NCBI GenBank assembly: GCA_025232375.1
Contig: CP060419.1
Coordinates: 557,001-621,000 of the forward strand
DNA length: 64,000 bases
From: Pseudoxanthomonas sp. NC8
Lineage (GTDB): Bacteria > Pseudomonadota > Gammaproteobacteria > Xanthomonadales > Xanthomonadaceae
Direction: 5' to 3'
Shown: positions 1 through 64,000 of the stretch, piece after piece
How the letters are laid out: each line of letters starts with the position of its first letter
Position numbering within the stretch: position 1 is the first letter of the stretch
The notes under the pieces: generated by a model
What the model was told of the DNA's origin: nothing
The model's database searches: none
Seen by the model: only the letters and a program-made list of their open reading frames with translations
Translations under genes and position numbers: made by a program

Positions 1-251
1 GGGTGCTCGCGGAATTCGGGATCGACGCCGCGCAGTTCGTGATGGTCGGAAATTCGCTGCGCTCGGACATCGAACCGGTGGTGCGGCTGGGCGGCTGGGG
101 CGTGCACATCCCCTATCCGATCACCTATGGGCGCACGAGGACGAACATGGCCTTGGCCGAAGCGCACCCGCGCGTGCGTTCGGTCGATACCGCCACCCAA
201 CTGCCGCAAGCCGTGCGCGAAATCGTGACGGCCGTGCGAAACGCCGGCTGA
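1..251 (+). CDS. HAD-family hydrolase, C-terminal part
   Basis: The window opens inside this gene; only the last 80 or so residues are present and the true start lies to the left. The visible part contains FVMVGNSLRSDI, the last acidic motif of haloacid-dehalogenase hydrolases, in which the aspartate helps bind the catalytic magnesium, followed by GGWGVHIPY. This tail is typical of small soluble HAD phosphatases of unknown substrate. It ends in TGA at 249-251. The family call rests on the motif; the substrate cannot be told. The valine at position 3 could be read as a GTG start but would leave a protein without the nucleophile aspartate. Confidence 0.7.
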   Translation, partial: VLAEFGIDAAQFVMVGNSLRSDIEPVVRLGGWGVHIPYPITYGRTRTNMALAEAHPRVRSVDTATQLPQAVREIVTAVRNAG

Positions 252-359
252 ATGCGTCTGGTGCTGTCGTGACCGGTAACGGTTACAGCGGCGCCGATTA
301 AATTGCGGTTCACCAGAAAAATCGCAACGTCATTGCAACGACCACCTCGGAGCGCTGCC

Positions 360-818
360 ATGACTGCCATCACTTCGCTTGCCCGCTCCCGCAATGCCGC
401 ATGGATCCGCGGCGCCCTGCTGGCCACCGCCCTTGCCGGTGCTGCCGCCGTGCTTCCGGCGACCCGCGCGGAGGCGTCCGAAGTGATGGTCCGTGTGGAC
501 CTGGGCGTGGCCGACGTGATCTTCCGCAGCGGCAACCCGTACTACTACGAGCACGGCTACTACCGGCCGGTGTACGTGGAGTACGACCACTGGCACCGCC
601 CGCGCTACTACCGTTATGCGCCGCGGCCGGTGGTCTACCACCACGCACCACGGCCGCGCTACTACTACGACGCGCCGCCGGCGCATTACCGGGTCAGCTA
701 CGACGACCACCACCATGATCACGGCCGTGGCCACGATCACCACGACCGCGATGGCCACCACGGCAAGAAGGGGCATGGCCACGACAAGCATCGTGGCGGT
801 CGCGGCTGGAGCGATTGA
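360..818 (+). CDS. exported His/Tyr-rich protein
   Basis: A 152-residue protein starting at ATG 360, chosen over an in-frame ATG at 303 because GGAG lies about 10 bases upstream and the product then begins with a good signal peptide (charged N-end, Ala/Leu core, cleavage likely near ATRAEA). The mature part starts with a short conserved-looking stretch (VRVDLGVADVIFRSG), then becomes a low-complexity Tyr/Arg/Pro/His region and a C-terminal tail dominated by His, Asp, Gly and Lys. Such tails often bind divalent metals, but no catalytic domain is visible. No frame break is present. It stands alone, with 107 bases upstream and 154 downstream. Function unknown; periplasmic or envelope location inferred. 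Confidence 0.75.
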   Translation: MTAITSLARSRNAAWIRGALLATALAGAAAVLPATRAEASEVMVRVDLGVADVIFRSGNPYYYEHGYYRPVYVEYDHWHRPRYYRYAPRPVVYHHAPRPRYYYDAPPAHYRVSYDDHHHDHGRGHDHHDRDGHHGKKGHGHDKHRGGRGWSD

Positions 819-972
819 CGGTTGGCGCGTGCGGCGGCTGCATGGACTGGCCAGCTCTGCCACGGGCACTCGCTCCCCGTGCGTCGAGCCGGCGCGATCC
901 GGGCCGGTAGCTGTCCAGGGTGAAGCCAGGCGCCGGCTGACAGCTTCCGGATGCCTGCGGCAGAATCGTCCC

Positions 973-1533
973 ATGGCCCGCCTGCCGCCCCTGAACCACC
1001 TGCCGCTGCGCATCGCCCGCGGCGCTCGCTCTCGCGGTGCCGGTGGTCCATGCGGCAGGCCAAGGCGGCACCCGCTGCCGCCCCGGCGATCGAGGACGCA
1101 CGCCCTTGGCCATGTCACCGGCGATGGCTGGCTCGACGACCGCTTGGCCGACATCGATGACTATGCCGCGCGCCATCCCGACGCCTTCGCCGCCGAGCTG
1201 GAACGTTACGCCGGCGTGCGGCGCGCCTATGTGCGGGGCCTGCTCGTGCAGCCCGGGTGGAGCGGAGGCGACGCCTGGTTCGCGTGCTTCCTGGCCCGGG
1301 CCACCGACGCGACCTGCCGCAGCGTGGTGCGCGCGCGTACCCGCGCGGGGCTGGACGCGGACTGGCAGGAGGTCGCGGCCGGATCGGGCGCACGCCCCGG
1401 CTCGGACGCCTATGCCGCGCTGCGCCTGGCGCTGGCCGACAGCTACCGGCGCTGGGCACGCCCGCTGCAGCCCGATGCGGCGTTGACCCGCGCGCTGCAG
1501 CAGCGCGGGCAACGCGAGCCGCAGGAACACTGA
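973..1533 (+). CDS. exported hypothetical protein (frame broken)
   Basis: The ORF opens at ATG 973 and closes at TGA 1531-1533. Three frame switches are needed: near 1015, near 1055 and near 1105. Each lies where a CCTGG or CCAGG can be restored (for example GCCCTTGGCC at about 1103 for GCCCTGGCC). The repaired product has about 185 residues. It begins with a hydrophobic signal peptide ending near AVPVVHA and continues with an Ala-rich linker and a soluble domain containing GDGWLDDRLADIDDYA and DSYRRWARPLQPD. I do not recognise a family. No operon partner is evident; the next gene is convergent. Confidence 0.55.
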   Translation: MARLPPLNHLPLRIARGARSRGAGGPCGRPRRHPLPPRRSRTHALGHVTGDGWLDDRLADIDDYAARHPDAFAAELERYAGVRRAYVRGLLVQPGWSGGDAWFACFLARATDATCRSVVRARTRAGLDADWQEVAAGSGARPGSDAYAALRLALADSYRRWARPLQPDAALTRALQQRGQREPQEH

Positions 1534-1556
1534 TCGCCGGCGATCGCGGCGCCGCG

Positions 1557-3245
1557 TCAGCTCATCAGCAGGACGATGACGCTGCCCCATAGGTGGTGAG
1601 GAACACGTGGGCGATGGCGACCGAACCGGAATAGCCGATCACTGCAATCGCGCTGCCGCTCTTTTCCTGCAGCGCGGCCAGCCCGGCGGTGAAGGTCTGC
1701 GCGCCGGAGATGGCGCCCAGCAGCAGGATCGGGTTGATCTTCAGCACCTTGCGGCCGAACCACAGTCCCGCCATCAGCGGCACCATGGTCACCACCACGC
1801 CACCGAACAGCAGGCCCAGGCCCGACTCGCGCACCGCCGGCAGGAAGTGCGGGCCCGCACCGAGCCCGACCATGGCCACGAAACCGGTAAGGCCGAAGGA
1901 CTGCATGAACTTGACCGCGCTGTCCGGCACGCGCCCGAACAGCGGTCGGTGCGCGCGGATGTGGCCGGTCACGATTCCGGCCAGCAGCGCGCCGACGCTG
2001 GTGCCGATGGTCACGGTGACGCTGCCCACCGGTACTGCCACCACCGCGCCGAACAGCGCGCCGGCGAAGATCGCCGTGCCCACCGCCACGAAGTCGGTGG
2101 CGTCGGTCGGCTGCACCAGTTCACCCAGGCGCGAAGCCGCGCGCAGCACCGCCGCTTCCGGTCCGGTGAGCCGGACCACGTCGCCGCGTTCCAGCTGGGT
2201 GCGCGTGCCGACCGGGATTTTAGCCCCGGCGCATGATCCGGCGCAGGAACACCGCGCGGGCCTCGTCCAGCGCGGCGATCTCCTCCAGCGGCTTGCCGGT
2301 CCACTCGCCCTTGCTGACGAAGACCTCGTGCGCGGCGGTGGGGATGTCGAGCAGGGGACGGTCGTCGACCTCGTCGGCGCGTTCGCCGATATAGCCGACC
2401 AGGACCTCGCGGCGCCCGCCGACCGCGAGCACGTCGCCAGCCGCGATCCGCATCTCCGGATCCGGATCCAGCAGCTCGCCGTCGCGGCGGACGCGGTGGA
2501 TGAACAGCCGGATCCCGTCGCCGACGCGTTCGGCCTCGGCCACCGTGCGGCCCACGATCGGGGCGGCCGCGCCGACCCGGTAGGCGCGCGTCTCGAACGG
2601 CTGTAAGGCCGAGGCGATGCCGTTGCGCACCCGCACGATCCCGTACTGGGCCTCGAGCTTCAGCGCCTCGGCGACCAGGTCGACCCTCAGCAGGGCAGGA
2701 CCGATCACGGTGCAGGTGAGGATCACGCCGAGGGCGCCGGCCACGTAGCACACCGCATCGGCCACGCCGATGTGGGCCTCGTACATCTGCAGGGTGGCCG
2801 CGTCCAGCGGCAGGGCGCGGATGGCCTCGGCGGCGGTGCCCATCGCCGGCGATTCGGTCAGCGCACCGGAGAGCATGCCTGCGGTAAGGCCGGGGTTGAG
2901 GTCCAGTGCAGCGGCAATGGGCCAGGCTACCAGCAGGCCGACCACCGGCATGAACACGCCGAGCGCGGCGAAGCGCCAGCCGTCGCCCTTCATCGCCGAG
3001 GCGAAGCGCGGGCCGACCTCGTAGCCGATCGCGAACAGGAACAGCAGGAACACCACCGACTTGGCCGTGGCCGACACCGGCACCTCGAACAGCGCGCCGA
3101 CCAGCATGCCGGCCAGCAGCGAGCCGGTGACCCCGCCGAGCGTGAACCCGTACACCTTGCGCGTGCCTACCCAGTAGCCGATGGCCAGCGACAGGTACAC
3201 GCCCATTTCGGGATAACGGGACAGCAGCGAGCTTATCCACTCCAT
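1557..3245 (-). CDS. AspT-family antiporter (aspartate:alanine exchanger type)
   Basis: About 562 residues after repair. The order is typical of the AspT/YidE-YbjL family: a five- to six-helix block (residues 1-160), a central cytoplasmic region with two TrkA-C-like modules (about 200-370), and a second helix block with GTSVGALLAGIVTGHIRA and AISGAQTFTAG. Two breaks are seen: near 2220 (GGGCTAAAATC where GGGCCTGGAAATC fits) and near 1585 (ACCTATGGGG for ACCTGGGG). Family members exchange a decarboxylation substrate for its product or export organic acids; the substrate here is not known. It is the last gene of a four-gene operon with the porin, a second AspT protein and a decarboxylase; the gap to the porin gene is 31 bases. 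Confidence 0.85.
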
Positions 3246-3276
3246 GGGCGCGCTCCCCTTTCGCGTCGGCTGGGCG

Positions 3277-4681
3277 TCAGAGCGACGGCGGGTCGTAGAA
3301 GACCATGATCCTGAGATCCTTCAGGTCGTCGCTGGCCGGGTCGCTCTGCGAGACCTCGGCGTAGCGCAGCCTGACCATCAGCCCCTTCAGGATGCCTTCG
3401 GGCACCTTCCACTGCACGTTGAAGTCGGTCTCGTTGCGCGCGAACTCGGTCGGCGCGCCGGGATCGGTGCCGTCCACGTACAGCGCGTAGATGCCCAGCC
3501 CCTTGACCGACTTGAAGTCGTAGCCCAAGCGCGCCAGCCACGCCGATTCGCCGTCGCGGTTGAAGTCCTCGACCTGCACGCTGGTGAAGCCCGGGTAGCC
3601 GCTCCACGGGGCCTGCATGTTGGTGTTGCCGTCCGCGTCGGTATAGGCCAGGTGAACAGCGCGCCGCCGTAGGCCAGTTCGGCCTTGGCGCCCCACTGGT
3701 AGGAATCGAAACTCCTGCCCTTGAGCAGGTTGTCGCCGTTGCTGGACTGGTCGGTGAACTGCACGGCGGTGCGAAGTTTCCAATCGTCGGACAGGGCGAA
3801 GGCGTACTTGGCCTCGGTGTAGAAGATGCCGATGATGTCGTCGCTGTAGTAGCCGATCGCACCGACCGACAGGTCGCCCAAGGTGTAGTTGGCACCCAGC
3901 GAGTAGACGCCGCGTTCCACCCCGGCCGGGGCACCGGCATCCTTGGCCATCGACACGAAGTGCTCGGAGGTGCGCTCCTTGATCTTGTCGAAGTAGCCGG
4001 CGCCGACCCGCCATTCGCCCGTTTCCTTGTCGCCGTACAGGCCCTGCAGTACCGCGGCCTGGAAGGTGACCGGGGTCATCCGCACGTCGTTGCGGCTGAT
4101 GTAGGGGGTATCGAAGCCGCGCCGGCCCACGGTCAGGCGGGTGTCCCTGGTTGAGCAGGAACTCGCCATAGACCTCGCCGAGCACCGTATAGCCTTCCTG
4201 CCCGGGCGCCAGCAGGCCGGCGCCGTCCTTGTCCTCCGGCCCATACAGCTTCTGCGAGGTGTAGCCGGTGGCACCGAAGGCGAAGAACTCGCGGAAGTAG
4301 CCGGTCTTCAGTCCCGCCGAGCCACCGAGTGCCCACGATTCCATCTGGCTGCTGTCGTACTTGTCGCGGTCCAGGTAGTAGGTGCGCGCCTGCACGTCGA
4401 ACTTGGTGTCCTCGAACGCCTTGCGCCGGGTCTCCCGGATCCACTCACTGCGTGAGGGGCCGAAACTCTGGTCCATGTGGACCTGGCCCTGTTCGATCGA
4501 GCTTGGCGCCAAGGTCGATCTCGTCGATCGCCTCCAGTTCCTCCGGTACCGGTGTCTGGGCGGTGGTCTGGGCGAGCGCGGTACCCGGCAGGGGCAGGCT
4601 GCCTGCAAGCAGGCAGCCGGCCGTGGTGGCGAGGAGCGCCGGTCCCCGGCGGCGCTGTCTGGGATCCAGGCTGATATCCAT
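3277..4681 (-). CDS. OprD-family outer-membrane porin
   Basis: About 468 residues after repair. ATG 4681 has AGGAG six bases upstream and opens a signal peptide ending near GTALAQ. The mature protein shows the OprD pattern: an N-terminal beta region (FDVQARTYYLDRDKYDSSQM), RLTVGRRGFDTPYISRNDVR followed by MTPVTFQAAVLQGLYG, and a C-terminal LRYAEV and DLKDLRIMVFYD strand pair. Breaks near 4505 (CCTTGG for CCTGG), 4150 (CCAGGGAC for CCAGGAC) and 3655 all sit on CCWGG-like words. OprD porins pass amino acids, peptides or organic acids through the outer membrane. Placement between two AspT antiporters suggests it serves the same substrate. Specificity cannot be read from sequence. Confidence 0.8.
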
Positions 4682-4706
4682 GTCGTTCTCCTCGTCTGGC
4701 AACGCT

Positions 4707-6405
4707 TATTGCGAAAGCACCATCGCGAAGTAGCCGAACACCGTGTAGAGCACGCCGGAAATCGCGTAGCCCACCGGGAAGCCGACCCACGGCACGCTGC
4801 TGTCGATCTCCTTGGACGCCTCGCGGGCCGGACCGGAGTGCGAGCGCGAGCCCGCCACGCCGCCCATCAGCACCGCCGGGTTGATCTTGAAGATGTGGTA
4901 GCCGATGGCCCAGGGTGATGAACGGCGGCACCGTGCTGGCGACGAAGCCGGCCAGGAAGATCTTCACCGCGATCGAGCCGGTCAGCTGCTCGAGCAGGGT
5001 CGCGCCGGCATTGATGCCGACGATGGCGATGAAGGTCACCATACCTAGGTCCTCGAGGATGTTGCGTGCCGCGTTCGGCGTGCTGCCGAAGAAGCGCAGC
5101 CGCGACACCAGCGAGGAGACGAAGATGCCCGACAGCAGCAGGCCGCCGGCATTGCCCGGGCCCACGCTGAAATCGCCGACCGGCACGTTGATCTTGCCGA
5201 TCAGCAGACCCAGCACCATGCCGCCGGACAGGGTCAGCAGGTCGGTGGAGGTGCTCGGCCGGGCGATCTTGCCGAGCAGCGCGGCGGCCTTGTCCACCGC
5301 GCCCTTGAGGCCGGTGACGTAGAGCACGTCGAAGCGCTTGAGCTCGGTGTCGCGGCCGACCGGGAACGGCTCGCCCGACCGCTCCATGCGCGTGACCTGC
5401 AGCTGGCCGGCGAAGTCCTCGGTGGACAGCGTGCTCAGCGGCTGGCCGACCACGCCCTTCTCGGTCACCACGATCTCGGCCTGGTCCAGCGGCACCGACA
5501 ATGCCTTCGGATCGTCGACTTCGGTGCCGAGCAGCCCGGGTTCTCGGTCAGGTCGCCGAGTCGGCCGCCCAGCGCGACCACGTCCCCCACCTGCAACGCC
5601 AGGCCCGGATCGGCGCCGAGGTTTTCCTCGCCGCGGCGCACGTTGACGATGCGGTACTGCGGGTACTTGCCGCGGAACTGGCCGATGCTCTGCCCGGCGG
5701 TGGCGGTGTTCTCCAGGCGGTAGGCACGCAGGCCGCCACCGCGGTAGCCGGTCAGCGCGGCGTCGTCGACGTTCTTGACGCCATGGGCCAGTTCGTATTC
5801 CTTTGCCGCCTTGCGCGCGTCCACACCCCACCAGCGCGGCAGGTACTTGCAGATCAGGATGATGCCGACCGTGCCCCAGATGTAGGTCACGCCGTAGCCC
5901 AGCGCGATCATGCCCGAGACCTGCTCGGCGGTCGTGCCCGGCGGCAGCTTGTAGGCGCCCTGCGTCACCGCCATCTCGGCAGTGCCGATCGCCGCGGACA
6001 TGGTCTGCGAGCCGGCCAGTACGCCGCCGGCGGCACCCGCAGGCAGGCCAAGCCAGCCGGACATCAGCACCACCAGGCCTGAGCCGAGGAACGAGCACAC
6101 CACCGCGAGGATGGTGAAGGTGACGCCGTCCTTCTTCAGCGCATTGAAGAACGCCGGACCCACGCGCAGGCCCACGCCATACATGAACAGGTAGTAGAAG
6201 AGCGACTTGGCGAAGTTGTCGAGCTGCAGCTTGACGCCGTAGGTCGACGCCCACGTGGCGAGCGCGGCACCGACCACGACCGCCGCGGCGACCATGCCAA
6301 GGCCGTAGCCCTTGACCGAGAATTTGCCGACGACCACCGCCATGCCCACTGTGAAGAACAGCAGGATGTAGGGGTTGTCGGTAGGAACTGGAAGAAGGCT
6401 TGCAT
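4707..6405 (-). CDS. second AspT-family antiporter
   Basis: About 566 residues, the same architecture as the copy at 1557-3245 but clearly diverged, so the pair is an old duplication or two independent members. N-terminal helices contain GMVAAAVVVGAALATW and GVGLRVGPAFFNALKKDG; two TrkA-C modules sit in the middle; the second helix block holds GGMVLGLLIGKINVPVGDFS and ends at FAMVLSQ. Breaks: near 6382 (CCTACC for CCTGACC), near 5540 (GGGCTG for GGGCCTG) and near 4912 (ACCCTGGGC for ACCTGGGC). The start follows the decarboxylase stop by 31 bases, so the two are very likely co-transcribed and functionally coupled as decarboxylase plus exchanger. Confidence 0.85.
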
Positions 6406-6436
6406 GGCAGCAGTCTCCGGATGTGGTCTGCGAGGA

Positions 6437-9181
6437 TTACCTGTCTGCGCCGGCGCGACGCCCGGCGAGGAAGGACGGCTTGATCAGCTTGATGCCCCTG
6501 GGCGGCGTTGTAGCCGTGGATCTCCTTCACATCGAGCTTGCGCATGAAGGCGATCGTGTCGGCGGTGATGATCTGGCCCGGAACCATGATCGGGAAGCCG
6601 GGCGGGTAGGGGATCACGAAGTTGGCCGAGACCATCTCCGGCCCGTCGCGCAGGCGTGCATCGACATCCGGGCTGAGCAACTTGACGTACTCGCAGTTTT
6701 CCTCGTCGTAGGCCATGTAGAACGCCGGGCGCATGTGGCCCTCGTTGCTCGGGCCGGACGGGTCGTCGCGGAAGGCATCGTGGAAGCGGCTGAAGTTGGG
6801 CAGGTCGGGGACGTCGGTCATCAGCGACTTCACCCGGTCGGCGAAGGCCTGCTTGCCGGCGGGGCTTTATAGGTAAGGCGCGCCTCGATCTCGCGTGACA
6901 GGTCGGCCAGCGCCTTGATCAGCAGCGCCGCGTCGCTGTGGGTGTTGTTGATGTTGGTCTGGACCAGGATGCTGTTGCGCGAGGTCTTGTTGATCTGGAT
7001 GTCGAAACGCTCGGCGAGCATGCCCTTGAACTGGGTGCCGTCGAAGCCGGCGGCGCCGCAGATCACGGTCAGCCGGGTCGGATCCAGCGCGAACTCGTCT
7101 TCGTCCCACGCCTCTGCGGTCTGCGCCCAGGTGCCGTGCGGCGGGCCATAGTCCTTCAGCCCGGACGGGCGGAACTCGGCCGGGATCATCTCCTCCGGCG
7201 TGGCCACGCGGAAGTACTTGGAGATCAGCGGATGGGTGTTCACCGCCTGGCGGATGCGCAGGGCCAGGTCGGTCATCTTCAGGGTCAGCGCGTAGCCTTC
7301 CAGTTCCATCTGCCGCCGCGCCATAAGGTCCAGCGAGGCGATCAGCTGCAGGTTGGGCGAGGTCGAGGTGTGGGCGAGGAACGCTTATGGAAGGTGCCCT
7401 GCACCTTGTGGAAGTCCTCGTCCCAGATGAGCATCATCGAGCCCTGGCGGAACGCCGACATCGACTTGTGGGTCGAGTTGGTCTGGTAGACGCGGATGCG
7501 CACCTTGTCCGGGTCGGGCAGCCGCTTCGCATCGAGCGAGGCCGGGTCCTTCGGGTCCAGCGCGGGGGCGTCCTTGGCCCAGCCTCGTATTCGGCGCGGT
7601 AGGCCGCGCTGCGGTAGCGCGTGGTCAGCGCGGCGGCGGCGCCCATCGCGGTGCGACGCCGGTGCAGCGGGTTGAAGCGGGCGAAGCCGAACTAAGGCCT
7701 CGTCCCACAGGAACACCAGGTCCGGCTTGATCGCCAGGCATTCCTCCATGACCTTGCGCGGGTTGTACATGTGCCCGTCGAAGGTGCAGTTGGTCATGTC
7801 GATGGCCTTGACCCGGTCCAGCGTGCCGGCGGCCGCGCAGTCCAGCAGCGCCTGCTTGATCGTGCGCAGCGGCACCGCGCCGTACATCGAGTACTGGGTC
7901 AGCGGGAAGGCTTCGACGTAGTAGGGCTGCGCGCCGGCCAGCACGAAGCCGTAGTGGTGCGACTTGTGGCAGTTGCGGTCGACGATGACGATGTCGCCGG
8001 GCTTGCACACCGCCTGGACCACGATCTTGTTCGAGGTCGAGGTGCCGTTGGTGCCTGGGTAGGCGCGCTTGGCGCCGAACGCGCGCGCGATCGCCTCCTG
8101 CGCGCGCTTGATGTTGCCGGTCGGCTCCAGCAGGCTGTCCAGGCCGCCGGTGGTCGCCGAGGACTCCGCGAACAGGATGTTGGTGCCGTAGAACTGGCCC
8201 ATGTCGCGGATCCAGTTCGAGCCGAAGATCGACTTGCCGCGGGCGATCGGCAGCGCGTGGAAGGTGCCGATCGGGCGCAGCGCGTATTTCTTCAGGTTGT
8301 CGAAGTACGGCGTCTCGTAGCGGTCCTTGATCCCGTCCAGGATCGCCAGGTGGATCTCCATCGGCTCTTCGACATGGTGGAACATGCGCCGGATCGGCGC
8401 GGCCTCCTCGCTGCCGGCCAGCTGCTCGGGCGCGCGGTCGGAGAGCAGGTACAGGTCCAGCTCCGGCCGGTAGTCCTTGATCTTGCCCGCCAGCGCGGTC
8501 GCCAGCGCGCCCGGCGTGAGGCCGTCGGGGCGCGCCTCGAAGTGGCGGGCCAGGAAAGCCTTGAGGTCGGGCAGGTCGTGGCGCGAGGCGAAGCCGAAGC
8601 CGTCGATCAGCACCACCGCCTGCAGGTCGAAGTTGACCATCACCGCCAGCAGCGCGTCCTCCAGGCTGCCCACGTGCACCGCCGAGTACTGGAAGGCATC
8701 GTCGCCGCGCTGCATGCGGCGCATCTCTTCCTTCGCCCGCGCCCACTGCGACGGATCGCTCGGGGTGACGACGAGGACTTCGAAGTACGGCTTGTCCGGG
8801 GTGCCGGTGACGTCCGGGGGCAGCGCGTCGAGCACGGCGCGGTCGGCAGCGTCGGCGGTGTCCCAGGCGGCTTCGTCGCGGCGGTAGTCGCCCGACAGCA
8901 GCGCGCCGGACACCTTCTGCACCAGGCGGGCGAAGAGGGCGGCGTCGGACCCGTCCAGTGCATCGCGCAGTGCCGCCAGCAGGCGTTCGCCCGGATACGC
9001 CCAGCAGTACTCGAGCCGGGTCGCGGTGTCGAACAGCTTCGTGCACGCGTCGCGCGCGGTCGCGCGGGACGATTCGGGCGCGCTGGCCCTGAGCGCGGGC
9101 GGCCGCATTGAGCTGGCGCCACTGGTCATTGCGCAGCGAGGCGGCGACCAGCACGTTGGAAAGGGTCGGATCCTGACTCAT
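6437..9181 (-). CDS. Orn/Lys/Arg-type amino acid decarboxylase (PLP, large form)
   Basis: A biodegradative-type fold-I PLP decarboxylase. Visible landmarks are the N-terminal wing region with DAFQYSAVHVGSLEDALL, GTNGTSTSNKIVVQAV, DRNCHKSHHYG, CTFDGHMYNP, FLWDEA, and the PLP-lysine motif NSTHKSMSAFRQGSMML (lysine near 7466, about residue 570). ATG 9181 has AGGAG nine bases upstream. Breaks near 9110, 7695, 7583, 7387, 7324, 6868 and 6495 repair at CCTGG or CCAGG words. The repaired length of about 915 residues is well above the 710-760 usual for E. coli CadA/AdiA. Substrate (arginine, lysine or ornithine) is not decided by what I can see. First gene of the operon with two AspT antiporters and a porin. 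Confidence 0.85.
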
Positions 9182-9498
9182 GACCTTGTACTCCTGGAAG
9201 TGGGGCGATGCGATGCAACGCCGCCCGGAGGGACCGGGGGCGGTCCGGGGGCGGTAGATCCTTGGCAGCACGCTAGAGCCCGAGGGGGGCCTTTGTAGTG
9301 GCCCTTGGGAGTACGGGACGGGCACAAGCGACACGCCTGGCGTCATGCGGGTCCTGTCGCGGGGACAGGCGATGCGGGTGGAACATCCCGCCTGGACGAC
9401 CCCGGCGGGTGGATCGCGAACCATGGCCCCGGAGGCGGAGGGGTGATCCACGCGGTGGGCGGAATGCCACGGCCGATCCCCGCCCGCCGCGTGCGGGT
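9182..9498. other. 317-base intergenic region upstream of the decarboxylase operon
   Basis: No credible gene. It separates the beta-barrel gene (stop at 9499) from the decarboxylase start at 9181 and should hold the decarboxylase promoter and the end of the upstream operon. Two short hairpins are visible: GGACCG with CGGTCC around a G-run near 9230, and CCTGTC with GGACAG near 9355. Neither is followed by a T-run, so a terminator role is only possible. No clear -35/-10 pair is seen. Confidence 0.4.
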
Positions 9499-10321
9499 TC
9501 AGAAGCGGTAGACCACGCCCAGGCGCAGGCCCCTGGTCGACAAACCTGAAGTTGCCGTCGAAGCTGGTGCGGTTGGCGTCGGCCTCGATCCGGCGCACGG
9601 TGTAGTCCAGCGAGGCACCCCAGTTGTCCCACGGGAACCATTCGGCGCCGAAGCGGCCGAAGGTCACATCGGCGTCGATATCGTTGACATCGGCGGCGAA
9701 GTAGCCCACGTCGGCGGACAGACGCCAGTCGCTGCCGCCGGGTACCCAGCGCCAGCTGCCGCCGATCGACGGCGCGGGCAGGTCGAACTCGACGCTGTCG
9801 CTGACCGCGCCGCCGACGTTGTTGCCGTTGGCGTCCACTTCCAGCGACAGGCCCAGGCCGATCCGGTACCAGACCAGGCCTACGCGCGGGCCCATTGTCC
9901 AGGACTGCCGGTCCAGGCCCCATAAGGTGTAGTAGGCCTCGTACGCATCCAGGTCGACTTCGGCCCTTACCGTGCTCGAGACCGGATAGAGGGTGCCGTC
10001 GAACTCGATGTTGCGGTCGATCCGCCGCTCGGCCGAGCCGTCGTCCTGGTAGTAGGCAAGGCCGAACTCGTGCTTCTCCCACGGCCGTAAGGTGGCGCCG
10101 ACAACGGCGATGGTGTTGCTCTGGTTCACGCCCAGGTCGCGTTCCAGGTCGACGCTGGTGCCGTTGTCGGACTGGCCGTCCGCGCGGACCTTGGTGTCGA
10201 ACTCGGTGATGTAGCCGCCGACGCGGAAGCTGAACGTGTCGAGGGTTTCCACCGCGCCGCATTCAAGGGCGGTCGCGGCGAGCAGGGTGGCGGTGATCGT
10301 GGCAATCAGGCGGGGCTTCAT
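9499..10321 (-). CDS. small outer-membrane beta-barrel protein
   Basis: About 273 residues with a signal peptide (MKPRLIATITATLLAATALE) and GGGAG seven bases before ATG 10321. The mature chain alternates polar and aromatic residues in strand-length runs, with repeated turns such as WVPGGSDWRLSADVGYFAAD and WFPWDNWGASLDYTVRRIE, and, once one G is removed at 9526 (CCAGGGGCC for CCAGGGCC), ends at LRLGVVYRF with the C-terminal Phe typical of barrels recognised by the BAM machinery. About eight to ten strands are likely. TTA codons at 9921 and 10088 look like miscalled CTG. It follows the NodT-type gene by 23 bases, so it belongs to the efflux-like operon. Exact family unknown. Confidence 0.65.
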
Positions 10322-10344
10322 GGCGGCTCCCTTGGAGGTCGGGG

Positions 10345-11836
10345 TCAGTTGTTGGAGGAGGGTGGCGAACGCGGATCGGATGCGGCGTCTGTGTCTGTGT
10401 CTGTGTCGGCGGCGGCCAGCGGCGCCGTGCCGAAGCTGCCACCGGGGCGAGGTGGAGGTCGATGCGCCGTACCAGCCGTTCGCGGCGGACATTGAGCAGC
10501 GCCACGTCGGCCGCCCATTCAGCCAGCTGGCGCTGGTTCACCGCGCGCAGGTCGGACTTGCCGATCCGGTATGCGTCCTGCTCCATGCGGGTGGCTTCGT
10601 GGCCGGCGGCGGCGGCATCGCCGAGGATGCGCTCGCGTTCGGCCAGCACGCGCTCGGCGGTGAGTGCGTCCTCGACCTCGCCCAGCGCGATCAGGGCGCG
10701 GCGCGTGTAGTCGGCCACGGCGATCTTCTGCTCGGCGGTACGCACCGCCCACCTGGGCGGTGAGCTCGCCGCCGGTATAGAGCGGGACCACCGCGGTGGC
10801 GGAGGTGCTGGCGATGGTCTGTTCCAGGTCGTCGCGCATCTGCACGGCCTCGTTGCTGATCCGGCCGTAGCCGGCCGACAGCGACAGGCTGGGCAGCATC
10901 GACGCCTTGGCCTCGCCGACACGGTCGAAGGCGCTGGCCACGCGGCGTTCGGCCGCGATCATGTCCGGCCGCCGGTTGAGCGCGTCCGCGGGAATGCCGG
11001 CCGGCACCGGACCGGGAAACGCGGTGAGCGAATCACGGGCGGCCAGGGTGGCACCGGGGTAGCGGCCGAGCAGCAGCTCGAGCCCGCGCAGCGCGCGGCG
11101 GTACGCCAGTTCCGTCCGCTGCTGCGCGTCGGCATAGCTGGACAGATTGGCGCGCGCGGTCATTATATCGACGTCGGTGCCGATGCCGACCTTGCGGCGG
11201 TTTTCGCTGATCTGCAGCAGGTTGCCGGCCGAGTCGACCATCTCCGCGGCCAGCTTCTGCTGCAGGCGGGTCTCGCTGGCCACGAACCAAGGGCCTGGCG
11301 ACCGAGGCGGCCAGCGACTGCTGCGCATAGCGGTAGTCGGCGCTGGTGGCATCGCGCGAGGCGCGGGCGGCGTTGCGCGCGTAGCGCATGCGCCCCCACA
11401 GGTCGATCTCCCGGGACAGGCGCAGCATCACGCCGCTGAGCAGCGGGGACCAGGTCGGCCACCGGCTTTGAACCGGCGCGGCCGAGGATGCTGATCGCCG
11501 GCTTGAGCTGTGCCTCGGCGATGTCGACCTGGGCGTTGGCCGCTTCCAGTCGCGCCGAGGCCACCCACAGGTCCGGGTTGTTCTGCAGCGCCTCGTAGAC
11601 CAGCGCCGACAGCTCCGGATCGTTGAAGCTGGCCAGCCAGCCCTCCTCGACCTGGGCGGCGCTGGCTTCGGCCGACCAGTTCGGGGGCACCACCACCTTG
11701 CCCAGTGCCTGCGCCTGCACCTCGCTGGCGGTGGGCTCCGGCAGTACCGCGCAGCCGGTCGCCAGGCTCAGCACGAACGTCACCATCGCCGCGCGCAGCG
11801 CGGCAGGGAGGAGCGGATGCGGGGGCGGATGCGCAT
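10345..11836 (-). CDS. NodT-type outer-membrane efflux lipoprotein
   Basis: About 496 residues. A start at ATG 11836 is inferred because restoring CCCTGGCC near 11812 joins it to the signal sequence ending in LATGCAVL, a lipobox whose Cys would be acylated. The rest is the TolC-like outer-membrane factor fold with two repeats: FNDPELSALVYEALQNNPDL, REIDLWGRMRYARNAARA, then DALNRRPDMIAAERRVASAF and RTAEQKIAVADYTRRALIAL. Breaks lie near 11460, 11287 and 10750. A run of TGTGTC-like hexamers at 10386-10409 encodes a Thr-Asp repeat in the tail. The start overlaps the end of the HlyD gene. It would form the outer channel for the adaptor encoded upstream. Confidence 0.8.
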
Positions 11837-11841
11837 GGTGT

Positions 11842-13024
11842 TCAGTGCAGCTTGAGCACGAGCCAGTCGAGCTTGGTGCCGACCCGCAGGATCACCTTGC
11901 GGATGATGTGGATCAGTGCGCCGTGCTCGGTATAGATGGCGCCTTGCCCCTGCGCGCCCATGGCCAGGAAGGTGGTTTCGTCGGCGCCGACCGGGCGCAG
12001 CCGCACCGCGATCTTGCCCGGCGGCACCTGCTGGGTGACGGCCTTGGCCGGGGAGGGTGCCGCCGATCGGCAGCTGGCCGGTGCTGGAAGCCCACACCAC
12101 CGAATCGACCTCGCACTTGATGATCCGGTTGGGCAGCACCTTCAGCGCGATCTCGGCCTCGTTTCCGGGCGCCACGTAGCGCAGTTCGTTCTGTGAGTAC
12201 ATCGCCAGCACCCACTGTTCCCTCTCGACGAAGCTCATCACCGGCGCCATCGGCAGGTTGGCGGCGTAGGAGCCGGCGCGCAGCTGCAGGTTGATCACGC
12301 TGCCGTCGGCCGGTGCGTACACGGTGGTCTGCTCCAGCTGCCAGTTGGCTTCGACGATCTGCGCCTGCAGCTGTTCAATGGCCGCCTGCGCCTGCGCCAC
12401 TTCGGACAGCTGGTCCTTGGTCGGTGCGCGCCGACAGCTTCTGCTGACCTGGGCCACCGAGGCGGTGGCCGTGGCCAGTTCCGCGCGCAGGCTGGCCGCC
12501 TCGGTCTCGGCCTGCTCGCGGTCGAATACCGAACCCGAGCCGGTGCGGGCCAGTTCGGCGGTCTGCTTCTCGCGGCGTTCGGTAAAGGTAAGGCGCGAGG
12601 ACACGGCGGTGCGGGTGGCGCGGGCCGACTTCAGCTGTTCATCCAGTTCGCGCTGGTAAGCCTGGGCCGAATCCAGGCGCGCCTCCATCTCCGGCAGCTT
12701 GGCCTCCAGCGCGCGCAGTTCCTGCTGAAATGGCACCGGGTCGATGCGGAACAGCACGTCGCCCTTCTTCACCGGGCGGTTGGCTTCCACCGGGACCTCG
12801 ATCACCCGTCCGGCCACCCGCGGCACCACCTGGACCACGTAGTTGATCACCCGCACGTCGGCGGAGGACGGCGCGACCACGTTGAGCATAAGGATCAGCG
12901 CGGTCAGCGCGAATATCGGCAGCGAGATGACGATGACTGGGAGATGAAGTTGGGGCAGCCACTTGAACTTGAAGAAGATCAGCCAGACGAAGAACGAGTA
13001 GATCAGCAGCAGGATGATTTCCAT
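11842..13024 (-). CDS. HlyD-family membrane fusion protein (YiaV-like)
   Basis: About 394 residues. One or two N-terminal membrane helices (residues 1-55) are followed by the biotinyl-lipoyl half PRVAGRVIEVPVEANRPVKK, a long coiled coil (about 95-210), the second half with VYAPADGSVINLQLRAGSY and a beta-barrel region. One break near 12045 (GGCCAAGG region) separates the last 60 residues. E. coli YiaV is paired with the DUF3302 protein YiaW, and here too the neighbouring upstream gene is DUF3302 (gap 12 bases). An adaptor of this type normally links an inner-membrane pump to a TolC-like channel; no RND, MFS or ABC pump gene is present in this operon. Confidence 0.8.
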
Positions 13025-13036
13025 GGTCGCCTCTGT

Positions 13037-13678
13037 TCAGACCCTGTCGCTGCCGCCGGACGCCGGCGGGGTGGCGCCGCGTCCAGGTCCCGGCGCCATC
13101 GCCACCGCCATTTCCAGCGCGCGCAGGCGCCGGCGCAGTTCCTCGAGTTCGCCGGCCGCGGCCGCGCTCGCGACCGCCGGAGCCGTAGCCGGAACGGGCG
13201 TCGCGGCAGGTGCGGAGGCGTGGGCGGTTGCGTGGGCGTCCTTGGCAAGCGGCACCTTGGTCGCCCGAGGCGTCCTTGAACGGCGTCACCGCCGCGTCGT
13301 GGTCGTCGTGCTCGTCCTGGTCGGTGCCGTAGGCCATCTTGTGCAGGACCGGTTTGGTGTACGCCCACAGTAAGGCCAGCGGCCACAGCAAACCGCCGAA
13401 GAACAGCGAGAGCAGGCACAGGGTCTTGATCGCCGACAGCTGCGGGTGGCGCCGCTTGTGGGCGATCTTTTCCGGAAGGATGTGCACGATCCAGAAAGCG
13501 CCGATCAGTACCACCGGCACGATGATCAGCGCCAGCCATGCGATCACGTTGGCGGCGGTGTCGAGTGCCTCGCCGCTCAGCAACGAGGCCTGCGCCTGGC
13601 CGGGCAGCAATGCCGCCAGGAGCAGGCTCGCGGCGATTGCGGTGGCGGTGGATGGGCGGGCGGAGGGGGCTGGATCAT
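13037..13678 (-). CDS. DUF3302 membrane protein (YiaW-like)
   Basis: About 213 residues after repair. ATG 13678 overlaps the stop of the receiver gene (ATGA). Restoring a G in CCAGG near 13672 joins this start to a signal-like hydrophobic segment (AIAASLLLAALLPGQAQA). Two helices follow (ANVIAWLALIIVPVVLIGAF and LCLLSLFFGGLLWPLALLWA), flanking the DUF3302 hallmark HILPEKIAHKRRHPQ. A second break near 13262 (CCAAGG for CCAGG) leads to a C-terminal tail with an Ala/Pro linker and a heptad-like stretch (ELEELRRRLRALEMAVAM). It is longer than E. coli YiaW, mainly through this tail. Role unknown; inferred inner-membrane partner of the HlyD protein. Confidence 0.7.
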
Positions 13679-14106
13679 CGTCTCTCCTTCGGTACGCCGG
13701 ACGCCGTTATCCCGTCCGGTTCGCGCGGGCGGTCGTGCTGATGCATCGCGGCGACGATCGCGCCGATCAGCACGTCGTCATCCACGGGCTTGGTAAGGTA
13801 GTCGTCGACGCCGGCAGCGAAGGCCGCGGCCCGCATCTCGGTGGTCTCGTTCCCGGTCAGGATGACCACGGGCAGCGAGAGGTTGCGCGCACGCAGCGCG
13901 AATTGCACGTCCAGGCCGGTGAGGCGCGGCATGTGCATGTCGAGCACGACGCAGTCCGGCGAACTGGCGGTCACGTGGCGCAGGAATTCGGTGCCCGAAC
14001 CGTAGACGAGGACCTCGAAGCCGGCCGCGCGAAGCAGGCGCTGCAGCGAATGCCGCACGTCTTCTTCGTCATCGACTACGGCAACGATGGGCGGCTTGCC
14101 AGACAT
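13675..14106 (-). CDS. stand-alone receiver-domain response regulator
   Basis: A 143-residue protein (ATG 14106) that is a single CheY/FixJ-like receiver domain: acidic pair VVDDEEDV, phospho-acceptor Asp in CVVLDMHMPRLTGLDV, Thr in VVILTGNETT and Lys in DDYLTKPVDDD. There is no output domain after residue 125, only a short charged tail. No frame break is needed. It opens the operon that continues with the DUF3302, HlyD, NodT and barrel genes, and its stop overlaps the next start. It is divergent from the histidine kinase at 14345, a likely phosphate donor. An output by protein contact or phosphate relay is inferred. Confidence 0.8.
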   Translation of the reverse strand: MSGKPPIVAVVDDEEDVRHSLQRLLRAAGFEVLVYGSGTEFLRHVTASSPDCVVLDMHMPRLTGLDVQFALRARNLSLPVVILTGNETTEMRAAAFAAGVDDYLTKPVDDDVLIGAIVAAMHQHDRPREPDGITASGVPKERR

Positions 14107-14344
14107 GCCCGCACCATCGCCCCGCACCTGCGGGGCGGCAATTGGCCGTTGGCCCTATGCGCAGCGAGGCTATCGTTCCGTCACATGCCTGTGCGAGGAT
14201 GCCGGGGAGCCGGGCTGCTGGATCGGGGAATCCGCGGCATAGAACCGGCAAGGAATATGCCATTGTTGGATGCGGACTGGAGGGGTCCGTGGCGCGCGCG
14301 TCCTGCCGGGCGCATTACTCTGGCGAATATCGTCGGGACGGACT
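14107..14344. promoter_or_regulatory. divergent promoter region between receiver operon and kinase gene
   Basis: 238 bases without a credible gene separate the receiver gene (start 14106, minus) from the kinase gene (start 14345, plus). It should hold both promoters. GGGACGG lies just before ATG 14345 as a ribosome binding site. I see no convincing -35/-10 pair or long palindrome. Confidence 0.4.
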
Positions 14345-16532
14345 ATGGATTGGGTCGACCTGGTATGGCCGATGCTGGCTGCCGCGAGCTTCGTGCTCGG
14401 GTTGGCCCATGTCGTGCTCTGGATATCCCGCCCCGGGGACCGTTCACAGCTGGTGTTCGCGGTGGCCGCCATTTCGATCGGCGCGATCGCCCTGTTCGAG
14501 CTGGCCAGCCTGCATGCGCAGACGCCCGAATCGATGGCGGCAACCATCCGGGCCTTGGCACGTGCCGACCGCGCTGCTGGTCGCCGCGATCGTCTACGGC
14601 ACCCACATCATGTTCGGCCGTGGCTCGCTTTCACTCGCCGTCGCCGCCGTGGCGCTGCGGGGGCTGGCGCTGCTGCTGAATTTCGTTACCGGCGTCAACC
14701 TCAACTTCGAATCCGTCGACCGGATTGAACATGTCACCTGGTTCGGCGCCGAGGTCGGGTATCCGGTCGGCATGCTCAACCCGTGGGCACTCGTGGCCCA
14801 GATCAGCAACGTGCTGGTGATCGCCTACCTCGCACAGACCCTGTACCGGGTGCGGCGCGACTCGCCGGCGTGGTGGAGTGCGCTGCTGATCTGTGGCGGC
14901 TGGTTGCTGCTGGTGTTCAGCATGCTCGCCACCAACCTCTCGGTCGTGCTGGGGTTGCCGCGCCTGCCGCTGGGAACCCTGCCCGGCTCGGTGATCATGG
15001 TCCTGCTGCTCAGCGTCCTGCTGGTGCGCGAGCTGCGGCGGGGGCGGCGCATGGACGCGCTGATGCAGGAGAGCGAGCTGCGCCACGTGCGCGCCCGGCG
15101 CGAACTGGAACTCGCGGCCGACGACGCCAACCTCGGCCTGTGGCAGTGGGACGTGGCCACCGGTACGTTCACCCAGAACGAAACCAACTATGCGCTGCTC
15201 GGGCATGCCGGCAACAACGGCGCGGCGACCCGGGTCCTGTTCGGCAATGCCGAACTGGGCGAAGAGGAGGAGCGCGCCTTCCTCGACGCAACCCGACAGC
15301 AAGCCTACGAATTCGAGTACCGCATCCAGCGGCCTGATGGCGAACGACGCTGGATCCTGCTGCGCGGCGGCGTCGAGCACGGCCCGCTGGGGGATCCGCT
15401 GCTGGTGCGCGGGGTGACCTGGACGTGACCCGGCGCAAGGAGCAGGCGGACGTGCTGCGCACGCTGCTCGAGGCCGCCCCCAGCGGCCTGCTGGTGCTGG
15501 ACGAGACCGGCACCGTGCGCTACGCCAACGTCGAGGTCGCGCGGACCTTCGGCTACCCGCAGGAGGCGATGGCTGGCCTGCACGTCGGTTTGCTGCTCGC
15601 CAGCGAGACCCGTGCCCAGGACCTGCGGTTGTGGCAGCGGTTCATCGAGGAAGCGCAACCGGATGCGATGGGCGGGGCGCATGACCTGCATGGCGTGCGC
15701 CATGGCGGCGAAGCGTTCCCGATGGAGGTGCGCATGTGCCGGGTCCATCTGGAGGACCACACCCGCATCATGGCTGCGATCACCGACCTCAGCGCGCGCA
15801 AGCAGCTCGAGTACGAGATGGCGATGGAGCGCGAGAGCGTGGCCCACCTGGCGCGTGTCACGATGCTCGGCGAGCTGTCCGGATCGCTGGCCCATGAGCT
15901 CAACCAGCCGCTCACTGCGATCCTCAGCAACGCGCAGGCGGCCCTGCGCATCATCGACCGCGACCCGTCGGACCTGGAGCAGGTGCGGGAGATCCTCGCC
16001 GACATCGTCGAAACCGACCGTCGCGCCGGACACGTCATCGGACGGCTGCGCGGCATGCTCCGGCGCGAGGCGCGCAGAGTTCGTGCCGCTGGACGTCAAC
16101 GAAGTCGTTCAGGAATGCGTGCGCCTGATGCGCAACGACCTGCTCAACCGCCGCGTTTCCTACCGGCTAAACCTGATGCCTGGATTGCCGGCGTGCCGCG
16201 GCGATGCGATCCAGCTGCAGCAGGTCCTGATGAACCTGATCCGCAACGCCTGCGATGCGCTGCCGGACGACCCGACCAACCGCATCGTCCGGGTCCGCAC
16301 CAGCCGCTCCGATGCCGGGGTGTGCGCCGAGGTGGTCGATACCGGCACCGGCATCCCGGCCGACATGCTCGAGCGCATCTTCACGCCGTTCGAGACGACC
16401 AAGGCCACCGGCATGGGCATGGGCCTAGCCGTATGTCGTACGATCGTACGTGCCCATGGCGGGCGCATCTGGGCGGAGAACGTGAAGCCGCAGGGTGCGC
16501 GCGTTTCCTTCGAACTCCCGGTCCCAGGGTGA
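14345..16532 (+). CDS. membrane PAS-domain sensor histidine kinase (FixL-like kinase core)
   Basis: About 729 residues after three repairs: near 14555 (CCTTGG for CCTGG), near 15417 (ACCTGGAC for ACCCTGGAC, which otherwise gives a false TGA at 15426) and near 16078. The N-terminus has six to seven membrane helices (to about residue 230). Two PAS-like regions follow: one around DANLGLWQWDVATGTF and one around LLEAAPSGLLVLDETG. The core has the H-box GELSGSLAHELNQPLTAI (His near 15893), N-box NLIRNACDAL and G-boxes VVDTGTGIPADM and GMGMGLAVCRTI. The FixJ-type gene starts three bases after its stop, so the two form a pair. The signal sensed is unknown. Confidence 0.85.
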
Positions 16533-16535
16533 TCC

Positions 16536-17187
16536 ATGTCTGCAGTCGTTCATATCGTCGACGATGACCCGGATGTGCGCAAAGCGCTGGCGCGGCTGCT
16601 GTCCACCGACGGCTTCGAAGTGGCGGTGAGCGGGTCCACGCAGGAATTCCTCGACCAGTACGATCCTCGGACCACCGGCTGCATCGTCCTGGACCTGTCG
16701 ATGCCGGGCATGGACGGACTGCAGCTGCAGGCGGCGCTGGCCGAACGCGGTGCCGCCCATCCGGTGATCTTCCTCACCGGCTGCGGTGACATCGCCAGCA
16801 GCGTGCGCGCGATGAAGGCCGGCGCCATCGACTTCCTGACCAAGCCGGTCGACGTGGACGCGCTGCTGGAGGCGGTCAAGCGCGGGATCGTCCTCGACGA
16901 CGACCTGCGCCATCGCGACCATGAGCGCGAGGATGCGCAGGCGCTGTTCGCCAACCTGACCCCGCGCGAGCGCGAACTGGTGCCGTACCTTGGTGACCGG
17001 CCGGCTCAACAAGCAGATCGCCGGCGACCTGGGCATCGCCGAGAAGACGATCAAGGTCCATCGATCGCGGATCATGCACAAGCTGCACATCCGCTCGCTG
17101 GTGGACCTGGTCCGCTTCATGGAGCGGCTGGAAGGCGGCGCGTCGCGCCGCGGCAACGACGCCGCGCGCTCCGCGGCGGGCGGCTGA
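16536..17187 (+). CDS. FixJ-family response regulator
   Basis: About 216 residues. Receiver domain: VDDDPDV, phospho-Asp in [25 protein letters not shown], and DFLTKPVD. The C-terminal LuxR-type helix-turn-helix spans about 140-200 with LTPRERELV and [20 protein letters not shown]. One break at 16988 (TACCTTGGTG for TACCTGGTG) sits at the start of the helix-turn-helix. It begins three bases after the kinase stop. Given the divergent receiver-efflux operon next door, that operon is a sensible target, but no binding site is identified. Confidence 0.88.
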
Positions 17188-17217
17188 GCGCCGCTCGCCG
17201 TCGCCGGTAACGGTGCC

Positions 17218-17870
17218 GTGCTGCTGCCGGAATCACGCCGGATCCTCGAGCCGGGCGAGCGCGCCGCCGAGATCCTGTTCGGCGTGATCATGACCATGAC
17301 CTTCACCGGCACGCTCAGCATCGTCGACGCGGGGCGCGAGGACGTCCGCGTGATGTTCATCGGCGCGCTCGGCTGCAACATCGCCTGGGAATCATCGACG
17401 GGATCATCTACCTGATGGCCTGCCGCGCCGAGCGCAGTTCCGAACTGCGCTTGTTCCGGTCCGTCCGCGACGCGCCCGAGCCAGCACTGGCGCGGCAGGC
17501 CATCGCCGCGGCGCTGCCGCCGCTGGCGGCCCGGCTGTTGCGCGAAGACGAGCTGGAATCGCTGCGCCAGCGCCTGGCCGCGGCGCCGGAGCCGGCCGGG
17601 CACGACCGGCTCGTCCGCGAGCACTGGCTGGGCGCACTGGGTGTATGCCTGCTGGTCGTGTTCACCACCTTTCCGCTGGCGCTGCCGTTCCTGCTCCTGG
17701 ACCGCGTCGGCCCGGCGATGCGCGTGTCCAACGCCGTCGCCCTGGTCATGCTGTTCCTGGCCGGCGTGGTCTATGCGCGCGGCATCGGCCGGCCCGGCCT
17801 GCGGGTCGGCGTCGGGATGACCCTGCTGGGCGTCGTCCTGGCCGCGCTGACCATCGCGCTGGGCGGCTGA
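17218..17870 (+). CDS. VIT-family-like integral membrane protein
   Basis: About 217 residues from GTG 17218. One break near 17390 (GCCTGGGAATC, one G short of GCCTGGGGAATC) is repaired to NIAWGIIDGIIYLM. Membrane helices are seen at about 25-50, 55-75 (FIGALGCNIAWGIIDGI), 145-170 and 175-215. The start region PGERAAEILFGVIMTMTFTG and the GCNIAWGIIDG segment resemble the VIT1/CCC1 (iron/manganese) group, but the protein is short and the usual metal-binding acidic cluster is not evident. Function as a transporter is a guess. It starts 30 bases after the FixJ gene and might be transcribed with it. Confidence 0.6.
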
Positions 17871-18016
17871 CCGTCGCGGCCCGCGCGGCGGCTGCCTGTA
17901 CGCCGGCTGCAGGACGGGCCGTTTCCGCCGGCCCCGTACGCCCGGCGCACGTCCCGAGTCTGTAGCATGTGCGCGCCCGTTACGCCCGCAATGTCGGGGG
18001 CGCCCGGTTCGGACCC

Positions 18017-19054
18017 ATGGAAACCACCACCACAACCTCCAACCCGGACTCCAGCCGCCATGCGGCGTCGGCGCGGCTGTCGGTCGCGCCGATGATGGAC
18101 TGGACCGATCGCCACTGCCGGGTCTTCCACCGGCTGCTCGCGCCACATGCACGGCTGTACACCGAGATGGTCCACGCCAACGCCGTGGTGCTCGGTGATC
18201 GTGCGCGCCTGCTCGGCTTCGACCCGGTCGAACATCCTCTGGCGCTGCAGCTCGGCGGCAGCGAGCCCGGGCTGCTGGCGCAGGCCGCGCGCATCGGGGC
18301 CGAATGGGGCTACGACGAGATCAACCTCAATTGCGGGTGTCCGTCGGACCGGGTCCAGGCGGGTCGCTTCGGTGCCTGCCTGATGAAGGAGCCGGCGCTG
18401 GTGGCCGAGTGCGTCGCCGCCATGGTCGCAGCGGCGCAGGTCGATGGCCGGGTGGTGCCGGTGACGGTGAAGTGCCGGCTGGGCGTGGACGACGAACACG
18501 ACTACGATCGCTTCCGCGCGTTCGTCGACAGGGTGGCTGCGGCCGGCTGCGCGACCTTCGTGGTCCATGCGCGCAACGCCTGGCTGCAGGGCCTGTCGCC
18601 GAAGGAGAACCGCGAGATCCCGCCGCTGCGCTACGAGTGGGCTTAGCGCCTGCGCGGCGAACGGCCGGACCTGCAGGTGCTGGTCAACGGCGGCATCGCC
18701 ACGCAGCAGCAGGCGCTGGCGCAGCTGGACCAGGTCGACGGGGTGATGCTCGGCCGCGCCGCCTACCACGACCCGTACCTGCTGCACCTGCTGGACGTGA
18801 CGCTGTACGGCGGTAAGGTGCGCGAGCGTGCCGACCTGTTGCGCGCACTGCGCCCGTATGTCGAGGCGCAGCTCGGGCAGGGCGTGGCGCTCAAGCACAT
18901 CACCCGCCACGTGCTCGGCCTGTTCCATGGCCGGCCGGGTGGACGGACCTTCCGCCAGGTGCTCAGCGAGGGCGCGCACCGCGACGGCGCCGACTGGGCG
19001 CTGGTCGAGCGCGCGATCGAGGCGACCTGCGTCCCGCGGTGCGCCGCCGCGTGA
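18017..19054 (+). CDS. dusA: tRNA-dihydrouridine(20/20a) synthase DusA (in-frame TAG)
   Basis: Reduces U20/U20a in the D-loop of tRNAs using FMN and NADPH. 345 codons from ATG 18017. Motifs: SVAPMMDWTDRHCR (FMN region), NLNCGCPSDRVQAGRFGACLM with the catalytic Cys, VKCRLGVDD, FVVHARNAWLQGLSPKENR, VLVNGGI and GVMLGRAAYHDPY. A TAG at 18644-18646 (GCTTAGCGC) interrupts an otherwise perfect frame; GCCTGGCGC would read Ala-Trp-Arg, and downstream homology continues at once in the same frame. I treat the TAG as a sequence artefact. The stop overlaps the next start (GTGA). Confidence 0.88.
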
Positions 19055-19994
19055 TCACCCGCGATGCCGGGATCTTATGGCGCGGGCGCAGGCCTGTGCA
19101 CCGGACTTCGGCCCGGCCACCGCGCGGGCCGCCTTCCTGGTCGCTCCCGACGGCTTCGCCCGTGCCGAGGAGTCCGCGCTCGACAACCGCTACATGGCCG
19201 CGGCCGCGGAGTACCGCTGCAACGATGCGCTGGCCGAGCACCACGCCCTGCAGCGCGCGCTGGCCGGCGACGTGCCGGTGTTCACCTTTGCCGGCGATCC
19301 GGACACTCCCGACGCGGTGTTTCCGAACAACGTCTTCGCCACCATGCGGCCGGATGCCGCGCTGCAGCCGGGCGCGCCCTTGCGGCTGCTGGTCGGCCGG
19401 ATGCGCCATCCGGTGCGGCAGCGCGAGGCGGCCCGCAGCGACATCCGCGGCTTCTTCCGCGCGCCCTGGCCGGGGCCGCCGAGATCGACCTGTCGCAGCA
19501 GCCGCATCCGTGCGAGCTGACCGGCTCGCTGGTGATCGACCGCGCCCGCGGCCTGGGCTACTGCGGCCTGTCCGAGCGCTGCGACGAGGCCGGTGCCCGG
19601 CTCATGCACGAGGCGTTCGGCCTGCGCGCGACCCTGCTGTTCGACCTTGGCGCCGGGCGAGTACCACGCCAATGTCGTGCTGGCGGTGCTGGCCGGGCGC
19701 GCCGTCCTGGTCAGCCCGGCCGGCTTTGCCGAGCCGGCGGTGGCCGAGGCCATCGCCAGCCTGTATGCGCCGCACGTGGTGCGGCTGCAGCCGGCGCAGC
19801 AGGCCGCCTTTGCAGCCAATGCGATCGCGCTGGCGCCCGGCCGGATATGGATGAGCGCCGGGGCCGCCGCCTCGCTCCACCCGGCCCAGGTGCGCGTGCT
19901 GGCCGCTGCAGGGCTGGAACTGGGGCAGGTTCCGCTGGCGGCGATCGAGGCCGCGGGCGGCTCCCTGCGCTGTTGCGTGGCCGAGGTGTTCTGA
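19051..19994 (+). CDS. arginine deiminase-related / DDAH-like amidinohydrolase
   Basis: About 314 residues. Restoring ATCCTGG near 19072 (text ATCTTATGG) lets GTG 19051 act as start, overlapping the dusA stop. Further breaks lie near 19480 and 19652. Family landmarks: FPNNVFATM (substrate-binding Asn/Asp region), ELTGSLVIDRARGLGYCGLSERCD, a catalytic-His stretch EYHANVVLAVLAGRAVLVSP and the C-terminal SLRCCVAEVF whose Cys is the nucleophile. These match the amidinotransferase superfamily that includes dimethylargininase and a bacterial arginine deiminase-related group. The substrate (arginine, methylarginine or citrulline-forming reaction) is not determined. Confidence 0.75.
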
Positions 19995-20169
19995 AGGTGT
20001 CTTCGAGGTGTCTTCGTGGCTGAACCGTGGCGACCGCGCATGTGGATAAGTTCAGACCGGATTCACCGCTTTTTCTAACGAACATCCTCGTCCAGCCAAA
20101 CGATGGATGCCGGCCCCCGTCCGCAGGGCCGGGTTTGCCATTGCCGCCAGAGTCCGCTAGGAAGTCGTG

Positions 20170-20610
20170 ATGCCCCGCCTGTTCCTTCTCGCCATCGCCA
20201 TCCTGCCGTTTGCGCTTGGCGCGGTGGTGGCCGGTGCGCAGGAGCCGCCGCGGCCATCCGGTGCGGCGGACGCAACCCGCACGGCCGGCCCGCGCGAGGT
20301 TCGCCCGCGCGAGTCGTTGATGCAGCGTCCCCGCGACCTGCGGCCCCCGGTCCGGATGGAACGGGCCCCGGAATCCTCGCGCAACGACGGGCGTTCCATG
20401 TCCGACGCCGTGCGGCGGGTCCAGCGCTCCACCGGCGGCCAGATCCTGGGCGCCGAGCGCGTACCGTTTGAGGGACGCGACATCACCCGGGTCAAGTACA
20501 TGGACGGCCGCGGCCGGGTCCGCTATATGGATTACGTGGATTACAAGGACGAGCCGGGCGCGGCGGCCGAACGGCGACCGCCGCCACGCGCCGATAACGG
20601 CGGTCGATAG
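20170..20610 (+). CDS. exported PepSY-like protein
   Basis: 146 residues with a signal peptide (MPRLFLLAIAILPFALGAVV, cleavage near AGAQ). After a Pro/Arg-rich linker the C-terminal part SMSDAVRRVQRSTGGQILGA and RDITRVKYMDGRGRVRYMDY has the shape of a PepSY domain, the small alpha/beta module found in inhibitors and sensors in the envelope. No frame break. It lies 63 bases before the phoP-like regulator and points the same way, an arrangement common in this bacterial order. A role in modulating the PhoQ-like sensor is inferred. Confidence 0.7.
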   Translation: MPRLFLLAIAILPFALGAVVAGAQEPPRPSGAADATRTAGPREVRPRESLMQRPRDLRPPVRMERAPESSRNDGRSMSDAVRRVQRSTGGQILGAERVPFEGRDITRVKYMDGRGRVRYMDYVDYKDEPGAAAERRPPPRADNGGR

Positions 20611-20673
20611 ACACTTTCGCGGCTGGCCGGAGCCGGTCGCCACCACACAGACACCGCAACTCAGGGAGAGTGC

Positions 20674-21358
20674 ATGCGTATCCTTCTGGTCGAAGACGAA
20701 GCGCCGCTGCGGGAAACGCTGGCCGCGCGCCTCAAGCGCGAAGGTTTCGCGGTCGATGCCGCGCAGGACGGCGAGGAGGGCCTGTACATGGGCCGCGAGG
20801 TGCCGTTCGATGTGGCGATCATCGACCTGGGCCTGCCGAAGATGTCGGGCATGGAGCTGGTCAAGGCGCTGCGCGACGAGGGCAAGAATTTCCCGGTGCT
20901 GATCCTCACCGCCCGCTCCAGCTGGCAGGACAAGGTCGAGGGCCTCAAGCAGGGTGCTGACGACTACCTGGTCAAGCCGTTCCACGTCGAGGAGCTGCTG
21001 GCCCGCCTCAACGCGCTGGTCCGCCGCGCCGCCGGCTGGAGCAAGCCGGTGCTGGAGTGCGGCCCGGTCGCGCTGGACCTTGGCCGCGCAGACGGTCAGC
21101 GTGTCCGGCAGCAACGTCGACCTGACCAGCTACGAGTACAAGGTGCTCGAGTACCTGATGATGCACGCGGGCGAACTGGTCTCGAAGGCCGACCTGACCG
21201 AGCACATCTACCAGCAGGACTTCGACCGCGATTCCAACGTGCTCGAGGTCTTCATCGGCCGCCTGCGCAAGAAGCTGGATCCGGATGGCGAGCTGAAGCC
21301 GATCGAGACCGTGCGCGGCCGCGGCTACCGCTTCGCGATCTCCCGCACCGACGGCTGA
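20674..21358 (+). CDS. phoP: PhoP-like OmpR-family response regulator
   Basis: About 227 residues. Receiver: RILLVEDEAPLRETLAARLK, Asp51 in AIIDLGLPKMSG, LILTARSSWQDKVEGLKQGA, DYLVKPF. A winged helix with LTSYEYKVLEYLMMH and NVLEVFIGRLRKKLDPDG and RGRGYRFAI follows from about residue 135. One break at 21078 (GACCTTGGCC for GACCTGGCC) lies between the domains. GGGAG stands nine bases before the start. The kinase starts 34 bases downstream. In relatives this pair controls genes for low magnesium and antimicrobial-peptide tolerance; here the inputs are inferred from family only. Confidence 0.88.
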
Positions 21359-21392
21359 TCCGGGCAGGCGCGGGGACGGGCCAGGGGAAGCT

Positions 21393-22831
21393 GTGGAGCG
21401 CAGTCGAATCGGGTTCCGGCCGTGGCGGCCGCGCTCGCTCAAGGCACGCCAGCTCACCGCGGCCAGCATCAGCCTGGTCGCGTTCCTCATGCTTGCGGGC
21501 TTCGCCCTGGACCGCGCCTTCGCCGAGACCGCCGAAGAGAACCTGCGCCAGCGGCTGAAGAGCTACGCCATGGCGTACGCCGACAACATCGACTTCGGTC
21601 GCGACGGCTCGCTGTACACCCCCGAAATCGGCCCCGATCCGCGCTTCCACCGGCCCGGCAGCGGCCTGTACGCCGAGGTCGTGATGCCCAGCGGGCACTG
21701 GGCCTCGCTGTCGGCCGAAGGACCGCTGCTGCCGGAGGTCGCCGAGCAGCTGGAGCCCCGCCATGGGAACGCTTCGACGGGCCGCTTGCGATCACCGAAG
21801 TCGACGGCAGCGCAGGCGAGGTCTACCGCTACGGCATCGGTCTGGTCTGGGCCGAACGTGGCCCGGACAGCGAGTTCCCGTACACCATCTTCGTGATGGA
21901 GGACGCGCAGACGCTGGCCGCACAGGTGCGCGTGTTCCGCGCCGCGCTGTGGATGAACCTCGGCGGCGCCGGCCTGATCCTGCTGCTGCTGCAGGTGGTG
22001 ATCCTCAACTGGAGCCTGCGTCCGCTGCAGCGCGTGATCGCCGAACTGACCCGCGTGCAGCGCGGCCAGCTGCAGCAGCGCATGAGCGAGCGCCACCCGC
22101 GCGAGCTGGAGCCGTTGACGGACAGCATCAACGCGCTGATCGAGAGCGAGCGCGAGAACCTGGACCGCCAGCGCAACACGCTGGCCGACCTGGCGCACAG
22201 CCTGAAGACGCCGCTGGCGGTGCTGCGCACCCAGCTCGACGCCGCCGATGACGGGCAGGGCGTGCGCGAGGTCGCGCTGCGCCAGGAGGTCGACGCCCAG
22301 CTCAAGCGCATGAACGACCTGGTGTCCTACCAGCTGGCGCGCGCCGCGTCCGGCGGCCACAAGCTGTTCTCCGCGCCGGTGCCGATCGAGTCCACCGCCG
22401 AGGAGATCGTGCGCGGCCTGGAGAAGGTCTACGCGGCCAAGAACGTGCTGTGCGAATTCGAGGTTGCCCCGGCGTGCAGTTCTACGGCGAGGCCGGCGAC
22501 CTGCAGGAGCTGCTCGGCAACCTGCTGGAGAACGCGTTCAAGTGGGCGCGGCATCGCGTGCTGCTGACCGCGCAGGCCGGGGCCCGGGGCACCAAACCGG
22601 CGTGCCGGCCTGGTCCTCGCGGTCGACGACGATGGGCCGGGCATCGCTGCCGAGGACGTGGCCAAGGTGCTTCAGCGGGGCGTGCGTGGCGACGAGCGCG
22701 TGCAGGGCCATGGCATCGGCCTGTCGATCGTGCAGGACCTGGTCCGCGGCTACCGCGGCGAGCTGCAGGTGACCCGTTCGCAGGAACTGGGCGGCGCGCG
22801 CTTCGAGGTGACCCTGCCGCCGGGACTGTGA
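21393..22831 (+). CDS. phoQ: PhoQ-like sensor histidine kinase
   Basis: About 479 residues from GTG 21393, preceded by GGGGAAG. Helix 1 is LTAASISLVAFLMLAGFALD, a periplasmic domain of about 140 residues follows, helix 2 is AALWMNLGGAGLILLLLQVV. HAMP-like linker, then H-box LADLAHSLKTPLAVLRTQLD (His near 22197), N-box NLLENAFKWA, G-boxes DDDGPGIAAEDV and GHGIGLSIVQDLV. Breaks near 21765, 22463, 22592 and 22667 are repaired at CCTGG/CCAGG-like or homopolymer sites. SLKTPL in the H-box rather than ELRTPL is typical of PhoQ. Follows phoP by 34 bases. Confidence 0.87.
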
Positions 22832-22838
22832 GCGGGCG

Positions 22839-23593
22839 CTACCGCGCCGGCGGCGGGCCGTAGAAGCGCGCATAAGGTGCGCGGCGACCTTCGGCATCGC
22901 TTCGGCAAGCACCTGCGGCGCGGAGAAGTGGTACTCGGTGGCGACGGCGAAGAATTCCTCGGGCGCCTCGGCCGCGTAGGGATCGATCAGCGTCTCGCCG
23001 CCGGCGTCGACCTGCGCGCAGAACGCGTCGTAGGCCTGCTGGAAGTCACGCGCCCAGCCGCGCTGCCAGCTCGATGGCAGCGGCGGGGTGCCGTCGAGCT
23101 CGCCATCGAGCACGTCGATCTTGTGCGCCATCTCGTGCACGGCCACGCAGAAGCCGGCGTCGGGTTCGGCGATGTCGGCCTGCACGTCGGCCTGGGACAG
23201 GATCAGCGGGCCGTGGTCCCAGGCTTCGCCGGCCAGTTCGTCATCCCACTGGTGCAGCACGCCGGCCGCGTCGACATGGCTGCGGCGCACGCGGAAGGCG
23301 TCGGGGTACACCAGCAGCTGCGACCAGCCGCGCAGGCCGGTAAGGCCGAATTCCAGCAGCGGCAGGCAGCACAGCGCGGCCAGCAGCACGCGCTGTCCGT
23401 CGTCGAGTTCCAGTCCGTCGAGCGGGGTGATGGTCTTCTCGTGCAGGAAGCGGGCTGCGAGCGGGCGCAGGCGCTCCTGCCGCGCCGGTTCGAGCGCGGC
23501 GACCCGGGGCAGCTGCGCGCAGGCTGCCTGCCAGGGTGCGTCGTCAATGCTCGGGATGCGCGGCCGCAGCCAGCGCGACAGCGTTCTGATCAG
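22839..23593 (-). CDS. mtfA: MtfA-like zinc peptidase
   Basis: About 250 residues. Zinc site FCVAVHEMAHKIDVLDG (HExxH) with a downstream acidic PEEFFAVATEYHF ligand, as in MtfA, the aminopeptidase-like protein that binds the glucose regulator Mlc in E. coli. No ATG/GTG/TTG lies at the front; CTG at 23593 overlaps the TGA of the small exported protein (CTGA) and starts LIRTLSRWLRPRIP, so a CTG start or a miscalled base is likely. The last residues need one repair near 22873 (CACCTTATGCGC for CACCTGGCGC), giving the ending RFYGPPPAR. Confidence 0.78.
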
Positions 23594-23880
23594 CGGAACA
23601 TGCCCGGCAGGAAGCTGTGCCAACGGCTGCCCCGTACCTGCGGCGCCACCGCCTCGCCATCGCCGCCGCCGCCACTGGGCGCGGTGGGCTTGGGCGTGCT
23701 GCGTGCCGCCGGGGGCGTGGCCGGGCGGGCCTGCGGTGCATCGCCTTCGGTCGCAGCCACCGTCGGTGCCGGGCGCGCATAGACGCAGGCGGCCTTCTTC
23801 GGTGCCGATTCGGTTTCGGACACCGTCGCCCAGCACAGCACCGGGACGGTGAGCAGCAGCAGGGGAAGGAGGCGGCGCAT
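23590..23880 (-). CDS. small exported Pro/Ala-rich protein
   Basis: 96 residues from ATG 23880. A signal peptide (MRRLLPLLLLTVPVLCWATV) precedes a short mature chain rich in Ala, Pro, Thr and Gly with one later Cys (KKAACVYARPAP). The Cys in LCWATV could suggest a lipobox but the spacing is poor. No known domain. No frame break. Its stop overlaps the start of the mtfA-like gene, so the two are probably translated together. Divergent from birA, with 144 bases between the starts. Confidence 0.6.
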   Translation of the reverse strand: MRRLLPLLLLTVPVLCWATVSETESAPKKAACVYARPAPTVAATEGDAPQARPATPPAARSTPKPTAPSGGGGDGEAVAPQVRGSRWHSFLPGMFR

Positions 23881-24024
23881 CGGAGGATCCGTCGACCGGT
23901 ACAGGAGCTGGAGACTATAGCGCGCCGTCGTACCGCCGGCATGTGCCTTGGTCCGGGCTCTGGGCCGTTCCGTGGCGACGGGGATAATCGGCCGGTCGAC
24001 GGTCCGGGTGGCCGGGGAGTTCAG

Positions 24025-24991
24025 GTGGACGATCGTGAGCTGCTGGTCCGGCTGGGCGCCGGTGGGGTGTCCGGCGATGCGCTGGCGCGCGAGGGCGGTG
24101 TCACCCGTGCGGCGATCTGGAAGCGGATCCAGGCGCTGCGCGCGGCCGGGGTGGAGATCGAGGCCCATCCCGGACGGGGCTATGTCCTGGCCCGGCCGGC
24201 GGACCTGCTCGACGCCCAGGCCCTGCGTGCGGCCCTGCCGGCCGCGATTGCCGCCGGGATCGATGTGCTGGAAGTGGTCAACCTGGATTCGACCAACAGC
24301 GAGCTGCTGCGCCGTCCGTCGCGGGCCGGCACCTCGGTGCTGCTGGCCGAGCGCCAGACCGCCGGCCGTGGTCGCCTGGGCCGGGCCTGGAATTCGCCGC
24401 TAGGCGCGCAGGTGTGCCTGTCGGTACGGCGCGGATTCGACGGCGGCCTGGCGCGCCTGGGCGGGCTGAGCCTTGGTCGCCGGCGTGGCGGTGGCCGAGG
24501 CGCTGCGCGACCTGGGGTTCGCCGCCGTCGGCCTGAAGTGGCCCAACGACCTGGTCGCCGGCGACCGCAAGCTGGCCGGCCTGCTGGTCGAGGGCGGGGG
24601 CGAGCATGCCGGGCCGGCGCACGCGGTGATCGGGATCGGCATCAATGTGCGCCTGCCGGACGCCGCAGCCGCGGCCATCGACCAGCCTGGACCGACCTGG
24701 CGCGGTTGGCGGACGGTCCCATGCCGCCGCGCCATGCCATCGCCGCGGCGGTGCTGGGCACGCTGTTGCCGGCGCTGGATGCATTCGACCGCGAAGGACT
24801 GGCGCCGTTCCTGCCACGCTATGCGGCGATCGACGTCCTGGCCGGGCGACCGGTGCGGGTGTTGGCCGGGCGCGAGACAGTGAGCGGCCATGCCGCCGGT
24901 CTTAGCCGGCGACGGTGGCCTGCGGGTGCGGACCGCTGCGGGTGAAGAACGGACTTTCCATGCCGGCGAAGTGAGCGTGAGGGCGCAATGA
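24025..24991 (+). CDS. birA: bifunctional biotin-protein ligase / biotin operon repressor
   Basis: About 321 residues from GTG 24025 (GGGGAG upstream). N-terminal winged helix (LAREGGVTRAAIWKRIQALR), then the ligase domain: NLDSTNSELLRR, ERQTAGRGRLGRAWNSP (biotinyl-AMP loop), LKWPNDLVAGDRKLAGLLVE and IGIGINVRLP, with an SH3-like C-terminus. It activates biotin to biotinyl-AMP and attaches it to acetyl-CoA carboxylase, and can repress biotin genes. Breaks near 24475 (CCTTGG), 24690 and 24903 (TCTTAGCC) repair at CCTGG. Its TGA overlaps the coaX ATG (ATGA). Confidence 0.9.
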
Positions 24992-25735
24992 GCGACTGGC
25001 TGTTCGATCTGGGCAATTCGCGCTTCAAGGCCGCGCCCTGGGCCGCCCCGGGCGGCATCGGCGAGGTGCTGGCGCTGGCCGCACGGCGCCGACGCGCTGG
25101 TTTCCGGCGATGCCAGTCATGGGCCGCTGCCGCGCGGCCGCCGTGCCTGGCTGGCCAGCGTGGCCGCGCCGGCCCTGACCTCGCAGGTATTGGCGCTGCT
25201 GCACGAACGTTTCGAGGAAGTGCACATCGCCCGCACCCTGGCGGCATGCGCTGGCGTGCGCGTGGCCTATCCCCAGCCGCAGCGGCTGGGCGTGGACCGC
25301 TTCCTGGCCCTGCTCGGCGCCCGCGCGGCGGGCGGTGACGTGCTGGTCGTCGGTGTCGGCACCGCCCTCACCATCGACCTGCTCGATGCCGCCGGCCAGC
25401 ACCATGGCGGGCGCATCGCCGCCTCGCCGACGCTGATGCGGCAAGCGTTGCACCAGCGCGCCGTGCAGCTGTCGCCGGCCGGCGGCCGCTATGTCGAATT
25501 CGCCGACGACACCGACGACGCGCTGGTTTCCGGCTGCGACGGAGCCGCCGTCGCGCTGGTCGAGCGCTCGTTACGGGAGGCGGCGCAACGGCTCGGGCGG
25601 ATCCCGGCATTGCTGGTGCATGGTGGCGGTGCCGAGCCGCTGCTGCCGTGGCTGCCGCAGGCAGCGCCGCGGCCGGCGCTGGTACTCGAGGGCCTGGCGG
25701 TATGGGCCCGTGCCCACGACCCGGCGAACAGCTGA
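24988..25735 (+). CDS. coaX: type III pantothenate kinase
   Basis: About 248 residues. Phosphorylates pantothenate, the first step of coenzyme A synthesis. Motifs of the type III (ASKHA) enzyme are present: WLFDLGNSRFK at the N-terminus, RLGVDRFLALLGA in the middle, VVGVGTALTIDLLD and the GGRIAASPTLM loop. One break near 25090 shifts the frame for about 60 bases. Coupled to birA by an ATGA overlap, an arrangement seen in many proteobacteria. Usual family length is 240-260, so the repaired gene is complete. Confidence 0.9.
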
Positions 25736-25759
25736 ACAGCTCGGATAGAATCGCCCTCC

Positions 25760-26408
25760 ATGCTCGCCCGTGCCCTGATCGTCGTCCTCGCCGTGCTCAA
25801 CCTGGGGGTTGCGGCGTGGTGGCTGCTGCGCTCCACGCCGACTGCGTCGCCGCCGCCCGTATCGACCCTGGGGGGATCGAACTGGAACTGCTGCCTGCCT
25901 CCGCCGAGGGGTTGCAGCCGCATCCGCACCCGGCGAGGCGACGGCATCCGCGGATGTGGCATCGGCCACGTGCCTGCGGCTGGGGCCGTTCGCCGATCGC
26001 GACGCGGCGCAGGTCGCGCAGGCCGGGCTCGGTGCGCTGCTGCAGGACGCCTCCTTCCATGAGGAAGCTGGCGATGCGACCGGCTACCGCGTGCTGTTGC
26101 CACCGGCCGCCGACCGCGCGCAGGCCAGGCCCTCGCGGAGCGCATCGCCACGGCCGGCTTCGACGACTTCGTCATCCTCAACCAGGGCGCGAACGCCAAT
26201 GCCATCGCGCTCGGTGCCTACCGCAACCGCGACACCGCCGAGCGCCGTGCGACGACGCTGCGCGAGGCCGGTTTCCCGGCCGAGGTCCGCGCCCATGGCG
26301 CCACCGCCCCGTCGCGCTGGTGGCTTGACGGTCGCAGCACCGACGTGGCGGCAGTGCGCACCACGTTTCCCGCTGCCCCAGGACCGCGACTGCGCCACCC
26401 TGCGCTAG
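25760..26408 (+). CDS. SPOR-domain protein
   Basis: About 215 residues: one N-terminal membrane helix (MLARALIVVLAVLNLGVAAW), a variable linker, then a SPOR-type repeat region with CLRLGPFADRDAAQVAQAGL, GYRVLLPP and ALGAYRNRDTAERRATTL followed by GFPAEVRA. SPOR domains bind denuded peptidoglycan at division sites. Four breaks (near 25868, 25945, 26130 and 26330) scatter the frame; the first restores GGGGGATCGAACTGGAACTG. A TAGAAT box at 25746-25751 ends only eight bases before ATG 25760, so the message may be nearly leaderless. It follows coaX by 24 bases. Confidence 0.7.
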
Positions 26409-26425
26409 AATCCGCCGCGCACCAC

Positions 26426-26501
26426 GCCGCCTTAGCTCAGCTGGTAGAGCAACCGCCTTGTAAGCGGTAGGTCATCCGTTCGAATCGGATAGGCGGCACC
26501 A
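26426..26501 (+). tRNA. tRNA-Thr (UGU)
   Basis: A 76-base cloverleaf with an encoded CCA end. Acceptor stem GCCGCCT pairs with AGGCGGC; D-arm GCTCAGCTGGTAGAGC; anticodon arm ACCGCCTTGTAAGCGGT with anticodon TGT; T-arm GTTCGAATC. Anticodon UGU reads ACA and ACG threonine codons. A TAGAAT box lies at 26406-26411, overlapping the stop codon of the SPOR gene. Confidence 0.97.
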
Positions 26502-26864
26502 GCGACGGCTCGCCGATGGCGGTCTCCCGTGCAGCCGCGGCAACCCAGCCGGCGCGGGGAGTGCCACGCACCACTGGCCTCGTACCCCAAAGCCCATGGA
26601 ACAGTACGTAGAGCTCGCAGGCTGCCATGCTGCGTTCTCCGTGGTGCACGGTGCCGCCTCCGGCAGGTCGATGGGTCGAAGCCGCAGCATTAGGTGGCGT
26701 GCGTGCGTGCGCGCGCGACGACCAGTGACTTGCATCCGCGTCGCCATCCCGCATTTGCAATGGTGCGCCGCACAGCGGCACCGGTCCGTCGCTGCGCTGC
26801 GGCGGGTTTGCGTCATTCGCACTGGCTAGACTGGCCCTACCATCGCCGCAACAACGGTCAGCGC
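26502..26864. other. 363-base intergenic region
   Basis: Lies between tRNA-Thr and the arginase gene. A short open frame at 26596-26829 has no ribosome binding site and no recognisable product, so I do not call it. The arginase promoter should be at the right end; TAGACT at 26827-26832 is a possible -10. Nothing else stands out. Confidence 0.4.
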
Positions 26865-27789
26865 ATGAGCCAGAGATTTCTTCCCGTCTCCCTGATCGGC
26901 GTGCCCACCGACATCGGTGCCGGGCACCGCGGTGCGTCGCTGGGTCCCGAAGCGCTGCGTATCGCCGGTATCGCCGGGGCGTTGGCCGGGCGCGGCGTGG
27001 ACGTGCGCGATTGCGGCAACCTTGGCCGGGCCGCCCAAATCCTGGCAGTCGCCGGTCGGGGGCTATCGCCATCTCGAGCAGGTCGTGGCCTGGAATGGCG
27101 CGCTGATGGAAGCGAGCCTGCGCGAGCTGCGGGCCGGGCGCATGCCGGTGATGCTCGGCGGCGACCATTGCCTGGCGATCGGCTCGATCACCGCGGTGGC
27201 GCGGCACTGCCGCGAAACCGGCAGGAAGCTGCGCGTGCTGTGGCTGGATGCGCATGCGGATTTCAACACCAGCACGGTCACGCCATCGGGGAACGTGCAC
27301 GGCATGCCGGTCGCGTGCCTGTGCGGGCTGGGGCCGGACGCATTGACCCGGCTCGATGGCGGGGCGCCGGTCCTGCAGCCGTCGCAGGTCCGCCAGATCG
27401 GCATCCGCTCGGTCGATCCGGAGGAGAAGCAGCTGGTCAAGCAGCATGGCCTGGACATCTACGACATGCGTTACATCGACGAAGTCGGCATGAAGCAGGT
27501 GATGGTGCAGGCGCTCGATGGCGTGGATGCCGACACCCACCTGCATGTCAGCTTCGACGTCGACTTCCTCGACCCGGGCATCGCGCCCGGAGTGGGCACG
27601 CTGGTTCCCGGCGGTCCCAACTACCGCGAAGCGCAGCTGGTCATGGAGATGATCGCCGACACCGGGCGGATGGGCTCGCTGGACATCGTCGAGCTCAATC
27701 CGGTGCTCGACAACCGCAACATCACCGCCGAGCTGGCCGTCGACCTGGTGGAAAGCCTGTTCGGGAAATCGACTCTGATGCGCGACTGA
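26865..27789 (+). CDS. rocF: arginase
   Basis: About 307 residues. Hydrolyses arginine to ornithine and urea with a binuclear manganese centre. Metal-ligand motifs are all present: VMLGGDHCLAIGSI, LDAHADFNTSTVTPSGNVHG, SFDVDFLDPGIAPGV and the terminal DIVELNP. Start ATG 26865 gives MSQRFLPVSLIGVPTDIGAG, the normal arginase opening. A local frame excursion between 27020 and 27055 (AACCTTGGCC and AAATCCTGG) is repaired by CCTGG and loss of one A. Single gene; spatially close to the DDAH-like gene but not in an operon with it. Confidence 0.93.
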
Positions 27790-27886
27790 ATCGCGGCGTT
27801 TCCGCATTCACGCCGATTCGACGGCGGCATCGCCAGATTGGCGGCCAACCCACCACAGGGGTGGCCACCGTCACGAGGATCCCCAC

Positions 27887-28038
27887 ATGAAGCGCATCAT
27901 CCCCTGGCCCTGCTCAGCCTGTTCTCCGTCTCCATGCTGGCGGCGTGCAACACCATGTCTGGCGCGGGCAAGGACATCGAGGCGGCCGGCGACAAGATCG
28001 ACGACAAGGCGCAGGACTGCAAGGACGGCAAGTGCTGA
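27887..28038 (+). CDS. entericidin A/B-type small lipoprotein
   Basis: About 50 residues. After restoring one base near 27904 (ATCATCCCCTGGCC) the protein reads as a lipoprotein signal ending in [12 protein letters not shown], then [20 protein letters not shown], the standard entericidin mature region that forms an amphipathic helix. Members sit in the cell envelope; E. coli EcnB is a bacteriolytic toxin of stationary phase and EcnA its antidote. Which type this is cannot be told. A strong palindrome follows at 28061-28088. Confidence 0.85.
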
Positions 28039-28060
28039 TTGCAGGCGCGTTGCTGGTCGC

Positions 28061-28088
28061 GGAAAGGGCCGGGATCCCGGCCCTTTCC
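28061..28088 (+). terminator. perfect 28-base palindrome, likely terminator
   Basis: A perfect inverted repeat with no spacer: the left arm GGAAAGGGCCGGGA (28061-28074) is matched exactly by the right arm. It lies 22 bases after the entericidin stop. As RNA it would form a very stable hairpin followed by TTTG only, so it is a good candidate for an intrinsic or bidirectional terminator. Confidence 0.65.
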
Positions 28089-28220
28089 TTTGTGGTGCGA
28101 AAAATCCCGTCGCCTAACCCGGCGTTGACGCGCGCTGGACCCGGAGCGAACGGTGGTGTCGGCAAGGTACGTGCACGGCCATCTCCGGCCGTTCATCCCC
28201 CGACACATCAGGAGAAGCGC

Positions 28221-28436
28221 ATGAACCGCGACGTCATTGCCGGCAACTGGAAGCAGCTGAAGGGCCAGATGCAGGCCAAGTGGGGCGACCTGACCAACGA
28301 CGATTTCGACGTGGCCGAAGGCAATGCCAATTACCTTGCCGGCAAGCTGCAGGAGCGTTATGGCTGGGAGAAGGATCGCGCCGAGAAGGAAGTGCGCGAG
28401 TTCGAGAGCGCACTGGACGATCACTATCGTCACTGA
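28221..28436 (+). CDS. CsbD-family stress protein
   Basis: 71 residues: [20 protein letters not shown], then [20 protein letters not shown] and [20 protein letters not shown]. This is the full CsbD domain, a small acidic protein induced by general stress in many bacteria, with unknown molecular role. AGGAGA stands six to seven bases before ATG 28221. No frame break. Monocistronic; pairing with an entericidin gene upstream suggests a stationary-phase or stress context, which is inference. Confidence 0.92.
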
Positions 28437-28526
28437 GGACGACCGCGGCGATCCCCCGGTCGCCAGGCATGTTCCGCGGCGGTGGACTCCGGTCCACCGC
28501 CGATTTCGTATCCGCTGACCCCGCGC

Positions 28527-29372
28527 TCAGGGCGGGTCGGGCACGAAGCCGCCCGGGAACGCCCGCGGCTGGTCGTAGGCGGTAGGACGGGGCCAGAGCC
28601 AGCCCGGATCGATGCGGATCCCGCGCGCGGCGAGCGTGGCCGGCGTGTCGTAACGCAGTTCGGTCACCTGCAGCGGCGCGGGGTCGCGCTCGAAGACGGT
28701 GTGGTACGCCTGCGATACCTCGATGGCGCCGTGACCGGTGCCCAGGCTGGCCTGTGGGTGCGCTATAGGCCAGTGCCCGAGGCGTCGCGCGCCGCTTCGG
28801 CGGCGGCCGGTGCCTTGCTGCGCGCCATCTCCTGGTCCATCCCGGCGACCGTGCCGGAGCGGAGCGCCGGGGAGGCCTGCGCCCGCTCGCGGAATACCGC
28901 CACCCCGATCACGCCGAGGTTGTCGGGGCGACCGGTACGTGCGGCGTAGCTGGCGGCCGGGTCGACGAACACGAACTGGGCCACCGCATCGAGCGACTTG
29001 CGCCAGCCGGCGACCTCCAGCGCCTCCCCGGGGCCGAGCACGTAGCCGGCCTGGTGGAGGTCGGCCGTGCGCCCGTCGACCGCGTTGATGCCATCCACCG
29101 AAAGCACGGCCAGCACGCGCCGGCCACTGCGGTTGTGCAGGCGCACCGCGTAGCGGTGCCCGGGCTGGGCGGGCATCCACAGCTGCCCGTCGTGCCGGTA
29201 GCGGGGCAGGACCTTGGCCGTCCTCGCGGTCGACCACCTCGACCCGGACGGGGTCGGCCGGCCACAGCGCGGCGGCGTGCGCGGCCGTGGATGCGGCGAG
29301 GAACAGCACGGCCAGCAGCGGGGGCACGGCGAGCCGCCGGGCCAGCCGCGCAGTGCAGGAACGAAGGTGCAT
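28527..29372 (-). CDS. exported hypothetical protein
   Basis: About 281 residues from ATG 29372 (GGAG seven bases upstream). Signal peptide with VPPLLAVLFLAASTAAHAAA. The mature part contains QPGHRYAVRLHNRSGRRVLA, LSVDGINAVDGRTADLHQAG and VLGPGEALEVAGWRKSLD, a beta-sandwich-like region, then VFVDPAASYAARTGRPDNLG. After a break near 28765 it ends with WLWPRPTAYDQPRAFPGGFV. A second break lies near 29220 (CCTTGG). I do not recognise a named family. No operon partner; convergent with CsbD and divergent from trpS. Confidence 0.6.
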   Translation of the reverse strand: MHLRSCTARLARRLAVPPLLAVLFLAASTAAHAAALWPADPVRVEVVDREDGQGPAPLPARRAAVDARPARAPLRGAPAQPQWPARAGRAFGGWHQRGRRAHGRPPPGRLRARPRGGAGGRRLAQVARCGGPVRVRRPGRQLRRTYRSPRQPRRDRGGGIPRAGAGLPGAPLRHGRRDGPGDGAQQGTGRRRSGARRLGHWPIAHPQASLGTGHGAIEVSQAYHTVFERDPAPLQVTELRYDTPATLAARGIRIDPGWLWPRPTAYDQPRAFPGGFVPDPP

Positions 29373-29463
29373 GGTGATGCTCCGTGGCGGGGACGCGGTA
29401 TCAAACGCACCGGAGCGGGCGGCGGGGTTAGCCGCCGGACACGGGAGCGGATGACGCGCGGGG

Positions 29464-29469
29464 TAGAAT
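29464..29469 (+). promoter_or_regulatory. TAGAAT box before trpS
   Basis: TAGAATCGGC at 29464-29473, 27 bases before the trpS ATG. The same decamer or its first seven bases recur just upstream of several other genes in this window (25746, 26406, 43946, 53807, 60431), so it is probably a -10 region. No matching -35 is seen. Confidence 0.4.
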
Positions 29470-29496
29470 CGGCGGGTCTTTCCCGCTGCATCGGCC

Positions 29497-30523
29497 ATGA
29501 CCGTCCGAGTCCTCACCGGCATCACCACCACCGGCACCCCGCACCTGGGCAACTACGCCGGCGCGATCCGTCCCGCGATCGCCGCCAGCCGCACCCCGGG
29601 CGTGGAGAGCTTCTTCTTCCTCGCCGACTACCACGCCCTGATCAAGGCCGACGACCCGCAGCGCGTGGCGCGTTCGCGGCTGGAGATCGCCGCGACCTGG
29701 CTGGCCTGCGGCCTGGATCCGCAGAAAGTCGTCTTCTACCGGCAGTCGGACATCGTCGAGATCCCGCAGCTGACCTGGCTGCTGACCTGCGTGGCCGCCA
29801 AGGGCCTGCTCAACCGTGCCCATGCCTACAAGGCCGCGGTCGACAGGAACGAGGCCACCGGCGAGGACCCGGACTTCGGCGTCACCGCCGGCCTGTACAT
29901 GTACCCGGTGCTGATGGCCGCCGACATCCCTGGCCTTCGGCGCGCACAAGGTGCCGGTGGGGCGCGACCAGATCCAGCACATCGAGATGGCGCGCGACAT
30001 CGGCCAGCGCTTCAACCACATCTACGGCGATGCCTGGCGCGCGGCGACCGGCCAGTCCGGCGAGCCGCTGGTGCTGCCGGAGGTGCAGATCGACGAGAAC
30101 GTGGCGACGCTGCCGGGCCTGGATGGCCGCAAGATGTCCAAGAGCTACGACAACACCATCCCGCTGTTCGCGCCGCCGGCGGAACTTAAGAAGCTGGTGA
30201 TGTCGATCGTCACCGACTCGCGCGCACCGGGTGAGCCGAAGGACACCGAGGGTTCGGCCCTGTTCCAGCTGTACCAGGCGTTCTCCACGCCGGCGCAGGC
30301 GCAGGAGATGCGCCATGCGTTCGCCGAGGGTATCGGCTGGGGCGATGCCAAGCAGCGCCTGTTCGCGCGCGTCGACGAGGCGGTCGCACCGATGCGCGAG
30401 CACTACGCACAGCTGATCGCCAAGCCCGCGCAGCTGGAGGAGATCCTGCTGGAAGGCGCGCGCAAGGCGCGCGATGTCACCGTGCCATTGCTGGACGGCC
30501 TGCAGCGCGCGGTCGTCGGCTAG
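29497..30523 (+). CDS. trpS: tryptophan-tRNA ligase
   Basis: About 341 residues. Class I synthetase that charges tRNA-Trp. N-terminal [20 protein letters not shown] carries the HIGH-like signature (PHLGN), and [20 protein letters not shown] carries KMSKS. Other landmarks are [24 protein letters not shown] and [20 protein letters not shown]. One break at 29927-29935 (ATCCCTGGCC for ATCCTGGCC) restores [14 protein letters not shown]. No Shine-Dalgarno is evident. The YegP-like gene follows by 11 bases. Confidence 0.94.
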
Positions 30524-30534
30524 GGCCGTTCTCC

Positions 30535-30861
30535 GTGCCGGCAACGGCCGTGAAGAAGAAGGCCGCAGGCGCGTCGCGGCTGCCGCAGATCAAGCAGTAC
30601 CGCGAGGCCGATGGCCGTTTCCACTTCAAGCTGGTCGACGCCGACGGCCGCCTGCTGCTGCAGGGCGATGGCCACGAGTCGCCACGCGAGGCCGGACAGG
30701 TGATCGCCCGGCTCAGGCGCGAAGGCATGAACGCGCTGCACGAGCTGGAGCAGCGCGCGGTCGGCCTGCTAGGCGAGCGGATCGGCAGCCTGGGCGCGGA
30801 CGTGGCCGGCGTGGACGAGATCCTCGAGGCACTGCGCCAGCTGGCTGAGGCCGAAGCATGA
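30535..30861 (+). CDS. YegP/DUF1508-like small protein
   Basis: 108 residues from GTG 30535. The segment LPQIKQYREADGRFHFKLVD followed by GRLLLQGDGHESPREAGQVI has the strand pattern of the YegP/DUF1508 fold (a short beta-sheet unit found in stress-related proteins). The C-terminal third is helical (EILEALRQLAEAEA). Intact frame. It lies between trpS and a small membrane protein and probably shares the trpS transcript. Function unknown. Confidence 0.6.
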   Translation: MPATAVKKKAAGASRLPQIKQYREADGRFHFKLVDADGRLLLQGDGHESPREAGQVIARLRREGMNALHELEQRAVGLLGERIGSLGADVAGVDEILEALRQLAEAEA

Positions 30862-30874
30862 CCGCGCGAACCTG

Positions 30875-31191
30875 ATGGCCTGGCTGTCGCTGCTGCTGTT
30901 CCTGCCGTGGTTCGCACTGCTGGGTGCGCTCTACTGGTTCTATCCGCGCACGCCGCGGCCGCCTGTCCGGCGCGCGTTCGACGCGGCCGTGCTGGCGCTG
31001 TCGCTGGTGCTGAGCATCGCCGGCATGCACTGGGGCTACCGGATGGGCGCGGCCGACCATGGCAGCGGTCCGATCTGATCTGGCGCCAGGTGCTGGCCGT
31101 GCTGTACGCCTACGGCGCGTTCCTCGCGGTGCTGTCGCTGGCGATTCCGCTGCGCATGCGGTTGATGGCCGGGCGCTGGCGCGCCACGTAG
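30875..31191 (+). CDS. small integral membrane protein
   Basis: About 105 residues with three hydrophobic helices: WLSLLLFLPWFALLGALYWF, AFDAAVLALSLVLSIAGMHW, and VLAVLYAYGAFLAVLSLAIP. A break near 31068 (GCGGTCCGATCTG, one base short) otherwise gives a false stop at 31076. An ATG at 30858, overlapping the previous stop as ATGA, would extend the start by six residues if CCCTG is restored at 30871; I keep ATG 30875. No family recognised; similar small proteins occur next to trpS in related genomes. Confidence 0.6.
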
Positions 31192-31231
31192 CCCGACCAC
31201 GCCGCGCGCACCCTTACGACCAAAGCCGGAT

Positions 31232-31256
31232 CGCGCCTGCAGGCGCGCGCACCTAC
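31232..31256 (-). repeat. GTAG-headed palindromic repeat (REP-like), single
   Basis: On the minus strand the element reads GTAGG, then a perfect 16-base palindrome CGCGCCTGCAGGCGCG. GTAG followed by a GC-rich hairpin is the layout of REP elements in Stenotrophomonas, Xanthomonas and Pseudomonas. It is intergenic, before the metallo-hydrolase gene. Confidence 0.55.
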
Positions 31257-31296
31257 GATGAAGTGCGTGACGGCAGCGGGCGGAGGGCAGGCGGCA

Positions 31297-32226
31297 ATGC
31301 CAGAACAGGGCATCCACACCATCGATACCGGCTACCTGCGGCCGCGCTTCGACGCGGCCTACCTGGTGGTGGAGAACGGCCGCGGCGCGTTCGTCGACTG
31401 CGGCACCAACCACAGCGTCCCGGTCTTGATGGCGGTGCTGGCGCAGGCCGGGCTGGCGCCGGCCGACGTGGACTGGCTAGTCCTCACCCACGTCCACCTC
31501 GACCATGCCGGCGGCGCCGGCACCCTGATGCAGCGGCTGCCCAATGCGCGGCTGGTCGCGCATCCGCGCGCGGCGCCGCACATGATCGATCCGGCACGGC
31601 TGATCGCCGGGGCGATGGCGGTGTATGGCGAGGCCGAATTCAACAGCCACTACGGCGAACTGCTGCCGGTGCCGGCCGCGCGCGTGGTCGTGGCCGGCGA
31701 TGGCCACGTGATCGATCTGGCCGGCCGGTCGCTGCGTTGCATCGACACGCCGGGCCATGCCCGCCACCACCTGTGCGTGTGGGATGCGCGCAGCCGCAGC
31801 TGGTTCAGTGGCGACACCTTCGGCCTGTCCTACCGCGAACTGGACGGCGGGCGTGGTCCGTTCATCCTGCCCACGTCATCGCCGGTGCAGTTCGAGCCGG
31901 AGGCGATGCAGGCCTCGATCGCGCGGATGCTCACCGAAACTCCGCAGGCGATGTACCTGACCCATTACGGCCGGGTCGGCGACGTGGCGCGGCTGGCGGC
32001 CGAGCTGCACGAGCAGGTCGATGCGATGGTCTCGCTGGCGCAGGCCTGCGAAGGACGCGCTGACCGGCATCGCGCACTGGTCGCCGCCCTGTCGGGCTAT
32101 TACCTCGAGCGCGCGCAGGCGCACGGCTGCGCCCTGGACGATGCGGCCGTGCTGCACCTGCTGGAGATGGACATCGAGCTCAACGCGCAGGGCCTGGAGG
32201 TCTGGCTGGAGCGCAGCCGCACGTAG
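31297..32226 (+). CDS. metallo-beta-lactamase-fold hydrolase
   Basis: 309 residues from ATG 31297 (GGAGGG about ten bases upstream); an ATG at 31258 is an alternative. Zinc ligands: VLTHVHLDHAGGAGT (HxHxDH), a His in CIDTPGHARHHLCVW, the bridging Asp in WFSGDTFG and a final His in MYLTHYGRVGD. The layout is that of MBL-fold hydrolases of the glyoxalase II/quorum-lactonase type rather than true beta-lactamases; no signal peptide. Intact frame. Its TAG stop lies inside the left arm of the repeat at 32222-32295. Substrate unknown. Confidence 0.85.
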   Translation: MPEQGIHTIDTGYLRPRFDAAYLVVENGRGAFVDCGTNHSVPVLMAVLAQAGLAPADVDWLVLTHVHLDHAGGAGTLMQRLPNARLVAHPRAAPHMIDPARLIAGAMAVYGEAEFNSHYGELLPVPAARVVVAGDGHVIDLAGRSLRCIDTPGHARHHLCVWDARSRSWFSGDTFGLSYRELDGGRGPFILPTSSPVQFEPEAMQASIARMLTETPQAMYLTHYGRVGDVARLAAELHEQVDAMVSLAQACEGRADRHRALVAALSGYYLERAQAHGCALDDAAVLHLLEMDIELNAQGLEVWLERSRT

Positions 32227-32295
32227 AGCGGGGCTTGCCCCGCTGCCTTTCTCCACGTGCAAGGCAACTCGCAGCGGGGCAAGCCCCGCTCTACG
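32222..32295. repeat. REPIN-like inverted pair of GTAG repeats
   Basis: Two perfect 24-base arms (32222-32245 and 32272-32295) face each other across 26 bases. Each arm starts with GTAGAGC on its own strand and is itself a hairpin, AGCGGGGC-TT-GCCCCGCT. Two REP units in inverted orientation form a REPIN. It sits between two convergent genes, so it could also end both transcripts. Confidence 0.8.
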
Positions 32296-32301
32296 GCGTG
32301 C

Positions 32302-32652
32302 TCACTGCCAGCGGTTGGTATGCGGCCCGAACGGCTGGCGCTGCGGGCGTACCACGCAGAAGCGGTGTCCGCTCGGCGCCTCCATCACCCACCAGCGCTT
32401 GACGAAGGCGATCTTCTTCGCGCCCAGCTTCTCCAGGCGCGCGACTTCGGCTTCGATGTCGTCGGTCTCGATGTCCAGGTGCACGCGCGCGTCGTGGTCG
32501 ACCTTCTGCAGCAGGATCATCGGTTCGTCGGCGGCGGTGGCCAGCTCGGCGTACTTGCCGTCGCCGTCCTGGTCGATGCTGGCCACCGGCTTGCCCAGCG
32601 CCTTGCTCCAGAACGTGGTGGCGTCGGCGAGGTCCTCGACCTTGCAGTCCAT
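32302..32652 (-). CDS. VOC-family (glyoxalase-like) protein
   Basis: 116 residues. The single visible beta-alpha-beta-beta-beta module contains VEDLADATTFWSKALGKPVA, LLQKVDHDARVHLDIETDDI, EVARLEKLGAKKI and WWVMEAPSGHRFCVVRP, matching vicinal-oxygen-chelate proteins of the glyoxalase/bleomycin-resistance type. His and Glu ligand positions look present. Intact frame. At the 3' side it runs against the REPIN. The reaction is not known. Confidence 0.8.
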   Translation of the reverse strand: MDCKVEDLADATTFWSKALGKPVASIDQDGDGKYAELATAADEPMILLQKVDHDARVHLDIETDDIEAEVARLEKLGAKKIAFVKRWWVMEAPSGHRFCVVRPQRQPFGPHTNRWQ

Positions 32653-32766
32653 GGAATTGGGTGCTCAGTCGGCTGTGGTGCGGCATGGATGCGCTCCGTT
32701 CGAGGAGGAGCGATCCACGATACGCGGCTCCGTCGCAGCGGATGCGAAGGAGTCGCGGAGTGCCGG

Positions 32767-34137
32767 CTATTGCGGCAGCGCCATGTCGTCCAGCAGCGCC
32801 TTCAGGAAGCGCGCCGCCTCGCCGCCCGTCGCGGCGCGGTGGTCGAAGGTCAGCGAGATCGGCAGCCGCCGATGCACCTCGATGCCGCCGATCACCGCGA
32901 CCACGTCGTGGCTGAGCTTGCCGGCCCCCACGATCGCCACGCACGGCGGCACCACCACCGGGGTGGCGTAGCGGCCGGCGAACATGCCGAAGTTCGACAG
33001 CGAGATCGTGTAGCCGGCCAGTTCGCTGGCGGCGATGCTGCGGTCCTCGACCTGCACGCGCAGGCGGTTGATGCCCTCGCGGATCCCGCGCGCGTCGAGC
33101 ATGTCGGCGTTGCGCAGCGCCGGCACGAACAGGCCGTCGTCGGTGTCGACCGCGATGCCCACGTCCACCTGCGGATGGCGGGTGACGGCGAGCGCGTCGC
33201 CATCGAACCAGGCATTGAGCGCCGGCACCGCCCTGCACGCGGCGACGATCGCGCGGACCAGGCGCGAGGTGATGTCCTGCTTGCCGATCCAGGCGTGCAG
33301 GTCGGCGTCGTCGACCGGGGTGGTCGGCACGACCTTGCTGTGCGCGTCGGCCATCACCCGGGCCATGTTGCGACGCACGCCCTTGAGCTGTTCGGGCTGG
33401 CCGCTGGCGGCGGCTGCGTCGGCACCGGGCGGTCGGGTGCGCATCGGCCGGCCGCTGGCTGAAACCGGCGTGCGTTGCGGGACGGCGTGCGCGGCGGCCG
33501 GTGCCGGTGCGGCCGGAACAGGCGCGCGCGGCGTTGCACCCGCTGCGGCGCTGCCATCGGCGGCGGCCTGCTTCACGTCGGCCAGGCTGACGGTGCCGTC
33601 GGCGCCGCTGGCGCGCACGCGCGACAGGTCCACGCCGAGCTTCTTGGCGAGCGCGCGCACCACCGGCATCGCCCTGACGCCGCCGACCGAGATCGCCTGT
33701 TCGCTGCGCACCGCGTCGGAGGTCTGCATGGCGCCGACCACGGTGCCGGCGTCGCCGCCGCGCGCTTCCGACGGCGCCGGCTGGACCGGCAGTTCGCCGC
33801 CGTCGTCGCTGGCGCTCGCCTTCGCCGGCGCCGGCTGGGCGCCGCCATGGTGGTGGCCGGTGTCCTGGCCTTCGGCGCGTTGCGGCAGCGACGCGTCGGG
33901 CTCGAACACCGCCAGCATCGCCCCGGTGACGACCACCTCGCCGGCGCTACCGGCCAGCTTCAGCACCTTGCCGGACACCGGCGAGGGCACTTCGACCACG
34001 GCCTTGGCGGTCTCCATCGACACCAGCGGCTCGTCCAGGAGGATGGTGTCGCCTTCCTTCACGAACCACTCGACGATGGTCGCATCCGGCAGGCCCTCGC
34101 CGAGGTCGGGCAGGTGGAAGGTCTTGCGCTCGCTCAT
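32767..34137 (-). CDS. bkdB: branched-chain 2-oxoacid dehydrogenase E2 (dihydrolipoyl acyltransferase)
   Basis: 456 residues, intact. One N-terminal lipoyl domain (FHLPDLGEGLPDATIVEWFV with lipoyl-Lys in SMETAKAVVEVPS), an Ala/Pro linker, a peripheral subunit-binding domain (MPVVRALAKKLGVDLSRVRA) and a catalytic domain with SLSNFGMFAGRYATPVVVPP. The active-site motif near 32830 reads DHRAATGGEAARF, where many E2 enzymes have DHRxxDG; a Thr-Gly-Gly variant at this place also occurs in E2 paralogues of this type. Follows the E1 genes in an operon (97-base gap). E3 is not in the window. Pyruvate-specific function is less likely because of the separate E1 alpha and beta genes. Confidence 0.88.
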   Translation of the reverse strand: MSERKTFHLPDLGEGLPDATIVEWFVKEGDTILLDEPLVSMETAKAVVEVPSPVSGKVLKLAGSAGEVVVTGAMLAVFEPDASLPQRAEGQDTGHHHGGAQPAPAKASASDDGGELPVQPAPSEARGGDAGTVVGAMQTSDAVRSEQAISVGGVRAMPVVRALAKKLGVDLSRVRASGADGTVSLADVKQAAADGSAAAGATPRAPVPAAPAPAAAHAVPQRTPVSASGRPMRTRPPGADAAAASGQPEQLKGVRRNMARVMADAHSKVVPTTPVDDADLHAWIGKQDITSRLVRAIVAACRAVPALNAWFDGDALAVTRHPQVDVGIAVDTDDGLFVPALRNADMLDARGIREGINRLRVQVEDRSIAASELAGYTISLSNFGMFAGRYATPVVVPPCVAIVGAGKLSHDVVAVIGGIEVHRRLPISLTFDHRAATGGEAARFLKALLDDMALPQ

Positions 34138-34234
34138 GCAGGTGCCTCTGGCGATCAGGTGCCGGGGCGCCGGGAATGGCGCCCCGGAAAAGGGGTGGCG
34201 ACGCCGCGTCGACGAGGAAGCGCGGCGCCGCCGG

Positions 34235-35243
34235 TCAGGCGTGGGCCACGGCGCGGCGCGCCGCCGCGACGATCCGTTCGACGCTGGGCAGGTACTTCAT
34301 TTCCAGGCGGAACAGCGGGATGTGCGTGTCGTAGCCGGTGACGCGCTCGACCGGCGCGACCAGGTCGTACATCGACGACTCGGTAAGGCGCGCGGCGATC
34401 TCGGCGCCGAAGCCGGCGCTGCGCGGGGCTTCCTGCACGATCACGCAGCGGCCGGTGCGCGACACGGATTCGGCGATTGTGTCGAAGTCGAGCGGGCGCA
34501 ACGTGGCCACATCGATGACCTCGGCGCTGATGCCTTATGGGCCAGCGCATCGGCCGCTTCCAGTGCTTCCTTCACTGCGCGCCCGGGCCCACCAGGGTCA
34601 CGTCGGTGCCGTCGCGCAGCACGAAGCACACGTCCAGCGGCAGCGCCTCGCCATCGTTGGCGACCACTTCCTTGTACTGGCGGTAGAGCCGCTTGGGCTC
34701 CATGTAGATCACCGGATCCTGCTCGCGGATCGCCGCCAGCAGCAGGCCGTAGGCGCGCTGCGGCGAGGACGGCATGACCACGCGCAGGCCGGGCACGTTG
34801 GTGAAGACCGCTTCGTTGGCCTCGCTGTGGTGTTCCGGCGCGCGGATGCCGCCGCCCCACGGTACCCGCAGCACCATCGGGCAGTGCAGGCGGCCGCGGG
34901 TGCGGTTGCGCAGGCGCGCGGCGTGGCAGATGAGATGGTCGAGCATCGGATACACGAAACCGTCGAACTGCGCCTCGGCCACCGGCTTCATGCCCTGCGC
35001 GGTAAGGCCGACTGACAGGCCGGCGATGGTGGTCTCGTCCAGCGGGGTGTCGAGCACGCGCTGCGCGCCGAACTTCTGTTGAAGCCCGGCCGTGGCGCGG
35101 AACACGCCGCCATTCACGCCGACGTCCTCGCCCAGCACCAGCACCGACGGATCGTGCTCGAGCTCCCAGGCCAGTGCCTGGGTGATCGCCTCGATGAGCG
35201 TGATCGGCTGGGTCACGGGAGACGCGGTCGGGATCGCGGTCAT
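34235..35243 (-). CDS. bkdA2: 2-oxoacid dehydrogenase E1 beta subunit
   Basis: About 335 residues: ITLIEAITQALAWELEHDPS, VLGEDVGVNGGVFRATAGLQ, RVLDTPLDETTIAGLSVGL, AEAQFDGFVYPMLDHLICHA, VPWGGGIRAPEHHSE and the C-terminal VIVQEAPRSAGFGAEIAAR. With the alpha subunit it binds thiamine diphosphate and decarboxylates branched-chain 2-oxoacids. Breaks near 34580 and 34533 (CATAAGG where CACAAGGG fits) shift the frame for about 60 bases. ATG 35243 is the conventional start; an upstream ATG at 35357 has GGAG before it and is in frame, which would add 38 residues. Confidence 0.9.
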
Positions 35244-35349
35244 CGGCTGTCCTCCGCGGGTGGCGTCGTGCGAGGCGGTGTCGCCCGCGGTAAGGCCTGA
35301 TGGCGGCTGCAGGTCGCGTGACGGGGTGCGGCCATGGTCCAGCACGGGG

Positions 35350-36452
35350 TCATCCATGGCGGTGCTCCGTCCGTCGCGCGCTGTTAGGGCGATCGCGTTC
35401 GCGCGCTGGGCCAGCAGTTCCGGCGGCGGATCGGCGTACAGGTAGTCGAACATCGCTTCCACCGGCTGCACCGGCGTGGCCAAGTAGGCGTCGACCTCGA
35501 TGTTGACCAGGCGCTCGCACTCCAGCTTCCACGCCGCTTCCTCGGCCTCGCTCCACGCGCCCTGCGCGGTCAGCCAGCAGTGCGCAGCCGCGTCATCGGC
35601 TCGCGCTCCCACGCGTCCTTGACCTCGGCGTCGTCGCGGTAGCGGCGCGCGTCGTCGGCGGTGGTGTGGTCGGACAGGCGATAGGTCATGAACTCGATCA
35701 CGCTGCCAATTTTGGCCACTGCGGGCGCGCTCGCTGGCGATGCGCATCGCCTCGAGCACGGCCACCAGGTCGTTGCCGTCCACCTGCAGGCAGAACAGCC
35801 CGCCGGCGATGCCCTTCTGCGCCAGCGTCTGCGCGCCGGTCTGCGCCGAACGCGGCACCGAGATCGCCCAGCCGTTGTTGACCACGGCCAGCACCAGCGG
35901 CAGGTCGTAGGCGCCGGCGGAGTTGAGCGCGGCATAGAAGTCGGTCTTGGACGTGCCGCCGTCGCCGCAGGTGGCCACCGCCATGTGCGGTTCGCCGCGC
36001 AGCTTGAACGCCAGCGCGGCCCCGGCCGCGTGCAGGCACTGGGTCGAGATCGGCACGCAGAACGGGAAATCGTGGCGGGCGCCGCCTTCTTGGAAGTCAT
36101 TGCCGCGCTCGTCGCCGCCCCAGTACAGCAGCACCTCGCGCGGGCGCACGCCGCGCATGAACAGCACGCCGTATTCGCGGTAGCTCGGCGCATAGACGTC
36201 GCCTTCGGCCATCGCCGCGCCGATGCCGACATGGGTGGCTTCGTGGCCTGGGCACGGTGCGTAGGTGCCGAGCTTGCCGGTGCGCTGCAGCGCGATCGCC
36301 TTGGTGTCGAAGGCGCGCACGTACAGCATCTGCTTGAACAGCGGCAGCAGCGCGGCCGGATCGCGCAGCGCGACCGGGAACTCGCGGACCGGCCGGCCGT
36401 CCGCGCCGAGGTACTGCAGATAGTCGATTTCGAAGCGTGCGACGTGGCTCAT
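35350..36452 (-). CDS. bkdA1: 2-oxoacid dehydrogenase E1 alpha subunit
   Basis: About 367 residues: [40 protein letters not shown], then [17 protein letters not shown], and the thiamine-diphosphate motif [20 protein letters not shown] with [14 protein letters not shown]. Breaks near 35712 and 35580. As written, the frame runs without a stop into the E1 beta gene; restoring one base at 35381 (CCCTAACAG, compare CCTGG turned to CTAA near 2220) would give a stop at 35350 that overlaps a possible beta start (ATGGATGA). The 3' end is therefore inferred. Divergent from kynA. Confidence 0.88.
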
Positions 36453-36662
36453 GCGTGCGTCAGCCCGTGGCTGGAGAGGCGACCTGGAAAGTTACACATG
36501 GTACGGAATCACTGGATGAAACCCGCCGTGCAGCGCAACAACGCTTGTATTCCACGTACTTGCGCCGGCTCGTTCAGCAAGCCCCCGTCGATGACAACGG
36601 TGGCCAGAATGACGTCGGGCGCGCTGGGTTACCCTTGCCGCCCCGCGCGCACTCTACTGCCG
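36453..36662. promoter_or_regulatory. divergent promoter region bkd / kynA
   Basis: 210 bases between the E1 alpha start (minus) and the kynA start (plus), with a local drop in G+C around 36490-36550. It must carry both promoters. No clear operator palindrome is visible. Confidence 0.35.
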
Positions 36663-37529
36663 ATGACCCTCGACAAGAACCAGCGTCCGCTCGAACCGGG
36701 CATCCATACCGACCTGCAGGGCCGCATGACCTATGCCGGCTACCTGCACTTATGGAGCGCCTGCTGTCGGCACAGCAGCCGTTGTCCGATCCGCCGCACC
36801 ACGACGAAATGCTGTTCATCGTCCAGCACCAAGGTCTCGGAGCTGTGGCTGAAACTGCTGATGCACGAGCTGCAGGCCGCGCGCGGATTCCTCAGGGACG
36901 ATAAGGTCTGGCAGTGCCGCAAGGTGCTGGCCCGCGGCAAGCAGGTGCTGCGCCAGCTGACCGAACAGTGGTCGGTGCTGGAGACGCTCACCCCGTCCGA
37001 GTACATGGGCTTCCGCCACCTGCTCGGGCCATCCTCCGGCTTCCAGTCGTTGCAGTACCGGGCGGTGGAGTTCCTCTTTGGCAACAAGAACGCCGGCATG
37101 GTCCGGGTGTTCGCCCACGATCCGGAGGGACAGGCGGTGCTGCGCGCCGAACTGGCGCTGCCGAGCCTGTACGAGGAGTTCCTGCGCTACCTGGCCCGCT
37201 TCGGCCACGCGATCCCGGCCGCGTACCTGGACGGCGACCGCGACTGGTCGGCCGCGCATGTCTCCGACGCGGCGCTGCTGCCGGTGTTCGAGCGGATCTA
37301 CGAGGACACCGACCGCTACTGGCGCGAGTATTCCCTTTGCGAGGACCTGGTCGACCTGGAGACGCAGTTCCAGCTCTGGCGGTTCCGGCACATGCGCACG
37401 GTGATGCGGATCATCGGCTTCAAGCGCGGCACCGGCGGCTCGAGCGGCGTAGGCTTCCTCAAGGAGGCGCTGGAGCTGACCTTTTTCCCCGAGCTGTTCG
37501 AGGTCCGGACCAGCATCGGTCCGGGCTGA
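36663..37529 (+). CDS. kynA: tryptophan 2,3-dioxygenase
   Basis: About 288 residues. Heme enzyme that opens tryptophan to N-formylkynurenine. Typical features: [20 protein letters not shown] (after repair), [73 protein letters not shown] with the proximal heme His in the last block, and [15 protein letters not shown] near the end. Breaks at 36748 (CACTTATGGAG for CACCTGGAG) and 36828 (CACCAAGGTC for CACCAGGTC). No kynB or kynU nearby, so the rest of the pathway is elsewhere. Confidence 0.94.
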
Positions 37530-37738
37530 GGGCGGCCACCCCCGCCGCCGACCGGGCGGCCTGCGCAGGCTCCGGTGCTCACTGGTTTCACCGGCAAGTT
37601 GCCGTCACCAAAAGGAAAAGCCCGTTGAAGCGGCCCGCTTGAGCGGCCGCCGCGCATTGACGCCCAGCGCCGTCGTCGGTGATTCTCGGCCCACTCCGGG
37701 GGCACTCCCCCATCCCATTCAGTACCGCAAGGATTTCC

Positions 37739-39270
37739 ATGAGCGCCGACGTCGTCGAGCCCAAGGTCGCGGCCACGCCGCCGCAGCCGCCCTCACTCCC
37801 CGAGTTCGCCCAGGCCCCTGGGCCATCCACGCCCGCTGTGGATGCTGTTCATGACCGAGTTCTGGGAGCGCTTCGCGTTCTATGGCATCCGCTGGGCGCT
37901 GGTGTACTACATCGTCGCGCAGTTCTTCGGCGGCGATCAGGCGGGCGAGGCCTCGGCCAGCAAGCTCTACGGCGCCTACCTGGCACTGGTCTATGCCGGC
38001 GCCATCTTCGGTGGCTATGTCGCCGACAAGATCGTCGGTTACCAGCGTTCGATCCTGATCGGCGCGGTGATCATGGCGACCGGACTGTTCATGATCGCGA
38101 TCCCCAATGACCAGGTGTTCCGGCTTGGCCTTAGCCACCGTGATCGTCGGCAACGGCCTGTTCAAGCCGATCATCTCCACGCTGGTCGGCAAGCTCTACG
38201 CTACCGGCGACGAGCGTCGCGATTCGGGCTTCACCATCTTCTACATGGGCATCAACGCCGGTGCCTTCGTCGCGCCGATCCTGACCCAGATCCTGGCCGA
38301 AAAGGTGTTCGGAACCCGGGGCATGCCGGCCTACAAGGTCGTGTTCATCGCCTCCGGCATCGGCATGCTGCTGAGCTTCTTCTGGTTCTGGTTCGGTCGC
38401 CGGCAGCTGCAGGGCATCGGCCTGCCGGCCGTGGGCGCCGAGAGCCGCGTGCGCGTCGCGCTCGTGGCGGTCGGCGCGCTGCTGGCGATCCCGGTGTTCT
38501 ATTTCCTGCTCAACATCGACGCCACCGCGCTGCAGTGGTACGTCCTTACCCCGATGTTCCTGGCCCTGTGCGCGCTGCTGGTGCTCGAAGGTGTCCGCAA
38601 CGGGCCGGTCGCGCGGGACATGGTCATCGCGATGCTGGTGATCTTCACCTTCAATATCCTGTTCTGGTGTTTCTTCGAGCAGGCCGGCAGCTCCTTCAGC
38701 TTCCTTGGCCGAGAAGATCGTCAACCGTGACCTGTGGGGCTGGGAGTTCCCCAAGGCGTGGTTCCAGTCGGTGAACTCGGTGGCGATCATCACCATGGCG
38801 CCGCTGATGGCCTTGGCTGTGGGTCAAGATGGGCAAGGCCAATCCCTCGATTCCGCGCAAGTTCGGTATGGGCATCATCTTCAACGGCCTTGGCCTTCCT
38901 GCTGCTGATGTTCGCCCTGTCCAGCCTGGTCGATCCGTCGACCAACATGATCCCGTTCTGGACCCTGTTCGCGGTGTACTGGATCCAGTCCATCGGTGAA
39001 CTGTGCCTGTCGCCGATCGGCCTTTCGATGGTGACCAAGCTGGCTCCGCTGCGCCTTGGTCGGCTTCGGCATGGGCGGCTGGTTCCTGTCCACCGGCATC
39101 GGCAACAACCTGTCAGGGCTGTTCGCCAGCCATGCCAGCGGCGAGGGCGGCATGACCGTGGCCACCGCGCAGGCGGCCTATACCAGGGATTCTGGATCCT
39201 GCTGATCGGCGGCGTTGCCCTGTTCCTGATCGCACCGCTGATCCAGAAGCTGATGCACGGAGTGAAATAG
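37739..39270 (+). CDS. POT-family proton-coupled peptide transporter
   Basis: About 510 residues with 12-14 membrane helices. Landmarks: MTEFWERFAFYGIRWALVYY (the ExxER proton-coupling motif region), GAIFGGYVADKIVGYQRSIL, GNGLFKPIISTLVGKLY, FTIFYMGINAGAFVAP, FWCFFEQAGSSFSFLA and YWIQSIGELCLSPIGLSMVT. At least seven breaks, nearly all CCTTGG for CCTGG (38703, 38811, 38889, 39053), CTTAGCC at 38131, CCCTGG at 37817 and ACCAGGG at 39183. Takes up di- and tripeptides with protons. It fits the surrounding amino-acid catabolism genes. Confidence 0.92.
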
Positions 39271-39271
39271 G

Positions 39272-39889
39272 GTGAAGATTGCGAGCGGGCTGCGCGAAAC
39301 GACCTTGGCTGCGCTGCTGCTGGCGGCGCTGTCCGCCTGCGGCGCCAAGGAGCCGGAGGCGGCTTCCGGGCCGCCGTTGCCGGTGGATACCACGCCGCAG
39401 AAGCCGCCGGTGGCCGACTCCAGCGAACCGGTGGTCTCGGGCAACACGCCCACCGCGGCCGACATCGCCGCGATCGCCGCGCTGGGCGCGGCGTTCGATC
39501 CCAACCGCAGCGCCGCCAACGACCTGGAGACGGCGAGGGTCGAGGCCAAGCGCGGTGGCAAGCGCATCGTCCCTGGAGCTGGGTGACGCGGCCTGCGGCG
39601 ACTGCGCCGCGCTGGACGAGCTGATCGAGGGCGAGGCGCCGCTGCGGCACCTGCGCGATGCCGGCTTCGTCTGGATCAAGGTCGACCGCAGCGCCGCGGG
39701 CAATGCGTCCTTCCTTACCGGCTACCCGGATGCGGCAGCGGCGCAGGCGCCGCACCTGCTGGTGCTCGACGGCGACGGTAAGGTCCTGCATGCGCAGGCC
39801 GGCTAGGAACTGCTGCGCAACGGCACGCCGAACCGGCGCCGGGTCAAGGCATTATGGAGGAATGGGCGCCGCCGGCAGCGGCGCCCTGA
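39272..39889 (+). CDS. thioredoxin-like lipoprotein
   Basis: About 205 residues from GTG 39272, directly after the transporter stop. Lipoprotein signal TTLAALLLAALSACGAKEPE with Cys acylation site, a Pro/Thr linker, then a thioredoxin-fold domain with LELGDAACGDCAALDELIEG (CxxC), AGFVWIKVDRSA and LLVLDGDGKVLHAQAG. Three repairs: 39571 (GTCCCTGGAG for GTCCTGGAG), 39803 (GGCTAGGAA, false TAG) and 39850 (GCATTATGGAG for GCATTCCTGGAG), giving the ending EEWAPPAAAP. Located in the periplasm on the inner or outer membrane; redox partner unknown. Confidence 0.72.
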
Positions 39890-40007
39890 GGCAGGTCACG
39901 ACCGGCCCCAGGGACCGGTCAGGGACAGGGGAATCCCGCGGGAGCGGTGCCGGCGCGCGCGTTGCACGCCGGCAGTCGCCAGCCTCCCCGGCTGACGACG
40001 GCGTGGC

Positions 40008-40522
40008 TCAACCGCCGTCGCGCAGTGCGGCTAAGGCCCGGGCCGCCGAGCTTGACCAGCAACCGGTCCAGGGTCGAGCGCTCGTCCTCGTCGAGGGTGG
40101 CGATCAGCCGCTGTTCGCAGGCCAGCGCCATCGGCGCGACCTCGTCGTACACCGAGTAGCCCACCTCCGACAGCGCCAGCACCGAGCGGCGACGATCGTC
40201 GCTGTGGATTTCGCGCTTGATCAGGCCGCGCTCCAGCAGCCGGGCCACGGCGCGGCTGACGGCGACCTTGTCCATCGCGGTGCGCTCGGCGACCTCGTTG
40301 GCCGACAGGTCGGCGAAGCGGCCGAGCACGGCCATCACGCGCCACTCGGTGATCGCCAAGGCCGAAGCGCTTCTGGTACAGGTCGGCGATGGTCTGGCTG
40401 ACCCGGTTGGAGAGCACGCTCAGGCGGTAGGGCAGGAAGTTCTCCAGCAGCAGCTGGACATGGGCAGGGGCATCCGCGGAAGGCGCGGTGCCGGGAGCTT
40501 GGGAAGCGTTCGAAGCGGACAT
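40008..40522 (-). CDS. MarR-family transcriptional regulator
   Basis: About 171 residues. Winged helix with ITEWRVMAVLGRFADLSANE, ERTAMDKVAVSRAVARLLER, GLIKREIHSDDRRRSVLALS (wing, DxRxxR) flanked by dimerisation helices. Breaks at 40365 (GGCCTTGGCG for GGCCTGGCG) and 40032 (CCTTAGCC for CCTGGCC); the latter repair ends the protein at AALRDGG. Divergent from hppD with 90 bases between. In related bacteria a MarR protein in this position controls tyrosine degradation genes; control of hppD-hmgA is inferred. Confidence 0.85.
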
Positions 40523-40612
40523 TGCGGCAGGGCACCTTGCTATTGGTTGCATGGGTAACTATAAAGGGAGAATGAAACAGACCGCTCCCCACGGGGTGCT
40601 CAGGAAGCCATC
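40523..40612. promoter_or_regulatory. divergent operator/promoter region MarR / hppD
   Basis: 90 bases, unusually A+T-rich for this window (TATTGGTTGCATGGGTAACT at 40541-40560, then ATAAAGG). GTTGCATGGGTAAC is an imperfect inverted repeat and the best candidate for the MarR operator. AGGAA lies seven bases before the hppD ATG. Confidence 0.45.
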
Positions 40613-41739
40613 ATGAGCGCGCAATCGCAAGCCCTCCCCCTGCCGCCGCCCCGAACGCGGGCATGCCCGTCAGCCCGTTCGACAACCCGATGGGGATCGA
40701 TGGCTTCGAATTCGTCGAGTTCGCCGCCCCGGCCGGGCAGGCCCGGCAGCTGCACGACTATTTCCGCCGCCTCGGCTTCGTCCAGGTCGCGCGGCACAAG
40801 ACCCGCCCGATCAGCACCTACCGCCGGGGCGACTGCACCTTCCTGGTCAACGAGGATCCGGACTCCTTCGCCGCGCGCTTCGCCGAGCAGCATGGCCCCA
40901 GCGCCTGCGGCTTTGCGATCCGGGTCAAGAAGCTGGCCGACTGGGCGCGCACCCCAGGCGCTGAAGAACGGCGCCGAGGCGTTCGACGCGCGCGACGAAC
41001 TGAGCAAGGCGGTGGCCGCGCCGGTGATCAAGGGCATCGGCGACTGCATGCTCTACATCGTCGACCGCTACGACGAGCAGGGCACGATCCACGACCCGGA
41101 CTACGAATACCTGCCCGGCGTGGAGCTGATGCCGCAGGGCTTCGGCCTGACCTTCATCGACCACCTGACCCACAACCTCTACCACGGCAACATGGCCAAG
41201 TGGGCCGACTACTACGAGCGGCTGTTCAACTTCCGCGAGATCCGCTACTTCGACATCAAGGGCGCCAAGACCGGCCTGCTGTCCAAGGCGATGACCGCGC
41301 CGGACGGGATGGTCCGGATCCCGCTCAACGAGTCGTCGGACCCGAAGTCGCAGATCAACGAATACCTGGACACCTACCACGGCGAGGGCATCCAGCACAT
41401 CGCCTGCTTTACCGACGACATCTACGCCACGGTGGAGAAGATGCGCGCGGCCGGCGTGGAATTCCTCGACACGCCCGACACCTATTTCGACGTGATCGAC
41501 CAGCGCATCCCGGACAGCGGCGAGGACGTGGAGCGCCTGCGCCGCAACCGGATCCTGATCGACGCCGACCCGGAGATAAGGCGGCGCCTGCTGCTGCAGA
41601 TCTTCACCCAGAACGCGGTCGGTCCGATCTTCTTCGAGATCATCCAGCGCAAGGGAAATGAAGGCTTCGGCGAGGGCAACTTCCATAGGCCCTGTTCGAG
41701 AGCATCGAGCGCGAGCAGATGCGGCGCGGCGTGCTCTGA
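40613..41739 (+). CDS. hppD: 4-hydroxyphenylpyruvate dioxygenase
   Basis: About 375 residues. Converts 4-hydroxyphenylpyruvate to homogentisate with non-heme iron. Start ATG 40613 is chosen because restoring CCTGG near 40642 links [10 protein letters not shown] to [20 protein letters not shown]. Iron ligands lie in [29 protein letters not shown] and [20 protein letters not shown]. Breaks near 40960 and 41685 (TTCCATAGGCC for TTCCAGGCC); the latter restores [16 protein letters not shown]. Upstream of hmgA by 71 bases. Confidence 0.94.
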
Positions 41740-41810
41740 CGATAAGGTCCCGGCGCGCGACGGAGGAAAGCGGCGCGCGCGCCGGGAACACGCGGAACAA
41801 CGAGGCAGTC

Positions 41811-43125
41811 ATGACCAGCGAACGCAGCGGCTACATGTCCGGTTTCGGCAACGAGTTCGCCAGCGAGGCCGTGCCCGGCACGCTGCCGCCCGGGCAGAAC
41901 TCGCCGCAGCGCGTGGCCCATGGGCTGTACGCCGAGCAGCTGTCCGGCAGCGCGTTCACCGCGCCGCGCGGGCAGAACCGGCGCAGCTGGCTGTACCGGA
42001 TACGGCCTGCGGCAATGCATGGCACGTTCGCGCTGCGGGAGCAGCCGCCTGCGTCCTTCGGCACGTTCCACAACGACTTCGGCCAGGGGCCGGTGACGCC
42101 CGACCAGCTGCGCTGGGACCCGCTGCCGTTGCCGTCGGTACCCCGCGATTTCATCGACGGCCTGTACACCGTCGCCGGCAACGGCTCGCCGGCGGCGCAG
42201 CAGGGCGTGGGCATCCACCTCTATGCCGCCGACCGCGACATGGTGGGGCGCTATTTCTACAACGCCGACGGCGAGCTGCTGCTGGTGCCGCAGCTGGGCC
42301 GGCTGCGCGTCGCCACCGAACTGGGCGTGCTGGAGGTGGAACCGCAGCAGATCGCGGTGGTGCCGCGCGGGGTGCGCTTCCGCGTCGAACTGCCCGACGG
42401 CCCGTCGCGCGGGTATGTGCTGGAGAACTTCGGCGCACTGCTGCGCCTGCCCGAACTGGGGCCGATCGGCGCGAACGGGCTGGCTAATCCGCGCGATTTC
42501 GAGGCGCCGGTGGCGGCCTACGAGGACCGCGAAGGCGCGTTCGAACTGGTCGCCAAGTTTGGGGCCACCTGTGGCGCGCCGACATCGGCCACAGCCCGCT
42601 GGACGTGGTGGTTGGCACGGCAACTACGCGCCGTACCGCTATGACCTGCGCCGCTTCAACGCGATCGGTTCGATCAGTTTCGACCACCCCGATCCTTCGA
42701 TCTTCACCGTGCTCACCGCGCCCAGCGACACGCCGGGCACGGCGAACGTGGATTTCGCGATCTTCCCGCCGCGCTGGCTGGTGGCGCAGCACACCTTCCG
42801 CCCGCCGTGGTTCCACCGCAACGTGGCCAGCGAGTTCATGGGGCTGGTGCACGGCGCCTACGACGCCAAGGCCGAGGGCTTCGTTCCCGGCGGCTGTTCG
42901 CTGCACAACTGCATGAGCGGGCACGGCCCGGATGCGGCCACGTTCGAGAAGGCCTCGGCCGCGGACCTGTCGCGTCCGGACGTGGTCGCCGACACGATGG
43001 CCTTCATGTTCGAGACGCGGGCGGTGATCCGGCCGACCGCGCAGGCGCTGGACGCCGCACATCGCCAGCGCGGCTACCAGGCCTGCTGGGCGGGGCTGCG
43101 CCGGCGGTTCACAGCGCCGGGCTGA
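41811..43125 (+). CDS. hmgA: homogentisate 1,2-dioxygenase
   Basis: About 438 residues. Opens homogentisate to maleylacetoacetate. [20 protein letters not shown] and [20 protein letters not shown] open the protein; the jelly-roll core holds [20 protein letters not shown], and the catalytic block [20 protein letters not shown], then [20 protein letters not shown] supplies the iron ligands. Two one-base losses near 42562 and 42612 in G-runs shift the frame; repaired text reads [20 protein letters not shown]. Next gene is unrelated, so maiA/fahA functions are not here. Confidence 0.94.
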
Positions 43126-43263
43126 GCGCGCGCCGTGCCGGCGCCGATCAGTGCGCGTCGGCAGTCCTGCACGGCCCCGGCGGTGGGCGGCCGGGTCGCC
43201 TTCGCCTGCCGTTGACGGCGGCTTTGCCAGCCTCGGTGCAACGCTCGCGCCGGGGAACGCTGC

Positions 43264-43902
43264 ATGTCGACCAGGACGTTGGATGCCTGCCTGCTGGCCT
43301 TCGCCCCGGTGGTCGCCTCGTGCGCCCGTGCGCCGGCCGACGCCTCCCGCGAAACGGCCTTGGCGCGATGCGGCCGGCGCCGAGCCGGCGCTGGACGAGC
43401 CACAGGAAGACGTGCCCCCGGCCACCGCGCCCGGCGCCGCGGCCGCGCTGGCGCCGTCACTGGCGGACTTCGAACGTTCCGCGCCGGTGCCTTTCGGCAG
43501 CGACGCCCAGGCGCTGCGCCAAGCACATGCCGGCGACCTGGAGGGCGGCGGGGCGGAGGGCTGCCACTTCCTGCGCTGTTCCAGCAACCGCGTCCGGCGC
43601 ATGGCTATGGCACCGGCTTCATGGTCGAGGGCGGGCGCTTCGTGCGCATGGACGTGGACGACCCGGCGGCGACCGCGCCGGGCGGCGGCCGGGTCGGCAT
43701 GTCCGCCGCGGAAATCAGCGCGCTGTATCCCGGCCGCATCGAGGCCCGCCCGCACAAGTACGTGGAAGGCGCGCAGTACCTGCGGGTGACCCACGAAGGC
43801 AGCCCGACCGTGCTGCTGTTCGAGACCGATGCACAGGCCCGGGTGCAGGCATGGCGGCTCGGCCTGCCGCCGCAGGTCGACTATGTCGAGGGCTGCGGCT
43901 GA
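43264..43902 (+). CDS. putative lipoprotein
   Basis: About 212 residues. The start MSTRTLDACLLAFAPVVASC ends in a lipobox-like VASCA. The middle is Ala/Pro/Glu-rich, then a domain with GYGTGFMVEGGRFVRMDVDD, GGGRVGMSAAEISALYPGRI, EARPHKYVEGAQYLRVTHEG and ETDAQARVQAWRLGLPPQVD. The last part resembles small beta-rich domains found next to calcium or trypsin-inhibitor-like envelope proteins, but I cannot name the family. Breaks near 43362 (GCCTTGGCG) and 43580 repair the frame. Confidence 0.6.
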   Translation: MSTRTLDACLLAFAPVVASCARAPADASRETALARCGRRRAGAGRATGRRAPGHRARRRGRAGAVTGGLRTFRAGAFRQRRPGAAPSTCRRPGGRRGGGLPLPALFQQPRPAHGYGTGFMVEGGRFVRMDVDDPAATAPGGGRVGMSAAEISALYPGRIEARPHKYVEGAQYLRVTHEGSPTVLLFETDAQARVQAWRLGLPPQVDYVEGCG

Positions 43903-44005
43903 GGTACCGCCGCGCCGGGATCGACGGCGGCATCGGAGTCGGGCATAGAATCGGCGGACGGGCCGGGGATGTGGCCGGGCAGGGCGCCAGATGGAGGATG
44001 CGGCG

Positions 44006-44954
44006 ATGGCGGAAGCGTTGGGACTGTTCGCGCTGGGCCTGCTCGCGCTGGCGCTGGGCGGCGATTCGGTAGTCAAGGAATATCCGGGCTGGCGCAGCGG
44101 CTGGGGATGCGGCCGTTCGTGGCCGGGTTGCTGCTGCTCGCCTTCGGCACCTCGGTTCCGGAACTGGCCGTCAACCTGCGCGCGATGTGGCAGCAGGAGG
44201 CGCACCTCGCGCTGGGAAATGCCATAGGCAGCAACGTGGTCAACTTCGGCCTGAGCCTCGGCCTGGCGGCGCTGGCCGCACCATTGCTGCTGCGGGCGCG
44301 CCTGCTGGTGCCGATGCTGGTGCTGCTGGTGGTGGCCACCTTCGCGCTGATGGTGTTCGGCCTGGACGGCTATGTCGGCAGGATCGAGGGTGCTGCGCTG
44401 CTGACCGGGTTCCTCGCCGCCACCGCCTTCATGTTGCGCCACGCACGCCACGCCGATGCGGAGGCGCAGGAGGAGATCGTCGCGTTCGCCAGTACCGACA
44501 CCGGCCCAGCCCGCAACCTGTTGCGGCTGGTGGTCGCCGCGGCGCTGCTGTACCTCGGCGCGCGCTGGGTGGTTTCCAGCAGCCTCGTTTTCGGCCGCGC
44601 CTGGGCATGACCCCGCTCATGGTCGGCCTGCTGCCGGTGGCCATCGGCACCGCGCTGCCGGAGATCGCCGCAGCCATCGTGGCGGCCCGGCGCGGGCAGG
44701 GCGACATGGTCGCCGGGCACGTGATCGGATCGAGCCTGTTCAACCTGCTGGCGATCGTCGGCGGCATGGCCGCGTTCCAGCCACTGGCCTTGCCGGCCTC
44801 GTTCGTGAAGTTCGAGCTGCCGGCGGTGCTGGCACTGACCCTGCTGGTCTATCCGCTGCTGCGCAGCGGACGGCGCATCAGCCAGCAGGAAGGCGGAATC
44901 CTGTGCTTTGGTGTTCCTACGCGGGTGGTGGTGGAAGTGCTGCTGTTCCTGTAA
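44006..44954 (+). CDS. calcium/sodium antiporter (CaCA family, YrbG-like)
   Basis: About 316 residues and ten helices. Both conserved alpha repeats are present: FGTSVPELAVNLRAM with GNAIGSNVVNFGLSLGLAAL, and IGTALPEIAAAIVAARRGQG with HVIGSSLFNLLAIVGG. These Glu- and Asn/Ser-containing repeats form the ion site. ATG 44006 is preferred to 43991 because GGAGG lies seven bases before it. Breaks near 44085 (one G short) and 44603 (CGCGCCTGGGC). Convergent with the Mnh operon that follows; both deal with cation balance. Confidence 0.85.
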
Positions 44955-45052
44955 CAGCCGCGCCACGATGCGGCATGGTCGTCCGCGGCGAGGAACGCGC
45001 CGCCGCGCGCGATGAAACCCGAAGCTCCAGCGCTTCTTCCGCGCCTGCGGCG

Positions 45053-45081
45053 TGGCGTCGCCGGCAAGTGCGGTTCCTACC
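45053..45081 (-). repeat. possible GTAG-headed repeat
   Basis: On the minus strand the text reads GTAGGAACCGCACTTGCCGG, then CGACGCC. It resembles the arm of the repeat at 60320 (both have GTAGGA, then CCGG and GGCGAC) and lies between convergent genes. The internal hairpin is imperfect, so this is a degenerate copy at best. Confidence 0.35.
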
Positions 45082-45427
45082 GCGTGCCTGGATCCTCGCC
45101 GGTCGGCTCCGTCCCCGGTTGCGGCGGCCGCTCGGCCATGTGCAGCGACAGTGCCGCCTTGGCCATCAGGTGCGCGCTGATCGGCGCGGTGATGAACAGG
45201 AACGCGGTCACCAGCAGTTCGCGCGGTTGCGGATCGGAGCCGGACAACAGGTGGTAACCGACCGAGGCCAGCAGCACGCAGCCCACGCCCAGCGTGGTGG
45301 CCTTGGTCGGGCCGTGCAGGCGCTTGAAGAACTCCGACAGCTTCATAAGGCTGTACGAGCCGAGCAGGATGAAGAAGCTGCCGGCCGCCAGCAGCAGGAC
45401 CAGGGCGATGGCCACGAGCCAGCTCAT
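45077..45427 (-). CDS. mnhG: Mrp-type Na+/H+ antiporter subunit G
   Basis: 116 residues with three membrane helices: VAIALVLLLAAGSFFILLGS, TLGVGCVLLASVGYHLL and LLVTAFLFITAPISAHLMAK. The KLSEFFKRLHGPTKATTLGV stretch is the hallmark of subunit G (MnhG/PhaG). Intact. Last gene of the operon; its start overlaps the mnhF stop as ATGA. Works only as part of the seven-subunit complex in the inner membrane. Confidence 0.92.
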   Translation of the reverse strand: MSWLVAIALVLLLAAGSFFILLGSYSLMKLSEFFKRLHGPTKATTLGVGCVLLASVGYHLLSGSDPQPRELLVTAFLFITAPISAHLMAKAALSLHMAERPPQPGTEPTGEDPGTR

Positions 45428-45710
45428 TCGACGATGTCCCGACGCAGCACGTACTTGCTCAGCACCACGGTGCCGACGAAACCGAGCATGGCGATGACCA
45501 GAGCCGCCTCGAAGTAGACCGCGGTGCCCATAGGTGCATGCCGAACAGCATCAGCTGGGCGATGCCGGCGACGAACAGCGTGTCCCAGGCCAGGATCCGG
45601 TCCGGCACGGTCGGCCCGCGCAGCAGCCGGTACAGCGCCAGCAGCATGGCCACGCCGACCACGTGCATCGAGCCGGTGATCGCCCACGCCACCAGCACCT
45701 GCGGGCTCAC
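45424..45710 (-). CDS. mnhF: Mrp-type antiporter subunit F
   Basis: About 95 residues from GTG 45710, which overlaps the mnhE stop. Three helices: VLVAWAITGSMHVVGVAMLL, LYRLLRGPTVPDRILAWDTL (the conserved GPTVPDR motif of subunit F) and FEAALVIAMLGFVGTVVLSK. One break near 45533 (CCCATAGGTGC) is repaired so that LFGMH leads into the YFEAAL helix. Overlaps mnhG by four bases. Confidence 0.88.
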
Positions 45711-46217
45711 GGGAAGATCTCCATCAGCGGCACCTCGTAGCGGGTCTTGATCTGGCGGATCACCTTGCCGGCATCCTCCAGGTGCAGCACGTGCACCAGC
45801 AGGTAGCGGCGGTCGTCGGACAGCGCCGAGGACACCGTGCCGGGGTGAGGGTGATGATGCTGGTGAGTGCGGCGATGCCGTGGATGTTGGCGATGTCCAG
45901 CGGCACCCAGATGAAACCGGGGTTGATCTTCCGCTCCGGGCCGAGCACCTGCAGGGCCACGGTGATGTTGGAGCGGATGATGTCCAGCAGCAGGATGCCC
46001 AGCATCCGCGGCACGCCGCGCACGCTGCCGACGCGGGCGAACTCGCGGTCCAGCCGCGCGGCGAACGCCGGCACCAGCACCATGGGACCAGTGCCATCAG
46101 CGCGTGGCCGGTCGTGACCTTGGTCGTTCATCAGCAGCCAGAAGCAGAACACGACCACGCTCAGCGGCGGCGAGGGCAGCCAGCGCTTGCGCCAACGGGG
46201 AGGCGACGTTCGCCCAT
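45707..46217 (-). CDS. mnhE: Mrp-type antiporter subunit E
   Basis: About 170 residues. MGERRLPVWRKRWLPSPPLS (after repair near 46205) precedes helices VVVFCFWLLMND and LMALV-MVLVPAFAARLD; then GVPRMLGILLLDIIRSNITV, ALQVLGPERKINPGFIWVPL, TSIITLTPGTVSS and the C-terminal LVHVLHLEDAGKVIRQIKTR. These are standard for subunit E. Breaks near 46205, 46125, 46085 and 45845. ATG overlaps the mnhD TGA by one base. Confidence 0.85.
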
Positions 46218-47774
46218 CACGGCTGCCTCAGCGCCGGCGTCGCCGCGCGCACCTGCTGCACGTAGTCGCCGGGCGACAGCAGCTGGGCAGCGGTGGCGCG
46301 GGTGTAGTCCAGCAGCGGCGCGGCGGCCAGCACCATGGCGATGCCGTAGCCCAGCAGCAGCACGGTGGCCGCGGTTTCCAGCGGCCGGCTCGGCGCGTGC
46401 GGCAACGCGTCGGCGGGGGTGTAGGCGGCGAACCGTTCCGGCGCCGCATCGGGCCAGGGTTCGGTGCGCCAGAACAGGCGCGTGCCGGCACGCGCCAAGC
46501 CGACCAGCATCAGGAAACTGCTGCCCAGCACCAGCGACCAGATCCAGGCCGTGCGCGTGCCCGCCGGCACCGCTTCGAGCAGCAGCAGCTTGCCGATGAA
46601 GCCCGACAGCGGCGGCAGCCCGGCCAGCGACACCGCCGCGATAGGAACAGCACGCCCGGGACGACGTGTCCGGGCAGGGCGGCGATGACGTCCTTGCTGT
46701 CGCCGGCGCCGCCGCGACGGCGGCGGATCAGGTCGGCGAGCAGGAACAGCGCCGCGCCGGCGAAGGTGCTGTGCACCAGGTAGTACAGGCCAGCGGCAAT
46801 GGTGCCGGCAGTGGCCAGGGCGAAGGCGATGAACAGTGTCGCCGCCGACCCCAGCACCAGGTACGCGGTCTGCGAACGCAGCCGGCGCGAGGCCAGCACG
46901 CCGAGCGCGGCCAGCACCAGGCTGGCGCTGCCGAGCACCAGCAGCGCCGGTAAGGCTGAATCCGTGCAGCGCCCCGGCACCGAAGCTCAGCAGGCATGCC
47001 CGCAGCACCGCATACAGGCCGACCTTGGTCATCACCGCGAACAGTGCCGCCACCGCCGCCGGTGCATGGGTGTAGGTCTGAGGCAGCCAGAAGTACATCG
47101 GCAGCAGCGCGGCCTTGGCGCAGAACACCACCAGCAGCAGCCCGGCTGCGGCCTGGATATAGTAAGGTCCTGCACCGGCGCCTGCGCCACCCGCACCGCC
47201 ATCTCGGCCATGTTCAGCGTGCCGAGCAGGCCGTAGAGCAGGCCCAGCGCGATCAGGAACAGGGCCGATGCGGTGACGTTGAAGGCCACGTAGTGCAGGC
47301 CGGCGCGCATGCGCTCGCCGCGCCCGCCGCTGAGCATCAGCCCGTACGAGGCGATCAGCAGCACCTCGAAGAACACGAACAGGTTGAACATGTCGCCGGT
47401 CAGGAATGCACCGTTGAGTCCCATCAGCTGGAACTGGAAGAAGGCGTGGAAGTGCGGCGCACGCCGGTCCCAGCCGGCGCAGGCATGCAGCAGGCAGGCC
47501 GCCGCCAGCAGCAGGCCGACCAGCAGCATCAGTGCCGACAGCCGGTCGACCATCAGCGCGATGCCCAGCCGCGCCGGCCAGTCGCCGAGGTAGACCTCGA
47601 TGCGACCGGTCGCCGCGTCGGTAGCGAGCAGGACCGCCACCACCAGCATCGCGCCCAGGAGGTCCAGGCCACGATCCGCTGCGGCAGCATGCCGAACCGG
47701 CGGTGCTCGAAGAACAGCACCAGCGCCGCGGCGAACAGCGGGACCAGGATCGGCAGAAGCGGCAGGTGGTTCAT
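46217..47774 (-). CDS. mnhD: Mrp-type antiporter subunit D
   Basis: About 519 residues, a NuoM/NuoN-like proton-translocating subunit with about 14 helices. Landmarks: LDLLG-type N-terminus NHLPLLPILVPLFAAALVLF, DRLSALMLLVGLLLAAACLL, FQLMGLNGAFLTGDMFNLFV with FFEVLLIASYGLML (key Glu), AALLPMYFWLPQTYTHAPAA (key Lys in KAALLP), LYYLVHSTFAGAALFLLADL and VSLAGLPPLSGFIGKLLLLE. Breaks near 47663, 47160, 46955 and 46640. Its start overlaps the mnhC stop as ATGA. Confidence 0.9.
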
Positions 47775-48269
47775 GCGCCGTCCCCACGCTGGCCGCCATC
47801 GGAGCTGCCATTGCCGCGGCCATCGACTCCTCGCGTGCCGCGATGCCGGCCACGCCCTTCGTCGCCGGCATTGGCCTCGCGCGCGCGCCTGTCCTCGTGC
47901 CGGCGTAACTCGTTGCGCTTGAACTCGCGTTCTGCGCGGCTGCCGTCGACATGGTCGCTGTCGTTGTCGGCGCGGCTGCGGATCGCGACCACGATGCTCA
48001 CCGCGGTCATGGCGAAGGCGATGACGATGGCGGTCAGCACCAGGGCCTGCGGCAGGGGGTCGGTGTAGTGGGGTAAGGTCGGTGGCCACGCCATCGCGCA
48101 GCACCGGCGGCTTGCCCGCCACCAGCCGTCCGCTGGCGAAGATCAGCAGGTTGGTGGCGTACGACAGCAGGGTCAGGCCCAGGATCACGTCGAAGCTGCG
48201 CGCGCGCAGCAGCAGGTACACGCCCGCGGCGGTGAGGATGCCGATCGCGCTTGCCATCGCCAGTTCCAT
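47771..48269 (-). CDS. mnhC: Mrp-type antiporter subunit C
   Basis: About 166 residues, NuoK-like. ELAMASAIGILTAAGVYLLL, RSFDVILGLTLLSYATNLLI, FASGRLVAGKPPVL and DPLPQALVLTAIVIAFAMTA are the three helices and the conserved loop before helix 3. A break near 48075 (GGGGTAAGGTCGG, CCTTACC for CCTGACC) shifts the frame between loop and helix. The C-terminal 50 residues are a charged Arg/Asp/Gly tail not usual for short MnhC proteins. Confidence 0.88.
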
Positions 48270-48802
48270 CAGCACCCCTCCGTGCACGTGTCCATCAGCG
48301 CAGCTCGCCGGTGCGGGTGGATCGGGTGCCCGGCTCCATCACGCCCCAGGTGCGCGACGAGCGTGCGCGAGGGCTTGATCGTGCCCAGCATCGACAGGAT
48401 CAGCATGGCGCCGCCGAACACCACCAGGTACACGCCCGTGTCGAAGCCGATCGCGCTGGCCAGCGGCACCTTGCCGACCAGCGGCACGTCCAGGTCCACG
48501 TGCCCGCTGGTCAGGAATTCGACTTCGAGCACGATCGAGGCCGCGCCGCTGATTCCGGCCACCATCAGGCCCACGCCGATGCAGCGGATGTAATCGAAGC
48601 CGAAGCGCGACTCGACCGAGGCCGCGCCCTGGATCACGTACTGGATCAGCAGCGGCACCGCCAGCACCAGTCCGGCGATGAAGCCGCCACCGGGCGCGTT
48701 GTGCCCGCGCAGGAACAGGAACACCGACACGGTCAGGGTCAGCGGGAACATCAGCTGGGTAAGGTCGGCCGGCACCGGCAGCTTGATCGGCGGGCCGGAC
48801 AT
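48269..48802 (-). CDS. mnhB: Mrp-type antiporter subunit B
   Basis: About 177 residues. LTQLMFPLTLTVSVFLFLRG, then HNAPGGGFIAGLVLAVPLLI (conserved H-N-x-PGGGF motif), RCIGVGLMVAGISGAASIVL and GFDTGVYLVVFGGAMLILSM. Start ATG 48802 overlaps the mnhA stop (TGATG), and its own stop overlaps the mnhC ATG. The last 25 residues (after TLVAHLG, near 48355) may be read in a shifted frame, because the family tail is usually short and hydrophilic. Confidence 0.87.
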   Translation of the reverse strand: MSGPPIKLPVPADLTQLMFPLTLTVSVFLFLRGHNAPGGGFIAGLVLAVPLLIQYVIQGAASVESRFGFDYIRCIGVGLMVAGISGAASIVLEVEFLTSGHVDLDVPLVGKVPLASAIGFDTGVYLVVFGGAMLILSMLGTIKPSRTLVAHLGRDGAGHPIHPHRRAALMDTCTEGC

Positions 48803-51125
48803 CACCTTCTCCGGCGCCAGCCCGCGCGCCGCAGCAGCGCGTGCACGATCAGCGCGGCGATGCCGAATACGGTGATCTCGCCGAAGGTGTCGAAGCCGCG
48901 GAAGTCGACCAGGATCACGTTGACCACGTTGCGGCCGTACGCCTCGGGCAGCGCGCGCGCCAGCATCTCCAGGCTCGCCGGTTCGCCGGGCGGGCGGGTC
49001 ATCACCGCATACGAAAGCAGGCCGATGCCGATGCCTGCCGCCAGCGCCACGGCGACGTCGCGGACGCGCCGCCGCGGTGCGCGCTCGGGCGGCGAGCGCG
49101 GCGGCAGGTAGTGCAGGCCGAGCAGCAGCAGGGCCAGGCTGACCATCTCCACCAGCAGCTGGGTCAGGTAAGGTCCGGCGCCGACAGGAACACGAAGGTA
49201 AGGCTGACCATCAGTCCGGCGCCGCCGAGCACGATCAGGGCCAGCAGGCGCTGCCGGTAGATCTTCACCGTGTACAGCGCGCAGGCGACCAGCACCAGCC
49301 ACAGCAGCCAGCCCAGCAGCGGCATCGGCTGCGGGGCGCGCAGTGGCGGCAGCGCATGCGTACCGGACACGAACGGCGCCGCGCCGGCCGCCAGCGCCGC
49401 CAGCACCAGCCAGACCAGACTGCGCTGCAGGCTGCCGTTGGCGATCGCGGCGGTGAAGCGCTCGGCCAGCGCGTACAGCGCCTCCATGTTCCAGCGGAAC
49501 AGGCGGCGCCCGAACGAGCGGCGCACGTTCGCATGCAGGTCCAGCAGCCGGCGCAGGCCGAAGTAGAGCGCGATGCCGCCGACGGTGCCGGCCATGCTCA
49601 TCAGCAGCGGCTTGTTGAAGCCATGCCAAATCGCCAGGTCGTACGACGGCATCGCGCTGCCGAGGATCGCCGAGGCACCGGCATGCAGCACCGGCGCCAC
49701 GGTCCAGGCCGGGAACATGCCCACCGCCACGCACAGCAGGACAAGCACTTCGACCGGGATCTTCATCCAGCGCGGCGGTTCGTGCGGCGTCCGGTCCAGC
49801 CCGTGCGGCCCGTCGCCGAAGAAGGTCTCGTGGACGAAGCGCAGGCTGTAGGCGACGCCGAACGCGGCGTAGAGCAGCGCGGCGATGCTGATCGCGATGG
49901 CCATCCCGCGGTGGCCGTCGATGTCCAGCGCCTCGGCGAAGAACATCTCCTTGGACAGGAAGCCGTTGAGCAGCGGGATGCCGGCCATCGCCAGCGAGGC
50001 GGTGATCGCCAGCGCGCTGGTGACCGGCATGAACCTTCGCAGGTTGCCGAGCCGGCGCATGTCGCGGGTGCCGGTCTCGTGGTCGATGATGCCGGCGGCC
50101 ATGAACAGCGAGGCCTTGAAGGTGGCGTGGTTGAGGATGTGGAACACGCCGGCGACCACCGCCATCGGCGTGGACAGGCCGAACAGCAGGGTGATCAGGC
50201 CCAGGTGCGAGATCGTGGAGTAGGCCAGCAGGCCCTTGAGGTCGTGCTGGAAGATCGCGTACCACGCGCCGAGCAGCAGGGTGATCGCACCGATGCCGCT
50301 GACGGTGTAGAAAAACAGGTCGGTGCCGGCCAGCGCCGGATGCAGCCGCGCCAGCAGGAACACGCCGGCCTTCACCATCGTCGCCGAATGCAGGTAGGCC
50401 GATACCGGCGTCGGCGCGGCCATCGCGTGCGGCAGCCAGAAGTGCAGCGGGAACTGCGCGCTCTTGGTGAACACGCCGGCCAGCATAAGGCCCAGCACCC
50501 ATGGATACAGCGCGCTGGCCCGGATCAGGTCGCCGGAGGCGAGCACGGTGTCCAGGTCGTAGCTGCCGACGATGCGCCCGATCAGCAGCACGCCGCCGAG
50601 CAGGGCCAGGCCACCGCCGCCGGTGATCGCCGGGGCCATGCGCGCGCCTTCGCGTGCGTCCTGGTTCCTGTACCAGAAGCCGATCAGCAGGAAGGAGCTC
50701 AGGCTGGTCAGTTCCCAGAACACCAGCAGCAGGAGCAGGTTGCCGGCGATGACCACGCCCAGCATCGAACCCATGAACAGCAGCAGGCAGCCGAAGAAGC
50801 GCGGCGCGCTGTCCTCCGTGGTAAGGTAGTAGTGCGCGTACATCACTACCAGCGCGCCGATCGCCAGCACCAGTCCGGCGAACATCCAGGCCAGTCCGTC
50901 CAGGCGCAGGTCGAAGTCCAGGCCCAGCTGCGGGATCCAGGCGTGGTCGGCGCGCAGCGTCCAGCCGTGCAGTACCGCCGGCGTGGCCCAGGCCAGCACC
51001 AGCAGGCCCAGCAACGGCGCTGCCGCGGCGATCCACGCCACCTGTCCGCGCGGGCGCATGCGCAGGAACACCATCGCCGCGGCCATGGGAACGGCAGGGC
51101 GAGCAGGATTTAGGAACGGGATCAT
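48802..51125 (-). CDS. mnhA: Mrp-type antiporter subunit A
   Basis: About 774 residues; NuoL-like core plus C-terminal MBH-type domain. GIGALVVMYAHYYL-like region, LLLLVFWELTSLSSFLLIGF (key Glu), FTKSAQFPLHFWLPHAMAAP (key Lys), YLHSATMVKAGVFLLARLHP, LAYSTISHLGLITLLFGLST, HILNHATFKASLFMAAGIID and MAGIPLLNGFLSKEMFFAEA. The C-terminus VNVILVDFRGFDTFGEITVF is a typical subunit A/B junction. A false stop near 49168 (GACCTTACCTGACC) repairs to LALTQLLVEMV. A second break near the start (51085-51115) disturbs the first helix. First gene of mnhABCDEFG. Confidence 0.9.
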
Positions 51126-51267
51126 CCGTGGACAGGATCGGTCGGCGTGAAACAGGCCCGAGTGTAACAGCCGCTTTCCGCGGCCTTGCCGCCACGCGCG
51201 CCGCGTGGGTGGTAAGACGCTCCTACAATGGGACGATGTCGATTCTTCTCCCCCGATACGGATGCAG

Positions 51268-52137
51268 ATGAGCGCCACGACGCGACGCGTGCTGCTGTTC
51301 GGCGCCAGTGGCCAGATCGGCCAGCGTGTCTGCGCGCGGCTGCGGCAGCAGGGCTGGCAGGTGCTGGCCGTGTCGCGGCAAGCGCGTGCATCCGCGGCGG
51401 GCGTCGAATGGCGGCGCGGCGAGCTGCCGGACGGCGGCGGTGGCGAAGGCTTCGACGCGATCGCCAGCTGCGGCCCGCTCGACCTGTTCTCGCAGTGGTA
51501 TGCGCGCGCCGACACCGGTGGCGCGCGCGTGGTCGCGTTCGGTTCCACCAGCGTGCATGTCAAGCAGGATTCATCCGATCCGGCCGAGCGCGACGTGGCC
51601 GCACGCCTGCGCGACGCCGAGGCGCGGCTGGCCGATGCGGCCGGTGCGCGCGCGGTGGCGGTGACCGTGCTGCGGCCGACCTGGTCTACGGCGCGGGCCG
51701 CGACCGCAACCTGAGCCGGATCGCCGCGCTGGCCCGGCGCCACGGGTTTTTCGTGCTGCCGCACGATGCGCGCGGGTTGCGCCAGCCGGTGCACGTGGAC
51801 GACCTGGCGTCGGCGATGGTCGCGGCCCTGGAGCGCACCGTGCCGGGGTTGCGTGCCTACGACCTGCCCGGGGGCGAGACGCTGGACTATCGCGGGATGG
51901 TCACGCGGGTGCTGGCCTCGCTGCGACCGCAGGCCCGGCTGCTGGTCCTGCCGGGGGCGTCGTTCGCCTGGCCGCGCGGCTGGCGCGCGCGCTGGGCGTA
52001 CACGATGCCGGCCCCGCCGTGCTGGCGCGGATGCGCCGGGGACCGGTGTTCGATGCCGCCGCCGCCCGGCGCGACCAGGCTATGCGCCGCGTCCGTTCGC
52101 ACCGCAAGCGGAGATGTTCGGCGTGGATCCGACCTGA
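51268..52137 (+). CDS. NAD(P)-dependent epimerase/dehydratase-like protein
   Basis: About 290 residues. Rossmann start [20 protein letters not shown] (GxSGxxG), then [56 protein letters not shown] (after repair near 51684, ACCTGG for ACCCTGG), [18 protein letters not shown] and [19 protein letters not shown]. This is the atypical short-chain dehydrogenase/NAD-epimerase group. Breaks near 51985 and 52078 affect the last 50 residues. ATG 51262 is an equally good start. Substrate unknown; related proteins act on sugar nucleotides or as redox sensors. Confidence 0.75.
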
Positions 52138-52194
52138 GCCTGGCAGGCCGTCCGGCAGTGCCGGCCCGTGGCCGGCACCTTCCCGGGGAGGCGC

Positions 52195-52681
52195 TCAGTA
52201 CTTCCAGCCCAGGTGCCGGTACAGCTTCGCCAGCACCTAAGGCCGGGCCGATCAGCAGGTAGACCAGGTCGGTGAGGAAGCTCGGCTTGCGGCCTTCGAG
52301 CTTGTGGCCGATGAACTGGGCGATCCAGGCGACCACGAACACGGCCACCGCCGACCACAGCAGCGCGGTAAGGCCGAAGCGCGATTCGACCAGCCGGCAC
52401 ACGCAGCCGCAGAAGAAGAACACCGCCAGCATGCCCAGGCCGAGCGTGCGCGAGAGCCGGTAATAGAACATCCAGGCGATGAACATCGTCAGCGCGGCCC
52501 AGATGCCGGTTTTCATCCAGGTGCCGAACACCGGGATGCACCAGATCAGCGCCACTACCGACCACAGGATCAACGGCACGGCGACCACGTGGATGCGCTG
52601 GTTGGTCGCGTTCTGGTGGTCGCCCGAGTAGCTGGCGAAATAGCGGTCGATCGGCCGCATGGGTGACGCTGCACTGTTCAT
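52195..52681 (-). CDS. DUF962/Mpo1-like membrane protein
   Basis: About 162 residues and four helices. [20 protein letters not shown] followed by [20 protein letters not shown] carries the conserved YxxxH...NxxxHxxG-like histidines of the DUF962 (Mpo1) family, with a second His in [20 protein letters not shown]. Mpo1 is an iron-dependent dioxygenase of 2-hydroxy fatty acids in yeast. One break at 52236-52243 (CACCTAAGGCC for CACCCAGGCC) restores the ending [15 protein letters not shown]. Confidence 0.8.
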
Positions 52682-52747
52682 CGTTTTCCCTCCCAGGAAT
52701 GGGAGGGAGCATACCGTGCGCGGCCGCCGTGGCCGCGCGGGGTGGAC

Positions 52748-53702
52748 TCAGTCGACGCTGATCCCGGCCAGCTTCTGCAGCGCTTCGGCGTACTTGGCGC
52801 GGGTGCGTCCGATCACCTCGGCCGGCAGCGCCGGGCCGGGCGCGGTCTTGTTCCAGTCCAGCGTTTCCAGGTAGTCGCGCACGAACTGCTTGTCGTAGCT
52901 CGGCGGGCTGGTGCCGACCTGGTATTCGTCGGCCGGCCAGTAGCGCGAGGAATCCGGGGTCAGCATCTCGTCCATGATGTACAGGCGGCCGTCGGCGTCG
53001 GTACCGAACTCGAACTTGGTGTCGGCCAGCAGGATGCCGCGCCCGGCCGCATAGGCGGCGGCGTAGCGGTACAGGCGCAGGGTCGCGTCGCGCACGCGCT
53101 CGGCCAGCTCGCCGCCGACGGTACGCACCATCGCGTCGAAGTCGATGTTCTCGTCGTGGTCGCCGACGGCAGCCTTGGTCGAGGGGTGAAGATCGGTTCG
53201 GGCAGCTGCTCGGCCTTGGCGCAGGCCGTCGGGCAGGGCGATGCCGCTGACCTGGCCGGTGCGCTGGTAGTCCTTCCAGCCGCTGCCGATCAGGTAGCCG
53301 CGGGCGATCGCTTCCACCGGCACCGGCTTGAGCTTGCGCGTCACCACCGCGCGCTTCGCGTACAGGGCCGCGTCCACGCCTTCGGGCAGCACGGCGGCAA
53401 CGTCTATACCGGTGAGGTGGTTGGGCATCAGGTTCGCGGTCTTGCCGAACCAGAAATTGGAGATCTGGCACAGCATCTCGCCCTTGCCCGGGATCGGGTC
53501 CGGCAGGACCACGTCGAACGCCGAAAGGCGGTCGGTGGCGACCATCAGCAGGTAGCCGTCGGGCGAGGCGCCCCTCCCGGCCGGCGGCGGCCAGCGCCGC
53601 GGCGGGAATCCGCTCGCGCGGCAGGTCGAATACGTCGCGCACCTTGCCGCGGTGGCGCAGCGGCAGGCCGGGAAGGTCGGACTGGAGCAGGGTCGTGGAC
53701 AA
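52748..53702 (-). CDS. purC: phosphoribosylaminoimidazole-succinocarboxamide synthase
   Basis: About 318 residues, the long form of SAICAR synthetase. Joins CAIR and aspartate with ATP in purine synthesis. [33 protein letters not shown] and [17 protein letters not shown] open it; [29 protein letters not shown], then [14 protein letters not shown] and [17 protein letters not shown] are the central motifs. TTG 53702 with GGAGA nearby is the likely start ([14 protein letters not shown]). Breaks near 53565, 53205 and 53187. Confidence 0.93.
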
Positions 53703-53854
53703 CGCGGTCTCCGGGGGCAGGGCCCGTGCAGGAATGACATCCCGGGGAAGCCGCGCCGGGCGGCGGCCGGCCGCACAGTGTACGGCGAGGCGGGCCGGCT
53801 GTGCCGTAGAATCGGCGTTCCGCACGTCGACAGGCACGAGGGCGCATCCGCCGG

Positions 53855-54200
53855 ATGGACCGCTGGTACGGAAAACTGCTGGGCCCTGGTCGCCGGGGCG
53901 CTGCTGTTCAGGGCCAACCCGCTGTTCGGCGCGGTCATCGGCCTGCTGCTCGGCCATGCCCTCGACCGCGACCTGTTCCGTACGTTCCGCACGCGCGACC
54001 GCGATGATCCCTACGCCGAGCTGGGCCTGACCGAATCGGCCAGCGAGGCGGAGATCGACCAGGCCTACCGCAGGCTGATGTCGCAGTACCACCCGGACAA
54101 GGTCGCCGGCGCCGCGCCGGAACTGCGCGCCCGGGCCGAACAGCGTTCCCGCGCGATCAATGCCGCCTACGACCGGATCCGCGCCCGGCGCCGGCGCTGA
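53855..54200 (+). CDS. membrane-anchored J-domain protein
   Basis: About 115 residues. [20 protein letters not shown] and [20 protein letters not shown] form one or two membrane helices, then a J domain [20 protein letters not shown] with [15 protein letters not shown] (HPD motif) and [13 protein letters not shown]. The layout is a truncated DjlA-like co-chaperone: the TerB part of DjlA is missing. One break at 53880 (GGGCCCTGGTC for GGGCCTGGTC). TAGAAT box at 53807-53812. Divergent from purC. Confidence 0.8.
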
Positions 54201-54252
54201 TCCCGTCCGTCTCCGCGCCGCCGCCACCACTCCCGATCACCGCGAGCCGACC

Positions 54253-54939
54253 ATGCAGCCGACCGTCATCGCCCCGTCCATCCTCTCGGCCGACTTCGCC
54301 CGCCTGGGCGAGGAAGTGGACAACGTGCTGGCCGCCGGCGCCGACTGGGTCCATTTCGACGTGATGGACAACCACTACGTGCCCAACCTGACGATCGGGC
54401 CGCTGGTCTGCCAGGCGTTGCGCAAGCACGGCGTCAGCGCCTTCATCGACGTGCACCTGATGGTCGAGCCGGTGGACCGGATCGTGCCCGACTTCGCCGA
54501 GGCCGGCGCCAACCTGATCAGCTTCCATCCGGAGGCCAGCCGCCATGTCCATCGCACCATCCAGCTGATCAGGTCGCACGGCTGCTAAGGCCGGGCTGGT
54601 GCTCAACCCGGCCACGCCCGTGGAGGCGCTGGACTGGGTGCTGGAGGACATCGTATGGTGATGCTGATGTCGGTCAATCCCGGCTTCGGCGGTAAGGCCT
54701 TCATCCCGTCGACCGTGGATAAGCTGCGCGCGGTGCGGGCGATGATCGACAAGACCGGCAAGCCGATCCGGCTGGAGATCGATGGCGGGGTCAAGGCCGA
54801 CAATATCGGCGAGATCGCCGCGGCCGGCGCCGACACCTTCGTTGCCGGTTCGGCGATCTTCGGTGCACCGCGGACCCGCGAGCATTACCAGGGCGTGATC
54901 GGCAGGATGAAGGCGGCGGTGGACGCGGTCCGCGGCTGA
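54253..54939 (+). CDS. rpe: ribulose-phosphate 3-epimerase
   Basis: About 228 residues, a TIM barrel of the pentose phosphate pathway. [40 protein letters not shown] (metal ligands), [53 protein letters not shown], and VAGSAIFG are all in place. Breaks at 54585 (TGCTAAGGCC for TGCAAGGCC) and near 54653 (ATCGTATGG for ATCGACATGG); neither is a CCWGG site, but both are CAAGG/CATGG words. Starts 52 bases after the J-domain gene. Confidence 0.94.
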
Positions 54940-54964
54940 TCGGCTGCCGGCTCCCTGCCCGCAG

Positions 54965-54992
54965 GCCGGCGGCGCCTCCACGCGCCGCCGGC
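54965..54992 (+). terminator. GC-rich hairpin after rpe
   Basis: Perfect 11-base stem GCCGGCGGCGC / GCGCCGCCGGC with a six-base loop CTCCAC, starting 26 bases after the rpe stop. No T-run follows, so termination may be imperfect. A smaller hairpin GGAGGC/GCCTCC lies at 55007-55024. The stretch 54940-55161 has no gene. Confidence 0.5.
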
Positions 54993-55161
54993 CCCGTGCC
55001 GCTTGTGGAGGCAATCCCGCCTCCGCCCGTCGTCCCTGCGATGGCCTTCGATGTTGCAGGCCTCCGGTGACAGCACGATGACCGCCCGGCGCCTGCGGTT
55101 CACGCGCGACAGCGCGGGGCGCTGCTAGCCTGCGTCGGCCCTTCCGCCAAGGACCTGCCGC

Positions 55162-56110
55162 ATGCCTGCTGCCGACGCACCTGCTTCCTGCTGGCTGGTC
55201 CTCAACGGCAAGTCCGCCGGCGACGATTCCGTGCGCGAGGCGGTCGAGGCCATGCGCGCTCGCGGCCTGTCGATGGCGGTGCGCCTGACCTGGAGGAGGC
55301 GGGCGACGCCGCGCGCTGGGTCGCCGACGCGATCGCCGCCGATGCCGACAGCGTGGTGGCCGGCGGCGGTGACGGCACCTGGGCGAGGTGGCCACCGCGC
55401 TCGCCGCGCACGCATGGCCCGCCGAACGCCTGCCCGCGCTTGGCCTGCTGCCGCTGGGCACGGCCAACGACTTCGCCGCCGCCGCCGGCGTGCCGGTCGA
55501 TCCGCACGCGGCGCTTGCACTGGTGGCGGAAGGCCACGCGCGGCCCCTGGACCTGCTGCAGGTCGATGCCGATGGCCGCCGCTCGTGGTGCGCCAACCTG
55601 GCCAGCGCCGGCTTCGGTACCGGAGTGACGGTGGATACCGATGAGGGCCTGAAGAAGCTGCTTGGCGGACTCGCCTACCTGGTGACCGGCATCGCTAGGC
55701 TCGGCCGCATCGAGGCGGTGCCGGCGCGGCTGCGCGGCCCGGGCTTCGAGTGGGAGGGTGGCATGGCCGCGCTGGGCGTGGGCAACGGCCGCCAGGCTGG
55801 CGGTGGTCAGGCGATGTGCCCGGATGCGCTGGTCGATGACGGCCAACTCGACCTCACCGTGATTCCGGAGTTGTCCGGCGAACTGCTGGCCACGATCGGC
55901 ACGCTGGTCAAGGAGGGTCAGCGCGCCGCGCTGGAGCGCAGCGCGCTGCGGGTGCGACTGCCGTGGGTGGAGATCGAAACGCCTGCACCGCTCACCCTCA
56001 ACCTGGACGGCGAGCCGGTGCAGGGCCGGCGGTTCCGCATCGAGTGTGTGCCCGGCCGGGTACGCATGCACCTGCCTGCCGGATGCCCGTTGCTGTCGCA
56101 ACCTTCCTGA
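55162..56110 (+). CDS. YegS/DAGK-type lipid kinase
   Basis: About 316 residues. Diacylglycerol-kinase catalytic fold: [37 protein letters not shown] (the GGDGT nucleotide motif after repair of ACCTGGGCG near 55379 to ACCCTGGGCG), [40 protein letters not shown], and [19 protein letters not shown]. This matches YegS, which phosphorylates phosphatidylglycerol or related lipids in vitro. A second break lies near 55290. The GRQ(A)GGG step is typical. Stands 152 bases before trpE. Confidence 0.88.
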
Positions 56111-56262
56111 GCGGCTGCACGCCGGACCCGATCCGGTTAAAGTTGGCGACATGTTCGGCCAGACGACCAGGCTTTCCCTTGCTTCCGCGCGCCGGTGCTG
56201 GCGATGGCGGCCTTATGCCGTCGTCCCATGCCATGCCCCGATCCGCCGCAAGGAACCCCGCC

Positions 56263-57739
56263 TTGGTCACGCCCGAACAGTTCCGGCAGCACGCTGCCGC
56301 TGAAGAGAATTTCAACCGCGTCCCCGTCGTCCGCGAAGTGCTGTCCGACCTGGACACGCCGCTGTCGGTCTACCTGAAGCTCGCCGACGCCCCGCACACC
56401 TACCTGCTCGAATCGGTCGAAGGCGGCGAACGCTTCGGCCGCTACTCGATCATCGGCCTGCCGGCCGCGCGCACGGTCGCCTTCCGCGGCCATTCGATGG
56501 AAGTGCGCGAGCACGGACAGGTCATCGAGCAGCGCGAGGTCGCCGATCCGTTCGCCGAGGTCGAGGCGCTGCGCACCTCCTATTCGGTACCGAAGCTGGA
56601 GGGCCTGCCGGGCTTTACCGGCGGCCCGGTGGGCTGGTTCGGCTTCGAGTGCATCGGCTACATCGAGCCGCGCCTTACCGGCGGCGACAAGCCCGACGAA
56701 CTCGGTACGCCGGACATCTACCTGATGCTGTCCGAAGAGCTGGCGGTGTTCGACAACCTCAAGGGCCGGCTGTACCTGGTCGTGCATGCGGACCCGCGCG
56801 AGCCGGGCTCGTGGGACGCGGCGCAGGCGCGGCTGGACGCGCTGGTCGACAAGCTGCGCGCGCCCGGCAGCTATCCGCTGCCGCTGAGCCGCGACGTGCT
56901 CGACGAGAGCCATTTCGTTTCCGGCTTCACCCGCGAAGGCTTCATCGAGGCGGTGGAGAAGTCCAAGGAATACATCCGCGCCGGCGACGTGTTCCAGGTG
57001 GTGCTGAGCCAGCGCATGAGCGTGCCGTTCAACGCGCGGCCGGTGGACGTGTACCGCGCGCTGCGCGCGCTCAACCCGTCGCCGTACATGTACTTCCTCG
57101 ATACCGGCGAGGTGCAGGTGGTCGGCTCGTCGCCGGAGATCCTGGTCCGGCAGCAGGGCGACGAGGTGACCGTGCGCCCGATCGCCGGCACCCGCCCGCG
57201 CGGCGCCACCCCGGCCGAGGACCTGGCGCTGGAGCAGGACCTGCTCGCCGATCCGAAGGAACGCGCCGAGCACCTGATGCTGATCGACCTGGGCCGCAAC
57301 GACGTCGGCCGCGTCGCCGAGGCCGGCAGCGTCGAGGTCGGCGAGCGCTTCGTGATCGAGCGCTACAGCCATGTCATGCACATCGTCAGCGAGGTCACCG
57401 GCAAGCTGCTAAGGCCTGAGCTACGCCGACGTGCTGCGCGCGACCTTCCCGGCCGGCACGGTCAGCGGCGCGCCGAAGATCCGCGCGCTGGAAGTGATCC
57501 GCGAACTCGAGCCGGTCAAGCGCAATGTCTACGCCGGCAGCATCGGCTACATCGGCTGGCACGGCGACGCCGATACCGCGATCGCGATCCGCACCGCGGT
57601 GATCAAGGATGGCCACCTGCACGTGCAGGCCGGTGCCGGCATCGTCTACGACTCCGACCCGCAGGCGGAATGGGACGAGACCATGAACAAGGGCCGCGCG
57701 CTGTTCCGCGCGGTGGCGCAGGCGGCGAAGGGGTTGTGA
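56263..57739 (+). CDS. trpE: anthranilate synthase component I
   Basis: About 492 residues. TrpE converts chorismate and the ammonia from TrpG to anthranilate. [20 protein letters not shown] holds the LLES feedback motif for tryptophan; the chorismate core has [61 protein letters not shown] and [21 protein letters not shown] 56263 has AAGGAA seven bases upstream; ATG 56215 and 56233 are alternatives. One break near 57410 (CTGCTAAGGCCTGAG) shifts the frame. Its stop overlaps the next start (TGATG). Confidence 0.93.
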
Positions 57740-58807
57740 TGGCGGCCGGCACGAGTTTCAGGAACGACTACAGCGAAGGCGCGCATCCACGACTGCTGCA
57801 GGCACTGGTCGCGGCCAGCGCCGAGCAGAACGCCGGCTACGGCCTGGACCGGCACAGCCTGCGCGCGGCGGCACTGATCCGCGCGCGGCTGGGCGGAATC
57901 GACGCCGACGTGCATTTCATCTCCGGCGGCACCCAGGCCAACCTGCTGGCCATCGCCTCCTTCCTGCGTCCGCACCAGGCCGCGGTGTCGGTGCAGGGCG
58001 GCCACATCGCCACCCATGAAACCGGCGCGATCGAGGCGACCGGGCACAAGGTGCTGACCGTGCCGGCAGGCATCGACGGCAAGCTGACCGCGGCGCTGGT
58101 CGCGCAGGTGCTCGGCGAACACACCGACGAGCACATGGTCCAGCCGAAGCTGGTCTACGTGAGCAACAGCAGCGAGGTCGGTACGGTCTATTCGCGGGCC
58201 GAACTGCAGTCGCTCTCCGCCTTCTGCCGCGAGCGCGGCCTGTTGCTGTTCCTCGATGGCGCGCGGCTGGGATCGGCCCTGGCCGCCGAGTGCAACGACC
58301 TGGCGCTGGCCGACATCGCCGCACTGTGCGACGCGTTCTACATCGGCGGCACCAAGAACGGCGCGCTGGCCGGCGAGGCGCTGGTGGTCTGCAACGACGC
58401 GCTCAAGCCCGACCTGCGCTACCTTGGTCAAGCAGCGCGGCGCGATGCTGGCCAAGGGCATGTTCCTCGGCGTGCAGTTCGAGGCCCTGTTCGAGGACGA
58501 CCTGTTCCTCGAGCTGGCCCGCCACGCCAACGCGATGGCGTCACGCCTGCGCGCGGCGCTGTCGGCACTGGGTGTCGGCTTCCTCGCCGATTCGCCGACC
58601 AACCAGCTGTTCCCGGTCCTGCCGGCGCGGGTGGTCGAAGCGCTGGAGCGACGCTACGAATTCCATCGATGGCAGACCATGGCCGACGGCCGCATCGCCA
58701 TCCGCCTCGTCACCTCGTGGGCGACGAAGCCGGAAGCGGTGGAGGATTTCATTGCCGATGCGCGCGGGGCCCTGAACCCGTCGACGCCTGCGCTGGTGGA
58801 GAGCTGA
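57739..58807 (+). CDS. threonine aldolase family protein
   Basis: About 356 residues, fold-I PLP enzyme. [74 protein letters not shown] and [20 protein letters not shown], the last with the PLP lysine. This is the L-threonine/L-allo-threonine aldolase (beta-eliminating lyase) group that splits threonine to glycine and acetaldehyde. One break at 58432 (TACCTTGGTC for TACCTGGTC). It is inserted between trpE and trpG, with one base overlap to trpE and a one-base gap to trpG, so the three are co-transcribed. Confidence 0.9.
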
Positions 58808-58808
58808 C

Positions 58809-59390
<582 letters not shown>

Positions 59391-59537
59391 GCCGGCGCGT
59401 CAGCGCCCCGCCGGTGTGGCAGCCGGTGCGGTGCACGCGCGCCAGGGTGCCGTTCGCGATGGCGCCGTGCAGCTTCGGCAGGCCGTGGCGCAGGCGCAGT
59501 GCCGGCGCCCGGCGAAGAAGGCCGGACAGGCCCCGGC

Positions 59538-59798
59538 TCAGGCGTGCACGATGAAGTCGATCACCACCGCGCCGGGCTGCTGCTGGCGGTAGGCGATCTC
59601 GATGCGGTCGCCGAAGCGCGTCGCGATCTGGTCGAGCAGCGGCAGCGGGTCATGGTCGTTGACGAAGCGCATCGCCTCGCCCGGCTCCAGCGCGCCCAGT
59701 GCGCCGAAGATGGCCGAGTGGCGGAAGCGCCGGGCAATGCCACGGGCATCGAACGGGTGGGCGGTGTACTCGGGAGTGGCAGCGGACAGGCCGGTCAT
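59538..59798 (-). CDS. DUF2249-domain protein
   Basis: 86 residues from ATG 59798 (AGGAG seven bases upstream). HPFDARGIARRFRHSAIFGA, LGALEPGEAMRFVNDHDPLP, LLDQIATRFGDRIEIAYRQQ and PGAVVIDFIVHA match the DUF2249 fold, a TusA-like small domain often encoded beside denitrification, hemerythrin and NO-response genes. Intact. An FNR/ANR-like box lies about 55 bases before the start, which suggests induction at low oxygen. Confidence 0.85.
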   Translation of the reverse strand: MTGLSAATPEYTAHPFDARGIARRFRHSAIFGALGALEPGEAMRFVNDHDPLPLLDQIATRFGDRIEIAYRQQQPGAVVIDFIVHA

Positions 59799-59852
59799 GG
59801 CGGTCTCCTGTGGACTGGAGCGCCAGCCTGCAACCACCGGCGGGCACGCGCC

Positions 59853-59867
59853 CTGATCCAGATCATG
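59853..59867 (-). promoter_or_regulatory. FNR/ANR-like box
   Basis: CTGATCCAGATCATG: two half-sites TGAT and ATCA spaced by four bases, close to the FNR consensus TTGAT-N4-ATCAA. Its centre is about 62 bases before the DUF2249 start codon, compatible with class II activation if transcription starts near 59819. Inferred by match and context only. Confidence 0.5.
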
Positions 59868-59895
59868 GCGGGCGCTGTTGGCGCGCCGGCCTGCC

Positions 59896-60295
59896 TCAGC
59901 GGAACACCAGCCGCCGCATCAGGAAGAAGTTCGCCACCGCCAGCCCGCCTTCGACCACCGGCTTGGCCAGTAAGGCCCAGTGCAGGCCGAGCCGCGCCTC
60001 GACCGAGGCCAGCAGCAGGGTGCTGAGCGCGGTCATCGCCAGCCACAGCACCCAGAAGCGGGCGAAGCGGCGCCAGCCCAGCCGGCTGCCGTCGCCGTCG
60101 GCGAAGGTGTAGCGGCCGTTGAGCCAGAAGCCGACCGCGGCCGCGCTGCTGCGGCTGGGTAAGGTTGGCCGGCGTGGCCGGCAGGCCGAGCGCGGTGAGG
60201 GCCACGAACAGCGACCAGTCCAGCAGCAGCTGGAGGATGCCGAAGGCGAGGTAGTGGCCGCCTTGGCGGAGGAGGGGCATCGGTGCGGATTCCAT
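59896..60295 (-). CDS. GtrA-family membrane protein
   Basis: About 133 residues with four helices: [35 protein letters not shown] (helix then conserved RYTF motif), [20 protein letters not shown] and [20 protein letters not shown]. GtrA proteins are thought to help flip undecaprenyl-linked sugars for O-antigen or lipid A glycosylation. A break near 60165 (CCTTACCC region) separates helix 1-2. Start at ATG 60295 with ATG 60280 as alternative. Upstream is a REPIN-like repeat and glmU in the opposite direction. Confidence 0.8.
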
Positions 60296-60313
60296 CGTGC
60301 GCGTGGCGCCATT

Positions 60314-60408
60314 GTAGGAGCCGGTCCTGCCGGCGACACGAGGTCGCAGTACCAGCGCCGGCGCCGCTCGCGCCGGTCGTGCCGCGTCGTGTCGCCGGCA
60401 GGACCGGC
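60314..60408. repeat. REPIN-like inverted pair
   Basis: Perfect 22-base inverted arms at 60320-60341 and 60387-60408 separated by 45 GC-rich bases; the left one is preceded by GTAGGA. Each arm carries its own small hairpin GCCGG-TCCTG-CCGGC. It fills the divergent region between the GtrA gene and glmU. Same GTAG-headed layout as 32222-32295 but a different stem sequence. Confidence 0.7.
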
Positions 60409-60430
60409 GCCTGCGGAGCGGAGGCCCGGC

Positions 60431-60436
60431 TAGAAT
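60431..60436 (+). promoter_or_regulatory. TAGAAT box before glmU
   Basis: TAGAATCGGC at 60431-60440, 27 bases before ATG 60464, the same spacing as before trpS. Probable -10 region; no -35 match. Confidence 0.4.
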
Positions 60437-60463
60437 CGGCCCAGTTCCCGTACCGGATTCGAC

Positions 60464-61838
60464 ATGAGCCAGCCATTGCACGTGGTCATCCTCGCCGCCG
60501 GCGAAGGCAAGCGGATGAAATCGGCGCTGCCCAAGGTGCTGCAGCCGGTCGGCGGCCGGCCGATGCTGGCGCATGTGATCGATACCGCGCGCGCGCTGCT
60601 TCCGGCGGGCATCCACGTGGTCTACGGCCATGGCGGCGAGGCGGTGCGCGCGGCCTTTGCCGGGCAGGACGACCTGTCTGGGCCGAGCAGGCGCAGCAGC
60701 TGGGTACCGGCCATGCGGTGCAGCAGGCGATGCCGGGTATCCCGGAGGCGGCGGCGGACGTGCTGGTGCTGTACGGCGACGTGCCGCTGACCTCGCCCGA
60801 CACCCTGCGCCAGCTGCTCGACGCGCCCCGGCCTGCTGCGCGTGCTGGTGGCCGAGCCGGAGGACCCGACCGGCTACGGCCGCATCGAACGCGACCCGCA
60901 GGGGCGCGTGGCGGCGATCGTCGAGCACCGCGACGCCGACGCGGAACAGCGCCGCATCCGCACGGTCAACACCGGCATCATCGCCGCCGAGTCCGACGCG
61001 CTGAAGCGCTGGCTGGCCCGCCTCTCCAACGGCAACAATGGGGCGAGTACTACCTGACCGACGTTTTCGCCATGGCTGCCTCGGAATACAACCCGGCTGA
61101 AATGATCCTGGCCGCCGATCCGCTGGAGACCGAGGGCGCCAACGATCTGGCAGCTGGCCCAGCTCGAGCGCGCGTACCAGCTGCGCTGCGCCAAGGCACT
61201 GTGCGTGCAGGGCGTGCGCCTGCTCGATCCGTCGCGCTTCGACCAGCGCGGCACGGTCCGCGCCGGTCGCGACGTGGAGATCGACGCCAACGTGGTGCTC
61301 GAGGGCGAGGTAGAACTGGGCGACGGCGTGCGCATCGGTCCGTTCACCCGGCTCAAGGACGTGCGCCTGGGGCCGGGCACCGAGGTGCGCGCGCATTGCG
61401 ACCTGGACGGCGTGGTCAGCGAGGGCGCCGCGCAGATCGGCCCGTACGCGCGGCTGCGCCCCGGCACCGTGCTCGCCGACGGCGTGCACATCGGCAACTT
61501 CGTCGAGACCAAGAAGGCGGTGCTGGGCGTCGGCAGCAAGGCCAACCACCTGACCTACCTGGCGCGACGCGCAGGTCGGCGCCGGGGTGAACATCGGTGC
61601 CGGCACCATCACCTGCAACTACGACGGGGTGAACAAGTCGACCACGACCATCGGCGATGGCGCCTTCATCGGCTCCAATTCCTCGCTGGTGGCGCCGGTG
61701 GAGATCGGTGCGCAGGCCACCATCGGCGCCGGTTCGGTGATCACCCGCAACGCGCCGGCCGGCGAGCTCACCGTTGCCCGCACGCGGCAGCACACGCTGG
61801 AAGGCTGGAAGCGGCCGGCGAAGAAGCCAAAGGCCTGA
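60464..61838 (+). CDS. glmU: bifunctional UDP-N-acetylglucosamine pyrophosphorylase / glucosamine-1-phosphate acetyltransferase
   Basis: About 458 residues. N-terminal uridyltransferase: [76 protein letters not shown]-terminal left-handed beta-helix: [60 protein letters not shown] and [20 protein letters not shown]. Makes UDP-GlcNAc for peptidoglycan and lipopolysaccharide. Breaks near 60678, 60828, 61035, 61148 (GATCTGGCAG for GATCTGTGGCAG-like) and 61567. Essential in most bacteria, so real disruption is implausible. Confidence 0.93.
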
Positions 61839-61857
61839 CCGTGCGCGGCGCCTGCGC

Positions 61858-63194
61858 TCAGGCCGCCGCCTCCGGCAGCATCACCGCCACGCACAGTCCG
61901 CCGTCGGTACGGTTCTGCAGCGACAGGCGTCCGCCATGCGCCTCGACGATCTCGCGGGTCAGGCCAAGGCTAGCCAGTACCATTCCGCTTGGTCGAATAG
62001 AACGGCAGCAGCGCGTTCTCCAGCACCGCCTCGTTCATGCCCGGGCCGCGGTCGAGCACCTCGATCCGGGTCCAGCCGGGCAGGCGCAACAGGCGCACGC
62101 GCACCTCGTCGCTGGGTGGGGTGGCGTCGTTGCCGGCCTCGTGCGCGTTCTTGAGCAGGTTCAGCAGCGCCTGTTCCATCTGCGCCGGGTCCACCTTCGC
62201 CTGCAGGCTTTCGCTGGCGCCTTCCAGTTCGAAACCGATCTGGCGCTGCAGCCGGCCGAGGAAATCGCGCCAGACCACCGCCTGCAGCTGCGGTTGCGGC
62301 AGCTTGGCGAAGCGCGCATAGCCGCGGATGAAGCCTTAAGGTGGCGGGCGCGGTCCTCGATCGTGGAGAACACCTCGCCCAGGCGTTCGTGGCGGCCGCG
62401 CCGGACCAGTTCGGCGCCGGAATGCGCGAGCGAGGCGATCGGCGCCAGCGAGTTGTTCAGTTCGTGGCTGATCACCCGGATCACCTTCTTGGAGTCTGCA
62501 CCTCCTGGCGGCGCAGTTCCGGGGTGAGCAGGCGGATCAGCAGCAGTTCGTGGCGGCGGCCGTTGAGGGTGAAGGTGCGCCGCGACAGGTGGTAGACCTC
62601 TTCCTCGTCGTCCTCGGCGGGCACCGCGAACAGGCTGTCGCCGCCGCGTGCCAGCGCCTCGCGCAGCTCGACCGGCAATGCGTCGAGCAGCCCGTCCATG
62701 TGCTGGCCTTCCAGCTTGCGTCCATCGTTGAGCAGCTTGCGCGAGGCGAGGTTGGCATAGACCACGCGGCGCACGCCGTCGCCGCCGTCGGCCGACAGCA
62801 GCATCGCCACCGGCGTGTTCTGGACCATGGTGTCCAGCAGCAGTTCGCGCTGGACCAGTTCCTGGCGCTGGTCGCGCAGCACGTCGCCCAGCTCGCCATG
62901 GGCGCGGACCAGCTCGCCCAGTTCGTCGCCGCCGTGCCAGTGCACGCCGAAGTTGAACTCGCCGTCGCGATAGGTGTTGACGCTGCCAGCCAGGGCGCGG
63001 AACAGCGCGCGCATCGGCGCCAGCGCGCGATGCAGGCTCCACCACATCAGGCCGAGCAGGACCAGCACCGAAAGCACGGCCAGCACCCAGCCGCGATCGA
63101 TCCAGTAGGCGAACGTCCACGGCAGGGCCGCCGCCAGCACCAGTACCGGCAGCAGGCGCACGAACAGGCGCAGGGTCAGCGTGCGGCGGATCAT
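61858..63194 (-). CDS. NtrY-like membrane sensor histidine kinase
   Basis: About 445 residues. Two N-terminal helices ([20 protein letters not shown] and [20 protein letters not shown]), a HAMP-like linker, a PAS region ([20 protein letters not shown]), H-box [20 protein letters not shown] (His near 62463), N-box [17 protein letters not shown] and G-box [20 protein letters not shown]. The tail [20 protein letters not shown] closes it. Breaks near 62497, 62337 (CTTAAGG) and 61982. [11 protein letters not shown] is the NtrY-type H-box. It follows its sigma-54 regulator gene by 22 bases. Confidence 0.85.
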
Positions 63195-63216
63195 CGGCGC
63201 ACCCGCGTCGGCCGGT

Positions 63217-64000
63217 TCATGCGGGCTTGAGTCCGTAACGTTCCATGCGCCGGTACAGCGCCTGCCGGCTCATGCCCAGTTCGGCGGCGGCGGCTGGGCG
63301 ATCACGCCGTCGGCGCGCTGCAGTGCGGCTTCGATCTGCTCGCGTCCGGGCTCGCGCGCCGGGCCGCTGCGCATGGCCGCCGCGCGTGGCAGGCCCAGGT
63401 CGGCGACCTCGATCCGCGGCCCCGTCGCCAGCAGCTGCGCGCGCTGGATCACGTTGCGCAGTTCGCGCACGTTGCCCGGCCAAGGATGGCGCTGCAGCGC
63501 ATTGGCGGCGCCGTTCGACAGCGGCTTGCCGCCCGCGCCGAAGTGCTCGGCCAGCGGCAGGATGTCGCCGGGGCGCTCGGCCAGCGGCGGCATCGCCAGT
63601 TCGATGGTGTTGAGCCGGTAATACAGGTCCTCGCGGAAGCCGCCGTCGCGGATCATCGCCGGCAGCTCGGCGTTGGTCGCGCTGACCACGCGCACCTTGA
63701 CCTGGCGTTCGCGGTTGGAGCCCAGCCGCGCGAAGCGGCCGGTTTCCAGCACGCGCAGCAGTTTCATCTGCCCGGCCGGCGGCAGGTTGCCGATCTCGTC
63801 CAGGAACAGGGTGCCGCCGTCGGCGGCCTCGAACTTGCCCTCGCGTGCCTTGTTGGCGCCGGTGTAGGCACCGGCCTCGGCGCCGAACAGCTCGGCCTCG
63901 ATCAGGTCGGCCGGCAGCGCGCCGCAGTTGAGGGTGACGAACGGACCGTCGCGATGGGCCGAGTTGGCCTGGATGATCTCGGCGATCTTTTCCTTGCCCG
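63217..64000 (-). CDS. sigma-54-dependent response regulator (NtrC family), C-terminal part
   Basis: The 5' part lies beyond the right edge. Visible: most of the AAA+ domain with GPFVTLNCGALPADLIEAEL, FGAEAGAYTGANKAREGKFE (GAFTGA loop with Tyr for Phe), GTLFLDEIGNLPPAGQMKLL (Walker B), FREDLYYRLNTIELAMPPLA, and WPGNVRELRNVIQRAQLL, then a Fis-type helix-turn-helix AAAELGMSRQALYRRMERYG. One break near 63290 (CCCAGCCGCC for CCCAGGCCGCC). With the kinase at 61858 it forms a two-component pair that activates sigma-54 promoters. Targets unknown. Confidence 0.9.
   Translation of the reverse strand, partial: GQGKDRRDHPGQLGPSRRSVRHPQLRRAAGRPDRGRAVRRRGRCLHRRQQGTRGQVRGRRRRHPVPGRDRQPAAGRADETAARAGNRPLRAAGLQPRTPGQGARGQRDQRRAAGDDPRRRLPRGPVLPAQHHRTGDAAAGRAPRRHPAAGRALRRGRQAAVERRRQCAAAPSLAGQRARTAQRDPARAAAGDGAADRGRRPGPATRGGHAQRPGARARTRADRSRTAARRRRDRPAAAAELGMSRQALYRRMERYGLKPA

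Follow-up and report, generated by a model that had tools for sequence, protein, structure and literature searches.

Why do so many genes appear broken in a stretch of bacterial DNA that belongs to a single, uninterrupted contig? The window, i.e., the whole stretch of 64,000 nucleotides analysed here, spans positions 557001-621000 of a one-contig, 3.54-Mb genome with a G+C content of about 70%, whose estimated completeness is 57.12% despite the single contig. A sequence-only reading had attributed the frame breaks and false stops of the window to systematic base-calling errors at modified cytosines in CCWGG words. The window was aligned with five genomes of the same genus (G008, G001, G002, G012 and G021), and a sixth one, G006, joins the per-relative control counts. 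The identity of the relatives to the window is 71-92%, depending on the aligned piece; G021 is a distant relative, and the alignment with G001 extends over 27.9 kb of the window. The nearest named matches of the trpE gene belong to Lysobacteraceae (Pseudoxanthomonas, Lysobacter), with DNA identity of 82-83% to Pseudoxanthomonas sp. PXM01 and Lysobacter xinjiangensis and of 88-92% to the same-genus genomes. Window positions 1-18000 are mostly covered by G002 and align little with the other four of the five relatives, so this is possibly a variable region. Searches with ARAGORN and with Rfam at gathering scores detected a single RNA gene in the window, a tRNA-Thr (anticodon tgt) at 26426-26501.

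Split genes and frame changes

Out of 31 reference genes, 30 have a match in the window that spans 70% or more of the gene, and 19 of the 30 are split between two or more frames. Tested likewise, G012 has 2/30 split genes, G021 1/31 and G008 2/27. Three of the split genes of the window are represented by the following pieces:

38125..38706, minus strand: top-scoring piece of a gene (723-residue reference) found in five pieces and three frames
49170..51125, minus strand: best-scoring of four pieces of a 945-residue reference gene in three frames (proton antiporter and MbhD domains)
56128..57411, plus strand: top-scoring piece of a gene resembling trpE (547-residue reference; anthranilate synthase and chorismate-binding domains) in two frames

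For a frame-changing event to be accepted, three or more relatives had to agree on it, as had 75% of the relatives with coverage at the position. With this rule, 94 events are found in the 44,074 comparable bases of the window (2.13/kb), as compared to 7 in G008, 3 in G002, 5 in G012, 3 in G001, 10 in G021 and 9 in G006 (0.08-0.26/kb). Under a looser rule the window has 3.30/kb, G021 comes near it with 2.36/kb, and the other four relatives show 0.92-1.08/kb; the stricter rule drops G021 to 0.26/kb. In 53 of the 94 cases the relatives carry CCWGG at the position of the event, vs. 4.7% of random positions (n = 4000), and none of the 37 events in the six relatives falls on CCWGG. The claim that nearly every repair restores CCWGG thus holds for the larger part of the events, yet is overstated, since 41 of the 94 lie off this word. 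For the latter, an ordinary background of long-read errors is required.

This background was followed in the pentamer counts. Off CCWGG, the indel rate is 2.33% into the window and 1.68% between relatives. Once words near CCWGG are removed, no second error motif stands out among words with at least 150 occurrences; the top ones are CACTG (7.7%; relatives 3.7%), GAACC (6.6%; relatives 2.1%) and runs of C or G. ACTGG/CCAGT off CCWGG shows indels into the window at 4.7% (15/317) vs. 0.9% between relatives, possibly by chance.

Altered CCWGG sites and control words

The relatives define 201 conserved CCWGG sites, only three of which fall in the first 16 kb of the window. At 39 of them the window has an indel, 58 are substituted and 104 are intact, hence the effect is partial, as the sequence-only reading had also observed. 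Among the relatives, indels at conserved CCWGG number 0/164 in G008, 0/188 in G002, 0/159 in G012, 0/131 in G001, 2/171 in G021 and 3/203 in G006. The clustering of breaks on CCWGG is therefore confirmed (39/201 vs. 0-3 per relative). The contrast of 39/201 with 0/511 pooled from G008, G002 and G012 gives a Fisher p of 2e-23, with the same loci counted in each genome and thus not independent.

The enrichment is at CCWGG, not at CCSGG. In the window CCSGG has an indel at 1/101 sites, which differs from 39/201 with p of 9e-7. The other control words of the window have indels at 3/223 (CGWGG/CCWCG), 1/40 (GGWCC), 2/240 (GCWGC), 0/149 (CGWCG) and 10/351 (GCSGC). In a ranking of the 287 pentamers with at least 150 occurrences, in which each relative contributes its own count and one window site can thus enter at most five times, CCWGG is first for indels into the window with 225 of 1402 pair occurrences (16.0%), vs. 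0.9% between relatives. The second word is TGCCA/TGGCA (20/206, 9.7%), and CCCGG/CCGGG shows 5.0% vs. 3.4% between relatives. This comparison with matched words turned out to be strongly favourable to the proposed clustering. Furthermore, CCWGG occurs at 4.64/kb in the window and 4.50/kb elsewhere in the genome, while the relatives have 6.37-9.17/kb; a lower density is expected here if many sites are misread.

These counts bear on the idea that the strain has undergone genuine decay, with mass formation of pseudogenes regardless of motif. The many broken genes and the low completeness would fit it. However, decay has no reason to prefer CCWGG over CCSGG, CGWGG, GGWCC, GCWGC and CGWCG, and relatives 71-92% identical to the window carry only 0.08-0.26 frame-changing events per kb vs. 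its 2.13. We regard the chance that decay explains the pattern as negligible.

The altered sites recur in a few forms, as the following examples illustrate:

1..64000, no strand: region with CCWGG indels or in-frame changes that are absent from the relatives (compared with the relatives)
21078..21083, plus strand: altered CCWGG, now CCTTGG (CCWGG in 4/4 covering relatives)
34384..34388, minus strand: CCWGG altered in frame to CCTTA (TAAGG on the plus strand), one of 12
36829..36834, plus strand: altered CCWGG, now CCAAGG (CCWGG in 5/5 relatives)
38130..38134, plus strand: altered CCWGG, now CTTAG (CCWGG in 5/5 relatives)
38703..38708, plus strand: altered CCWGG, now CCTTGG (CCWGG in 4/5 relatives)
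41683..41689, plus strand: altered CCWGG, now CCATAGG (CCWGG in 5/5 relatives)

Of the 39 indels, 26 make the site longer, by 1 or 2 bases, and the other 13 make it 1 to 3 bases shorter. The in-frame change from CCTGG to CCTTA affects 12 of the 201 conserved sites of the window, as against 0/203 in G006, 0/164 in G008, 0/188 in G002 and 0/159 in G012. The density of the word CCTTA is 0.78/kb in the window and 0.93/kb over eight 20-kb stretches taken elsewhere in the genome, while six relatives range from 0.00 to 0.14/kb. With 14-23 copies per 20 kb in all eight further stretches (160 kb of 3.54 Mb, by word count only), the pattern extends beyond the window. The suggestion that rare words mark in-frame versions of the change is borne out for CCTTA but not for TTA, which at 1.88/kb lies within the 0.61-2.24/kb of the relatives. 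The raw CCTTGG count was rejected as a genome-wide marker, being barely higher in the window (1.00/kb) than in the relatives (0.55-0.91/kb).

Each of the 21 individual sites listed by the sequence-only reading has the listed form, or the added form CATTATGG (39850), within 13 bases on either strand. In 15 cases CCWGG is present in half or more of the covering relatives, and 13 of the 21 have, in addition, a length difference that changes the frame. Sites 7324, 13262, 16988 and 58432 have one covering relative only. The positions given as 40365, 58432 and 13262 are off by 7-10 bases, and 40365 is in fact CCAAGG and 13262 CCTTGG, swapped with respect to the list.

Flanks may matter. With the sites oriented as CCTGG, 26/58 are altered when the next base is C, 8/38 when it is A and 0/20 when AC follows; this count drops 46 plainly substituted sites and many flanks were compared, so it is a lead only. 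Written as CCTGG, 19 of 51 altered sites are changed in the right half only and 6 of 51 in the left half only. The thought that the reads of one strand are to blame was dropped: 12 of the 19 right-half sites are CCTTA, classed after inspection, and among the 39 indels the halves stand at 7 vs. 6.

The methylase locus and a relative that carries it

The sequence-only reading predicted a C5 methyltransferase gene in the strain and saw none in the window, and the gene search agrees with both. All three PF00145 matches of the genome form one locus in three pieces at 2517855-2519093 (contig C1), approximately 1.9 Mb away. The genes of the set (L029:3157-6652; genome 2.517-2.521 Mb) are present in the order Vsr piece, C5 methylase, PF15515 (MvaI/BcnI) endonuclease and, in reverse, a second Vsr-like piece that is just under Pfam's cut-off. 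The assembled methyltransferase gene lies in three frames, and the Vsr gene is also in pieces. A CCTTGG word is located near the Vsr frame change and CCTGG words near both methylase frame changes; the frame change of the endonuclease showed no word of these types.

MvaI cuts CCWGG and BcnI cuts CCSGG. The endonuclease, a 254-residue piece downstream of the PF00145 pieces, matches PF15515 with E of 1.5e-62, R.MvaI with 1.8e-5 and R.BcnI with 0.034. Its whole counterpart in G006 matches R.MvaI with 8e-5 and has no R.BcnI match up to E of 10. The endonuclease is nearer to R.MvaI and the errors fall at CCWGG rather than CCSGG; the locus may have CCWGG specificity. Close matches of the endonuclease appeared in 3 of 149 sampled genomes of the family (this genome, G006 and G114), with weak ones in two more.

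G006, a complete one-contig genome of the same genus, serves as a natural control. There the set is unbroken, with Vsr, a methylase of 472 residues and an endonuclease of 400 residues, and the methylase shares 67-87% identity with the methylase pieces studied here. This relative lacks the pattern: indels are seen at 3/203 CCWGG and 3/99 CCSGG, and 0 of its 9 frame-changing events fall on CCWGG. If the G006 enzyme is active, methylation alone would not alter the DNA.

Could the changes nevertheless be real? The 5-methylcytosine of CCWGG deaminates, and the strain might truly carry mutations at such hot spots. The deamination form CTTGG is indeed found at 4/201 sites, and the assembly has the Vsr repair gene broken into pieces. 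However, CTTGG is about equally common in the relatives (2/164, 3/188 and 2/159; 0/203 in G006), deamination yields C-to-T changes rather than indels of 1-2 bases or GG-to-TA, and G006 has the same genes without such a pattern. Moreover, 19 broken genes among the 30 matched would be difficult to reconcile with the life of a free cell. Mutation hot spots are thus a very improbable source of the pattern.

Another possibility is that long-read errors at CCWGG have a different cause, either N4-methylcytosine or a bias of the caller for CCWGG in high-G+C DNA. M.MvaI itself is an N4 methylase, and 5-methylcytosine is here the predicted type of modification. On the other side, the genome gives no match to PF01555 (N4/N6 methylase) at E of 0.001, although split genes could hide one, and it contains a C5 methylase and Vsr. 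In addition, CCSGG is similar in composition and unaffected. We assign this possibility a small probability.

Probable base-calling errors at methylated CCWGG

The explanation that we hold with high confidence is that the frame breaks and false stops arise from long-read consensus errors at 5-methylcytosine in CCWGG, methylated by the Vsr/C5 methylase/MvaI-BcnI system. The proposal of systematic base-calling errors at modified cytosines is supported by the CCWGG control counts and by the C5 methyltransferase gene outside the window; base calling itself is the probable cause, and the platform was presumably nanopore, most likely Oxford Nanopore. The distant C5 methyltransferase, predicted to be active and CCWGG-specific and assumed to be functional despite its three-frame assembly, would methylate CCWGG. 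The methyl group would shift the pore signal at the site, the caller would then write a wrong base or a wrong number of bases, and the assembly would have been left uncorrected by accurate reads or by a methylation-aware model.

An artefact of methylation at CCWGG is already of a known, published kind (PMC6591954). In the available text of that study, Wick et al. (2019) describe poor performance at Dcm sites for every ONT base caller used with a default model and place about 70% of the ONT consensus errors of a Dcm-methylated Klebsiella in CCAGG/CCTGG. As in that case, CCAGG/CCTGG come foremost here with homopolymers behind, the share being about 70% there and 53/94 frame-changing events here. 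In contrast, the host here belongs to Lysobacteraceae and carries a restriction-modification set instead of the Dcm of Enterobacteriaceae, and nanopore is its presumed platform; single forms like CCTTA are not described in the portions of PMC6591954 consulted. According to the accessible parts of Lohde et al. (2024; PMC11610573), methylation also induces nanopore errors at other motifs. These are likewise strain-specific and lie around methylated motifs but, unlike here, are mainly purine or pyrimidine ambiguities and not CCWGG indels. The strain specificity of such errors is also noted in the available passages of PMC12016153, and those of PMC8495745 and the abstract of PMC11649196 yield nothing decisive. 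Our literature search found no paper on methylation-linked nanopore frameshifts in Lysobacter genomes.

The locus itself resembles type II restriction-modification of the MvaI/BcnI kind, with a PF15515 endonuclease beside a PF00145 methylase, a pairing also present in the annotation of two plasmids, one from Vibrio and one from Phaeobacter. At the present locus, by contrast with this kind of system, Vsr stands before the methylase, a Vsr-like piece lies behind the endonuclease, and the genes are split in the assembly.

It is tentatively suggested, with some doubt on our side, that a deposited assembly alone, without reads, records a methylation motif: the indel ranking puts CCWGG first, and a matching methylase locus is in the genome. 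If true, ranking indel words over many poor long-read assemblies could predict what methylases of unknown specificity target. This assembly is not a trustworthy basis for calling genes broken or absent or for counting pseudogenes, and the genome is best flagged. For the organism itself, the error pattern predicts an active CCWGG methyltransferase in a strain of Lysobacteraceae.
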